The notes below the pieces were generated by a model. The model was not told where the DNA came from. It saw only the letters and a list, made by a program, of their open reading frames with translations, and did not search any database. Shown here piece after piece: positions 1 to 64,000 of a stretch of DNA of 64,000 bases. The DNA is from Sisyra terminalis (taxonomy: Eukaryota; Arthropoda; Insecta; Neuroptera; Sisyridae), in the NCBI GenBank assembly GCA_958496175.1, contig OY292275.1, forward strand, positions 63,813,701-63,877,700, given 5' to 3'. The first letter of the stretch is position 1, and each line of letters opens with the position of its first letter. The position numbers were made by a program, and so were the translations under genes.

Positions 1-502
1 GTTTAAATGAAGATTGATCCCATATGTTAGTAGCTGTCATAACTATCAGTTGACAAACTTTTTCTCCCATCATCCAATTTGAAAGTTCAAAGCTCTTCAC
101 TCCCCCAAAAAGAAGCTTAAAGCTCAATTTTCTTACTGATATAAAAGTTATAAAACATTGGTTGTTATTTCAATTGTTGGCAATAAAACCACCGTCCAAT
201 TTATGATTTGATGGATGAAAAATCGTGGTACAGTACAACACCTGGAAAATCACGAAATTGCGGTGAGATGTTGGGGTTGAAAAAGAAGCGGTTTTTTTTT
301 ATCCGCATTGTGTATTATGTTATCAACCCTTATCATTGCGCCAAAGGGTGCACATCTGCGAGAATACGTGGCATCCATATCCGAACCAACATTTAACATT
401 TTCGGTATCCAAGTTTTCCTTCAAATCCTGTAAAGCTTGACCTATTTATGTGAGGCAAAGTGGAAAAATCAATTGAGAAAAATTTTCAAGTTGACAAAAA
501 TT
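1..502. other. AT-rich non-coding DNA
   Basis: No exon or recognisable element seen. Relative to the channel gene this lies upstream of its first visible exon, so it is intron or 5' flank. Confidence 0.5.
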
Positions 503-1662
503 ACAACCCTTAGAAAAACTTGTATTTCTTTATTAAATAATTTTAGAGGGAGGATTTGATAAAAAATATTTATTTCTACAAAAAAATGTATATAATTTGA
601 TTCCCTGCAATTTACCGAAATTTTTGACCAAAATTTAGGTTTTAAGGCCAAAGATCTTGATAGAAATTGTTATAAATCTGATTTTTTTTTTTACATTTAA
701 CGTTTGTATTGCTATGCGGCAATATTCCTATGTTCCTATTTGGTGTTGTTCTATGTTATTCCTTAGTACATATTGGCTTCCATTTCGCTAAGTTGGCTTT
801 GTTAACTTTATTTTATGAAATAAAAATCCTGCAAGTTCTTCCTTTTAAACATAAAGTTTATTTGGATACTTAAGTGACTTATTTAATTCATTTTAATAAA
901 ATAATAATTATTCAATGTTCTTTTCAATTAAAATAGCATTCTTAATCGGTTATTGCCGTTTTCAATTCAGCCATTGTCAAGGAATAACGTAGAATATTAC
1001 TACCTAGGAATATTTGAATTTCATCGCAAAAGAATATCAATTTCTTTTTTTTTTTTTGGTTTTCGAACTAGTTCCATACATAAAAAATAAACCATCCTAA
1101 TGGCGGAAAAATTCAAAATTTTTGCAACAAAGTTTTTTATATAATCTTTATTTTGACCACTTTCGCCAAAAAAAAAAAAAAAACAATCTTTAAAACTTCA
1201 TTTAAAAATCAAAAATAATCTTTAAAACTTGACTAAGTTAAAATTTTTGAAAGAAAAATAATTTATGGAAAAACGGAAAATTTGATCGAAATAAAAATAT
1301 TTTCTTTTAGAGAAATGTTTATTTTTTTTTTGTAATTTACTCGAAATTTAAAGCCAATTTTAGGTCTAAGTTTTTCTTGTAATAACATTTTTTTTATACA
1401 AAATTGAACCAACTAAAATTTTTAGGTGAAGCTTTTTGTCGTATAATTTATAAGTCCTGATGAGATAATAACCTTTTTAAACTGTAAAACACAAAAAACA
1501 CATTTGCATAATTGCCCTTTTCGTCTACCCCGACAAATTTGTTGCATAATAAGTACTTAAAAAGAGGGGGGGGAGTAAAATGGGACACATATTTTTTTTC
1601 TAATCTTTAAATTGAAGTTAACCGCTTAAAAAACTAATCAAATCCTATCGAAATTCATAAAA
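503..1662 (+). repeat. Tandem duplication, copy 1 (about 1.2 kb)
   Basis: First of two adjacent direct copies of a 1.16-1.23 kb AT-rich unit. Matching landmarks include the stretch around 690-810, repeated near 1874-1990, and the stretch around 1541-1655, repeated near 2772-2890. The copies differ by scattered substitutions and small indels, so the duplication is not recent. No protein-coding frame survives in either copy. The unit shares short phrases with 29330-29600, which may be a third, much decayed copy. Its origin, transposon or simple segmental duplication, is unknown. Confidence 0.8.
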
Positions 1663-1663
1663 A

Positions 1664-2896
1664 ACAACCCTTAGATAAAGTTTTATTTCTTTATTAAATA
1701 ATTTTAGAGAGAGAGGATTGAATAAAAAATAGAATTTTCTAAAAAAAATTGGGATATAATGTGATTTTACACATATTTATTGTGGATTCTCTGCAATTTT
1801 TTAATATTTTTGACCAAAATTTATGATTTAAGGCCAAAAATCTTGATAGAAATTTTTATGAACCTAAAATATCTTACATTTAACGTTTGTATTTCTATGC
1901 GGTAATATTCCTATGTTTCTATTTGGTGTTATTCTATGTTATTCCTTAATACATATGGGCGTCCATTTCGATAAGTTGGCTTTGTTAACCTAATTTTATG
2001 AAATAAAAATCCTGCAAAAGTTTTTCCTGTTATATATAAAGTTTATTTGGATTCTTACAGTAACGAATTTAATTCATTTTAATAAAATAGTAATTATTCA
2101 ATGTTGTTCTCAATAAAAATAACATTTTTTATCGATTATTGCCGTTTTCAATCCAATTCAGCCATTGTCAAGGAATAACATAGAAAATTACTTCCTAGGA
2201 ATATATGAATTTCATCGCAAAAGAATATCAATTTCTTGTTTTTTGTTTTCGAGTTAATTCCATTCATAGGGAAATAAACCATGCATATGTTGGCATATGT
2301 TTCATAGATTTTACTTTTAAGAGAACATGGCGGGAAAATTCAAAAAACTTGATAATTTTCCTTGAGCATTTTTGTCGCAAAATGGACAAATTCCTAAGAT
2401 AATGACCACTAGCCAAAAAACAAACATGAAAAATAATTTTTAGAATTATCAATTGTATCATTAAAGATACGTTGAATTTTTCACGAAAAAAATAATTTTT
2501 GGAAAAGTGGAAAAGCCTTTCCAAATTTTATGTATAAATTTTACTTGCAGTGTCTGCATTTTTTTTTTATAATATTTCTTTCGATAGTTATGTATAAACA
2601 ATTTTTACGCTTTAAAATTTTTTTTATCCGAAATTGAATCAACTAAAATTTTTACGTGAAGCTGTTTGTCGTATAATTTATAAGTCCTGATGAGATAATA
2701 ACCTTTTTAAACTGTAAAACACAAAAAAACACATTTGCATAATTGCCCTTTTCTTCTACCCAAACAAATTTGTTGCATAATCAGTACTTGAAAAGAGAGG
2801 GAGGGGAGTAAAATGGGACACGTATTTTTTTTCTAATCTTTAAATTGAAATGAACCGCTTAAAAAACTGATCAAATCCTATGGAAATCCATAAAAA
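1664..2896 (+). repeat. Tandem duplication, copy 2 (about 1.2 kb)
   Basis: Second direct copy, starting at the same landmark (ACAACCCTTAGA) as the first and ending just after the match to 1640-1660. It is slightly longer through small insertions. Short open frames on both strands are not shared between copies, which argues against coding function. Confidence 0.8.
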
Positions 2897-4345
2897 TATC
2901 AGGGCTGAAAAAAAAAATCATCGTATTTCCAATTTTAAATATTTAATTTCACATTGAATTTCGAATCTAAATATTTTATTAGCCTTATATAGGTAGTTGG
3001 GTACATAGAGAAACGTTACGTGTCATAAAAAAAATCAACGATAACGACTTTTTGAATATATGTATGTATAAGAAAACAGCTACATCATGTCCCGGATTTA
3101 TTCCCGCTCATATTCCCGGGATCGATCTCGCAGCCTCCTAGATGTTCCGTCTAAACCTCATCACATACACACAGGGGATAAAGCGAACTTAATATGGAAA
3201 AAGTTTTTTGTGTCTCATGATATTCCTGTATTGCGTCCTGCCCCGCTGTGCTTGTCCCTCTTGCCATGATCCCCGTCTCATTTACCTCAAGGCACGATTT
3301 CTCCTCCTGTGTTGACAGATGATTACTTAAAACTGTCATAAATCTTACGATTTCAAATTGAGAACCACCACGGGAAAGGGGAGGAAATCATGTTTATGTT
3401 AAATCGACGATAATTTATTCAGTAAAAATGTGCCACCAACTAGAGTTAATGGTTTGAACTTTAAAACTGAAAAGTTCTGGTTTTTCGTCTTAAATCGTAT
3501 CTTTTAACTATCACAAATTTTTGGTCGAAATAATTTGGGAAATTAACTTTTGGTCGAAGCCAAGGATTGTGTTGTCTTAATAAAACGTAACTGGTTAAGA
3601 TGGATCGTTTGTTTTAGCAATGCTTGGCAGAAACTATTTACGCCAAACATATTGTTACTGCTGAGCAAAATGTTGATGAAGCAACAAAGAAGATTAGGGT
3701 AATTAAACGGCAACGTCTTTCACGGTCCATTGCAGCTTATGGCAACAAACCAACAATAACGTTTACGGAAAACTAATGAGAGATTTGCAACAAATTCAAA
3801 TCGAAAACTTGCAAACTTAAAAGCATCAAATCTACTTTAACGACTCATTTTATCATTTAGTAATTTTTCCCGTGAAAAAAAAAAAAAAACGGCAATTTAT
3901 TTTCGGCAGGCGTTTCTTATCACCAAAATTTTCAGGGTAAGGAAATACTCACTTATAAATCTAGCAGGCTTAGATATATTTCATTCATGTTTGTGACAAA
4001 TGAATTACGCTCACATAGCCACCTTATTTCATATTTCACTTGGTGTTTTTTTTATTTTATTTCGTAACAAAACACTCAAGACCTGAAGCGAGCTTAAGTG
4101 GGAGCTTTTTATGAATATTTTTTAAGTTCAAATGGCGAAAAAAAATTAATGTTTGGAACAACGAGCTTTATTTGTTTTTTTTTTTTTGCTTTTCCACTTT
4201 CTAGATTTATTATGCGACAGTCTATTAAGAAAATTAGAAGGGAAAAAAAATGTGGCGTACGTATATTTATATAGAAATTAGACTGTGAATTTTAATATTT
4301 TTTCCGTGAATATTCGGTTGGTCTTTATATAAAATTCGTATACAT
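2897..4345. other. Non-coding stretch, nothing recognised
   Basis: Mostly AT-rich. A slightly more GC-rich patch at about 3085-3330 holds short open frames on both strands, but shows no splice-site context and no family resemblance. The last part runs into the fold-back element. Confidence 0.4.
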
Positions 4346-5474
4346 TAGACTGATTCAAAAAAAATTATAATTTTTTTTTCTTAATTATTTCGAAAATATT
4401 GTTGGGAATGAAATAAGCTTAGATTACATATATTTTCACGAGCTTTCATGTACACTGGACTGATTCAAACAAAAATTATGAATTTTTTTTCCTAATTATA
4501 TCGAAACTATTATTGGGAATGACAAAAAAAATCCTGTGAAAGTTTAAGCTCTTAATATTAATATTAAGCGGTGCCGCATCGCAAATTTCGATTTTCCATT
4601 TAAATAACATGGGAACAATATTCTCTTGCACTTTGGAGTTTTATAGCTCTCGTTGGTGACAATATTTCGGAATGACCAAGATATATTCTTGTAGAAAATT
4701 GAGCGATCTACAAAAAATATTTCGTACAAGTTTTTGATATATTTATTTCTTCCAAAGTTATTCGAGGTCAAAGTTGAAGTAAAGAGAAATTTTAATATTT
4801 TTTCAATTTTTTGACGCAACCATCAATTTTATGAGAAAATTGTATAGGACATTTTTTGTAGAGCACTTTTTTTTCTATAACTTATCTCTATAAAAGTTTT
4901 TGATATTTTTCATAGGTTCTAAGTTATTTCATTAAAATAAAAAAAAATAATTTTTTGTTAACAATATAAGAATTCAGGGAATTTTCAGTTTAATGCAAAT
5001 AACTTAGGACCTGTGAAAAATATCAAAAACTTTCATACAGATAAGTTATAGGAAAAAAAGTGCTCTACAAAAAATGTTCTATAAAAGTTTCTCATAAAAT
5101 TGATGGTTGCGTCAAAAAATTGAAAAAATATTAAAATTTCTCTTCAGTTCAACTTTGACCTGTAATAACTTTTAAAGGAATAAATATATCAAAAACTTGC
5201 ATGAGATCTTTTTTGTAGATCGTTCAGTTTTCTACAAGAATATACCTTGGACATTCCGAAATATTGTCACCAACGTGAGCTATAAAATTCCAAAGTGCCA
5301 GAGAATATTGTTCCCATGTTATTTGAAATGGAAAATCGAAATTTGCGATGCGGCACCTCTTAATACTTAATATTAAGAGCTTAAACTTTCACAGGATTTT
5401 TGTTTTTGTTATTCCCAACAATATTTTCGATATAATTATGAAAAACAAAATCATAATTTTATTTAATCAGTCTA
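4346..5474. mobile_element. Fold-back MITE, family 1, complete copy
   Basis: A long palindrome with arms of nearly 500 bp around a short centre near 4930-4990. The ends are TAGACTGATTC on the left and an imperfect TCAGTCTA on the right. The flanks GTATACAT (4338-4345) and GTATTCAT (5475-5482) match at 7 of 8 positions, which suggests an 8-bp target duplication as in hAT elements. The left terminus is duplicated: 4346-4450 repeats the sequence starting near 4452. No transposase frame is present. The short open frames in the arms recur in every copy only because the DNA is repeated. Confidence 0.85.
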
Positions 5475-5941
5475 GTATTCATAAACAACCTGAGTTGTCT
5501 ACTTATTTAATAAAAGCTGATATCTGAATTTTATCATCTATTAATTAGTAAATTAAAAATAGATAATGAATTATTGGAACCATTAAAAATGAAGTCATCT
5601 TTTAGTGTTCTAACTTATTATTTCACCGAAAGCAAATTACTCTATTTTGCAAAGCAAATAATTACTTAAACAAGGCAACGAATTTTACCAAAAATTAATA
5701 AAATTCCAATTACGCAGCAATTTATTATACAAAAAATATTGGGAAGTGCATTAGAACCTAGTTGAGTATCTTTATAGTACAATTTAGTAAAAGTATATTT
5801 ATTTTACCTTTATGGTTAGTATGCAACTTTTAATTCTGTACCAAATATATTTTAATCAAATTTTGTTTAAACAATTTTTAACTAATTAATAATGTTCTTG
5901 GGAACTTTGATTCAAAAAATAGGACGTTATTTTTCAAATTA

Positions 5942-5984
5942 TCTCAACGTTTCGTTGGTATTTATTTCCAACTTCTTCAGGAGA
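5942..5984 (-). ncRNA. Hammerhead ribozyme-like motif (family C)
   Basis: On the minus strand the order is: 5' strand of stem I (TCTC), core CTGAAGA, an extra A, stem II GTTGG / CCAAC closed by a 9-nt loop, core GAA, then A15.1-C-G-U16.1 as a one-pair stem III, candidate cleavage nucleotide U17, and GAGA completing a 4-bp stem I. All invariant core positions are present. Only one copy of this sequence version is visible here, and unlike most others it has no inverted partner. Family knowledge: minimal hammerheads with reduced stem III occur in Penelope-like retroelements. Self-cleavage is inferred. Confidence 0.65.
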
Positions 5985-6000
5985 ACTAAAACATAATAAC

Positions 6001-7318
6001 AATGCATGTTGTTCAAAGCCAAATTACAATTTCTAACAGTATTTTTCTGGTATCTAAGTACAGGTACTACCCAGCTTATGAATGAAAAATTCGAAAAGCT
6101 TCACATAAGACTTATTTTTAAAGATATTGTACACTTCTAGAGTTTTGGTGGCAATATAATTTGTAAGACCTTTACCGATATTACATTAAAATGTAATATT
6201 CAACATATTTTATTTAGTGAAAACCAAATTTTTAAGCTCTAAAAAAATTGCACAACCCAACTTGCGCTTGAATTTACTAGTCGAAAAAAATCCCTATTGT
6301 CTCATAATTATAATTGTTATTCGACGACAATAGCAAAAGCTTGGCAAGCTTTAAGCACTATGGTATATATGTATATCACAAAATAATATTCTTTGGCTAC
6401 CTTAATTATAACAGTGAGCCGCTTACGTTGTTCCACAAGAAATTTTGTTATTAAGTCAACGACATAAAGGGCGTGCGGCATAAATCGAGCGAGGAAAACC
6501 TAGGGGTAGTTTGAGGGCGAATATAATTACAATTTTCATTCATTTGGCTAGCACTGAACACCACTACTAACACAAAAAAAAAACATTCTTCACTGTTTTT
6601 CCTAACGAAACCATATTTCAAAAGACTAAACTTGTTGAAGCCTCAAAAAAAAAAAAAACAGTAAAGAACTTATCACAAAACTTTTTCAATTTTAACGAAG
6701 CTTTTGAGCTTTTTTGCTCTCGTTGTTAATTTAAATTATTCACAAAACACGGGAAATTAAAATCAATGTCATTGAGAAAATATATATTCATATAAAATCA
6801 ATTGCATTCAACAATTACGATAAAGAAGTGAGAAAATGGGGAAAATTAAAACGGGAAAATGTTCGCTTTTCTTGTTTCAATTTAATTCGGTTGATAAAAA
6901 CAGACGCTTTATATGTGGATACTTATTGCTTTCGAATGCGTTTGAAAACTTGAATTGAATTTATGGTGGTGGCGGGCGACCCGCAAAGATGCCTTCCAGG
7001 CATCCCCGTGAAAGGGGGGGGTGGAATAACACGAGGAAAATTTCAAGTTTTGGTCAACAAAATTTCAATGTGGTTTCTCAGCTATGCCACAATCTTATCT
7101 TTCCCCATTCTGAATGGGTATGATTTGAAAATGTCTTTGAAACTTTGAGTTTCGGCAAACAAAAACGGAAAACGTTTGGTTCAATTTGATAATATTTGTT
7201 TTAAAATTTGTAATATTTCAGTTTAAATCTTAGCAGATTTTATATATTAAGAATATTGTTTAAAAATAAATCATAAACTTTATTATATTGTGAGTAATCA
7301 GCATAGATTACAAATATA
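6001..7318. other. Non-coding stretch, nothing recognised
   Basis: AT-rich sequence with poly-A/T runs. A small GC-richer patch at about 6965-7025 includes a G run. No exon, RNA gene or repeat end was recognised. Confidence 0.4.
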
Positions 7319-7377
7319 TTAGACTGATGCAAAAATAATGATGATTTTTTTTCTCTTAATTATATCGAAAATATACG
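7319..7377 (+). repeat. Left-end fragment of fold-back family 1
   Basis: Begins TAGACTGATGCAAAAATAAT and continues with the family's subterminal phrase TAATTATATCGAAAATAT, then stops abruptly where the direct repeat at 7378 begins. About 60 bp of one terminus survive. Confidence 0.7.
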
Positions 7378-7924
7378 TTTGCATAACTCTATCAAAAGTT
7401 TCAAATTTGTGCAGTAAAATGTTACATTTATCTAAAAAATATGTCAATTACTAAATTATGAGAAAAAATAAAGCACTAGTTTCGATTACAAAAGCTCAAT
7501 GGGTCGTTGTGATCAGCTTTGTGGTAAATAATATACTTCCTTAGAATTGCAACTTTTCGTTTAAAGTTCTATTTAAAATTTCAGCATTGGTAGTAATTTG
7601 GTTTGAAATATTAGCAATTTTCCACTTCTCGAACATTTGTATTCAACTTTGGACCAAAATTATTTCGTAAAATGGAAGAAAACATCTAAAAATTTGATCA
7701 GAAATTAAAGTATATAATGTTTACATTGGTCATAAGGATATTACCTGTTTTACATATTTCTAAATCACAATAATTTGTTTGGAACTTCATTTTACTGAAT
7801 AAAAGTGCAATACTGCTTTCTTCTATGATTTTTTTGTTTAAAATGAAAATTATTTAGTTAATTTAAATAATTTCCAACTTCAGTATGACGCTTAAAATAC
7901 TAATCTTATTTTGTAATTGAGCAA
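7378..7924 (+). repeat. Dispersed direct repeat, copy 1 (about 550 bp)
   Basis: Nearly identical to 9374-9921, about 2.0 kb downstream in the same orientation. In this copy the longest shared reading frame is interrupted by a stop (CCTTAG where the other copy has CCTTGG). The unit borders a family 1 fragment on its left. It is not recognised as a known element. Confidence 0.8.
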
Positions 7925-9373
7925 TATAATAATATATGTAATAGAGTAATATTACATATGCAAGCGATAATTTTTTTCTTTTAGAGCTTTCGAGGGAAAA
8001 AAAACATCAATTAATGGCGCAAAAAAAAACTTCTATTATTTGAAAAAAAGCTCGAAACATTAACTTAGCACTATAACAGGTTTTTCTGGAAAAATGTGAG
8101 CAACAATTTTTGTTATTCCCTAAATTTCTTGAACAACAAAAAAACTCCAAAATATTTCATAGTTGTATTTTATATATTCCAAAAGGATATTGTTAAGTTG
8201 ATGGACGTGCAAATTATTGACAATGGAATACCATGATATGGAAAACCATCATCGCATATTTGGTAATAATGCTTGAATTATAAAGTTGAATCAGTAGATT
8301 TTGTCCTACAAATTAAAGAAAATAATATAGTATGAAATTTATCACTCTTTTGAAGTGAACTAATTACTTTATACTTGTAATTGGAATCCAAAGAAATTTA
8401 GAAAATCTGGGATTTCATTGATTGTAAGAGATTTTCAATCCCAAAATTCTTCTCCGTGAGAATTTAGACCAAATCGATCCAATATTGTATACGGTAATGC
8501 CAATCTTAAATTGTACAAACATATTTTTCCCATAATAATTTTATTGATAATTGCGCATTGATATCTTCCAACTATTCATAAATAGCTCTTGAAAACTTCC
8601 ATATTTTCTCAAATTATTGAAATTTATCAATAGATTTTTATCTTAGACTCTTCTAGATTATTATTCTGCAAACATAAAACAGTTAAACATTTTTCCTTTT
8701 AAGTAACTAATTTTGTGGATAACTTGTAAACCTTTTAAAATTCACGAATTCAGACGAAGTCTCGTGCATTTGTATACTGATTTGTATATAAAATAAGTTT
8801 TTCGAGCTTATATTCTACGAGGCCATGGAAAAGCTGATGGTACAGGGACAATTTGAAGGGAAAATAAAACGAGTAATAAAAATCACTGATCAGTTGGACT
8901 GAAGTGGTGGAAAAGCTCGTTGTCTCGAGCTTTGCGTCCGTAGTACGTCAAGCAAAAGAACATAAATGTTAGGGAAGGACTGTCCAGCAGGTCCTGAAAA
9001 ATTTCGAATTCCCTGAATGACAACCATTTAATCGCCAAACATTGGCAGCGATTTTTGGATTGAGGAAGAAAAGATATAAAAATAATGGATTCTTGCACAA
9101 ATTACTAAAGCACAGTATTCCATTTCCTTAAATAAACCGAAATTATTACAATTATAGATAAGGATTGTAAATATTTTGCTTAAATATTTCCTTAGAAAAT
9201 GCCCTTTTACTTTGGTTAATAATAGCTTTATATAGTGCTTTAAATCCGTAAATTTTCGTTGAATGTTCTATCCATTAACAGTTATTATTGTATTTGAATA
9301 CATGAATCAAAAATTAGAAGCTTTCACGTTCTATTTCTGCAGTTTTCTTAGGGATTAAGTCGTTCTTGAAATA
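7925..9373. other. Spacer between two direct repeats
   Basis: AT-rich sequence separating the copies of the 550-bp repeat. The segment near 7980-8190 loosely resembles phrases in the palindrome at 31247-32055. No gene was recognised. Confidence 0.35.
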
Positions 9374-9921
9374 TTTGCATAATTCTATCAAAAATTTCAA
9401 ATTTGTGCAGTAAAATGTTACATTTATCTAAAAAATATGTCAATTATTAAATTATGAGTAAAAATAAAGCACTAGTTTTGATTACAAAAGCTCAATGGGT
9501 CGTTGTGATCAGCTTTGTGGTAAATAATATCCTTCCTTGGAATTGCAACTTTTCGTTTAAAGTTCTATTTAAAATTTCAGCATTGGCAGTAATTTGGTTT
9601 GAAATATTAGCAATTTTCCACTTCTCGAACACTTGTTTTCTACTTTGGACCAAAACTATTTCGTAAAATGGAAGAAAACATCTAAAAATTCGATCAGAAA
9701 TTAAAGTATATAATGTTAACATTGGTCATAAAGATATTACCTGTTTTACATATTTCTAAATCACAATTATTTGTTTGGAACCTCATTTTACTAAATAAAA
9801 GTGCAATACTGCATTTTTCTATGGTTTTTTTTGTTTAAAATGAAAATTATTTAGTTAATTTAAGCAATTTTCAACTTCAGTAAGACGTTTAAAATACTAA
9901 CCTTATTTTGTAATTGAGCAA
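9374..9921 (+). repeat. Dispersed direct repeat, copy 2 (about 550 bp)
   Basis: Second copy of the 7378-7924 repeat. Here a 70-codon frame (9454-9666) stays open, with a hydrophobic stretch (VVVISFVVNNILPW and following). The other copy has a stop, there is no splice context, and the base composition does not differ from the surroundings. I therefore treat it as non-coding. Confidence 0.8.
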
Positions 9922-12900
9922 ACGACACATAGTCGTACTTGAGGAATATCTTCGAAAAACATAGGAATAGTATCGCATAAGAATTTGAAAAATTTAAATC
10001 CCCAACAATACTGAAGACAATGTTAAATATGGTATCTAATACGTAAATTTGTGTTGAATATTTTATATAACGCAATTTTATCTAGGCTGAAGCATATTTA
10101 AAATTAAAACCGTTGGTTATTGTTAATTTAAAAATGGCTGATTCAATTTTAACAATTAAAATTGATTCTTGTTTTAGTCAGGAATTTATTTTTTTATTAA
10201 AAATATTAACTTTAAATGATCAAAGTTAATCCAAAATTGATTCAAGTTCAGAAATCAAAGTTTTCCACTTTTAAATAAGAAATAGTTTACTCTGTATATT
10301 GTGTTGCAGTAATGCATTGTATTGTAGCATTGTTTATTTATTTTTTCAATTCAATTCAAATGTTATTCATGTATTACTACAAATTTTACGATCGGAATTA
10401 ATCCATAGTGATTTTAGTCCAACAATTTTACAAACTTAGTTTATTTATTGATAAAATTTTATAATGTATACAATTTAAGGCCCTAAATTTTTAAATTAAA
10501 CCTCGAAACTTTCACGAAAAGCTTTGGCTACAATAAAAATAATTTCAAACGAGCGCAAACGTGTATATTGTACTTAAAGACGGGGAATGAAACGTTAATA
10601 TCAGCCGGGAATTGTATTGTATCCTGGAATAAAGGGTTACGACACAAACGGTCCATAAACTTTTCAAATAGACGTACAAAGAATTTATTTCCCACCGTCG
10701 CCAAGCAGCCGAGACGGAACAACTCTCTGGAAATTAGGTCGTACTTACGGCAAAATCCGTTCAGTATCTGCTACTCCATCAATAAGCCAACAGCTACTTT
10801 GATTTCTGTGTTTTAACTCTATATCATTTTAATTAAAGCTTCCATAAAAAAAACTGTTAATAGCCACTGGATAATTATGCGTTTTATTTGCTGCAATTTG
10901 ATGATGTTGTAACCTCATTGTTGCACTTTATGATCAAATCTAGGTTATCGGTGAACGAATAAAATGTTTTATTGGACAATTTAATGAAATTTTTGTGAGT
11001 GTTTCATCGCATTTTTTTTTTTTTTTGTTGTTGGCTCTCGTGTCAATCATTTTGATTTAATACTTCCTTTTCCCAAAAAAAAAAAAAAAAATAATCTCAA
11101 TATTTATCTCTACATATTATATACAAAGCACATTTTCCGACGCCATAATAAAACAAACAACAATCGCACTAGGGCGCACGCGGTCGATTCTTATATGTAT
11201 ATATATCCCCTCAATCAAGAAACAAATGATTAAAATTTTCACCAAAATATATGGTCAGCGTCGTTTCAATGTTGACGCAATTGTTATTTTTAAACTGCTC
11301 TAGGTACACTTTCCGTGGGTTTACATTGGAAATTATGATTTATTTGCATATTTTGCCATTCGTTGCGATTTTTAGATCGTTAATTTCTATTCGAGCGATA
11401 ACAGACGAAAAACACCAACCACTCAAGTCCCATCCACAGCCAACTATTTTAATTGCTCCGTATCAAAGTAGGCCAATCCAATTCGCACACAGGGCACTCT
11501 GCGATCGGCAAGTTTTTCAAGTGGTTCCAGCCAACTTGTGTTAAATGATCAATTTGCAGTTTGTGTGTGTGCCACTTTTGTTCAGTTACCAAAAAAAAAA
11601 AAAAAAAAAATGAATTATTTAAATCGGCCAACTTTTTAACTTCATATTGTTATAATGGGTGGGCGGGAAAGTAGGGTGAGGGAGTTTTGATTGAATGGAA
11701 AACGGTTCACATGAAAAATGGATTTTCAAACTTTATTTTAACAGAAAGTTTTAAGTGTTAAAGTTACGAGGAGAAGAAAGAAATGTTTGTTGAGGCAACA
11801 CATTTGCATATTTTCGAGAATCAAATTCGTGGAAATTTTACGTCGAAAATGTTAAATTTTATCGAAATTCTCGAAAGCTTTTGTGTTTATCTAATCTTTT
11901 GCTGTTGAGCATTAATTATATGGGAAACTTGTGTTGTGCTTGAACGCTTTTAAACTCCCCCCAGCTGTAACGTTGATTATATCGATCAGCTTCAAAAAAA
12001 AAAAAAAAAACTGAGAATCGGAGCTTTCATGAGCTTTATTATTTTCAAGTTTAAATTGACAAATTCGAATTTAATTTAGTAAACTACCGAAGAATTTTAA
12101 AAGTCAAAAGTCTTATAAGACTATAACCATCTAAGGCTACAAATTATGAATGTATAATTTCATATAATCAAGATCTAGTTAGCACTGGCCTCATTTCTAT
12201 TATAAGGTTATACGAAAAAAATTCAAAAGAAAATCATTTTTCTTTCAAGGACTTTAGTTTTTCATATTTTCCTTTCATATTTTCATATTTTGCCTTCGAT
12301 CAATAGCCGAATGATTTTAAATCTTCAACTAATCATAGCTATCTATGATTTTAATTTACCCACAACCCGTTTTACTAGTATGTATGCCGGTTTGCCTATC
12401 CTTCAACTCTTAGTAAAAATAATATAATGTCTAATTGCCGTGACTTTTAAACTTGGCCAACTTTTTTTTTGTACCACAAACTAATGGGAAAACTTTGAAA
12501 ACTTCTAATAGCAAATAAGCTTTTTGCTTGGAGTGAAATAAAAGCTATAAAGCTCGGATCGGGAAATACTAATATTTTGCCTATCTAGTTCTAAGTGTTT
12601 TGGTTCAATAAAACTTTCAAGAATGCACCAAGGTGCATTTACACATGGTTATTATATTTGAGATGGAAGAGGTTTCTAGGTAAACAACTTGCAGACTAGC
12701 GGCTATAATATCAGATATATGGCTCGTTTATCTGGAATATAATATTTGAAGTTTGAATTTTCCAAGTAATTGTTGCACTCAATCGATTTGAAAGTGGCTT
12801 TGCTATCCATATTGGATGTTATGCACTTTGCAATGACTTGCATGACAATTTTTGGAATTGAATTCGTAAATTTATTTTCAACTGTGAAAATATTCAAATT

Positions 12901-12931
12901 TTTTATAAGTAAAGTAAACATGGATATTTTC
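9922..12931. other. Non-coding stretch with a few simple repeats
   Basis: AT-rich DNA with poly-A/T runs near 11010, 11080, 11590 and 11995. The one patch with gene-like composition (10528-10770) is listed separately. Nothing else was recognised. Confidence 0.4.
10528..10770 (-). other. Unidentified open frame, possible retroelement fragment
   Basis: An open minus-strand frame of about 80 codons begins after a stop at 10771-10773. The first half (about 10600-10770) is clearly richer in G+C than the flanks. It contains FRLGCLATVGNKFFVRLFEK with basic and aromatic residues. The pattern of a glycine-containing turn followed by an amphipathic basic helix loosely recalls the thumb region of Penelope-type reverse transcriptases. 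That would fit the hammerhead motifs in this window, but the resemblance is weak and I cannot align it. No acceptor/donor pair fits the calcium channel. It could equally be a decayed fragment of an unrelated gene, or chance. Confidence 0.2.
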
Positions 12932-13209
12932 TGTCAAATTTTATGAAATTTGATTTACTAAAGCTGTGCTTTTCTGCACAAATATTGAACAAGTTTTATC
13001 CCAAATAAAGTATTATTCTTTAGGGGTCATCAATTGAATAAAATGTAAAATTTGAGATTTTTTTTCTATTTTTGTAATGTAATTTCCAAAGCTTTATAAG
13101 TGATAAATAAAAAAGCTCACCCCAAAAAAATGTTAAATTTTCATAAATAGTTGCCTCAGTACTTTTGATGGATTCAAATCCCAAAAAAAAAAAATGCATT
13201 TGATATTTC
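12932..13209 (+). repeat. Tandem repeat, unit 1
   Basis: First of two adjacent direct units that begin with GTCAAATTTTRTRAAATTTG and end just after the phrase GATGGATTCAAATCCC followed by an A run. Confidence 0.75.
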
Positions 13210-13573
13210 TGTCAAATTTTGTAAAATTTGATTTACTAAAGCTCTGCTTTTTTAAAGTATTATTCTTTAGTAGTCATCAAGTAGTATAGGAAATTATCTG
13301 GCAACCGATATATTTAAATTTCGACCAAATTTTAAATCGATTAAATAAAATGTAAAATTTGAGATTTTTTTTAGCTATTTTTGTAATGGAATTTCTAAAG
13401 CTCTAGAGTTGGATTGGGCTTTGAAAAAAAGCTCTGAACCTTAATATAAAAACCGGTTAAAACAAAGCAAATTCACTGAAAGCTCGCCCCAAAAAAATGT
13501 TTGATTTTCATAAATAGTTGCCTGGGTACTTTTGATGGATTCAAATCCCAAAAAAAAAAAAATGCATTTGATA
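13210..13573 (+). repeat. Tandem repeat, unit 2
   Basis: Second unit of the pair. It is longer because of an extra segment near 13275-13340. The 3' halves of the two units are nearly identical, including the A run and the following ATGCATTTGATATT. Confidence 0.75.
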
Positions 13574-15342
13574 TTATTGGATACGTCGCATATTTCGCAT
13601 GGGATCTCCCTCGAATGGGATGAGAACAAAAAACAGACCACAGAGTTAAATGATTATTTAAATCGAATACATCAAAAAGCTTTAAACAAAAAAAAAAAAC
13701 ACACACCACATCCAAGTCTTTTGTTCCATTTTAGACGGGTAATGTCTGAATTTATTATTTGTGGAACGAGGGGGGTGGAGGAGGGGTGGAGGTGGAAGGG
13801 GACGCGCGTCAATTTCCCAAACAGACACGCTTTCTTTGTCGGAAAAAGCTTACATCTCTATGTCGATTTATTTGCACCAAAAACGAGAGCTTTCAAACGA
13901 CGCTGTAACGTAGGATGGGGGTGGGGGGGGGTGAATATAGTGGCAAATGGATACGGTGTGTGGTGTGTTTATCTTTATTATTGTTATTATTCGAAATAAT
14001 TCACATTTTCACATTTTGTATTTGTGCCATGACGTGGAAATTTTTTTACTTCGTTATCTGATAATTTTCAATTGAATCCAAATCTTTTGTGCGCCACCCA
14101 AAAAAAAAGTGGTGATAGAAATTTAAACCATTTTTTCTTTTTTTTTTTGGATCTAAGAAATGTTTAATATGCGTAGAATGCAACCACCTTAAAAGCTCAT
14201 TAGAAAACATGAACGTTAATCGTGAAATTATGCCACGTTTTTGATAGCGGGGGGGGAGGGAGGCGGAGGACACGTAGGTTTTGACTTCGGTTGGATTTTA
14301 TATCGAAAATGAGTGGAGAAGCTTTTAACGTTTCTTGCAAAGCGTGGCTTCGGGGGGGGGGGGGGGGGGGTGTGAAAAAGTGGAAGAATTTTTTCTGCAT
14401 TTGTAATGATGTTTCACTGTTTTCTACGGAAATTGTGTCTTGCATAAAAATGTTATTTTTGAGAAAGAAAAATTGTATTTCTGAGCTTAACGTTCTTTAA
14501 AGAGCTTCAAAGTTTGTATTTCGTCGTTAAAAATTATTATGAAAATCATACTATAAAAGCTTCAAATTTCCTCAAAATATTGTCTATCTTTAAAGCAGCT
14601 AATGATTTTTCATTCAAAATTTGAAGTGTTGTATAGCCAAACTTTGGCTTACGGACCAAAATAAATGGTAACAGAGTGAAGCAATATGGCGAATAAGGCA
14701 AGATGTCTCATAAATGTGATTCCAAAGCTTGCTTAGCTCTTTTGTAATATGTAGTTAAAAATTGTGCGAAAAAATGACTTTACTGTCGTTTCTTTGTAAA
14801 TTGGGGAAATTTTGGCCTCAATTCTATACCCAAAAGTATTATTCGTTGCTGGTAACATTTTTTGATAAAAATTTTATTAGATTGGAGTAACTTTTAATAG
14901 AAAATTCCCCAACCAAATGCATAAATATAACTTCTTATCATAAATACTCAATTTTTCTGTTGAAGTTTATGAATAGCTAGCCTACCTCAATAATTTTTCC
15001 TCTTCAAATTGCCGAGTTGGATATTAGTTTTTTCATTATCAGGATTTTATGCAAAACTTCCTATACTTTTGCCTTTAAAGCAGTCGTTTCCATATGAAGA
15101 AATTAAGCATTAGATTTCATGCAGCATTAGATTTATTGTCCCTGTTATTGCGCCATCTCATGGTGTTTAGAAGATTCAAAAACCACTTGTTGACTATTTT
15201 CCAAGGTTTCTGCGATCTTTTTTGGGTTTGATATATCTTTTGATTCAATAACTCCTCCATCTTAGCGTCTTCAAACTTTACAGCTATGTATCTTCGTATT
15301 CTTTGTTACTATTTCCAAAATCCTCTCTTTTTTTTTGCCCTT
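13574..15342. other. Non-coding stretch with G-rich runs
   Basis: Contains purine-rich patches near 13770-13800 and 13915-13935 and a long G homopolymer at 14352-14370. Open frames crossing these runs come from low complexity. No gene was recognised. Confidence 0.4.
14352..14370. repeat. Poly-G run, 19 bp
   Basis: Uninterrupted guanine homopolymer in an AT-rich context. Shorter G runs occur near 14250, 22785 and 59566. The length in an assembly may be unreliable. Confidence 0.95.
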
Positions 15343-15915
15343 CAATATTTTCGATATGATTAAAAGTTATTTAATTAAAATAACAAAATAATTTTTATGT
15401 TAAAAATATAATATTATAATTCAGGGAATTTTCAGTTTAATGCAAATAATTTAGGACCTGTGAAAAATATCAAAAACTTTCATAGAGATAAGTTATAGAA
15501 CAAAAAGTGCTCTACAAAAAATGTGCTATCAAATTTTCTCATAAAATTGATGGTTGTGTTAAAAAATTGAAAAAATATTAAAATTTCTCTTTAGTTCAAT
15601 TTTGATCTCGAATAACTTTTGAAGGAATAAATATATTAAAAACTTGTACGACACCTTTTTTGTAGATCGTTTAATTTTCTACAAGAATATATCTTGATCA
15701 TTCCGAAATATTGTCACCAACGTGAGCTATAAAATTCCAAAGTGCAAGAGAATATTGTTTCCATGTTATTTGAAATGGAAAATCGAAATTTGCGATGCGG
15801 CACCTCTTAATATTAAGAGCTTAAACTTTCGCAGGATTTTTTTTTGTCATTCCCAACAATATTTTCGATATAATTACGAAAAAAAAATGATCATTTTTTT
15901 TTTGGAATCAGTCTA
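15343..15915. mobile_element. Fold-back MITE, family 1, internally deleted copy
   Basis: Keeps the centre and the whole right arm of the element and ends in GGAATCAGTCTA. The left arm is reduced to a short terminal phrase (AATATTTTCGATATGAT), so most of it is deleted. No target duplication can be read on the left. Confidence 0.75.
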
Positions 15916-16024
15916 ATAAGCAGCAAAGAATATTGAAAGCTCTGTCGTGTTGCATTTTTCTCGTGTGTTGCAACCACGTCGTGGAAAATAATCGACGAGA
16001 GATTTGCAATGCATTGTGTGTATG

Positions 16025-16044
16025 TGAAAGCTCGGAAGCTTTCA
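16025..16044. repeat. AGCTT-type mini-hairpin
   Basis: TGAAAGCTCGGAAGCTTTCA: near-palindrome with 8-9 bp arms. It belongs to a scattered set of similar small hairpins in this window (39634, 44509, 50302, 63844). Confidence 0.5.
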
Positions 16045-16881
16045 TCGTTTAGAAACTTCAGTGACACGTCACTAAGTTGTCTCTAGCCGCATGTCTCTCA
16101 GCTTGAGATATTTACGAATACATCACTCCATTTCAATCATCACCTCCTGCACCCCACCCCACCCCACCCCCCTCACACCACCCTTTCACAGCCAACATGA
16201 ATTGCAACAAGCGCTTCAATTCATCCATCCACAGCTCATTTATCACACGACAACCACGAGCTTTTTCTACATGCACACATATAATATAATACATATAAAT
16301 GATTTTTTATCCCGAGCTAACCGTTCTTCGTCCGTTGTCGTTTATAAAAATAACATTCTCTATTCTAATAAAACGTTTTACACAAAGTTTTCCAGAAATA
16401 AATCCAGAGAAACGGCGAGAAAATGAGACATGAGTCGTGCGAGAAATGCTTTTTTTTCTCTACATCAAATTATTCAAGTTGTAGTAAAGTTGTGTTTAAA
16501 GCAATTGAAACGGAACAAAAAACTTTTATACGACAGATAACTATAAAAAAAAATTCATGATTTATTGAGTGAAAAATTCAATAATTCATTCGTTTTTCAA
16601 TTCAATGAAACAAAGGGAAAACTATTTTTATAGTTGATTAAAAAAGGATCCATCTTATGTCTGTTCTAATTGTGTTTGGATTAAAGATACGTAGGGATTT
16701 CTTTCCTCCGTTGGTTGGCTAACCAGACTAGCAAACTTATGATATCAGGATATCCATTAGCTTGGAAGATTAGCTAAATAGATACGAAACATTTTACCCA
16801 ATTGGGAAGTAATCACTTTGATCACAACATCTGGTGGCCAAAAAAAGCACTAGTTTTTGTGTGCACTTTTATATCAAACAA

Positions 16882-18253
16882 CTAGTTGCTTCCCGCGACT
16901 TCGTCTGCGTAACGTATTTTATTTTTCTTATTTCTTTTACGAAAAATATAATCATACTACATCATACATCAAATAAAAAATATCGCCAAGTTCAATAAAT
17001 TCGGTCTTAATTATGACTAAAAAAAGTCGAAAGTTATCAAAATACTCGCGTCAAAATAACCCCATCTCACTGTTTCGATTCCTAAACGAACTTTTTTCCA
17101 AAAACTATTATACTATTGCACTGTACAAAACAACCGCCAAATTGAAATTTGTACAATGGCACGAAACCCAGTTCTTCCATAATCATGTACCTATAAATTA
17201 TTAAAATATCTGAATTTCAACTATATAGTTAAACCATATTGGATAGTCCAGAGTTCACCATACACGATTTGGCGTATGCCTTTTGCTCTGGAAGAGGATT
17301 TTAAATTTCTTTTATCATTATGATGATATGATTATTTATTATTTATCATTATGATGATTTCTGGCTGCAATTGCGAATTTTTTTCGTGATCCCTTTCACG
17401 CACTTGCAAATAAAAGATATTGTGCCCTCCCCCAAGAAAAAAATCCTGAATCCGCCCTTGTCTGTTAAGGTAGGAATTTTTTAAAAAAAAATCTTTTCAC
17501 ATGCTTACTTCCTACAAGGAATACACCGAATATTAAAATTTCATCAGTCAGAGAAGGGATAATAAATACACCATTTTATATATGCACGGTTTTAAAAACG
17601 TATTTACTTTAAGCTTTATTACTATTATTATTATTATTTTTTTTTTTTCATTAATATTTTCTTACTTAGCAACCCTAAGGATCTATTTACAACAATTTTG
17701 TAAAAAAAATAGTTTACTGTCAGATTACTATTTATAAAAACATTTATATTTCAAAAAGGCAATTTTTTGTACTTTAAATTAAATCACTGTACTTTTTATT
17801 AGTTTATCTAAAAATATTAATACAGATCATTTTTTAACTTTTAAATACCTTTCCAATGATATATAACTCGCCTAGCTAAAGTAAAATATTTTTTTTCATC
17901 CCTCAGTTTTTACGTAGGGGGTACATTCCCTTATTATTTTTAAGGAATGATGAATAGTCTAACGTGTGTAGGTAATTGTGTTGTATCTTTATATAAAGTT
18001 TCATTAATTTCGGTTGTTCCGTTCATTAGTTAAATCACCAGCGCACGCGATATAAGAAAGTTTTTTTGGTAACTTTTTCACACATTATTGGAGTTTTAGT
18101 ATGGATCCGTAATTTTTTTGAAAATTGAATATAGCCTATGTTTACCGGAAATAGTGTAGCTTTCCAACAGTGAAAGAATTTTTTAAATCGGTCAAGTAGT
18201 TTCGGAGCCTATTTAAAACAAACAAACAATCAAATCTTCTTTATAATAATAGA
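16882..18253 (-). mobile_element. Non-autonomous Helitron, near-complete
   Basis: On the minus strand it starts TCTATTATTATAAAGAAG, preceded by A. It ends in a G+C-richer tail containing GCAGACGAAGTCGCGGGAAG and then CTAG, followed by T. Insertion between A and T without target duplication, a TC start and a CTRR end are the Helitron signature. Most of its length matches 57504-59229 in the opposite orientation. No Rep/helicase coding is present, so any movement would need an enzyme supplied elsewhere. Confidence 0.8.
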
Positions 18254-18289
18254 TGTCAGGAAGTTAACTATAATTAAATTAAAAATCGA

Positions 18290-18535
18290 ATATAAAGGAC
18301 ATAGGACGATAAGTATAGTGAATCGGCTCCAGTTTCTGGAGCCGATTCTGGTACTATTAAGACACATTGATTCGACAAGTTTCAGATCCCTATGTATTAC
18401 CGTTTCCTCAAAAATCGAAAAATGCTGAAAATCAGAAAAAAAATGTTTTCTTAGAGACTTGTAAATCGATTTATTTAAATTTTGGATATGTATAATGATT
18501 GTTGATAGACTCCATATGAAGAACATGTTTTGTCA
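18290..18535 (+). repeat. Partial copy of palindromic repeat P
   Basis: Matches the left arm of the palindrome at 51341-52070 (shared phrases such as CTATGTATTACC and ATCGATTTATTT). It carries a local hairpin CGGCTCCAG / CTGGAGCCG at about 18325-18346. The centre and right arm are missing. Confidence 0.65.
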
Positions 18536-18551
18536 ATAGAAATAGATGAAT

Positions 18552-18634
18552 TATGATTTTTTTTTGTCATCCCCAACAATATTTTCGATATAATTAAGAA
18601 AAAAAATTCATATTTTTTTTTTTGAATCAGTCTA
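18552..18634 (+). repeat. Right-end fragment of fold-back family 1
   Basis: Contains the subterminal phrase CCCAACAATATTTTCGATAT and ends TTTGAATCAGTCTA. Only the last 80 bp or so of the element remain. Confidence 0.75.
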
Positions 18635-20507
18635 CTGCTTGAATAAAAAAATGGATTGTTTAAAATCTAAGAAAAAAATGAACAAAATTTTTTGATGCAT
18701 TCAAAGTTGAAAGCTTCATTTGTGCTTTGATCATATTTAGGTTGAATTCTTGCACTAGCACGTTTTCTTTTGAACGTTTTGCTGCACTCAAATCAGAGCT
18801 TTGGTCTATTTACAATTACCTATATACATATGTCAGATGTCCATACTTTGATGATGATGATGATGATGATGATAAGGGCGGCATATTATATTTAATGCAT
18901 AAAGCAACGTACTTCGGTTGCCCTTTTGATCATTTCTCTGCCTCACTGTTTTAGTAATAATAAGCAAACATTTAATCTTGATCAAATGAGTTTTTTTCGA
19001 GTGTGTTCCAAAGAAAATGATAAAAAAAAAGCTCCATTCACATAAAGCTCTTTATGATCATGCTGCATAGAAAAACAGAGAAAATATGAATATGCATAAA
19101 GGGCATGTGTTATGAGAGCTTTGGCGAAAGCTTAATGAAGATGAGTTAATGAAATTTCTGGGCTTTTTTGCGGCGCCAAATTAAAATTGAAAAACTACCC
19201 AGCAAAAAATTGCAGGAATATATATTTATTATGAAAATATTTTTCTCGAAACAGAATATCAAATTTGTGACAGAACTGTCGACGAACGAATTTAAAAGGT
19301 GCAAACATTTTCCCGTCTCGAAACGAGAACGTAAATGGATGAAAAGCTCATAAATATATCTCTAAAAAATTTCCCCCTATCAAAACCAATGTAAAAATAT
19401 GTCTATAGAAAAGGAAAATATCAAATCTTCGTCTTATCTACCTATATACAAACGCCAAACACACAAACCCTCTGGAAGAAAAAAAAAAACATTTATCCAA
19501 CCCATTTTTTCCAAAGCCCAATTTCAATATTCATATTTTCCAATATTTCTACTCAATCACCTGATTTTCTTCGAGAAAATCGACTCGCTTCGGCTATTTC
19601 TTTTTTTAAATAAAAATCTATCGCAGAATTTATCCATAAAATACAAGAGGAAACCACCCCCTTCGCACCCCCTCAGTCTTGGATAAAATTTACAGTCGGA
19701 AAAGCCGTTGCTGCACAAATTGTGACTGCACAACAATCCAAATGTAAATACAACAATAAAGTTTTAAGTAAAATGCAGGGCAACAGGTGCTACGATAAAA
19801 ACAAATACACATCGATGGAAAAAGGAAAAAAAAACGAGTGACGCTTTTGCAAACAAATGTTGCCAAGCAAATAATCGGACTGGTATAAGACAATTTTTAA
19901 ATTAACCGTTCGTTTTAATATTTTGCACCGCCATGGAAAAATGGTTTGATACAAAAGCTCTATGTCAAGCTTTTTTTTTTTGTTTAATTACCCCCTCTCC
20001 GCATTCATAATGAGATTTCACTATTTCACGTAATTGTTTCGCTTTCTGCTTGAAATTTACATAAGACTCACTGCGTTTATAATTGGAGACAATTTAAGAA
20101 CTTCAACTTTAAAATATAATAATCAAGAATTACATCTTTTTATTTGTTTAAATCCATGTTAAATGTAAATTTCAGTAGTTCATTTTTTTTTCTCTGATAA
20201 ATTTTAATGACTAGTAACTTCCCGTGATTGAACATCAACAACTAAACAAAATTAAAGTGACAGTTGAAACCATTACGAAATTTTTGTTTTCAATCTTTAT
20301 TTTTGTTTATAATTATAGTAACTTTAATTAAGAAAATCAACTTTTCTGGCAACGATTCTAGTTACATTAAAAACCCCTCTTCCCTCCTTTTTCTTCTATA
20401 CAAATGAATTTTTGCATTTGTGCATCGAAAAAATGCATTAATTGCGTCGTGCATAGTGCTGAGTTAATGAAAAGCTTTTCTGCTGAAAATCTTTGGATTT
20501 ATTGCAT
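18635..20507. other. Non-coding stretch, nothing recognised
   Basis: AT-rich intron-like DNA with one GAT microsatellite and several copies of the short words AAAGCTC / GAGCTTT. No exon or transposon end was seen. Confidence 0.4.
18850..18873 (+). repeat. (GAT)8 microsatellite
   Basis: Eight perfect GAT units. The short open frame across it encodes an Asp run and is not supported as coding. Confidence 0.95.
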
Positions 20508-20590
20508 AATTTGGACCGCAATATATTCTATATATTGTATACACAGTATAACTGTTCAAAGTCAGCGAAAAAATCTTATTTTGAGTATAG
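20508..20590 (+). repeat. Terminal fragment of the family B hammerhead element
   Basis: Contains TTCTATATATTGTATACACA and its flank, including TCAGCGAAAAAATCTTATTT. The reverse complement matches 26333-26412 nearly base for base. The hammerhead itself is not included. Confidence 0.65.
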
Positions 20591-20592
20591 AC

Positions 20593-23007
20593 AGAGATTT
20601 TTGGGTCCACTGAATATTAAAACTAGATCCATGAAGTTTCCAATAGACGTTTGCGGAAGACATGGACATCATTTTTTTTTTAATTTTCCCTAAAAGCACT
20701 TCTAAACCTATTCTATAGTCCACTCAGTGACCCTCAAAATTTGTTGGTAATTTTTTTCGTCTTATTGTAAGTAAAACTTAAAAAACACTTCGGACATAAA
20801 ATTCCAGACCTCCAGGTCTGTTCAGGAACTTAAAAGACCTGATACCTGGTGATCATTTTCGTGGTAAATTAGTTGCAATTTCTTATTGAAAATTTTAAAA
20901 CATTACCAATTTTCATGGTCTGAAACATTTGCAAGGATCAACTTTTCAAATACTCAATCAATTTGGACTAATATTAATTCGTAAAACCAAAGAAAACACC
21001 TTAAAAAAATTCATTAATTGATCAAAAAAAAGTCAAAAAAAAAATCACCCTAAATTGAAAATAGATCATTAACTATTTATTATCAGTCTTAAAATTTAAG
21101 AATGCTTTTTTAAATTATTAAATTCCTTTTCAAATTGTCAAATTAATTCAACTTTTAAAGAAGTCGAACGAAAGATTTATTTACAGAATAAAACCATTAA
21201 ATTTCTCATGGAAAAAAGTTCAAAAGTTTTTGCCCAACACCAACACTGGCTTCATTGAATTATAATAGAACAAAAAAAATGCGTTATCCTTCAAGATAAT
21301 GCATTTATTCCCCGGTCTCAGATTTCATCGATATCTTTACCATTGTTCCAAATAGGTTTCAACACTTGTCACGTCATTTTTGACATTCTTTGTTAAAACT
21401 TTTTGCTTCCATTTTTCATATCACCGATACGCAATAAAAAAAAAAAAAAAAAACTTTGCCATAAATATCGTTCGTATTTTCATCTATAAAACAAAAAAAA
21501 AAATTTGTTTTCTCGAATTTGGAAATAATATGAAATGTTTAACTTTATTTGGTTCGAATCATAAAATAATCTGATTTAGATACGTTCGCTTGTTTTTTAT
21601 GTACCGATTTATAGATCGAAAAGCCTTTCGGAAAAACTTTACAAATCGTAAACGAAAGTTTCACTTTTGATAAGTGATTGCAAAAAGTGGGAATTCAAAT
21701 GCGTCTTTCTTACTAAGAAAGCTCAAACAAAAAGCTCTAAACGTTTGCTATTGGTCCAACCGTTTACTCTCGATTTTCTTTTGTTTACCACTTGTTCGAT
21801 TTATAGACTTAACCTATATAAGTCAATATATAGTTTAAAAAAAAAGCTTCGATTTATCACAGGCTTTGTTGGATAAAAAACTAAGATATTCTATTGAAAA
21901 ATAACTTTGTTTTTTGGGAAAAAATAAATATTTTACGTGAAAACTGTTAATTTACACTTTTATTTTCCTATTGACCATTGTTAAGGTTGAAAGCTTTTCT
22001 TTTTGGTAAACTTAAATAGGTACCAAAATACCAATTTTCTAAAGTTTAAATTTTTAAAAAAGGGGTTAACGATTTAGTATTTGTTTGAATTGCGATTTAT
22101 GGAAACCTACTTTTAATGTTTCCAACCCCTAAAATGGGGGAAAAAAAACATAAATCTCATTCTTTTCCCCCATAAAATTGCCTCCCTTACATCAAATTCC
22201 CTCCGTATTACAGTATAATATGAAATATGTAACGCGCAAAATATAAATCAATTGAACTTTGCAAAGTGCATTATTTAGAATATCATACGGTTGCATTTTA
22301 TTTTTTGCCTCCGCTTTTCGCTTTATGAATATTTGATTTAGGAAAATGCGAACGAACGGAAAACATCTCGTTAACGGGGGGAGGGGGGGTGCGTTTGTAT
22401 ATTTTTGTTTCTGCTGCGGCTGTTATTGCAAAGAAAAAGGAAAAAATAATTGAATTTTTCCACACATATACACCGAAGGTTTGATAAATATTTATATTTT
22501 CTTTTTTTTTCCAGGTGATTTATGATTGTGTAGGGTTTTTTGGTTTATTTGGTTCAAAGTTAAATGAAGATCAGCGCTTATATTTCATTTAAATGTCATC
22601 AAAGATGTTCGTTTGTCTTTGCTTTGTTTAAATATTACGTTGATTGTTGCAGATTTTTTAAAACTTTCATTAAAAAAGCTTCCAATATTTTTTTAAAAAT
22701 GAATTTTTTAGTTGTTCATTGTTAAAATGATAAATGATACATCAATATTCTGATAATATCTGGTGGATACATGAAATTGAAGGCGGGGGGGGGGGGGGAA
22801 CTAAAACTGCCGCTAGGTATAAAAAAAGGGTACAAAATTGGTGAAATTAACAAAATTTTATTACTCGTAGATATTTGGGGTCCCTAATCATGAAAATTAG
22901 ATACTTTAGGTTCCAGGACGTACCTAAAGACCCGGAATTTCATCTGCGGAGCTTTTGTAAAATTTTGAATCCATAAAATCCATAAATCCATAAAATTCAA
23001 TGAATTA
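20593..23007. other. Non-coding stretch, nothing recognised
   Basis: AT-rich, with homopolymer runs and a G run near 22784-22798. No gene or clear repeat end was recognised. Confidence 0.4.
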
Positions 23008-23350
23008 TCTTTACTAATATATAACATTCTTACGTCTGTCTGTACATTTCGATTTTGAACCCAATTTTAGGGTAAATATTTGTTTTTTATTCCAAATTTA
23101 ACATTTTTAAAATTTTTGTCTGTCTGTCTGTCTGTTTGTTTGTCCTGATTTAACTAAGGAATGGAACAACCAAATTTAATGAAATTTGGTATTAAGATAC
23201 AACACAATTTCCCACAGACTATAGGCTACTTATCATTCCAAAAAAAAAATAAGGGAAGCCATTCCTGAGGGATGAAAACATAAATTTTTACACTAGATAG
23301 ATGAATTATATATCATTGGAAAGGTAATTTAAAGTTAGAAAATAATCTGT
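23008..23350 (+). mobile_element. Helitron 5' fragment
   Basis: Starts TCTTTACTAATATATAACAT after an A, then has ACGTCTGTCTGT and a CTGT-rich run. Much of its sequence matches the internal part of the larger Helitrons and the fragment at 36335. It is cut off at 23350, where an arm of a fold-back family 1 element begins. Confidence 0.65.
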
Positions 23351-23770
23351 AAAAAAGTGCTCTACAAAAAATGTCCTATAAAATTTTCTCATAAAATTGA
23401 TGGTTGCGTCAAAAAATTGAAAAAACATTAAAATTTGTGTTTAGTTCAACTTTGACCTCGAATAACTTTTGAAGGAATAAATATATCAAAAACTTTTACG
23501 ACACCTTTTTTGTAGATCGTTCAATTTTCTAGAAGAATATACCCTGGTCATACCGAAATATTGTCACCAACGTGAGCTATAAAATTCCAAAGTGCCAGAG
23601 AATATTGTTCCCATGTTATTTGAAATGGAAAATCGAAATTTGCGATGCGGCACCTCTTAATACTTAATATTAAGAGCTGAAACTTTCACAGGATTTTTTT
23701 TGTTATTCCCAACAATTTTTTCGATATAATTAAGAAAAAAAAATTCATCATTTTTTTTTGAATCAGTCTA
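23351..23770 (+). mobile_element. Fold-back MITE, family 1, right arm only
   Basis: Begins inside the arm at AAAAGTGCTCTACAAAAAAT and runs to the terminal GAATCAGTCTA. The left arm is missing and is replaced by a Helitron fragment, making a chimeric junction. Confidence 0.75.
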
Positions 23771-25135
23771 AGGTATATATAAGGTATATCGTTTGACGAA
23801 ATAAGCTAAAATCGAGTTTTACATTAACTCATTTGTGTTTTTAACAATGCATAAATGAGAAACTTTTGAACAATTAAATTAAACCAATGACCCAATGGAT
23901 TTAAATATTTGCAAAGCATTGTGTGGAAGCTTTTTGGTGCATATTACAATGCAACGATACATGTTGATGCACAAAGTATTAAATCTGAAAAGCTATTTTA
24001 AACCACCAAAATTAAAAGCTCCTTTTCACAGAATAAAAAAGGCAGAAAGTTCCTATCTTTGATATCAATATGTCACTGTTGTCTGTATTTACAAGTTGAT
24101 CTCTATTACTTAAATTCTATAGTCTTTCCCGCTACTTTAGATTGATAAGTTGAGCTTTAATGATTGATAATTTTGGCAAAGCGATGTAATACTGGCAGCG
24201 ATATATCTTTTAATGACTAAACTTTGCAATATATATCCTTAATTACAAATCAAAGTTTTTAGCTGAGAAAAAAGAATAATACACTACGTAATTTCTGCAC
24301 AGGTCCATTGATATTTTAATAAATTGATTTGAAAAAAAAAAACACATTAAAATGAAACCGTGCAACTCTCTGTACTTTTTTCCATTCCTTTATCGAATAT
24401 CACAAATTATTTGCCTAACGGAAATTGAATTATTTCCGTAATAAAATGAGCAAATCGTAAAAAAATACAAACGACAAAATCAATTACAAACGTTCTCTTC
24501 CATTGTTTCAATTCAATAAATCTAGTTTTTCAATTTGAAACTTTTGCGAGCTTGAAACTATTCACTAAAGCTCATAAATTAAAGCTTATCTTAAAAAGAA
24601 AAAGGAATTTCTGTCTGTCGTTCTACAGTTTACACGTTTGTTTGTTGCTGGTGATATTTTGTTGGTTTTATGAGAGCTTTTCTATCTCTGCTCGTTCTGA
24701 TAGGATCAATTTAAATTACTCTTTTCTTTTTTTTTTTTTATAAAGTTGGAAAACTTCTAATTTGAAATTTCAATGATTTTTTCTTAATTAAATTCCGGTG
24801 ATTTTTTAACTTAGCTTTTTGCAAAAAAAAGTTGTTGCTTTTAGATTAATTAAGTAGACATTTATTTTGATTGGATTTATGTTGCAATTAGTGATATTTA
24901 TGAAAAGAAAGCCAAAGTTTCATTTGGTCGAGCTTTTGAACAACTTTTATGATAGTCTATTGAAAGCTCGGCTACAAACTTAGCCAGTTATTCTTTAGAG
25001 GTGGATTATATTTCTTTGTATCGAATTGTTAATGAATTGAAAGTTTTCATCTTAATTGGTTAGTTTTAAAGATTGAAATTAAATCTTTATGTGGTGGAAA
25101 TTTTACCAGATTTGACCCTTAAAGCTCTTACGTAC
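23771..25135. other. Non-coding stretch, nothing recognised
   Basis: AT-rich DNA without identifiable genes. It ends at the target duplication of the large fold-back element. Confidence 0.4.
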
Positions 25136-25260
25136 ATGTTGCAATAGGGTGTTCGTTATTTCCCAAATTGATTTTTTTACAGCGATCGCCCCCTGAATTT
25201 TTAGTTTAAGATACAAAAAATAATTATCCAATACAAATAAGCTCTTAATTTCTTGATTAA

Positions 25261-25945
25261 GGGTGGATCACCGTCAGAAAAAAAAATTTCGATTTTTTTT
25301 TTTCCATAAATATCTTCTTATAACATTCAAGAATAACGTGTTAAAAGGACTGCAATAGCTGACTAATGTATTTTCACTAAAATATCTTAAAAAAACTTTA
25401 AATGCGTTTTTCTCGAAATCAACTTTTTAAAACTGGGAGACAAGATTTCTCAGAAACTATCCGACGGATTGACTTTAAATTGGAGAGTATTATAGTTCAA
25501 TACGTCTTCTTGGTACTGAACCTCTGAAATTGGCCAAACATCCCCCCCTCAAAGTGGGAGAGGGGGAAAGGTCCAAAAAAAGGTCGTTTTTTTTTACTTT
25601 TTTTTTTCAAAGTCGCGCCATTTTGTGAATTTTCATCTTTTTTCGGATTTTCAAGGCTCAGTACCAAGAAGACGCATTACCAAAACCTACATTCTTTAGA
25701 AAATCATGATCCGACTTCCGGTTCCCGAGAAAACTTGTCTCCCGTTTGCCTCCTCATTTGTAAGGACCCTTTTTCAAAGCGCTGTTAAAGGGGGAGGGTA
25801 GGGGGGTTCATATCGGGGCAAATAAAAAAATAGTTAAAAAATTCAACTTTTACATGCCGAAGACCGTTTTTTAATATGTCAAAAAAAAAATGACAGCAGT
25901 TTTAAAAAAGTCATTTTTTTCTTACGTTCTGACGGTGATCCACCC
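25261..25945. mobile_element. piggyBac-like MITE, copy 1
   Basis: 685-bp element with inverted ends GGGTGGATCACCGTCAGAA / TTCTGACGGTGATCCACCC, flanked by TTAA on both sides (25257-25260 and 25946-25949). TTAA duplication is the hallmark of piggyBac transposition. The uninterrupted equivalent site survives in the right arm of the host palindrome (near 27230), which proves a clean insertion. It is non-coding and its closest copy (53972-54674) is in the opposite orientation. Confidence 0.88.
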
Positions 25946-26506
25946 TTAAACCGTGCCGGAATCATGTTACTTTTACCTTTTAAATAACATGGGATTATTT
26001 GACTTTTTACCAATTAATTTTTTTCTTTAGAAACAAATGAAAGAAAAGATTTAAGATCAAATTATTCTGACGTAAAATTTAACGCTCTACAAAAAAGATC
26101 TCTTATGAATTTTCGATTAAATCACTCCATTAAAAGTTATTCAACATTTAACTTTTTAACGACAAATCAATCGATTATAGGCTAAATAAAAAGGATGTTG
26201 ACTACAATTTCAAGATTGCTCATAGATGGCGTCAGGTGAAATAGTAAAAATTTGTCGATAGTCTCATTAATTAGTATGGAAATTCACTTCGTAGGTACAA
26301 AATATTGATTAAAGTACGAAAACTTATTCTGGATAATCAAAATAAGATTTTTTCGCTGACTATGAACAGTTATACAGTGTATACAATATATAGAATACAT
26401 TGCCGTCCAATTTATGTAGTATAATCTGATATAATAATAATATATAAAAATCACACCATAAACATAAATTTAAACAGAAGTTCAAACAAAAATATTCGTG
26501 ACGTAT

Positions 26507-26553
26507 TGCCCAGATACGTATTTCGATTGCCAAGCAATCTTCCTCAGTGGTCA
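26507..26553 (-). ncRNA. Hammerhead ribozyme-like motif (family B), minus copy
   Basis: Minus strand: stem I 5' strand ACCA; CTGAGGA; extra A; stem II GATTGC-TTG-GCAATC (6 bp, 3-nt loop); GAA; stem III ATA-CG-TAT (3 bp); cleavage nucleotide C17; then TGG. Stem I pairs CCA/TGG, has one mismatch, then two more pairs. Every invariant core base is intact. The inverted partner is at 26627-26673. Confidence 0.75.
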
Positions 26554-26626
26554 GCAAGTAGTTTGGAGATCACTCCGTAACTGCTTTGTGATGATTCATG
26601 TGAAAAGAGTGATCCAAACTACTTGA

Positions 26627-26673
26627 TGACCACTGAGGAAGATTGCTTGGCAATCGAAATACGTATCTGGGCA
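26627..26673 (+). ncRNA. Hammerhead ribozyme-like motif (family B), plus copy
   Basis: C3-A9 is CTGAGGA at 26633-26639, followed by an extra A. Stem II is 26641-26646 with 26650-26655. G12-A14 is 26656-26658. Stem III ATA/TAT (26659-26661 with 26664-26666) encloses CG. C17 is 26667. Stem I pairs 26630-26632 with 26668-26670, then after a mismatch 26627-26628 with 26672-26673. All three helices and all core bases are present, making this one of the best hammerhead candidates in the window. Confidence 0.78.
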
Positions 26674-27360
26674 ATACGTCACGAATATTTTTGTTTGAAC
26701 TTGTGTTCAAATTTATATTTTTGGTATGATTTTTATATATTATTATATCAGATTGTACTACATAAATTGAACCGCAATATATTCTATATATTGTATACAC
26801 AGTTATCCTGGATAAATTGAATTTCACGACTATAGCGAATTCGAAACTTATATCACTTGTTTTAATTGTCAAAAAATTATTGTTTTTTGTTTAATTTTCA
26901 GTTCAAGCCATAAAATTAACACAAATAATCACTGGCGCTCTTATGATAAAAATTTTTATCTTCTCTCCCAATGATTTTATAGTTACAAATAGTAAAAATG
27001 GGCAAAAAGTTGAGAATATCAGGCACACGTTAAATATTGAATAACTTTTAATGGAGTGATTTAATCGAAAATTCATAAGAGCCCTTTTTTGTAGAGCCTT
27101 AAATTTTACGTCGGAATAGTTTGACCTTAAATCTTTTGATTCATTTGTTTCTGAGAAAAAAAAATTAAATGGTAAAAAATCAAATAATCCTATGTTATAT
27201 AAATAGTAAAAGTAACATGATTCCGGCACGGTTTAATCAAGAAATTAAGAGCTTAGTTGTATTGGATAATTTTTTTTATATCTTAAACTAAAAATTCAGG
27301 GGGGGGGCGATCGCTGTAGAAAAATCAATTTGGAAAATAACGGACACCCTAATGTTGCAA

Positions 27361-30209
27361 GTTGTTGATCTTTTATCGATACATAGCGAGGACAGCCTGT
27401 ATACAAATGAGAAACGAATTAAAGCACACAATTGTAGTAAAAAATTGGAATAAATTTATCCATTTTTTATGAAAAAAGAAAATGTTTTTTTCTTCGACAA
27501 CTTGATAGAAACGGTGGCTTTTTTAAAGACTCTATAGAGAGAGCTTTTTTTTATATTTCTTTATCGCTTAGGAGCTTTTCTCTACCTTCAAGTAATCGCA
27601 CAAGAAAAGAAAAATCTAACGAAAAAACTTGTAAATAATTCTGCTTTTATAGAGGCACAACAACAACAACGAGAAAAAAAATATTTTGCGATTATTGTAA
27701 ACCAAACTTTGAATGCATGCCAGACATATTTTATAAATCCACTCTCACAAAACCACCCCCCGTCCCACCCCATTTCCATTCAATTCCTCTTTGCTCCTCG
27801 CAAAATAAAAATCCAAATTGTCTCCTCCATTCTTATCTGGCATTAACGTCTCGCGCATTTGTGCCCCTCAATGTGCACCCATAAAAGTGCACTTGGCATC
27901 TAAAACAACTGAAATTTATTTTTGACGTTGGAAAGATTTTTCTTCAGAGAAATCAAATAAATTTCCACGCGATTTAACCACTCTACTTAAGGCTCTCCAA
28001 AGACTAATAGAATCTTTCGTAACTCGTACACAAACGGAGATTTAATATTATGTGTCATCATATTCCTAGTTATTACCTATCCCGGTTTAGACCGCAAATG
28101 CAAAGAATTCCCATGGCCATTACGGTAATAAACATACCTGCACGTGGAATTATTCAAAATGGTGGGTGATAAACGTTCATATAACAAAGACAGTTGTATA
28201 AAAGGTTATCAAGTCATCCATGAATATTTTTATTGGGATGTTCAAATGTTTTATCATAGCATTCTAGATTTGAGTTTTTTACGTTTCTCTTTGCGTAAAC
28301 AGAAAACCTTGGCCCACTTGATTTAAAAATATTGAAATATTTACCTGTTTTTTTTATTGTTGACCATTAAAATGTGTTTTATGGCGGCGCATATATTTCG
28401 AGGTTAGGTTATTTTCGATTGGCGCCATCTTGGGACGATGGACGGCCATTATATGTGATGATATTTAAATGCATATTTTATGGATATCGCAACAAATCTA
28501 TTAACGATCTCGATTTGTAAGTTTTGATTTATGACCTTTTTTTTCCGAATTGTGATGATTTATTTATTTTCATAGCCAATTTTTTTTTTGACTTAATTAA
28601 GTGTAAGACGAAAAGTTTATTTGGAATTTCGTGATAATTTAATTCAAATATTTATAAGTGTAACGAAATATGACGAGAAAATTGTTCCCAAGTATTTTAT
28701 TATGACACGTGGGAATTTATGCGGCACTTTCAACTATTGAAACGACAAGTCAAATGGTTGGATTCTAGAACGAGTGGAACAAAGATGGCAATTTGAGGGG
28801 TAAATATGAGGGGGAGGGGGCAGGGGGATTAACTCAAATATATTTGATTTAATTAATCTGAACGTGGCAGTGAATGTTTCCTGCCAAAAACAAAAACAAG
28901 TTGGCAAGTCTCTGTTTTGTGTTTAATTGATATTTGCTTGATTCAAAAGGCAAGCGCGGGGCAGGGGGGTGAGGGTGGAGTGGAAAATTGTGGGTGGACA
29001 TTTGAGGGGAAAATGTGACGAGGTTGGATTCGCATATCGAATTGCGAAACGCGGGATTTTAGATTAATAAATATTTGAAATTATTTATCGTGTGGAGAAA
29101 TCGGGAAGATAAAGCTTTTAATGCGTGAATTGTTTACCTTGAAAATTTTCATTCAACAAGCCCGGCAATGTGCTTGATTCAATTAAGATTAACAGCCAAA
29201 CACTATTTTCAGCAGATATTACGATAAGTCGTGAATTTTTCATTAAAAAAGCGACTATGGAATATTTAAATATTTCCGCCCTTCGATAAAAAAGCTGGCT
29301 GTGATCTTATTTTTTTTGTAATAAGCATGTATTCCTGTTCGATAATATTCCCATATGTGTTTTGTTGTTCTGGGTTAATTCTTGCTAGTTGGCTTTAATC
29401 GTGAAAAGTTTTTCTATTAAAAATGACGTATTATTGGGTAATTCAAATCGACTTATGTTATTAATTTTGAATAAATTATGATATTTCATGCAAATGTCAT
29501 TGCCATTTGTGCAGAATAAATGACCTACTGAATTTACTACCAAACTTAGTGATTATCGAGGAATAATATAGAATAACTCAATATAAGAACCATTGGAACA
29601 TTATCGTATAAGAATAAAACTCATAACAAAATTTCTGATGGTTCAAAACTTTGAAAAATAAAGTCCATCAAGTTAGCATTACACTTTTGGAATTTGGAAA
29701 AAATAACTATGAAATATTTTGATGTTTTTATTGTTCAAGAGCTCAAAAAACATTCATAACCATTTTATTTTTGCGGAAAAAGCCATTTGAAGAAAAAGCT
29801 CGATTTGGGTCATTTTACAAATAAGGAATTTTCCAAAACTTTTTTTTCATCATTAGTTGGTGTTTTTGTGGCTCGAGACTTCTGAAAAAAACAATCATCA
29901 ATTATAAGTTTCAAAGCTTTTTTGTTAGAGAAATGTATAGTTGGAGCTTTTTCTTTAAAAAGCGTTTCTCGGAAATGTATACCAACGATAAAAGTGTTTT
30001 TTTGTAAAATTTTTGAGCACCAAAAGAACATCACTTAATTGGGTAGTAAAATTTTTAATTGAAAAATGCCAATACGTACAGAGCTTTTTCTTAAAATACC
30101 TTTTTCCGGGGGAATATGGTGATTTTTTTTCGAAACTCTTGGACTATAAAATAACTTCAATTAATGACCCAAAAAATTCACAATTTTCTATATATATATA
30201 TATATATAT
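27361..30209. other. Non-coding stretch, nothing recognised
   Basis: Intron-like DNA with short G-rich patches (28800-28830, 28955-28985). The part around 29330-29600 resembles the 1.2-kb tandem repeat at the start of the window. The part around 29640-29740 resembles the arms of the 31247 palindrome. No exon was seen. Confidence 0.4.
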
Positions 30210-31154
30210 AAGACTAATTAAAAAACAATTATGATTTTTTTTCTTAATTATATCGAATATCGCAAATTTCGATTTTCATTTAAATAACATGGGAAAAATG
30301 TTCTCTTGCACTTAAGAATTTTATAGCTCACGTTGGTGACAATATTACGGAATGACCAACCAACGTATATTCTTGTAGAAAATTGAACGATCTACAAAAA
30401 AAATCTCGTACAAATTTTTGATATATTTATTCCTTCAAAAGTTATTCGAGGTCAAAGTTGAACTCAAGAGAAATTTTAATATTTTTTCAATTTTTTGACG
30501 CAACCATCAATTTTATGAGAAAATTTTATAGGACTTTTTTTGCGGAGTACTTTTTTTTCTATAACTTATCTCTATAAAAGTTTTTGATATTTTTCACAGG
30601 TCTTAAGTTATTTAATTAAAATAAAAAAAATAATTTTTATGTTAAAAATATAATAATTCAGGGAATTTTCAGTTTAATGCAAATAACTTAGGACCTGTGA
30701 AAAATATCAAAAACTTTTACAGAGATAAGTTATAGAACAAAAAGTGCTCTATAAAAAATGTCCCACAAAATTTTCTCATTAAATTAATGGTTGCGCCAAA
30801 AAATTGAAAAAATATTAAAATTCCCTTTAGTTCAACTTTGACCTCGAATAACTTTTGAAGGAATAAATATATTAAAAACTTGTAAGAGATCTTTTTTGTA
30901 GATCGTTCAATTTTCTACAAGAATATACCTTGGTCATTCCGAAATATTGTCACCAACGTGAGCTATAAGATTCCAAAGTGCAAGAGAATATTGTTCCCAT
31001 ATTATTTAAATGGAAAATCGAAATTTGCAATGCGGCACCACTTATTATTAATATTAAGAGCTTAAACTCTCACAGGATTATTTTTTGTAATTACCAACAG
31101 TATTTTCGATATAATTAAAAAAAAAATAATTCAACATTTTTTTGAATCAGTCTA
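30210..31154. mobile_element. Fold-back MITE, family 1, complete copy
   Basis: Both arms and the centre are present. The left end is slightly altered (TAAGACTAATT) and the right end is GAATCAGTCTA. It is embedded between TA repeats, so a target duplication cannot be read. Non-coding. Confidence 0.82.
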
Positions 31155-31155
31155 C

Positions 31156-31156
<1 letters not shown>

Positions 31157-31242
<86 letters not shown>
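31157..31242. repeat. (AT)n microsatellite
   Basis: About 85 bp of alternating A and T with a single TTT interruption, directly after the right end of the fold-back element. A shorter TA run (30190-30210) abuts its left end. Confidence 0.95.
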
Positions 31243-31646
31243 GTTCAAGTTTTAAAACAATGATTTTGGGAAAAAGTTTAATTTTTTATTCTCCTTCAAG
31301 TTGGCACTAAATTTTTGGAACTTGAAAAAAATAGCTATGAATGTAAATATTTTGGAATTTTTTGCAACTTAAGAGTTTTGGAAAAAGAAATTGTTGCTTG
31401 CAATTTTTCCAAGAAAACTCTTTGATGTGCTAAATTGACGTTATATATATATAGAAAATATATATAGAAAAGAAGCAGAAGAAGGAAAATATGTAAGCAA
31501 CAATTTCTTTTTCCAGAACTCTTAAATGATAAAAAATACCATTTTCCATAAAAGATGATAAAATGCAGATCTCAGCTTTTATATTTTTTTAAATAAGAAG
31601 ACAATTCAGGTTATTTAAGATCTTTTAATATTTTTATTATTAAATT

Positions 31647-31683
31647 ATCTACGTTTCGTTACGTATTGTAACTTCTTCAGGCT
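31647..31683 (-). ncRNA. Hammerhead ribozyme-like motif (family A), minus copy
   Basis: CTGAAGA, extra A, stem II GTTAC-AATAC-GTAAC, GAA, A-CG-U one-pair stem III, A17. Stem I is weakened: position 1.2 is A opposite G, where the sister copy has a C-G pair. The core is intact. Confidence 0.6.
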
Positions 31684-31808
31684 TCTCTAACAAATTAAAA
31701 TAATTACAAAATATGTCAATCTTACATAAATTTTTTATTTAATATTTTTATTATACATAAATTTATGTATGTTCGACATATTTTGTAATTATTTTTATTT
31801 GTTAGAGA

Positions 31809-31845
31809 AGCCTGAAGAAGTTACAATACGTAACGAAACGTAGCT
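31809..31845 (+). ncRNA. Hammerhead ribozyme-like motif (family A), plus copy
   Basis: CTGAAGA at 31812-31818, extra A, stem II 31820-31824 with 31830-31834, GAA 31835-31837, one-pair stem III A31838-U31841 around CG, candidate cleavage base A31842. Stem I AGC/GCT has 3 bp. The core is complete. The very short stem III resembles small hammerhead variants described from Penelope-like elements, which are thought to act as dimers. Confidence 0.68.
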
Positions 31846-32055
31846 AATTGAATAATGAAAATATTAAATAAAAAATTAGAAAACAAAAATTTCTTAAATA
31901 ATCTGAATTGTTTTCTTATTTAAAAAAAAAAAAGATAAAAAATTCCAAAATATTTTATAGCTATTTTTTTCAAGTTCCAAAAATTTAGTGCCAACTTGAT
32001 GGAGAATAAAAAATTAAACTTTCTTCAAAAATCATTGTTTAAAAACTCGAATTGG

Positions 32056-33138
32056 AAACTCTTTATCCAACTATAAAGATTTTTTAACTTTTTAAAGTTT
32101 AGATCTATTCACTGGTTGCAAATTATTATTTTTCCACAAAAGCTTTCCTGGTCATTAAGCTTGATTAGAGTATTAAGTTCATCGACTTGAGTTCCGCAAA
32201 TGAAACTACAAGTTCCTATGTCTCAACTTCAATTAATTCATACGTGTGTACCATACTTGATTCCACTCTCTAAAATTACAAACTTGAACAATTTCCTGAA
32301 TTTATCATGAAAATTGCTGGCAACTAACTTTCCGCGCTGAAATATTCCCACTGTGAAAGCTCTGTTTATATTTAAACTTACATACGTCTCACTTTCGTAT
32401 TTATACAACTACTAGTCGAGCAAATAAAACCGCATAGTGACTTGACTTAAGTGTTCATGCATTCTTTCCCGTTTCCCGTTTTCCGTCCCACCCTTGGTTG
32501 GAGGGGGGCGGGGCGGATCTCGTAAATATTAAATCAATTAAGATTTGTCTGGTGTGATAAAGAAGAACAGTGCAATGCATCTACACACATTATTCCATAA
32601 ATTATTTCCTCGCAGAGCTTTCGAGGTGTAAAGTTCTTACAGATCCAAGGAAACTGGTTTGGAATATTCACCGGAAATGTGTTGCCTCACTTTTGGTTTG
32701 TGTTCGCCGAAAAGTTTTCCAATTAAACTTGACGTTGCTAAGAGGAAAACATTTAACATTGATTTGAGCTTTATGTCGAAAGATTTTTTTAGAGGGAAAA
32801 TCGATTAAAGCGGGCGGAAACACACAAGTCAATTTTCCACCCTCCGAAATTTCGTTGTAAACAAACAAGCCGATGTGTACAGTGTTTATTATTATGACAT
32901 CACATATGATATATTGGACAATTAATGTCATTTCCGAGGTCCAAGATATCACACAAATTAAATAGCGTACACTTTAATTAAACACAATGGCCTCAAAATA
33001 TTTGTCTTGTTTAATGGCTTCGTCTTCTTCTTCTTGTCCCCTTTCACAAAACTTTCATAAAAAGCTTTTCTTCTAAAAAAAATTTTTTTTTTGTTGCAGG
33101 TGGGAAAAAAAAAATGTTTGAAATTTTCCTTAACTTAG
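32056..33138. other. Intron DNA upstream of first visible channel exon
   Basis: No coding sequence recognised. The last bases form the acceptor of the next exon (…TTAACTTAG). A better-looking TTGTTGCAG acceptor at about 33100 is followed by stops in the needed frame, so it was not chosen. Confidence 0.45.
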
Positions 33139-33259
33139 GTGGTATACGTGGTTCGAACGAGTTTCCATGATGGTAATTTTGCTGAATTGCGTAACATTGG
33201 GGATGTACCAGCCGTGTATGGACGACGAATGCGTTACAAATCGATGCAAAATTCTTCAA
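33139..33259 (+). CDS. Ca-alpha1T: T-type calcium channel alpha-1, exon with domain I S1
   Basis: Encodes 40 residues after completing a split codon. [20 protein letters not shown] is the S1 helix, followed by the S1-S2 loop with three cysteines ([17 protein letters not shown]). This is the diagnostic T-type S1; L- and N-type channels read differently here. The acceptor AG is at 33137-33138 and the donor GTAAGT at 33260, with phase 0 at the 3' end. T-type channels are low-voltage-activated Ca2+ channels of the plasma membrane, driving pacemaking and burst firing. The residue before WFE is Thr, where most homologues have Pro. The preceding N-terminal exon is not in the window, so the 5' boundary rests on the only usable AG. 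Confidence 0.92.
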
Positions 33260-33776
33260 GTAAGTTTGAGCTTTTTGTCATTTAATTTTCATGTTACTTA
33301 CTTTTAAAGACAAGAATTTTTATTCTTTGGATTCGCGCGCATTTCCCTGCTATTTGTCTAATGGAATTTTCCCCCGTTTTTCTTTACTACAGCAATTTTC
33401 ATTATCGTAATCCACACACTCGCGTGTTGTCATCACGTTGGCTGGGAAGTGAGGGGATGAATTTAAAAAGTAAAAAAAAAAGGTGCTACAAGATATTCAA
33501 TGTTGTAACGAGGAAAATCTCGCATTTCTTACAAATTTACATATATTGAAATAATAATGATAAATAAAAGATAAATAAAATTCTTATGAATAATTCAGAG
33601 AATTTTGCGTTCAAGTTTCACACTGATATTTTTTTTTCGTATGCAATTATTGTAACAGAAAATAACTACGGAATCATTAAAAAAACTCCTTTAAATATTT
33701 ATATTTCCCTAAATAAGAAAACAATTCAGGTTTTTTAAGATCGTTTTTTTTTATTTAATATTTTTACAATTTAATT

Positions 33777-33813
33777 AGTTACGTTTCGTTACGTATTGTA
33801 ACTTCATCAGGCT
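33777..33813 (-). ncRNA. Hammerhead ribozyme-like motif (family A), minus copy
   Basis: CTGATGA (the classical core), extra A, stem II GTTAC-AATAC-GTAAC, GAA, A-CG-U, A17. Stem I position 1.1 is A opposite C and so unpaired; the next two pairs hold. Core intact, stem I weakened. Confidence 0.6.
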
Positions 33814-33874
33814 TCTTGATTCACAAAAATAAAAAATTTTCCCATTGAAAATATTTTATTTTTGTGAATCAAGA

Positions 33875-33911
33875 AACTTGATGAAGTTACAATACATAAC
33901 GAAACGTAGCT
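33875..33911 (+). ncRNA. Decayed hammerhead-like motif (family A), plus copy
   Basis: The invariant C3 is changed to T (TTGATGA), stem I has a mismatch, and stem II is reduced to GTTA/TAAC. It is probably inactive. It is the partner of the better-kept motif at 33777-33813. Confidence 0.5.
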
Positions 33912-34149
33912 AATTGAATAGCAAGAATATTAAATAAAAAAACCGATCTTAAACAACCTCAATTTTTTTACAGAAACACTTAAATTTTTATCCCTTATTA
34001 AATCGAGTTCTTGTTTTATAGTTTTTCACCCCTTCACACCCCATTTGTAAAGAGTTTAAAGAGGTAAGCCTCAGAAAAAGCAAAAACCTCTTCCGATAGA
34101 CTTTAATTCCGAAAAATTTTGCCATTTTATTTCCAAAACACAAAAAATT

Positions 34150-35465
34150 TCTTGAAATGGACTTACACCATTTTCAAAATAAACGAGTCATATATTACTA
34201 GAAAACAGGTGGATATTTGCATGACAGTTAGACACAGAAATTATCGTTATTTACCTTATAGTATCCTTCACCATGCTGTCATAATTTGTCATCAATACTG
34301 TTTATGAAAAAATTTTATAGAAAACTTCTAAAGAATTCTCAAAAATTATGTGTCAACCGAAAATTGGTAGAAAATTGAGGTGATGTCATCCCTTATAGAT
34401 CCTCCCTTACTAAATAATCATTTGTCAGGGCATGGCCATTTAAAAGTCTTAGAATTCTTAGAATTGTGTCTAAAGTGGCACTTTTACACGAAATAATGGA
34501 ACTTAAAATAAATAATAAGAAAAACCAACAGGAAAACAAATATAGTTGATGGATAATTTGCACTTGATTGGAATCATATGTGCCGTTTATTTTGAAAGTG
34601 AGTTAAGTCCATTTCAAGAACAATCCCTATAGCGTTATCATTTTTAACCATAGGAACATGTGATACTAAGGAGGAGGGAATAATTGTAATTTGTCAAAAC
34701 TTAGCAGTTAAATAATTAACATACTTTGTTCTAGTTACAAGAAGAAGAATCACCATATAAATGGACTTATACCCTTTTCAAAATAAACGAGTCATATATT
34801 ACTAGAAAACAGGTGGATATTTGCATGATGTTGGCAAAGTTTGACACAGAAATTATCGTTATTTACATTCTAGTATCCCTCGCCATGCTGGCATATATTG
34901 TCATCAATACTATTTGTAAAAGATTTTCATAGAAAACTACTAAATTCTTCTCAGAAATTATATATCAACTGAAAATTTGTAGAAAATTGAGGTGATGTCA
35001 TCCCTTATTAGATCTCTTCCCTTACTAAGTAATCATTTGTCAGGGGATGACCATTAAAAAAATCTTAGAATTCAGCAAATTCATTTGGTAGAGGATTTTC
35101 ACTGGTAAATTTGCAGTAATTTCCTGGTGAATTTCGTGGATAAAGTGGGCACTTTTACCCGAAATAATGGAACTTAAAATAAATAATACGGAAAAAACGA
35201 GTGGGAAAGTTGATGGGAAAATATGCACTTGATTGGAATTATATTTCGTAAGAAAACAGGTGGATATTTGCATGATATTGACAAGGATATCCACAGAAAA
35301 GAGCAATATTTACCTTCTAGTATCCCTCACCATGCTGCCATATTTAGTCATCAATACTGTTTATGAAAAAAATTTATAGAAAACTACTAAATAATTTTAA
35401 AAAATTATGTGCCAACCGAAAATTGGTAGAAAATTGAGATGACATCATCCCTTATTAGGTAATAA
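34150..35465 (-). repeat. Rearranged repeat complex, block A
   Basis: Built from recurring modules: a phrase ending in the 20-mer TTCAAAATAAACGAGTCATA, a module with AAACAGGTGGATATTTGCAT, one with CACCATGCTG, one with GATGTCATCCCTTA, and one with TGGAACTTAAAATAAATAA. The modules repeat at about 34150, 34760 and 35230 and recur in the opposite orientation in block C. A related subunit with ATCAATAAGGTGAAGGA follows at 35520-35720. It is not a known element to me. Non-coding. Confidence 0.75.
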
Positions 35466-35720
35466 ATCTAAGGAAATCACTTTTAAAAAAGAAATTGCAT
35501 CCTTAAAAGTTATAATGAAGGAATTTAAGACAAATGTCACTAAAATCTAGTAACTTTTGGAACAGACCTTGAAATTTTCTCAGCTTTCATTTTGATAATA
35601 CCTATTTTATTTCTATAAAGCACCGTTCAAAAGTTATAATGAAAAAAAAAATTTTTTTGTCCTTTGAAAAATCAATAAGGTGAAGGAAATGACCTTATCT
35701 ATCAATAGATAATATAATTG

Positions 35721-36334
35721 GTTTTTAATCTCACTTATTTTTACTTCCACAAGTGTACTACAAATATAAATTGTACCAAACTTTTCAAGATAAATATTTT
35801 TCAAGCAAAAATGCTTCGAGTTTATCGTTAAGTTTTTGCGAATGTCTCACAGTCATCGTTAATTAACGAAACCACGCTGAAATTATATCATCTTGAAAAA
35901 AGTGAAGCTTTCGCGAAATATTCGCGAGAAATTGAAACGAAATAAATGAAATTAAATTGTGTGTATTTTGTGAAACGTTTGCGCTATGTTTGCAATAATT
36001 AATTAATATTTCTTTTTGACAGACAATGTCAAATTAAATTGAAATTTCAAACAACATTCGTTCGGTTTTGTATACTTATTTTGATTCGTTTAATTTCCAC
36101 TTTTTCCAAACTTACTGAACTCTAAAATTTCGTTAATAATTTAGTCTGCTCATTGTCATTGTATTTATTTTATCACGTTGAACGTTTTATTTGGGATAAC
36201 TAAACTTTTCGGGGTATAACTTTGTAAAATAGAATATTTGAATTTTTGTTCATCAATTAGGTTTGAGTCTTTGCTAAAAGTATTTAATTAAGATAGTAAA
36301 CTATGAAATTGAACTATTTTAAGGGAAATGTAAA
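35721..36334. other. Non-coding intron DNA
   Basis: AT-rich stretch between repeat block A and the Helitron fragment. Nothing was recognised. Confidence 0.4.
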
Positions 36335-36975
36335 TCTATACTAATATATAAAATTCTAACGTCTGTCTGTAAATTTCAATTTTGATTCACAATTTTAGGG
36401 TAAATATTTGTTTCTTATTCCAAATTAAACATTTTTAAAATTTTTGTCTGTCTGTCTGTTTGTGTGTTCCGATTTAACTAAAGAACGAAACAACCGAATT
36501 TAATGAAATTTGGTATTAAGATACAACTCAATTTCCCACAGACTAAAGGCTACTTATCATTCCATAAAAATAATTAGGGAAGGTATTCCCCAAGGATGAA
36601 AACAGAATTTTTTACACTAGACAGGTGAATTATATATCATTGGAAGGGTGATTTAAAGTAAGAAAATAATAAGTAAAAATATTTTTAGTTGAACTAATAA
36701 AAAGCACAGTAAATTCAATTTAAAGCTTAAAAAATTGCCTCTTTGAAATATAAATCTTTAGCGAACATTTTGATGCTCCTAATTATAAAGACGTGGATTC
36801 GAATATTGCAGTAAACTTTTATTTTTATTTTATTTTTTTAACAAAATTATTGTAAATAGACCCTTACGAGTTGCTCAATAAGGAAATATTAACGAAAAAA
36901 AGTAATACTAGTAGTAGTAATAATAATAATAATAATAAAAATTAAAGTAAATACGTTTTTAAAACCGTAAATATC
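36335..36975 (+). mobile_element. Helitron-related fragment
   Basis: Starts TCTATACTAATATATAAAAT after an A, with ACGTCTGTCTGT following. Internal parts match the 57.5-kb Helitron, through the ATA/ATG trinucleotide run and AAATACGTTTTTAAAACCGT, then stop. No CTAG terminus was found. Its 5' end resembles 23008 rather than the two full copies, so there are two 5' variants. Confidence 0.65.
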
Positions 36976-37375
36976 GAATAGCGAGAAATTTGGCAAACTG
37001 AAAGAAAATGGTTTAATTATATAGTTTGGGTTTAGTTTTATATTTTGGAGTTAAAGTCTATCGCGGGAGCTTTTACTCTTTCTGAGACTTACCCCCTTAA
37101 AAATGGAATAGTAAGGGGTGGAAATTTGTAAAGCAAGCCACAAAATAAAGGGCAAACAGTAGAGAATTATTCTCAAATTTATATTACAATATAAGTATGG
37201 ACGAATTTTTTGTCTTTGGGGTACCACTGGTTATTTACCAGTTAACAAGAAAATGTTTATGCTTTAATTCAAGTTTAAAATTGGTGTAAATCCCCGATTT
37301 TTTGATTCCTCAAAATCTACCTGAAACAGTTAACGAAAATTTTAGGTAATTCAATGTTTTCAACCACGAATTGTG

Positions 37376-38330
37376 TCGTTTATTTTTAAAGTGAGTTAAG
37401 TCCATTCAATAACTAATATATGACTCGTTTATTTTGAATGTGGTGTAAGTCCATTTAAAGGAGGGTCTATATGGTGATTCTTCTTCTTGTAATTAGAACA
37501 AAGTATGTTGATTATTTAACTGCTAAGTTTTCAGAAATTACTGATTTTAACAAAAACGCCAATTATTCCCTCCTCCTCCTTAGTATCTTCCATAGTTCCT
37601 ATGGTTAAAAATGATAACACTATAGGGATTATTCTTGAAATGGACTTAACTCACTTTCAAAATAAACGGTTCATATAGTAGTTGCTATTTGAATTCCGGT
37701 AAAATAGCACTAGAGCTTTAGACTTGAATTTCCAGCCAAAATATGGTCCTTATAGAAAATTTTATAAGAATTTTTTTTGTAGGAAATGTTTTTAGTTTTT
37801 ATTTTAATAGAAATTATTTTATTTATCTCCTCATGGTTTAGAAGTTATAATGCAAAAAACTTCTTTTTTTTTTTTTGAAAAATCAATAAGGTGAAGGATA
37901 TGGCGCCCTATATTAACAAATAATTTGGTTTTAAGACCTTATCTATTAACTATTAACATTTTATTAAAAAAAGCAATTCTTTTATGACTCGTTTATTTTG
38001 AAAGTGGTGTAAGTCCATTTCAAGGACGGGGTCTAAATGGTGATTCTTCTTCTTGTAACTAGAACAATGTTAATTATTTAATTGCTAAGTTTTCAGAAAT
38101 TAGTAATTTCATTTTGCTTGTTAACAAAAACGCCAATTCTTCCCTCCTCCTTAATATCTTATGCTCCTATGGTTAATAATAATAGCACTATAGGGATTGT
38201 TCTTGAAATGGACTTAACTCACTTTCAAAATAAACGGTTCATATAGTAGTTGCAAATTGAATTTCTGTAAAATAGCACTAGAGCTTTAGACTTCAATTTC
38301 CAGCTAAACTATCGTATTTATGGAAAATTT
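37376..38330 (+). repeat. Rearranged repeat complex, block B
   Basis: Two tandem units, each opening with TATGACTCGTTTATTTTGAA (about 37422 and 37984) and closing with TTGAAATGGACTTAACTCAC followed by AATAAACGGTTCATATAG. The unit ends are thus loosely inverted copies of each other. Units share a module with CTTCTTCTTGTAA and one with CCTCCTCCTTAG. Confidence 0.75.
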
Positions 38331-38332
38331 TG

Positions 38333-38735
38333 TAAGAATTTTTTTTGTAGGAAATGTTCTTAACTTTCATTTTAATACCAACCATTTAATTTTTTTCCTC
38401 GTGGCTTAGAAATTATAATGAAAAAAAATTTTTTTTTTTTTTTTGGAAAATCAGTAAGGTGAAGGAAATGGCGTCCTATATCAACGAATTTTTTGGTTTT
38501 AAGACCCTATCTTTTAACTTTTAAACGTACTTTTTATTGTATTAAAAAAAGCTCTTTTTATATTTCGTTAATATAGGGCGCCATATCCTTCACCTTACTG
38601 ATTTTTCAAAAAAAAAAAGAAGGTTTTTTTCATTATAACTTCTAAACCATGAGGAAAAAAATAAAATGGTTGTTATTAAAATGAAAGTTAAGAACATTTC
38701 CTACAAAAAAAAATCTTATAAAAATTCTTGGCTTC
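38333..38735. repeat. Palindrome at the end of repeat block B
   Basis: Inverted repeat with arms of about 180 bp. The left arm has GTAGGAAATGTTCTTAACTT and GTGAAGGAAATGGCGTCCTA, and the right arm has their complements. The centre is near 38535. Single-arm versions occur at 35630-35720 and 37780-37930. Confidence 0.8.
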
Positions 38736-39009
38736 AATATTTAACGACTTTTCTTATCAATCATTACATAATTATTAATTTGGAATTTGTGTGAAATTAT
38801 TCAAATCCTATTAAACTCAATTCACGACTGAATTGAATTCGCACTGACAGATTGAAATGATAGATAGACCGACATTCGACAATTGTATCCAATAATCAAT
38901 AGACAAATGTTTGCTTGAAGCAAAAAATTGAACTTTTTCGAACTATACATTCATTGAAATCTCCCAGAGGAATTTAAAGAGTTAACTTTTTTTACGGTTC
39001 TTGTTTCAG

Positions 39010-39241
39010 ATATTCGACGATTTCATCTTTGCATTTTTTTCGCTAGAAATGACGATTAAAATGGTGGCAATGGGGGTGTACGGCAAAGGAACATATCTGG
39101 CCGATTCGTGGAATCGACTGGACTTCTTCATTGTCCTGTCGGGAGCGCTGGAGTATTGCCTGAACGTCGAAAATATGAATTTGTCTGCAATACGAACAAT
39201 ACGTGTTCTACGTCCATTGCGTGCGATTAATCGCATTCCAA
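39010..39241 (+). CDS. Ca-alpha1T: T-type calcium channel alpha-1, exon with domain I S2-S4
   Basis: 77 codons plus one base. [20 protein letters not shown] is S2, with the acidic and basic residues of the gating-charge transfer centre. [18 protein letters not shown] is S3. [20 protein letters not shown] is the S4 voltage sensor with arginines at three-residue spacing. Acceptor TTGTTTCAG at 39001-39009, donor GTAAGA at 39242, phase 1. It joins in frame to the previous exon (…KILQ|IFDD…) and to the next (A|GT = Ser). The S4 sequence with LRPLRAINR is typical of Cav3. No frameshift or stop. Confidence 0.96.
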
Positions 39242-39633
39242 GTAAGAATTTTTCTCATTTTTCTCATTTTTCTTTTGTGGTTTTGTCAAAATTTCAACAT
39301 TTTATTCCAACATCGATAAACAAAACACGAAATAATTCTCCCAACTGCAGAGAAGTTAATATTTGTGTTATATTCATCTCGCATTTATCTCATCTCATCC
39401 CCCCTGCCCCGTGCTATCATATCTCGAGCGTTTCACGCTCGATCTTTTCATTCGTGCTAATTCTACGAATAGAACTCTGTTTGTTTAACAAAAGACTGTA
39501 TAATTAACAATTAATTAACGCAAATAATATAGGGCCTCGTGCTATTTCATACAAAACGATCAACTCTTCTTCACTATGCGGCAAACTTGATTATCTCTTT
39601 CAAGCCGTGTGGCTCTCCTCCGAATATTATTGT

Positions 39634-39661
39634 GCGGAGCTTTGAAAGCTCAAAGCTCCGC
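39634..39661. repeat. Perfect 12-bp-arm hairpin
   Basis: GCGGAGCTTTGA, 4-nt loop AAGC, then the exact complement. It is the strongest member of the AAAGCTC/GAGCTTT mini-hairpin set and lies about 390 bp after an exon donor, inside the intron. Confidence 0.85.
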
Positions 39662-40499
39662 ACCGTAACTGCAATTCAATGAAATGTCGAACGTCGAGAA
39701 AAAGCCGAGACGACTGGATATTATTTTATAGGTCAACTGTTGGAGATTGGCGAATTTGGGTTAATATCGTGGGCTCTTGACGAAATTAAGATGCCTCGTT
39801 TCGGGAATAATTCAATTGTTTTTTATGAGGACGCCAACGTTGCGTTAATGAGATTACCGTGGACACGAAAGGGGCATTACCGGGGCTACTTTTGTTTCAA
39901 ATATAAAAGACACGTCTTCACGGGGTTTCTTAAAAAATTGGCGGGAAATCAGAATTTGCACGTTTTTTTTCGCATCTTTTATTTGAAATTTGTTTCATGC
40001 TGTGTTTTTTAATGCGCTTTGGCCTATTTGTTTCTTCAAATCATTGAATTACTTGAAGCTTTCGAACCAAAAGTTTTGCAACCTGTTCGGGTCGCATTTT
40101 CAGGGGGCGTAATAGTTCCGAAACTAGTTTCAAGATGCTCTTCAAGTCGTCTTGGTGGTCAGAGTAATGAAAATGTTGAAGGACAGGAGGTCAATCAATA
40201 CGGGGCAGGATAATCCTTTGCGTTATAGTTGAAAAGCTTTTCAACTAAAAATAACAGGAAAATCATCTTTCTGGTTCGAAACCACAATCCCTGTAGATGT
40301 TATTGGGATTCTTGTCGTCCTCTATTTTTTTTCGGAGCTTTTTCTTGAATAAGTCAGAAAAAAAAAAGTTAATTTCGGTTGTCAAATTGCAATTTCCAGT
40401 AGCCAAATAGTCACAGTTGAGGGGTAATTTGACCAAACTTTACTTATGTCCAATGTTCTTTGAGTTCTATACCCGTGAAACTTCCCATTTTACCAACAT

Positions 40500-42352
40500 A
40501 CGACATATGACTCGTTTATTTTGAAAGTGGCGTAAAACCATTTCAAGGACGTGATTGTTGTAACTAGAACAAAGTATGTTAATTATTTAACTGCTAAGTT
40601 TTCAGAAATTACGTTGTTAACAAAAACGCCAATTATTCCCTACTCCTCCTTAATATCTTTCATAGTTCCTATGACTAAAAATGATAACACTATTAGGGAT
40701 TGTTCTTGAAATGGACTTAACCCACTTTCAAAATAAGCGGTTCAATTATAATTCCAATCAAGTGCAAATTATTCATCAACTATATTTGCTTTCCTGTTGG
40801 TTTTTTTTCATTTTATTTATTTTAAGTTCCATTATTTCGTGTAAAAGTGCCACTTTTAACACAATTCTAAGACTTTTAAATGGTCATTCCCTGACAAATT
40901 TATTTATTAAGGGAAGGAATTTATAAGGGATGATGTCATCTTAATTTTTTAATTTATAATTTCTACGAAAGATTTAGTTGTTTTCTATAAAAAATTTTCA
41001 TAAACAGTATTAATGACAAACTATGACAGCATGGTGAGGGATACTATAAGGTAAATAACGATCATTTCTGGGTCTAACTTTGCCGGCATCATGCAAATAT
41101 CCACCTGTTTTCTGGTAATATATGACTCGTTTATTTTGAGAGTAGTGTAAGTCCATTTCAAGGACGGTCTATATGGTGATTATTCTTCTTGTAACTAGAA
41201 CAGTATGTTAATTATTTAACGGTTAAGTTTTCAGAAATTACTGATTTCATTTAAGTTGTTAACAAAAACGTCAATTATTCCCTCCTCCTTAGTATCTTTC
41301 ATAGTTCCTATGATTAAAAATTATAACACTATAGGGATTGTTCTTGAAATGGACTTAACCCACTTTCAAAATAAGCGGTTCAATTATAATTCCAATCAAG
41401 TGCAAATTATTCATCAACTATATTTGCTTTCCTGTTGGTTTTTTTTCATTTTATTTATTTTAAGTTCCATTATTTCGTGTAAAAGTGCCACTTTTAACAC
41501 AATTCTAAGAATTCTAAGACTTTTCAATAATCATCCCTTGACAAATGATTATTTAGTAAGGAAAGGGATTTCTAAGGGATGATGTCATCTTAATTTTCTA
41601 CCAATTTTCGGTTGATACATAATTTTTGAGAAGTATTTACAGTAGTTTTCTATAAATTTTTTTAACAAACAGTATTGATGAGTAAATATGACAGCATGGT
41701 GAGGGAACTAAATGATAAATATTGCTCTTTTCTGTGCATATTCTTGTCAATATCATGCAAATATCCACCTGTTTTCTTGCAAAATATAATTCCAATCAAG
41801 TGCATTTTTTTCATCAACTTTCTCACTCGTTTTTTTCCATATTACTTATTTTAAGTTCCATTATTTCGGGTAAAAGTGCCCACTTTATCCACGAAATTCA
41901 CCAGGAAATTACTGCAAATTTACCAGTGAAAATCCTCTATTAAATCAATTTGCTGAGTTCTAAGATTTTTTTAATGGTCATCCCCTGACAAATGATTACT
42001 TAGTAAGGGAAAAGATCTAATAAGGCATGATGTCACCTCAATTTTCTACCAATTTTCGGTTGATACATACTTTCTGAGAAAAATTTAGTAGTTTTCTATG
42101 AAAATTTTTTACAAATAATATTGATGACAATATATGACAGCATGGTGAGGGATACCATAAGGTAAATAACGATAATTTCTGTGTTAAACTTTGCTGACAT
42201 CATGCAAATATCCACCTGTTTTCTAGTAATATATGACTCGTTTATTTTGAAAGTGGCGTAAGTCCATTGTAATTCTTCTTCTTATAACTAGACCAAAATA
42301 TGTTAATTATTTAACTGTTCAGTTTTCACAAATTACTGATTTCATTTTGTTG
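40500..42352 (+). repeat. Rearranged repeat complex, block C
   Basis: Units open with TATGACTCGTTTATTTTGA at about 40506, 41120 and 42232. Between them lie modules seen in block A in reverse orientation: TTATTTTAAGTTCCATTATT, GGGATGATGTCATCTTAATT, CAGCATGGTGAGGGA, and ATGCAAATATCCACCTGTTT. A stretch of about 200 bp is repeated almost exactly at 40690-40900 and 41340-41520. Non-coding. Confidence 0.78.
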
Positions 42353-43711
42353 ATATTCATTCACTTATAAAGGTCCCAGTTTTGGACAAATCTGGAGAAT
42401 ACAGATCCTCTGTTTATGTGGAAAGATATATGGTGGGGAAACCGGAAAATTCGTGAGTTAGGACTTAAAGAATATCGGAGAAATGTAAAGTAGAAATGCT
42501 GTGAAAAGATAAAATAATTTTTGAAACTATCAAAATTGTAGTAAAAGCTCATATTGCAGTCAAATGCAATTCAATCGTATTTTAGAATTTACGAGATATG
42601 CCTCTTGTTAAACCAAAGATTTCAAAAGAGATTAAATGTTACCAAAGTTGTGAAAATCTTCCTGGAAATCCTCAAATGGGAAATTGTACCATATCTGCCG
42701 TATTTTCCAGATATTAATTTTTTAGTTCCACTCTTATGAAGACATCAAAAAACGGCTTTAAGAGATAAAGAGTTTTTCCGTAATAGTATTTAAGTTGTAC
42801 CAAAAAAAAAGTGAAAAGTTGAACCTAACTATAGAAAATTCATTGAATTATACATTTGTTATAAATTTTTCACAATCATGATAGATTTTCAGTAAAAAAG
42901 AACCAAAACAACTTGGTTGCGATCCAAATATATAAACAGGAATGGGATGAAATTATAATTGGTAGTGCTTTTTGTTTGATGTTATCTTGGACATCCTGTA
43001 TCATTTGTTTCGAAAGCTTTTAAGCAACTTTTTCAAAATCAGTTTGATTAAATCGGATTTACGATCATTTATCAAATAATCCCGCAAAACTTGCGATTTG
43101 TTTTCCTCGCATACCGAAGTGGAGCTTTTCTTGCAGCTGACTTATTTATTGATAAAATAATGTTATACAACATCCAATTTGTTTCAATTTGCCAAGAATT
43201 TATTAAATATTGATTGGATCAAAACACTTTTACATTATATTATTATTGTATAGTGTGGGTATACCTTATTTTATACTTTGAGCCCTGCCCCATCCCCTCG
43301 ACCTGGCCTCCATTAAGCCACTACATTGAATTCTCCGCATCTCGTATCCTTATCCCGGCGTATTGCCGCTCTCGTGAAAGAGAGCTTTTTCAATTATTTT
43401 CCTCGTACATTGGAAAATAGATAATGTAACTCGTCGTAAGTATAATACAACAAAAAACCTTCTTCTTTTATTTCTTGCATAGGTCTCCCCATCATATCCC
43501 CGCACTGGTATCCTGCCCCGTTCGGTTGTCGTCTTCAGCATTAATCTTTCATCTAGTCATCCTTGTAGATTGTCGCTTGGTTTTTGTCGTCGCTGCCGCT
43601 TGCTTTGATCCATTCAGTGTGGGAAAATTAGGAAATTGACAGGAGACGATTGGCAATTGTTTTATCTGACTGGTGATTGGTTTTTGGCTTATTCATATTT
43701 TCATTTGGGGG

Positions 43712-43845
43712 CAAGGTTTATAAAATACACAGGTGGCCTCATGGTGGCTACGTGACGTATCCAGAAGAAATTCGTACATATCTTCAGACTGATCAATTTC
43801 AAAATTCTTCGTATGACGTCAACCTGTGTAATTTACAAACCTTGA
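43712..43845. mobile_element. Short hAT-type MITE, copy A
   Basis: Inverted ends CAAGGTTTATAAAATACACA / TGTGTAATTTACAAACCTTG plus a final A. A perfect 8-bp target duplication TTTGGGGG flanks it (43704-43711 and 43846-43853). It lacks the T-rich segment before the right end that copies B and C have, hence 134 bp. Confidence 0.9.
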
Positions 43846-44508
43846 TTTGGGGGGTTGATGGGGAGAAGCTGGAGAGCTTTTGGGACAAAGTGTTTTGTCT
43901 TGTGGTAGAAGCTTTTCGTTGTCATGTTAGACGTGTTCCTTGTCGTGTTTCACGAGCTTTTACAGCTATTGTTTTGTTTGACATATCGATTTTTGATTAA
44001 TTTTCTTTGAATTTTTTGTCAAAAAAAAAAAATGAATTTATTCAATTTATTCAAAAAGTTGTGAACTTTATCGAATCGTTGGGGAAACTAATCACTCCAA
44101 ATCGAAACTTTATCTTTCATCTTATCGAATCAATCGGCAATTGGTTTCAGTGTTTTGTTTTTTCATCTACCAAAAACAAAAATAACGAGTTAACTTTTAT
44201 CATTCACTTATTTCATCCTGGTCAACATCAGATACTACAATTTGCTGCCTTATTGTCTGAGACAAAAAAAAAACCATCCAATTCTCTTAAATCTAGCCGG
44301 CTATGTTAATCGTAGACATTTCAATGCCTGCTTTGATCGTTTACAAATTTTTCGTCTTTCTAAATCCACATTTAATATTTTTCCTTCACCGAATGTTTAC
44401 CATCTCGTCGGTCGTCATTCAACGAATGAACAATTACCGTTTTTTTTTTTTTTGTTATTCAAGAAGAATAAAAACGAGTTCACCTAATAAAAGACAAGGA
44501 AATCACCG

Positions 44509-44524
44509 GAAAGCTCGAGCTTTC
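44509..44524. repeat. GAAAGCTCGAGCTTTC palindrome
   Basis: Perfect 16-bp palindrome in the intron, of the same AAAGCTC/GAGCTTT type as the other mini-hairpins. Confidence 0.7.
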
Positions 44525-44870
44525 GTAACGACTTTTCTTATTGGGTGGTCGTTATTTGAAATGATTTCCCATAAAGTATGAAAGAGGAGTCGAAGAAGAA
44601 GAGTGACTTTGTTGACGAAAATATTTTCCATGTTTGTCGTGGAACAATTCAATTGAAAATGTGTTGGACGAACGGAATTGTGGGAGAATGGTCGGAAGAG
44701 ATTTTCACATGATATCCGCCATTTTCTTAGAGGTAATATTTGCGAAGAATGGGAGTGAAAAGTGTGCTTCTTTTTTTTTTTTCTTTTGGCCGTTATATGA
44801 GCAAATTTTAACTTTTTATCTAAGTGGGTCGTGGAAAAATAAACATTTTATCGCTGTTCTTTTGTTTCAG

Positions 44871-45042
44871 GTATGCGGATTCTAGTTATGTTATTGTTGG
44901 ACACATTGCCGATGCTGGGTAACGTTTTGTTGTTGTGTTTCTTTGTGTTTTTCATTTTTGGCATTGTTGGAGTGCAACTTTGGCAAGGAATTCTTCGGCA
45001 ACGGTGCTATCTACGTTCAAATGTCGATTTTCAATATCCTCC
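44871..45042 (+). CDS. Ca-alpha1T: T-type calcium channel alpha-1, exon with domain I S5
   Basis: Two bases complete a Ser codon, then [20 protein letters not shown] (S4-S5 linker and start of S5) and [20 protein letters not shown] (rest of S5), then the start of the extracellular loop ([16 protein letters not shown]). The S4-S5 linker and S5 are almost identical to vertebrate Cav3 channels. Acceptor TTTGTTTCAG ends at 44870, donor GTAAGT at 45043, phase 2. The last codon CC|T is completed by the exon at 62248, giving …YPPDLSRYY. The loop length then equals that of vertebrate homologues, so direct joining looks canonical. Confidence 0.95.
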
Positions 45043-46224
45043 GTAAGTCTTTTGTTTTTGTTTTTTTTTTTTTTTGCGTTTCATTTTGTTTTTATCTCTT
45101 GAATTTCTTGGACTGGAACGTTCGTCAATTGTTCGTCGCTCTTTTTTTTCCATCAACAATTTTTGCAGTTTCGCAGCCTACTAGTAGATTTTTCCGAATA
45201 TAGTTGGCAGCCGCAGTAAATTTGGCTTAAATTTTTTTGTATAACTTTGTTTTTTTTTTCTACCTACTAAAACACATCATTCTCACAGACCTCACAATTC
45301 CATTGTTTCAAACAACAAAGGCATATTTAGGCATTGTTGCGATAAACATATCTGCGGAAAATTGAAAGATAACACCGTAATGATAAATTGATTTTTTTTT
45401 TTACGTTTCACTTGATTGATAACCTCAATACTTTTAACATCATAATACAGAGGCATTTACGAAAAACAAAAATCATAATCATCCATTTAAAACATATTAC
45501 ATAACCTCATTATCTTTAGGGGGACAAAAAAAAAACAACTTGAACTCATCGTTGAACTTTCAAAAAGCTTTTCTTTTTTAAATAGAACTTGTTCAAATAT
45601 TTTATGTAAATAAGACAAAGAAGAAAAATTGTCAAGGACAATGTCTCTACCTGCACCTCATATATTTTAAGGTTATGAAACTATTGTTTTAGGGATAAGG
45701 GTCGTTGAGGAAAAGAAGAGGTCCTTCAACTTGACCCTAATCGTTGAAGAGAGAGAGTGAAACGATCAACGATAATGTAGATCAAGACATCGTAATAACG
45801 ATAAGCTTTGCGGGATTAAAAATTTCATGGCCATGTATGATCAATCAAAAAAAGCTCTGTTTAAAAGACTAACCTAATTTTTGTGATCAAGCAGGCTACC
45901 GAATTCAATAGGAATATCACCGCATTGGATTTAGAACGAATTTATCTGCCTATCATACAAATTGATTAAATTTCATTTTTTAAAGCTTTGATCACCAAAA
46001 AAAAAATGGCTGCTCGCAACTGGTGCACTATGCAAAACATGCAACCTCATGACAACGCCATCTTGTCCAACATTTTATCTTGTCATTCATATTATTTGAT
46101 TACATACAAAGCAGCACATTTCCATAATCATATATAAGATGAATTTATTCACTGACACCTGCTTTATTATTTCATCAGAGCTTTCATTCTTATCACCGCC
46201 AAAGCTCCACACATTCGCCATCTT

Positions 46225-46243
46225 TCTCTCTCTCTCTCTCTCT
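46225..46243 (+). repeat. (CT)n microsatellite
   Basis: Short CT dinucleotide run inside the long intron. Confidence 0.9.
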
Positions 46244-46920
46244 TGTAAAAATTTTCATCATTTTTCTCGAAAAATAATAAAAAACAAGTGCACATCTTAG
46301 TGCCTTTTCACCGCCACCTAGTAAAAATAATGCAATAATGACGGATAATTTAAATTTAAAATTTATGTGCTTGTTGAGTTATTAAAATTAAATTTCCCCT
46401 ACACATTTTCCTGGTGAGAAGAAAAACGGTGTATTATGTCCCAGGAAAATTGAAATTAAATTTAATTTGGTCGACTTGGCTGAATTTAAAAACAAGATGG
46501 CCGGAGTTTTCCTTCATTGAACCGTTTTTTTTTTTAGAATGTATTCAAACTTAATTTAATAAATTATTTACATAACAATAGGAATAAATGTGATTTCCAC
46601 GAAACGGGACACAAATATGAAATAAAAAAGGACAGGGAATAACAGTTGAGGTTAAACAACTAGAAAACTACATAAATCACTGCTAAATTCACCATTTAAA
46701 TTTCCATATTTTCCAGATTCGTGATTTGAATATTTTATTTTTTTGTTTTGTTTTTAAAACAATTTACAATCATCGCCATATTTATACTTTCATTTGTTTT
46801 TTTTTTGTTTGTTTCGTCACTCATCACTCATCACTATGAAAATATTTTCAAAAGTAAACTGAACAGTATTAAAACAGTGGTTTTTGCGGGGCTCGGGGGG
46901 ACATTTTTTTCTTGTTACAG

Positions 46921-46959
46921 AGGCCTAAAGGAAGAGTACACAGTTCGAGTTCGTATGAC
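46921..46959 (+). other. Candidate 39-nt cassette microexon
   Basis: A T-rich tract and TTGTTACAG precede, and GTAAGC follows, a 39-nt segment that is a multiple of three. In the phase set by the flanking exons it stays open and would insert 13 residues, starting GLKEEYTVRVRM, into the extracellular loop between S5 and the turret. Vertebrate T-type channels have no insert there, and splice-like sites arise by chance in a 17-kb intron, so this is weak. Confidence 0.15.
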
Positions 46960-49129
46960 GTAAGCGCCTCTCTTCCTGTCTCTGTCGTACATATACGTAC
47001 GCTCCCATTCTTTGCACCAACAAACGTTAATATGGCCGACTCTCAAGTACACAATTGCAAATCAGCCATTTTGATTTGACTGAAACAAAATGGCCGGCAC
47101 GATATAGAAACGTTTCTTGTGGCAAGTGCAATGGCTGGCTGTGTAGTGTGCAAATGTTCTGTTTAACTATCTACTTTTGTTTCTATGAAATAACAAAAAG
47201 CAACAAGCTCATATTATTATTATCAAATAACAAATGACTGTCTTCTCTTTCTGTCTCGTAGAGGATGCGCATGTTTGGCAGTTATATGATGGGTGAAGAT
47301 CTCTACTAAAAAAAAAATTGAAAACTTAAAAAAAATCTACCTCAACCTATATTCACTTCACTTAAAAAACTATACCTAATGACTCTTAACATTGTTTTTT
47401 TTTTCTCATTTGTTTTTACTTACTCTTAACACTTGCTAGATAATTGGAATGCTTTGAAAGCTGCGAAAAGTTTGACTTTTCACAGTTTTCCTCAAAATTC
47501 GCTCGAAAATGTACCAACGAATACATTTGAAACGAAACGTCCAAACAGGAGGTGCGCGCGCATCTAAAGCTTTCCACGCGAAAGCTCAGCATGCGTGCCT
47601 ATCCTATCATTCAAGTCACAATCTATTACAAAAACAAAACCATTTTTTTGTTTGTTTGGACGCTCGTATTTTGTTTATTTTTTGTTTTTTTTTTTGTTTT
47701 TTATTTCCAATAATAAAAATCCAGTTGGCGTTGATTTGGCATGGCCAACTTGGTCGTCAAAGCTTTCCATTTTCAAATGAAACGCTTTGGACCATTGAGA
47801 AAATGTATTTTCATGTCAAAATGAAAATAAATAATTTGAATGCAATGGATTAAATAAAAATTTATTACACTTGTCAGTTGGCGCTCGTCTCACGGGAATT
47901 TTTCATCATTTTCCCACGACCAATGTTTAAATACATAAATTTGTAGATGGATGGACGGATTTTTTTTTCGGTCGATTAAATAACCAAAAGAAAAAAAAAC
48001 GAAAACAAAAGACGACTACCAAAAAAAAAAAATATGGAAGATCAAGTGACTGTGTAATGAATTTTTTTTGTGTGCAGCTCTTCTCATGTTTTTATTGATG
48101 TTGTCATGTTGTCGGTGTTGGTGTTGGTCTTAACGGACAACTTAAGCTTCGGAAAATGAAAAAAAAATTTTTTTTTTTTTGATTAAAAGAAATGTTTTGC
48201 TTGTTAAATGTTTTGTAAAATGTTTTCCGTTTTATTTTTTCGTCAAATTAACCAATCGAATATATGCATTTACAGGATGAATCTGAAGAATTGGACTTAA
48301 CTATAAGAAGGCTATGGAATGTTTTCCTAGTGGCCATAGTAGGCCATAGAACATTCTTATGTTCTCATTCGATTTTTTCTTAGTAGGCGTTGAAATTAGT
48401 TGGGGAAAAGAATAACAGAGGGTTTAGGAGAGAAGAATGGTTGTTTTTTTTCCTGAAAATTTGTCAGTTTATATTATTGTTACAATTTTTAAAAGTTCTT
48501 TCAACAATCAAAAATTTCATGGAAAATCGAATAAGAATATGAGTTTAGTTAAGTCCCTAATAATTCATTTTGTATATAATATGTGATACAATTTTTTTTC
48601 ACCAATTTTTTTTCTAAGTGATTAAATTTACAGAAACTTTTTACGGTCGTGGTGGAAACCGCGATGCGGGTTTGCTAACAACATTGAAAAGCTTTAAGCT
48701 TTTTTTTTACCTCAATAAGTCATAAAAAAGTGACAAACGTTCTTCATTTCCGTAAAGTTATCAATCAATTTTCAAAAAAAATAAAATCAAATTTATGTGA
48801 AATTAAGGATGGGATTGACTTCTAAGGTCAACGGGGATCAACTCGGGAACTATAAGTGCATATTTGCAACAATGGTTGCAGCAATAGTAATTCGATTAAT
48901 TTTAGCAATTTTTTTTTACCAATCGATGGGAAATTTTTCGTAGAGATTTGGCGAAGGAAATCGTTTTATTTGTGACAAAATAGTTTAGTAATAATTATGA
49001 AAAACTATTAATTTAGTAATTTTTAAGTTAAGAAAATAGTTTTTTAGCGAAATATAATTACAAAAATGCAGGAAAATTTAGACAGCTGTTTAAAATTCAA
49101 ACTTTAAAATTTTTTTGGCCAATCAATAT

Positions 49130-49288
49130 CAAGGTTTATAAAATACACAGGTGGTCTCATGCTCTACGTGACGTATCCAGAAGAAATTCGTACATATCTT
49201 CACATATCTGATTCAAATTTCAAAATTCTTCGTATGACGTCATATTTTTTTTTCTAATGGGGCAACCTGTGTAATTTATAAACCTTGA
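49130..49288. mobile_element. Short hAT-type MITE, copy B
   Basis: 159 bp with ends CAAGGTTTATAAAATACACA and TATAAACCTTGA. Perfect 8-bp target duplication ATCAATAT (49122-49129 and 49289-49296). The internal phrase TCGTACATATCTTCA is shared with the other two copies. Confidence 0.9.
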
Positions 49289-49749
49289 ATCAATATAGAG
49301 TAATTGTATACCCCATGATGGAAAATATAATTATTAAATCACAAATCCACTACTTACTAACTAATACTCGGAACTTCATTTATATGGCACACAATTAAAT
49401 AACCAATATTTGCTCGTTAATGTGTCGGATATTCGAATTTATTCCAATACCTTGGATACTTCAACCAGTTAGCGGGAAGGGAGGAATGTTCTTAAGATTC
49501 GTTAATTTTTTTTTTAAAATCAATACTTTTAGAAAATTAATGAGTGAGACAAAGACTGAATATGTTGTCAATTTGACAAAATTATCAACTTTTGACCCAG
49601 AATTTAAATAAAAACTTACAATTTTGAGCAATTATACTGTGTATACAATATATAGAATATATTGCGCTACAATTTATGTAGTATAATTTAATACAATAAT
49701 ACATAAACATAAATTTGACCAGAAGTTCAAACAAAAATATTCATGACGT

Positions 49750-49798
49750 ATTGCTTAGATACGTATTACGATTGCCAAGCAATCTTCCTCCGTAGTTT
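49750..49798 (-). ncRNA. Decayed hammerhead-like motif (family B), minus copy
   Basis: Stem II GATTGC-TTG-GCAATC and stem III are kept, but two invariant core bases are changed: U4 to G (CGGAGGA) and A13 to U (GTA). It is probably inactive. It is the partner of the intact motif at 50011-50057. Confidence 0.5.
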
Positions 49799-50010
49799 GG
49801 ATTACTTCATAACTACTTTGTGATGATTCACAAAATAATCACGGATTGACCTAAATTTACAAGTCATGGCTTTCTCTTTTTTGGCGAAGTGGTTATGGAG
49901 AGGGGTGGGGTGGGGGTTTTCCCAAATTTCCTTACTTTCACCGAACACTTGAATTATGATTCACATGAATTATCACAAAGCACTTACGGAGTGATTTCCA
50001 AACTACTTGA

Positions 50011-50057
50011 TGACCACTGAGGAAGATTGCTTGGCAATCGAAATACGTATCTGGGCA
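50011..50057 (+). ncRNA. Hammerhead ribozyme-like motif (family B), plus copy
   Basis: Identical through the core and helices to 26627-26673: CTGAGGA (50017-50023), extra A, 6-bp stem II with TTG loop, GAA, ATA-CG-TAT stem III, C17 at 50051, and TGG pairing with CCA in stem I. Identity over the whole motif between two insertions 23 kb apart, while the left-arm partner here has drifted, may reflect recent origin or selection before insertion. Confidence 0.78.
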
Positions 50058-50301
50058 ATACGTCACGAATATTTTTGAACTTTTGTTCAAATTTATGTTT
50101 ATTATATTAAATTATACTACATAAATTGGACCGCAATATATTCTATATATTGTATACACAGAAAAACTTATACTTTTTGATATTTTTATTATTTATGACC
50201 AGTGATTCGAAACTTTTGATCAAATTGTTTCGATTTACAATCTTGAACGTTAGCTTAGAAAAGATATTTCAAATTTGTTCAGCAACTGTTTTTATTTGGT
50301 T

Positions 50302-50319
50302 AAAGCTCATGCGAGCTTT
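50302..50319. repeat. AAAGCTC/GAGCTTT mini-hairpin
   Basis: AAAGCTC, ATGC loop, GAGCTTT: seven-base-pair arms. Confidence 0.6.
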
Positions 50320-51340
50320 CGTACAATTAACTTTGTAGTCTATTACCATTATTGACTTTTCCTATTCTTTTTTTGTTTTATTATTTTGTTTCGTAAATTT
50401 CGAAACAACATCACAAAACTTCATCGGATGGTTTTGTGTTTAAAATATAATTTCAACTCCGACTGGAAAACGGGAAAGCTCAAGTTTCCAGTTGCAAGCT
50501 CCTCTCAAGCTCATGTGTAATAAGTAAGGTGAGCAAGGACAGAGATAGAGCACGCCAGAAAAACGAGGCCTCACGGTTCTCTCGCTTCCTCTCATTGTAA
50601 CATCTACGTGGGGTTTACCATATAACAATGCATTATAGCATCGAACGTGATAATATTCGTTTAACAATGACCGTTTTACTCCAAGCCATCCCCGATCTAC
50701 TATTAGTCTCAAACATACAAAACTATTCATCCTTTGGCCCTCATCATTGTTTCCAGCTTGCAATCTCCTTTTCCCTCCAAAATGGTCGTCTCACCTCACC
50801 CCCCACCCCCATTTGCCGCCCACCTCACCCACCCTCATCTGCCTCCCTAATCATCAGCTTCATTCCCCATTAACCACATCCTGACAACAATAATGCCAAC
50901 TCAGAGCTTCATCAAACAATATCCTCCACCTCAAAAGCTCAAACCACTTGTAATATGTCAACCTATCTCGCTTTCTTCTTCATTAAACACATTCACGCAT
51001 CCTTACCCACAGTCGTCAGTTTGCATTATATGCAAAAGTCCATCGCATTTTCCATTTGAAATGTGTAGAGAATTTGTTTACTATTTCTGCTATTTGGGTG
51101 GAAAAGTTGTAATGAAATGCACAAATGCATTTTAAGTCCCATCGTCTTCGTTTCGACTTCTTTTTTTTTTTGGGGGGGAAGGGGGAAATTTGCATTTTAT
51201 TGAATATTTACATTTCTCATTATCGAAATGGTAATGGAAAAGCAAATAGCAACAAAAACTAGGTCGACTCAATGCTGAAAAGAAATCACTAAATAAAAGT
51301 CAAAGTTTTTTTTTTAGTGAACAAACAACAAACATTCATA

Positions 51341-52070
51341 TAAAGGACATAGGTCATTTGGTTTATAATTTCAGGGTATTTTGGTTCTATTGCGATACAT
51401 TAATTCGGCAATTTTCAGATTCCTATGTATTACCATTTCTTCACGAATCGAAAAAAACTGGAAATCATAAAAAAAAAATTTTCTCAGAAACTTGTGAATC
51501 GATTTATTTGAATTTTGGATATGTTATAGGGGCTGATGGTAGCTTCTAGAAAAAAAATTAAGAGCTTTATCGATTGATAAGATCCTTGAAAAAAGAGAGC
51601 TTTTTCGTTTAATTTTTAACCATGATACAATTTTGGTACAACTACAAAACTATGTTTTTCGAATTCCCCATCCAATTTCCTTTAAAATCTTTTAAATTTT
51701 AAAAAACGCATAACTTTAAAGAAAATTGTATGGGGAATTCGAAACAAATAGTTTTGTAATTGTACCAAAATCGTATCATGGTTAAAAATTAAAATTATAA
51801 GAAAAAGCTCTCTTTTGTTAAGGATCTTATAAACCGATAAAGCTCTTATTATTTTTTCTAAAAGCTACCATCAGTCACTAAAACATATTCAAAATTCAAA
51901 TAAATCGATGACAAGTTTCTGAAATTTTTTTTTTCTGATTTCCAGCTTTTTTCGATTTTTAAAGAAACGGTAACACATAGCAATCTGAAGCTTGCTGAAT
52001 TAATGTATCTTAATAGTACCAACATACTCTGAAAATATGAACCAAATCCTCCTGATTTATTTAAGCTCAA
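51341..52070. repeat. Palindromic repeat P, complete
   Basis: About 730 bp with arms of about 350 bp and a centre near 51700 (TTTTAAATTTTAAAA). Left-arm phrases such as AATCGATTTATTTGAATTTT reappear inverted in the right arm. Part of the left arm recurs at 18290-18535. Termini and any target duplication are unclear. Non-coding. Confidence 0.75.
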
Positions 52071-52118
52071 ATCCATGTAATTCCCCTGGCTATTTTAGTC
52101 TTTTGGAATAATCTACAT

Positions 52119-53090
52119 TAGACTGATTCAAAAAATCATGATTTTTTTTACCTTAATTAAATCGAAAATATTGTTGGGAATGACAAAAAAAATCCTGTGA
52201 AAGTTTAAGCACTTAATATTAAGTATTAAGAGGTGCCACATCGCAAATTTCGATTTTCCATTTAAATAACATGGGAACAATTTTCTCTGGCACTTTGGAA
52301 TTTTATAGCTCACGTTGGTGACAATATTTCGAAATGATCAAGGTATATTCTTGTAGAAAATTGAACGATCTACAAAAAAGTCTAGTACAAGTTTTTGATA
52401 TATTTATTCGTTCAAAAGTTATTCGAGGTCAAAGTTGAACTAAAGAGAAATTATAATATTTTTTCAATTTTTTGACGCAACCATCAATTTTATCAGAAAA
52501 TTTTATAGAACATTTTTTGTAGAGCACTTTTTTTCCTATACCTTATCTCTATAAAAGTTTTTGATATTTTTCACAGCTCCTAAGTTATTTAATTAAAATA
52601 AAAAAAAAAAAAAAATTTGTAAAAAATATAATAATTCAGGGAGTTTTCAATTTAATGCAAATAACTTAGGACCTGTGAAAAATATCAAAAACTTTTATAG
52701 AGATAAATTATAGAAAAAAAGGGCTCTACAAAAAATGTCCTATAAAATTTTCTCATAAAATTGATGATTGCGTCAAAAAATTGAAAAAAAATATTAAATT
52801 TTCTCTTTAGTTCAGCTTTGACCTCGAATAACTTTTGAAGGAATAAATATATCAAAAACTTGTTCGAGACCTTTTTTGTAGATCATTTAATTTTCTACAA
52901 GAATATATCTTGGTTATTCCGAAATATTGTCATTAACGTGAGCTATAAAATTCCAAAGTGCTAGAGGATATTGTTGCCATGTTATTTAAATAGAAAATCG
53001 AAATTTGCGATGCGCCATATCTTAATATTAATATTAAGAGCTTAAACTTTCCCAGAATTTTTTTCTGTCAATTTTTTTTGAATCAGTCTA
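52119..53090. mobile_element. Fold-back MITE, family 1, complete copy
   Basis: 972 bp, ends TAGACTGATTC / GAATCAGTCTA, flanked by ATCTACAT (52111-52118) and ATCTATAT (53091-53098), again a 7-of-8 match for an 8-bp target duplication. Two long arms and a short AT-rich centre near 52600. No transposase. Confidence 0.88.
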
Positions 53091-53971
53091 ATCTATATAA
53101 TGTGAGCAAATCGAATTAAATAGAATTCTGCAAAAAGATTTTCATTGAATTCTACAATTTTTACTTTCAATTCTAATTTTCTTTAAACCTTTTAGCATGG
53201 GAAAATTCTTTAAAAATCGAAAACAATACAGAAGCAATGTAAAATATGAATTATTTAAGCAAGTTACACTAACTAAAAATCTTAGGAGGTGCATTTTATG
53301 TACATAAACTTTTGAATCACTCCATAAATATATAAATGGAAATTTCGAAGTAAATCGAACCAAATTATTTTCCCTTTAATCAAAACATAAGTAAAGACAC
53401 AAAAAATCGAACATCCTTCTAGTTCCTCTTCTCAAAAAAAAAAAAACACTCCCTTGCGCCCCCATTTTACCAATTCATCAGTTTGTATGTGTATTTTCTC
53501 ATCTATACGAAATGTAAAGCTTTGAAAGCTTTCTGCGGTTTTCATCAGACATTTGATAATAAATTTAGATATCTTTTACATTGAGGCTTCGGTAGAGAGT
53601 GACAGCAACAGCAGTCGAGGGGCTGGGGGAATGTTGGAAAACTTTTCAAAATTAAATATTAACCACACTTTATATATTAATTTGATTCAAATGAAAACGT
53701 ATTCTCTCCTTTGCTGCCCTATTCATTTACTTCTTTTGTATTAGTGTATATGTGTGTATTTGGTTTTCCTTGGGAAAACGAAGAAAATCTTAAACATGAT
53801 TGGAGGAAATTAATGCTTAAACTTTACAAGCTTCATTAAGGAAAGTTAATGGTTAATTAATATACGAATTTTTTTCGAAAACTCGATTAAAAAAAATGAT
53901 TTTTGATTAGGAAAAGTGTAGGAAATTTTTATAAAAATTTAAATAGATAAATAAAGCGGATACTTTTTTAA

Positions 53972-54674
53972 GGGTGGATCACCGTCAGAACGTAAAAAAA
54001 ATGACTTTTTTAAAACTGCTGCAATTTTTTTTATTTTGGAGATATTAAAAAACGGTCTTCGGCATGTAAAAGTTGAAGATTTGAACTATTTTTTTTTATT
54101 TGCCCCGATATGTACCCTCCACCCTCCCCCTTTAACAGCGCTTTGAAATAGGGTCCTCAAAAATGAGGAGGCAAACGGAAGACAAGTTTTCTCGGAAACC
54201 AGAAGTCGGATCATGATTTTCCAAAGAATTTAGGTTTTGGTATTGCGTCTTCTTGGTACTGAACCTCGAAAATTCAAAAAAAGTTGAAAATTCACAAAAT
54301 GGCGTGACTTTGAAAATAAAGTTAAAAAAACGACCTTTTTATGGACCTTTCCCCCTCTCCCACTTTGAGGAAAGGGGGGGGAGGTTGGCCAATTTCAGAG
54401 GTTCAGTACCAAGAAGACGTGTTGAACTATAACACTCTCCAGTTTCAAGTCAATCCGTCGGATAGTTTCTGAGAAATCTTGTCTCCCAGTTTTAAAAAGT
54501 TGATTTCGAGAAAAACGCATTTAAAGTTTTTTTAAGATATTTTTTTATGTTATTATCAATTTATTCAATTTTTATCAGTGAAAATATTCAGTGAAAACAC
54601 GTTATTCTTGAATGTTATAAGAAGACATTTATAGAAAAAAAAATCGATTTTTTTTTTCTGACGGTGATCCACCC
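53972..54674. mobile_element. piggyBac-like MITE, copy 2
   Basis: 703 bp, same 19-bp inverted ends as copy 1 and TTAA on both sides (53968-53971, 54675-54678). Internal sequence matches copy 1 in reverse. Both copies have the TACCAAGAAGACG phrase and its complement, so the element is itself partly palindromic. Confidence 0.88.
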
Positions 54675-54731
54675 TTAAATAAGAAGACAATTCAGGTTGT
54701 TTAAGTCGGTTTTTTTATTTAATATGTTTAC

Positions 54732-55542
54732 TAGGGTGATTTTTTTTTTGACTTTTTTTGGTCCCATCGTGAAATTTTGTTGGAAATACCAAAAAAAAAA
54801 ATCCCTGAAAGTTTGAGCCCTTAATATTAATTTTAAGTCGTCGACCAAGACGTGTAAAGATTTCCCATTGAAAATACACGGAAACTCTGATTTTTTATTT
54901 TTAAATTTCTATATCTCAGCGGCATTTCATGGGATCGCTTTTACCGACGATGGTTTTTTTTTTTCAGAATTAAACGCTCTACAAAAGTGCCCATTGTGAC
55001 AAAGTCGTAACTCACACCGGGGAGGTAGTACGGGCCACTGAACCTGATTTTTCCATAAAATTCGTGTTTTTTTTTTTTTGCATTTATCTCGTAAATAACA
55101 AGAGCTACAGAAAAATTATAAATAAAAACTTGTAGAGAATTTGATTTCCTACAAAAAAGTTCCTGTAGACCAAATCGCGAAGATCAATATTAAACGAGAT
55201 ATTAAGCCTTGAATTTTATGGAAAAATCAGGTTCAGTGACCCGTGCTACCTGACCGGTGTGAGTTACGACTTTGTCGCAATGGGCACTTTTGTAGAGCGT
55301 TTAATTCTGAGAGAAAACCATCTTCGGTAAAAGCGATCCCATGAAATGCCACTGAGATATAGAAATTTAAAAATAAAAAATCAGAGTTTCCGTGTAGTTT
55401 CAATGGGAAATTTTGACACGTCTTGGTCGAGGACTTAAAATTAATATTAACGGCTCAAACTTTCAGAGAATGTTTTTTTTGGTATTTCCAACAAAATTTC
55501 ACGATGGGACCAAAAAAAAAAAGTAAAAAAAAAATCACCCTA
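54732..55542. mobile_element. Fold-back MITE, family 2 (hAT-type)
   Basis: 811-bp palindrome with ends TAGGGTGATTTTTTTTTT / AAAAAAAAAATCACCCTA and a perfect 8-bp target duplication ATGTTTAC (54724-54731 and 55543-55550). The end sequence TAGGG and 8-bp duplication fit the hAT superfamily. Subterminal phrases AGCCCTTAATATTAATTTTA and AAACGCTCTACAAAAG echo families 1 and 3. Non-coding. Confidence 0.88.
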
Positions 55543-55559
55543 ATGTTTACTATTCAATT

Positions 55560-55596
55560 AGCTACGTTTCGTTACGTATTGTAACTTCCTCAGGCT
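55560..55596 (-). ncRNA. Hammerhead ribozyme-like motif (family A)
   Basis: CTGAGGA, extra A, stem II GTTAC-AATAC-GTAAC, GAA, A-CG-U, A17, and a 3-bp stem I AGC/GCT. All core positions are intact. The variable position N7 is G here, against A at 31812 and T at 63339, as expected for the one free position of the core. Confidence 0.68.
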
Positions 55597-55660
55597 TCTT
55601 GATTCATAAAAATATAATATTTTCAATTTAAATTCTAATAAAAGCTTCATAATAAAAGCT

Positions 55661-57503
55661 GAGATCTGAATATATCATCTGTTAAGCGGATATGTTCTGG
55701 TCGTTTTCTCTATAGCTAATATTGATAAATAATTACATTTCAAATGTTAATGTTCAACACATATTTACACATGTCCCACAATTATCCTGTCACCATTTGG
55801 CCTCCCCTGTTACAAAATTTTCGGTAATCCTTTTAACGAATTGAAATTGAATATTCAATTGAAAACTAGCAGTTAAAAGACAACAATAACAATAATTATG
55901 GACTCGTGATAAATTACAATGTTTTCAATGTCCTTCGGTTCAAAAGGACCACAAATTGTGCAATTTGGCTGATTATTGATCCCATTCCATCCTTTTCGTC
56001 TCATTTTCGGTCATCACACTGTTTCCATATATATGACATTTACAATAAACGATAAATACAAAGGGCTCGAATGATTTATGGGACGAAATTTGTTTTACTG
56101 TTTAATGATTGTCTGTTATTGCGGTTAAATATTTACACTGTACGTATTTTATATGCATTTGTAAGTTATAACATTCCAATTACTACTCCCATTTATATAT
56201 CACAGTTAATTGCCCAATCGTTAAAAGTTTTCGATCGAAATGAAACATTTTTTCGTACTAAAACCATAAAAATATTTTTGTGAATGTTTTCCCCGTGGGA
56301 TTTTCGCACGGGGCTGTAAGGATATCTAAACTTTTTTCGGATGGAAATTGAATACTTGTAGAGCTTTGCAGATCGTGGCTGGCGTTGGAATTATGAAAGC
56401 TCACGCAAGCTTAAATTGAGTCGCACGTTAAACAGTTGGATGCACACGAAGAATTGATCGTTTGCTAGTAAAGCATAAACAGACATGACATGGACGAGTG
56501 GTCCAATGAGGGGGGAGGGGGGAGGAACGGCGGGGCAAGGAAACTAGCAGACATATCAAGATAATAAAAAGAAAATTGTTAAGTTTTCTGACGTGGAGAA
56601 GATAAAACGAGAGAGGCCAAATAAAAATGAGCTAGTTGAATTTCATTAGGGAATTTCTCAATCATTTTTCGGGAAAATTGGATAAATTTATGATTGGACG
56701 TTCGGGTGCGGGTATGGGGAGCAGTATGGTTTCTTGGTTAATTTTGTGATGTTCCAAAAATGTAATTTTCGTTTGATTAATGTTTTAATTAGTAATCACA
56801 TTAGTTGAATGGAAAAAAAATAGACAAATTGCTGTATTTGAGCCTCCGGAAATCCTTGAAAATATCAAAAAATTGTTGAATAACCTACAGATATATATCT
56901 TTGGACTTTGTTGTTCATTAATGTCGGCCAAAAAAATCGATTATTTTTTTTTTACAAGTGACACGAAAAAATGGGTTGCTAGACACCTTAAAAAAATTCT
57001 CACCAAGTATGAGCTCTTAATTTTAATAGGCAGATCCTCTGCATCGCAGTTTTATATTTTTTTCTCAGTCCAATAGAAAAAAATTCATACCTCATCATTT
57101 ATCGATTGTACAGAAAAATGTTCTGAAAGAATTTTTTAGGAAATTTAATGCTCTACAAAAAAGGTATTCTATACTTTTTCCGTAAGTCTCACCATTTGAC
57201 AGATATTAAGGATTTAATTTTGATTATTTTAAGACAAATTTCATTTTTGTTTATGAATTGTATAACTCGACCAATAAATGACTCTTATACAATGTGCAAT
57301 ACAAATTTTTGTTGGAAATTAACTGCTCTATAAAAATGGTTTCTAATGTTTTGGCGATTAAATTAACTCTTCAAAAAATATTCATCATCAAACTTAAACA
57401 ATCATGAAACTATTTGAGCTCTTTGATTTTTTGAGGAATATCTACGAAAATGTTAGAATATTACCGCATAGGATTAAGGGTGCTACGGAATTGAAAATTT
57501 TTA
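55661..57503. other. Intron DNA, possible decayed fold-back near 56990-57340
   Basis: Mostly unrecognised. Around 57008 the phrase GAGCTCTTAATTTTAAT, and around 57145 TTTAATGCTCTACAAAAAAG, are the same internal words as in the fold-back families, suggesting a badly decayed member without readable ends. Confidence 0.35.
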
Positions 57504-59229
57504 TCTATTATTATGAAGAGGAAAGATTTGATTGTTTGTTTGTTTTAAATAGGCTTCGAAACTACTTAACCGATTTGAAAAATTCTTTCACTGTTGGGAA
57601 GCCACACTATTTCCGGTGAACATAGGCTATATTAAATTTTCAAAAAAAAATAGAGATCCATACTAAAACTCCAATAATGTGTGAAAAAATTACCAAAAAA
57701 CTTTCTTACATCGCGTGCGCTGGTGATTTAACTAAAGAACGGAACAACCGAATTTAATGAAACTTTATATTAAGATACAACACAATTACTCACATACGTT
57801 AGGTTAATTATCACTCCTTAAAAATAATAAGGGAATGTACCCCCTACGTAAAAACTGAGGGATGAAAAAAAAATTTTACTTTAGATATGCGAGATATATA
57901 TCATTGGAAAGGTATTTAAAAGTTAAAAAATGATCTGTATTAATATTTTTAGTTGAACTAATAAAAAGCACAGTAATTTTATTTAAAGTACAAAAACTTG
58001 CTTTTTTGAAATATAAATGTTTTTATAGATAATAATCAGACAGTTAACTATTTTTTTTACAAAATTGTTGTAAATCGATCCTTAGGGTTGCTCAGTAAGA
58101 AAATATTAACGAAAAAAATGTAATAGTAATAATAATAATAGTAATAAAGCTTAAAGTAAATACGTTTTTAAAACCGTGCATATATAAAATCGTGTATTTA
58201 TATATTCCCTTCGATTGATGAAATTTTAATATTCGATATATTCCTTATAGGAAGTAGGCATGTGATAAGATTTTTTTTTTAAATTCCTACCCTAACAGAC
58301 AAGGGTGGATTCAGGATTTCTTTCTTGAGGAGGGGGCACAATACCTTTTATTTGCAAGTGCGTGAAAGGGATCACGAAAAAAATTCGCAATTCCAGCCAG
58401 AAATCATCATAATGATAAATAATAAATAATCATATCATCATAATGATAAAAGAAATTTAAAATCCTCTTCCAGAATAAAAGGCATACGCCAAATCGTGTA
58501 TGGTGAACTCTGGACTATCCAATATGGTTTAATTATATAGTTGAAATTCAGATATTTTAATAATAAGTTTATAGATACATTATGATTATACATGATTATG
58601 GAAGAACTGGGTTTCGTGAAATTGTACAAATTTCAATTTCGCCGTAGTTTTGTACATTGCAAGAGTGTAATAGTTTTTGGAAAAAGGTTCATTCGGGAAT
58701 TGAAAAAGGGAAATGGGGTTATTTTAATAACTTTCGACTTTTTTTTTGGTCATAATTAAGACCGAATTTATTGAACTTGGCGATATTTTTTATTTATGTA
58801 TAGCTGCTGATTGATTTACGGATTATTTGGTTCACGGTTGGTATACCCAAGGTTTATACAATACACAGGTGGCCTCATACGCTACGTGACGTATCCAGAA
58901 GAAATTCGTACATATCTTCAGACTGATTAAAATTTCAAAATTCTTCGTATGACGTCATTTTTTTTTCTAATGGGGCAACCTGTGTAATTTATAAACCTTG
59001 AGGTATACCTACCGTAGGTATACGCAATTAAACATATTTTTTTAGGTATTTATATTTATTTTTTGGAAATTAATTGATTATTACATAGAACAATTTTATT
59101 CTTTGCAACAATTTATTAAATGTGTCTTTTTCAAGAGTGTGAAGTGTTTTCAGGTATGATTATATTTTTCGTAAAAGAAATAAGAAAAATAAAATACGTT
59201 ACGCAGACGAAGTCGCGGGGATCAGCTAG
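57504..59229 (+). mobile_element. Non-autonomous Helitron, near-complete
   Basis: Starts TCTATTATTATGAAGAGG after an A and ends GCAGACGAAGTCGCGGGGAT…CTAG before a T. It matches 16882-18253 over most of its length in the opposite orientation and is longer partly because a short hAT MITE has inserted at 58848-59001. No Rep/helicase frame. Confidence 0.8.
58848..59001. mobile_element. Short hAT-type MITE, copy C, nested in a Helitron
   Basis: 154 bp with ends CAAGGTTTATACAATACACA / TATAAACCTTGA and a perfect 8-bp duplication GGTATACC (58840-58847 and 59002-59009). It inserted after the Helitron. Confidence 0.9.
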
Positions 59230-60179
59230 TCTAATATAATACAAATGGTTATATATGAATGATCTTTAAATCGTTTATATTACGTACTAAAGCACCCCGA
59301 AATTAAAAACGATAATATTTTTCGACCACATTTGCAATTTTTAGTGCATCAATAACGTGCCGTTATAAATTACCGTTAAAAACGCGATAAGTACTGCGTG
59401 GTGTAATTGTGTTAAAGGGGATGAATTTGCACGGGGGTAGTTTCTACGCCGAGTCTCGGTTATGACATGTACTAATAATTTAATGTTACATTAATATTGG
59501 ATTGAAATTTGGATTATTAATTGTTATGATAATGTAGCCGAATGTATGGATGGGTGAATTGGGGTGGGGGGGGGGGGGGTGGCAAGGGTAGGACAACAAA
59601 GCGACAACAAAGGTCACAACCAAAAACCAAAGGTCAAACGACATTAACATTTATTCGAAAATAACTCACGTTATTAATAAAACAATAATTCCCATGTATT
59701 CCCATCGCATTAATTTGTAAATATCATGTCAGAGCAATGATTTTAATCGCCGACAAAGAATTAAAACGAGAACAAAAGATGAAATTTTCGATGCGAAAAA
59801 GGATTCGACTGGATATCGTTTTACGTTAAGTGATGATATGACAAGGGTTTGGTAACTTTGCATGGGTTAAGTCTTTTGAAAACAAATAATAGGAAAATGG
59901 AAAATGGAAAATGTGATGGGTTTTGGTTGGTTGGGGAAACTTCGCGGACATTTTATTCCATTCTGCTGGACCCACCGAGAGAACGAATAAGAAATGAACA
60001 ATATAAAATTATTTATGAAAATCGTTCGTATATTATTATTTTTTTCTAGAACATATACAGAGTGTGGAAAATGTAAATAAAAGTTTTGTTTTTCAAATTG
60101 TATTAAAAGACAAGTCACGAAAATCCGCGCACTGTTCGGCTACAAATTGAATTTAAACTTTACAGATAAAATCGCTCGT
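59230..60179. other. Non-coding intron DNA
   Basis: AT-rich with a G run near 59566-59580. No gene or repeat recognised. Confidence 0.4.
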
Positions 60180-61552
60180 GGAAAATCTTCTTTCATTCCA
60201 AACTTTTGTATTCACTTAATGTTTTACAAGTACTACTTGTACTTCAATTTTATTTTATTTTTTTTCAAAAGAAATCAAGGGAAAAATGAATAATTTTTTC
60301 TCTAATCTCCATCAAGTTAGCACTGCTTTTTTGAACAAAGATCTAGTTACATATGAAAATGGTAGAATAGCGCAGATTAATAGCAGAGTGAGGGTTGAAA
60401 TAGTGTCTCTTTTGCTTGAAGCTTTTTAGCCGTGTACAAAATTGAAGTACAAATAAGAGGGGTGAAAGGGGTGCAACAGAAAATTTGCAGCCTAGGTGAT
60501 GATAATATTTCGACAGAAAAATGCTAATCAAGTCAAATGAAACACTTTGCTCAATCCAATTTGCATTTGATTGAGTTGTATTTAACGGACAGGCTTGAGG
60601 TCACGTGGAAAAACATTCCCCCGGTACCCCTCTCCCCCCGCTTCGACACACATATGATAACCAATAATAGGCACTAAATTGTACTTCAATTTTATTTTAT
60701 TTATTTTTTTCAAAAAAAATCAAGGAAAATAATAAGATGAAAAAATCGTTTGATTTTCCTCAAGTTTCATATAAAATTTTTATAATTTTTCGATAACATT
60801 AATACTTTTTTCTTTTATCTCTATCAAGATAATAATCTACATCTTAAAATGGTAGAGTAGCGCAGATTAGTAGCAGAGTGAGGGTTGGAGTAGTGTCTTT
60901 TTTGCTTGAAGTTTTTTAGCCGTGTACAAAATTGAAGTACAAATAAGAGGGGTGAGAGGGGGTGCAACAGAAAATTTGAAGCCTAGGTGATGATAATATT
61001 TCGATAGAAAAATGCTAATCAAGTCAAATGAAACACTTTGCTCAATCCAAATGGAAAATCTTCTTTTATTCCAAACTTTTGTATTCACTATATGTTTTAC
61101 AAGTAGTACTTGTACTTCAATTTTAATTTATTTTTTCAAAAGAATCCAAGGAAAAATGAAAAAAAATTCTCTAGTCTCCATCAAGTTAGCACTGCTTTTT
61201 TGTATAAAGATCTAGTTACATATGAAAATGGTAGAATAGCGCAGATTAGTAGCAGAGTGAGGATCAATTATATGTCTCTCTTGCTTGAAGCTTTTTAGCC
61301 GTGTACAAAATTGAAGTACAAATAAGAGGGGCAAGAGGGGTTGCAACAGAAAATTTGCAGTCTAGGTGATGATAATATTTCGACAGAAAAATGCTAATCA
61401 AGTCAAATGAAACACTTTGCTCAATCCAATTTGCATTTGATTGAGTTTTATTTAACGGACAGGCTTGAGGGCACGTGGAAAAACATTCCTCCGGTACCCT
61501 CCTCTCCCCCCCGCTTCGACACACATATGATAACCAATAATAGGCACTTAAT
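60180..61552 (+). repeat. Three tandem direct repeats, period about 435 bp
   Basis: The phrase TTGTACTTCAATTTTA recurs at about 60238, 60679 and 61109, and GTAGCAGAGTGAGG-type phrases follow each. Units 1 and 3 (60180-60676 and 61050-61552) share a 3' part, ending ACCAATAATAGGCACT, that unit 2 lacks. Units 1 and 3 also share GAAAATCTTCTTT at the start. The copies are similar enough that the duplication looks recent. Non-coding open frames appear in all units. Confidence 0.82.
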
Positions 61553-62247
61553 TAAACGAGAATCATATACGAAACATTTTCAATTATCTCAACGAATAAT
61601 TTGCAAACAGATGAGAGAACGTTTGAAACAATTTCGAAACTCGTACTTGAAACATTTAATTGAGTCCCGGATTGAAAATCAGATTATGTCCCCCCCTCCC
61701 CCATCCTGTAACTCCCTTGTTTCTATAGTCCATACAGTGGCGGCGGCCGCATTCCCAAACATCAACAGGAATATCGGGTAGTGAAAAGAAAATGGTAGCC
61801 AAGCGGGGTTTTTGATGTTTTACAATAATTTGAATATGGGTAAATGCATGAAGGGGGATGATGGAGGTTAGGCGGTGGGGTGGAATGAGGGAATCAATTT
61901 TGCAATTTCTCGTTTTACAATTTGTGCGGCAATTGGCGCAGGTATTTGCAAGCATATTTGCAATCATTTGATTTTCAAAACATGGCACACGCCATGTAAT
62001 CATATTATATAAATGTATACCGAAATTGCATTACGGAAATGAAGAACGAATTGTACATATCCTGTCCGAAATGCAAATTTGTGCAGTTTGTGCACAATTG
62101 TCTGTCTGTCTCTCTGTCGGTCTTGATTAACGGGCATTATTTAATGAGTTTGCAAGTTCGACTAATAGATGTGGGGGTGGGTTGGGGTGGTAGTGGGTGT
62201 TTGGAGCGCCTTGATTAATGCGATGTGTTCAAATGCAATTTTTGCAG
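61553..62247. other. Intron DNA before the turret exon
   Basis: Contains C-rich and G-rich patches (61690-61705, 62170-62200) and a CTGTCTGTCTCTCTGTC run at about 62100. Ends with the acceptor TTTGCAG. Confidence 0.45.
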
Positions 62248-62527
62248 TGATCTTTCGCGTTATTACACGTTTTCGCAAGAGCAGGAGTACATATGCACGC
62301 GGGGCGACAACTCGGGAATGCATCAGTGCGGCAATTTGCCGCCGTATCGCCACGGCGAAATGACTTGCAACGGAACGGCAATTCCGGGAAGTGCTAACGA
62401 ACCCACGAACACGTCCTGCGTTAATTGGAACCAGTACTATACGGAATGTGTGGGAAACGGGGACAACCCGTTCCAGGGAACCATCAGTTTCGATAATATC
62501 GGATTGGCTTGGGTCGCAATATTTTTG
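62248..62527 (+). CDS. Ca-alpha1T: T-type calcium channel alpha-1, exon with domain I turret and pore helix
   Basis: One base completes a Pro codon, then 93 codons. DLSRYYTFSQEQEYICTRGD begins the extracellular turret, which has five cysteines (in YICT, HQCG, MTCN, TSCV and TECV) and two N-glycosylation sequons (NGT, NTS). VNWNQYYTECVG and FDNIGLAWVAIFL lead into the pore helix; the NWNQYYT…NPF and FDNIG motifs are shared with vertebrate Cav3. Donor GTGAGT at 62528, phase 0. The exon is conspicuously richer in G+C than the surrounding intron. No stop or frameshift. Confidence 0.96.
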
Positions 62528-62585
62528 GTGAGTAAAATTCGCGAGGAAAAATTTCCAAGAAAATCATTTTTCCGGTTGTTTCCAG
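62528..62585 (+). other. Very short intron (58 bp, phase 0)
   Basis: GTGAGT…TTTCCAG between the pore-helix exon and the selectivity-filter exon. The reading frame happens to stay open through it, but read-through would insert residues into the most conserved part of the pore. Confidence 0.92.
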
Positions 62586-62678
62586 GTTATTTCTTTGGAA
62601 GGATGGACCGATATAATGTACTACGTTCAAGATGCACACAGCTTTTGGGATTGGATTTATTTTGTTCTCTTAATTGTG
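62586..62678 (+). CDS. Ca-alpha1T: T-type calcium channel alpha-1, exon with domain I selectivity filter
   Basis: 31 codons. [20 protein letters not shown] contains LEGW, whose glutamate is the domain I contribution to the Cav3 EEDD selectivity filter. [11 protein letters not shown] is the start of S6. Acceptor GTTTCCAG ends at 62585, donor GTGAGT at 62679, phase 0. The rest of S6 and the I-II loop lie beyond the window. The glutamate and the following GW are intact, so the visible part has no sign of pseudogenisation. Confidence 0.96.
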
Positions 62679-63335
62679 GTGAGTAGATCCCAATTTTCCC
62701 AATTTCCGCTCTCGCAAAAATTCAAATCAATTTTCAGTGAAAAGCTTTGAGAGACTTGAAAGCCCTGAAAGCTTCGTTTTTTTTTTTGTAGAAAATTTGA
62801 AAAGAATTCAATAGCACGTAGCAAAGCTCGGCGAGATTCAAAAGCTTGATTGATGCACTGAATTGAACTGACCAACAAATGTAGCAAAGTTCACGGTGAC
62901 GTTGCTGATTTTCTCGCACTCAATTACAGTGCAAAAACCACCCCCCACCCCAATTTCATCCCTTCTTTTCGTAATATTCTCATATGCACCATAATCGTAT
63001 CAGGCGTCATATACACAAACTGGGAATGTAATTGCCAGATTCAATATCGCACCCGAGAAATGTATGACTCGCAAAAGCTTCATGAATTATTCAAAGCTCA
63101 TTCAAGACAAATATCATTTCAGATTATTGCGTTATTTGGTGCTTAACGTATTTAACTAACTTTTGTAATTTCTGCAATTATTATTATATAACCGGCAAAG
63201 TGAAGAGCTTTAAACGACATTTATTAAAAGCTCTCTTGTCGTAACTTTGTTTCACAACTCTTACACCAAATTTTTTTTCTCCAATAAATAAAATTAAATC
63301 ACTCAAATAAGTTTAAGATTTTTTGGGAATCAAGA

Positions 63336-63372
63336 AGCCTGATGAAGTTACCATACATAACGAAACGTAGCT
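63336..63372 (+). ncRNA. Hammerhead ribozyme-like motif (family A), single
   Basis: CTGATGA at 63339-63345, extra A, stem II GTTA/TAAC (4 bp; the fifth pair is lost as C·A), GAA 63362-63364, A-CG-U, A17 at 63369, stem I AGC/GCT 3 bp. The phrase after it (ATTTAATAAAAAACCGATCT) is the normal family A flank, and the leading flank TTGGGAATCAAGAAG is also typical. No inverted partner nearby. Confidence 0.65.
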
Positions 63373-63843
63373 ATTTGAATATTACAAATATTTAATAAAA
63401 AACCGATCTTAAACCATATGAATTATCTTTTTATCTATTAATAAAAGCTAAGATCTAAATTTTAATATCTATTAAATCCATCAGAAATCATAATTCAATC
63501 AGCCACTCTCTGATTGATCTATGCTCTCAATGCCAAATAGATTAATTCACGTCTTTATCTCGTAACATGAAAGGGATTACCCAACTTTCATCTGACATTA
63601 AATTTAATTCACATTGAAATTAATTCTCGTGAAAGACTTTCACAAAGTTCAAGTTAATTACGAAATTAATTAGACATATCTGTTGTAGATTATTTATAAG
63701 ATGTTTCAATATCGCAGCATCTCTATGTGAAGCTTTGATAACTCTTTTCAAACTAGAAACGGAAACTTTGCCATCCACACGTTTCGTGTGAATGAAATGT
63801 TAACCGAGAAAAAAGAAAATGAAAAACTTTAAAAATTGTCGCC

Positions 63844-63864
63844 TGAAAGCTCGAAGAGCTTTCA
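63844..63864. repeat. AAAGCTC/GAGCTTT mini-hairpin
   Basis: TGAAAGCTC, GAA loop, GAGCTTTCA: nine perfectly paired bases. Confidence 0.75.
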
Positions 63865-64000
63865 TTAAAAGGTGCAGGTTGGTTGGCGGGGCAAAAAAAA
63901 AAAAAGAAGCAAGAACGTCGGTATAATAAAAAGCCAACATATAATTCTGTGACCAATTTTTTTGTCACACATATATAATATAATTCATAAATTCCAAGAG

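Follow-up and report, generated by a model that had tools for sequence, protein, structure and literature searches.

The window, a 64,000-nt stretch of Sisyra terminalis DNA analysed as a whole, contains eleven hammerhead-ribozyme-like sites, each of which we verified at the position and on the strand given in an earlier note. A direct check of the core showed the hammerhead layout at 11/11 sites, and the claimed UH-type cleavage dinucleotide held throughout, with A, C or U at position 17 in 11/11 and G in 0/11. Furthermore, the core CUGANGA...GAA was intact at 9/11 sites, so that the hammerhead combination of CUGANGA...GAAA with a base other than G at 17 was found. Some cores were altered as the note had said, at two sites by our count rather than three. 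Six sites had a stem II of the GTTAC/GTAAC kind (4-5 bp), four had GATTGC/GCAATC (6 bp) and one had GTTGG/CCAAC (5 bp), while stem III read ACGT at seven sites and ATACGTAT at four, both self-complementary.

The family-C site C1 (5942-5984(-)) has stem I TCTC/GAGA, stem II GTTGG/CCAAC, stem III ACGT and U17; the same core recurs in locus L045. In family B, site B1 (26507-26553(-)) combines stem I CCA/TGG, stem II GATTGC/GCAATC, stem III ATACGTAT and C17, and its core is identical in B2 (26627-26673(+)) and shared by the intact B4 (50011-50057(+)). B3 (49750-49798(-)) carries U4 to G plus A13 to U with a stem I of 2 bp and, judged from these changes, is probably inactive as a ribozyme. Among the family-A sites, A2 (31809-31845(+)) has stem I AGC/GCT, stem II GTTAC/GTAAC, stem III ACGT and A17 (E 7.4e-13 with model R1, described below). 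A1 (31647-31683(-); R1 E 6.9e-11) and A3 (33777-33813(-)) retain intact cores, with stem I reduced to 1 bp in the former (GAT instead of GCT) and broken, at 0 bp, in the latter (ACT instead of GCT). A4 (33875-33911(+)), with C3 changed to U and a 1-bp stem I, is likewise a probably inactive copy. A5 (55560-55596(-)) is intact, and A6 (63336-63372(+)) has an intact core with a 4-bp stem II.

In addition to what the earlier note described, most of the sites lie in head-to-head pairs, each element being a foldback of two 5'-truncated 3' ends of a Penelope-like element (PLE), often target-duplicated; an arm end is called long when it carries an extra PLE "tail" of ~30-40 nt. The family-B remnant at 26336..26801 joins a long-tail left arm (26336-26547, -) to a short right arm (26633-26801, +), with the 8-bp repeat CTGGATAA at both ends. 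The second family-B remnant (49623..50160) has the 9-bp repeat AAAAACTTA at both ends and was scored short/short, its left arm, by its letters, stopping about 20 nt into the tail. The family-A remnant at 31553..31928 has a long-tail left and a short right arm without a clear target duplication, and at 33718..33969 neither arm was scored long. A5 lies within a family-A arm (55541..55627, -) that is interrupted about 55 nt past the core start by an insertion of ~800 bp (remainder at 54673-54731), and A6 within an unpaired family-A arm with a long tail (63320..63470, +). These copies are 5'-truncated products and apparently intronic in an ion-channel gene. Two Rfam microRNA matches (33786-33902 and 51653-51746), both below the gathering score and on foldback DNA, were not accepted as microRNAs.

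We then related these ends to coding sequence. The family-B locus L206 encodes a 696-aa frame with a reverse transcriptase (RVT_1, 36.5 bits; cut-off 29.6) and, after it, a GIY-YIG stretch, which in the right-arm copy scored 18.3 bits, under the 22.6 cut-off. This RT-endonuclease frame ends 23 nt ahead of the ribozyme in each arm, and the locus has one long and one short end with the 13-nt repeat TTCAAAAGATGAT. Its last codons are retained by the family-B arms of the window: the 5' flank of B1 is the frame end NHHKAVTE-stop, and that of B3, with codons read by eye, gives RSIRDYFVNHHKVVMK-stop, matching the L206 frame end at 13/16 residues. L206 takes over as family-B coding evidence from L082, L204 and L205. 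L082 was dropped, its foldback (1900-2355) being a separate insertion beside an endonuclease foldback (339-749 with 1141-1551); in L204 the foldback is lodged in a different PLE copy, and L205 is similar to L082.

For family A, locus L069 contains an RT frame (RVT_1, 35.4 bits), next an endonuclease and, ~370 nt further, the ribozyme, and L034, L063, L013 and L023 carry endonuclease pieces. In the family-D locus L070, a GIY-YIG domain (24.7 bits; cut-off 22.6) is followed ~395 nt further by the ribozyme and accompanied by a C-terminal RT piece. A PLE reverse transcriptase above cut-off (L206, L069) and a GIY-YIG endonuclease C-terminal to the RT, above cut-off in L070, were thus both found. 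The family-A endonuclease frames share 41% identity with L070 over about 200 residues, whereas Pfam searches of these frames alone, including the 151-aa frame of L034, gave no hit. The L069 RT frame found no relative among solved-structure sequences, and protein relatives occur in Microplitis, Cotesia, Polistes and Melitaea, the closest being mostly wasps. The Penelope-like assignment that had been suggested is thus established for families A (L069, L034) and B (L206) and, from the single locus L070, D; for family C (5942-5984), where we saw no linked coding sequence, it is tentative.

Genome-wide, neighbours less than 3 kb apart (n=29, among the 100 matches listed) were oriented -/+ in 27 cases, +/- in one and +/+ in one. 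As a result of scoring the ends of 59 pairs, we obtained 49 with one long and one short end, three unclear/short, five short/short and two long/long. Exact flanking repeats of at least 9 bp were present at 31/59 pairs versus 1.9% of 3,422 mismatched end pairs, and 28/59 pairs had none of this length. Inverted pseudo-LTRs (pLTRs) with an optional 30-40-nt tail and a short target duplication, as in PLEs, were thus found. We are highly confident that the sites are minimal type I hammerheads located in the pseudo-LTR (3') ends of PLE retrotransposons, with the cleavage and insertion route proposed here. The kind is already known, and most sites are carried by PLEs present in thousands of genome copies; their mirror-image copies give clear clues to the PLE insertion route.

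In the proposed route, the RNA would cleave after position 17, mainly as a dimer, and the PLE enzyme would cut the two strands of the target at points some 8-14 bp apart. Reverse transcription of an element RNA could then be primed from each of the free 3' ends, one cDNA beginning at the outer (long) start site and the other at the inner (short) one, after which the two cDNAs would meet and gap filling would leave a palindrome with its 3' ends outward. Alternatively, a single cDNA may fold back and copy itself, a hairpin self-priming that was put forward in 2013 for the PLEs of rotifers, in that case with an antisense template (PMC3846280). Symmetric small centres, seen in 36/59 palindromes with at least 25/30 inverted pairs at a loop of at most 60, are in keeping with such self-priming, as is the near kinship of partner arms: mean identity was 0.957 between family-A partners versus 0.906 for other arms (29 pairs). 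However, self-priming predicts equal ends, and exactly one arm has the tail in 49/59 pairs (P 1.4e-7 against 50%). The short ends moreover cluster by family, and at L023 arms from two subfamilies lie within a perfect 12-bp repeat (p-AU 0.03, for a locus picked after seeing the data). The unequal ends and the L023 mosaic therefore favour two separate reverse-transcription starts, and we consider self-priming unlikely. A second, weaker mosaic candidate is L041; it is the unequal ends, L023 and this candidate that carry the two-template reading. The genome offers insertions by the thousand, from several families, and the unequal ends and the mosaic with its perfect target repeat allow a direct test of self-priming against two-template insertion.

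The near kinship of partner arms, together with the agreement of core position N7 in 47/50 pairs, speaks against two different templates as the rule and suggests that one RNA or sister RNAs usually served both arms. A doubtful extension is that the palindromic stem III pairs two PLE RNAs as a dimeric genome, supplying two templates per insertion complex, one per cut strand. If true, an asymmetric RNA dimer would have left its mark in the frequent one-long/one-short ends and, occasionally, in arms of differing subfamily.

The palindromes might instead be terminal-inverted-repeat DNA transposons (MITEs) that carry hammerheads by chance, a very improbable reading despite the inverted-repeat layout and target duplications. 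It could also draw on L071 and L072, which have a common centre with different flanks, the sole such case among 56 inner segments; a palindrome may therefore at times be copied whole. The pair L027/L203 was rejected as a further case, with equal spacing yet different centres and flanks. However, the arms continue into PLE coding sequence, and since RT-endonuclease frames are linked to families A and B, the MITE reading is refuted for these two. The equal ends and fixed duplication length of such transposons were not found either, the ends being unequal and the repeats variable in length.

We also weighed whether the motif is merely hammerhead-like DNA without RNA function. Sites under a strict definition (intact core, stem II of at least 4 bp, U16.1, 3-bp stem I) numbered 7 in the window versus a mean of 0.01 (maximum 1) over 100 dinucleotide shuffles, and 7 versus a shuffle mean of 0.13 when one core mismatch was tolerated. 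In the genome, the generic pattern CTGANGAAGNNNNN{4,10}CGAAACGT had 3,142 + 3,294 = 6,436 matches (reversed control 1) and the 35-nt family-B core 1,383 + 1,371 = 2,754 copies (reversed control 0). Across 18 distinct cores, base pairing was kept in 95.1% of cells versus 64.7% after shuffling, with 45 versus 11.8 double-sided changes, 20 versus 13.9 further pair types and a covariation score of 0.847 versus 0.198, each with 0/500 shuffles as high. The coarse number of pairs having a double change was not significant (6 versus 4.8, 125/500 shuffles), so that stems I and II covaried by four of five measures; shifting the structure 1-3 columns along the alignment lowered pairing to 21-55%. This covariation and the copy number bear out the structured RNA motif with covarying stems I and II that had been proposed.

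The Rfam hammerhead models, which the earlier note had named as a check whose failure would speak against a hammerhead, gave no match in the window at E<=1, so that in letter this outcome goes against it; likewise, they gave none at E<=10 on three loci (L017, L071, L024). An Rfam match serves to detect hammerheads and does not define them, and Rfam-based annotation can overlook loop-less hammerheads even at very high copy number. Model R1, built from the 18 cores, recovered 7/11 window sites at E<=1.4e-8, a partly circular result given that the window supplied some of the training rows, and missed the four family-B sites, in which stem III is longer. At least 120 viral-contig stretches matching the pattern were read as chance matches: among 80 checked (L083-L162), a 4-bp stem II occurred in 4/80 matches, 0/4 of which had a 3-bp stem I, and R1 gave at most 23.2 bits in 30 such stretches versus 43.3-60.6 for the seven window sites. 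Single-strand folds that scarcely beat shuffles (z -0.12 to -2.13, 5 sequences) and the missing Rfam match would suit hammerhead-like DNA; nevertheless, stems I and II change in a compensatory way between families while the core stays constant, and we give that reading little credence. Retrozymes, which are small, non-autonomous direct repeats giving rise to circular RNA through their hammerheads, would explain thousands of mostly non-coding copies, but 27/29 close neighbours among the 100 matches listed are head-to-head rather than in direct-repeat non-coding units and the long copies hold PLE coding sequence, which makes this origin very improbable.

Finally, we considered how stem III could act in the PLE hammerheads. 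A minimal self-complementary stem III (ACGU, AUACGUAU, ACGCGU) was found in five family examples; in some of family D it is ACGUGU, which pairs with itself only via G.U, and decayed copies deviate (e.g. L020, L039, L042). In families A, C, E and F stem III is ACGU with the loop absent altogether. A further point beyond the earlier note is that ACGU is unable to close stem III inside one molecule. Pairing through it is possible between two copies, so that cleavage would occur mainly as a dimer; AUACGUAU could form at most a weak 2-bp stem within one molecule. Small PLE hammerhead variants reportedly cleave as dimers. In five dimers compared with two free monomer optima, the double-hammerhead fold was better for B and G and weaker for A, E and F, and it was the predicted dimer optimum in 0/5.

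Small dimeric PLE hammerheads (see PMC7761336, PMC6466107) likewise have a type I core and a minimal palindromic stem III, are associated with PLEs and reach thousands of copies in some genomes, whereas families A, C, E and F here have the loop-less ACGU. The copies here are head-to-head, while a tandem arrangement is given there as needed for a double hammerhead in eukaryotes (PMC6466107, in its available part); tandem hammerheads per transcript had little counterpart, with 1 tandem versus 27 head-to-head among the 29 close neighbours. The role of hammerheads in PLEs and the origin of head-to-head copies are open questions in the field, as far as the accessible parts of PMC7761336 and PMC3846280 state. 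An earlier count of one-long/one-short ends was not found in the available text of PMC11167929, PMC3846280, PMC7761336 and PMC6466107, a scope mostly outside the subscription literature.

In Adineta vaga, Penelope has inverted pLTRs, one with a 31-bp tail, and 8-10-bp duplications; the head-to-head pLTRs, single tail, short target duplications and palindromic junctions resemble ours, while its authors preferred self-priming and the word hammerhead is absent from the available text (PMC3846280). Poseidon of Anolis carolinensis (PAc) is likewise a GIY-YIG PLE with a hammerhead, in which the tail is delimited by a pair of RT start sites and both strands are cut and extended at AT-rich DNA (PMC11167929). 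Mutating its ribozyme did not abolish insertion in vitro, and the PLE protein was needed for cleavage (PMC11167929). By contrast with our copies, PAc loci are described as tandem and their ribozyme as lying where the reading frame begins; no difference in start site was seen there between strands (PMC11167929), whereas most scored insertions here have one of each.

We re-read the window sequence and found all eleven hammerhead-like sites where the earlier note had placed them, with a full hammerhead core at nine; core bases are changed at two sites, as against the three claimed, namely 33875(+) (C3→U) and 49750(−) (U4→G and A13→U). Seven sites in the window satisfied a strict definition, against a mean of 0.01 in 100 dinucleotide shuffles. 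Across the genome (376.6 Mb, 11 contigs), the pattern CTGANGAAGNNNNN{4,10}CGAAACGT gave 6,436 matches and its reversed control 1, and the exact core of family B (stem II GATTGC/GCAATC) was found in 2,754 copies, with 0 for the reversed control. Stem II varied among the 100 matches listed (GTTAC, GGTCT, GTCAG, GTCTC, GTCGG, GCAAT, GGAAT and more), nearly always together with its complement. The Rfam hammerhead models, which had been proposed as a check, did not detect these motifs. An additional ribozyme family, with stem II GGCAGTT and stem III ACGCGU, was seen at L017:1718-1855, within a separate 265-bp foldback (two arms head to head) adjoining a family-A foldback.

The covariation of stems I and II suspected from the window held in a MAFFT alignment of 18 distinct cores, in all of which the core and ACGU are invariant, but most of which were collected with patterns requiring both. 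Standard pairs reached 95.1% against 64.7% in shuffles, and 45 cells had both sides changed against 11.8. On four of five measures, 0 of 500 shuffles scored as high, and the signal was lost on sliding the partner; on the fifth measure, doubly changed pairs numbered 6 in the 18 cores against 4.8, with 125 of 500 shuffles as high. Stem III is self-complementary, reading ACGU, AUACGUAU or ACGCGU, and in part of family D ACGUGU with central G·U pairs. Because ACGU leaves no space for a hairpin loop, the A15.1–U16.1 pair is expected only intermolecularly, and from this loop-less form we infer that the ribozymes would act as dimers, while AUACGUAU could form a weak 2-bp stem by itself. Computed energies favoured dimeric action in just two families, B and G. 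In none of the five dimers was the double hammerhead the optimal fold. Close family-D relatives (L030, L031, L039, L043, L045 and L060) have either ACGU then C or ACGUGU then C, a putative step between loop-less and 2-nt-loop forms.

The link to Penelope-like elements (PLEs), conjectural in the earlier note, was borne out for families A and B by linked RT/endonuclease frames, and for family D at one locus only. We sampled 60 loci covering 89 of the 100 listed matches, and added 11 close family-B pairs, one locus near endonuclease matches, two with long frames and, later, L203–L206. The family-B foldback L206 carries a 696-aa RT-endonuclease frame in its left arm (RVT_1, 36.5 bits; cut-off 29.6) and a 210-aa endonuclease end in its right arm (GIY-YIG, 18.3 bits, below the 22.6 cut-off), the stop codon lying 23 nt upstream of the ribozyme core in both. 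The end of this frame is still encoded in the window arms that carry hammerheads B1 (26507-26553(−)) and B3 (49750-49798(−)), where codons read by eye gave NHHKAVTE-stop and RSIRDYFVNHHKVVMK-stop, against RSIRDYFVNHHKAVTE-stop in L206. In family A, an RT frame at L069 (RVT_1, 35.4 bits) is followed by an endonuclease frame and, ~370 nt further, by the ribozyme; L034, a foldback inside a repeat containing TATAAGTTAACA, has a 151-aa endonuclease frame ~430 nt upstream of its right-hand ribozyme, with at least 150 scored matches in the genome; and L013, L063 and L023 contain endonuclease pieces. The sole family-D locus, L070, has an RT-endonuclease frame (GIY-YIG, 24.7 bits; cut-off 22.6) with the ribozyme ~395 nt further. 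A tblastn search with these frames matched 8 of the 75 loci searched at that stage and gave no window match at E ≤ 1e-5, since the family-B remnants there are too short. Families C, E, F and G showed no strong coding link among the loci examined, and L037 (stem II GTCGG) showed a weak one (29%). For one PLE protein, the nearest relative comes from a wasp, Microplitis mediator (67%), and further relatives come from Polistes, Cotesia and a butterfly, Melitaea. For families A and B, and on one locus for D, both the hammerhead reading and the Penelope reading are right; hammerhead-bearing PLEs are a kind already known.

The useful part lies in the measured regularities of the insertions. Among the 100 matches listed, 27 of 29 neighbours <3 kb apart are in −/+ order, that is, two arms (5'-truncated PLE 3' ends) whose 5' ends face each other and whose 3' ends are outermost. 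For 59 pairs (32 of family A, 14 of B, 9 of D and 4 of E; four in the window), some with partial arms, we scored each arm for the stretch specific to the tail; F and G pairs, without a reference arm, were left out. Of the 59, 49 had exactly one long end, with the tail, and one short end (P = 1.4e-7 against even chance), the remainder being 3 unclear/short, 5 short/short and 2 long/long. L203 and L206, outside the 59, likewise have one of each, judged by letters, L206 with a 13-nt repeat, TTCAAAAGATGAT. The position of short ends clusters by family. Exact flanking repeats of at least 9 bp were found at 31 of the 59 elements and were absent from 28; among 3,422 mismatched end pairs the rate was 1.9%. 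The long/short difference resembles the PLE tail of an Anolis element, where two RT start sites delimit the tail and the protein cuts the two target strands and extends each of them (PMC11167929), and that of Adineta vaga, which is found on one of two inverted pseudo-LTRs, with 8–10-bp duplications (PMC3846280).

This layout fits best a course in which reverse transcription would start twice, once per target strand, on RNA templates usually from one source, and the two cDNAs would join at self-complementary sites. Mosaic arms could also arise by post-insertion gene conversion. That a single cDNA folds back and copies itself seems unlikely: partner arms are mostly near kin, N7 (the free core position) is the same in 47 of 50 pairs and palindrome centres are frequently symmetric, as self-copying would have it, but it predicts equal ends, whereas the arms mostly end differently, and at L023 they belong to two subfamilies. 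There the left arm extends into endonuclease sequence, the arms show at least four linked differences, and a perfect repeat, CTACTTACTACT, encloses the element; constraining the arms together lowered the log-likelihood by 21.8 (p-AU 0.03) in this case, chosen after inspection. L041 is a weaker mosaic candidate.

The family-B palindromes L071 and L072 have a common centre (97.5%, opposite orientation) and unlike flanks, as if the palindrome had been copied whole. Nested insertions are seen at L204 and L082, where a family-B foldback went into another PLE copy or landed next to one. In family A (stem II GTTAC/GTAAC type), few copies have C at N7: a genome-wide search for the exact C form gave 10, four of them in foldbacks L027 and L203 at equal spacing and with different centres.

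The ribozyme core starts ~100–175 nt upstream of the short end (arm coordinates). One proposed role of the ribozyme is the processing of tandem transcripts. In any transcript of a head-to-head copy, one of the two ribozymes is antisense, so a double hammerhead would not form in cis, and cleavage should come via source loci or pairing in trans. A bold proposal is a putative second role of stem III, the pairing of two RNAs for insertion. In Anolis, in vitro insertion was retained in ribozyme mutants (PMC11167929).

Finally, the window (G+C ~30%) contains an ion-channel exon at 38986-39504 (Ion_trans, Pfam, 6.6e-17), and its elements therefore probably sit in introns of an ion-channel gene. A second open frame, 62219-62683, had no Pfam match; we take both to resemble a T-type calcium channel. 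A second kind of repeat, the foldback 4592-5334 (arms ~350 bp, 90%; no hammerhead seen), adjoins the family-A tail 5482-5539 and has relatives near 15410-15852, 23260-23702, 30242-31088 and 52224-53068. An ~800-bp insertion at 54732-55540 splits a family-A arm and has inverted arms of its own (54740-54957 with 55314-55531, 93%), and repeats in both direct and inverted orientation (ATGACTCGTTTATTTTGAAAGTGG...) are clustered at 34149-42313, with arms of up to 453 bp (92%).
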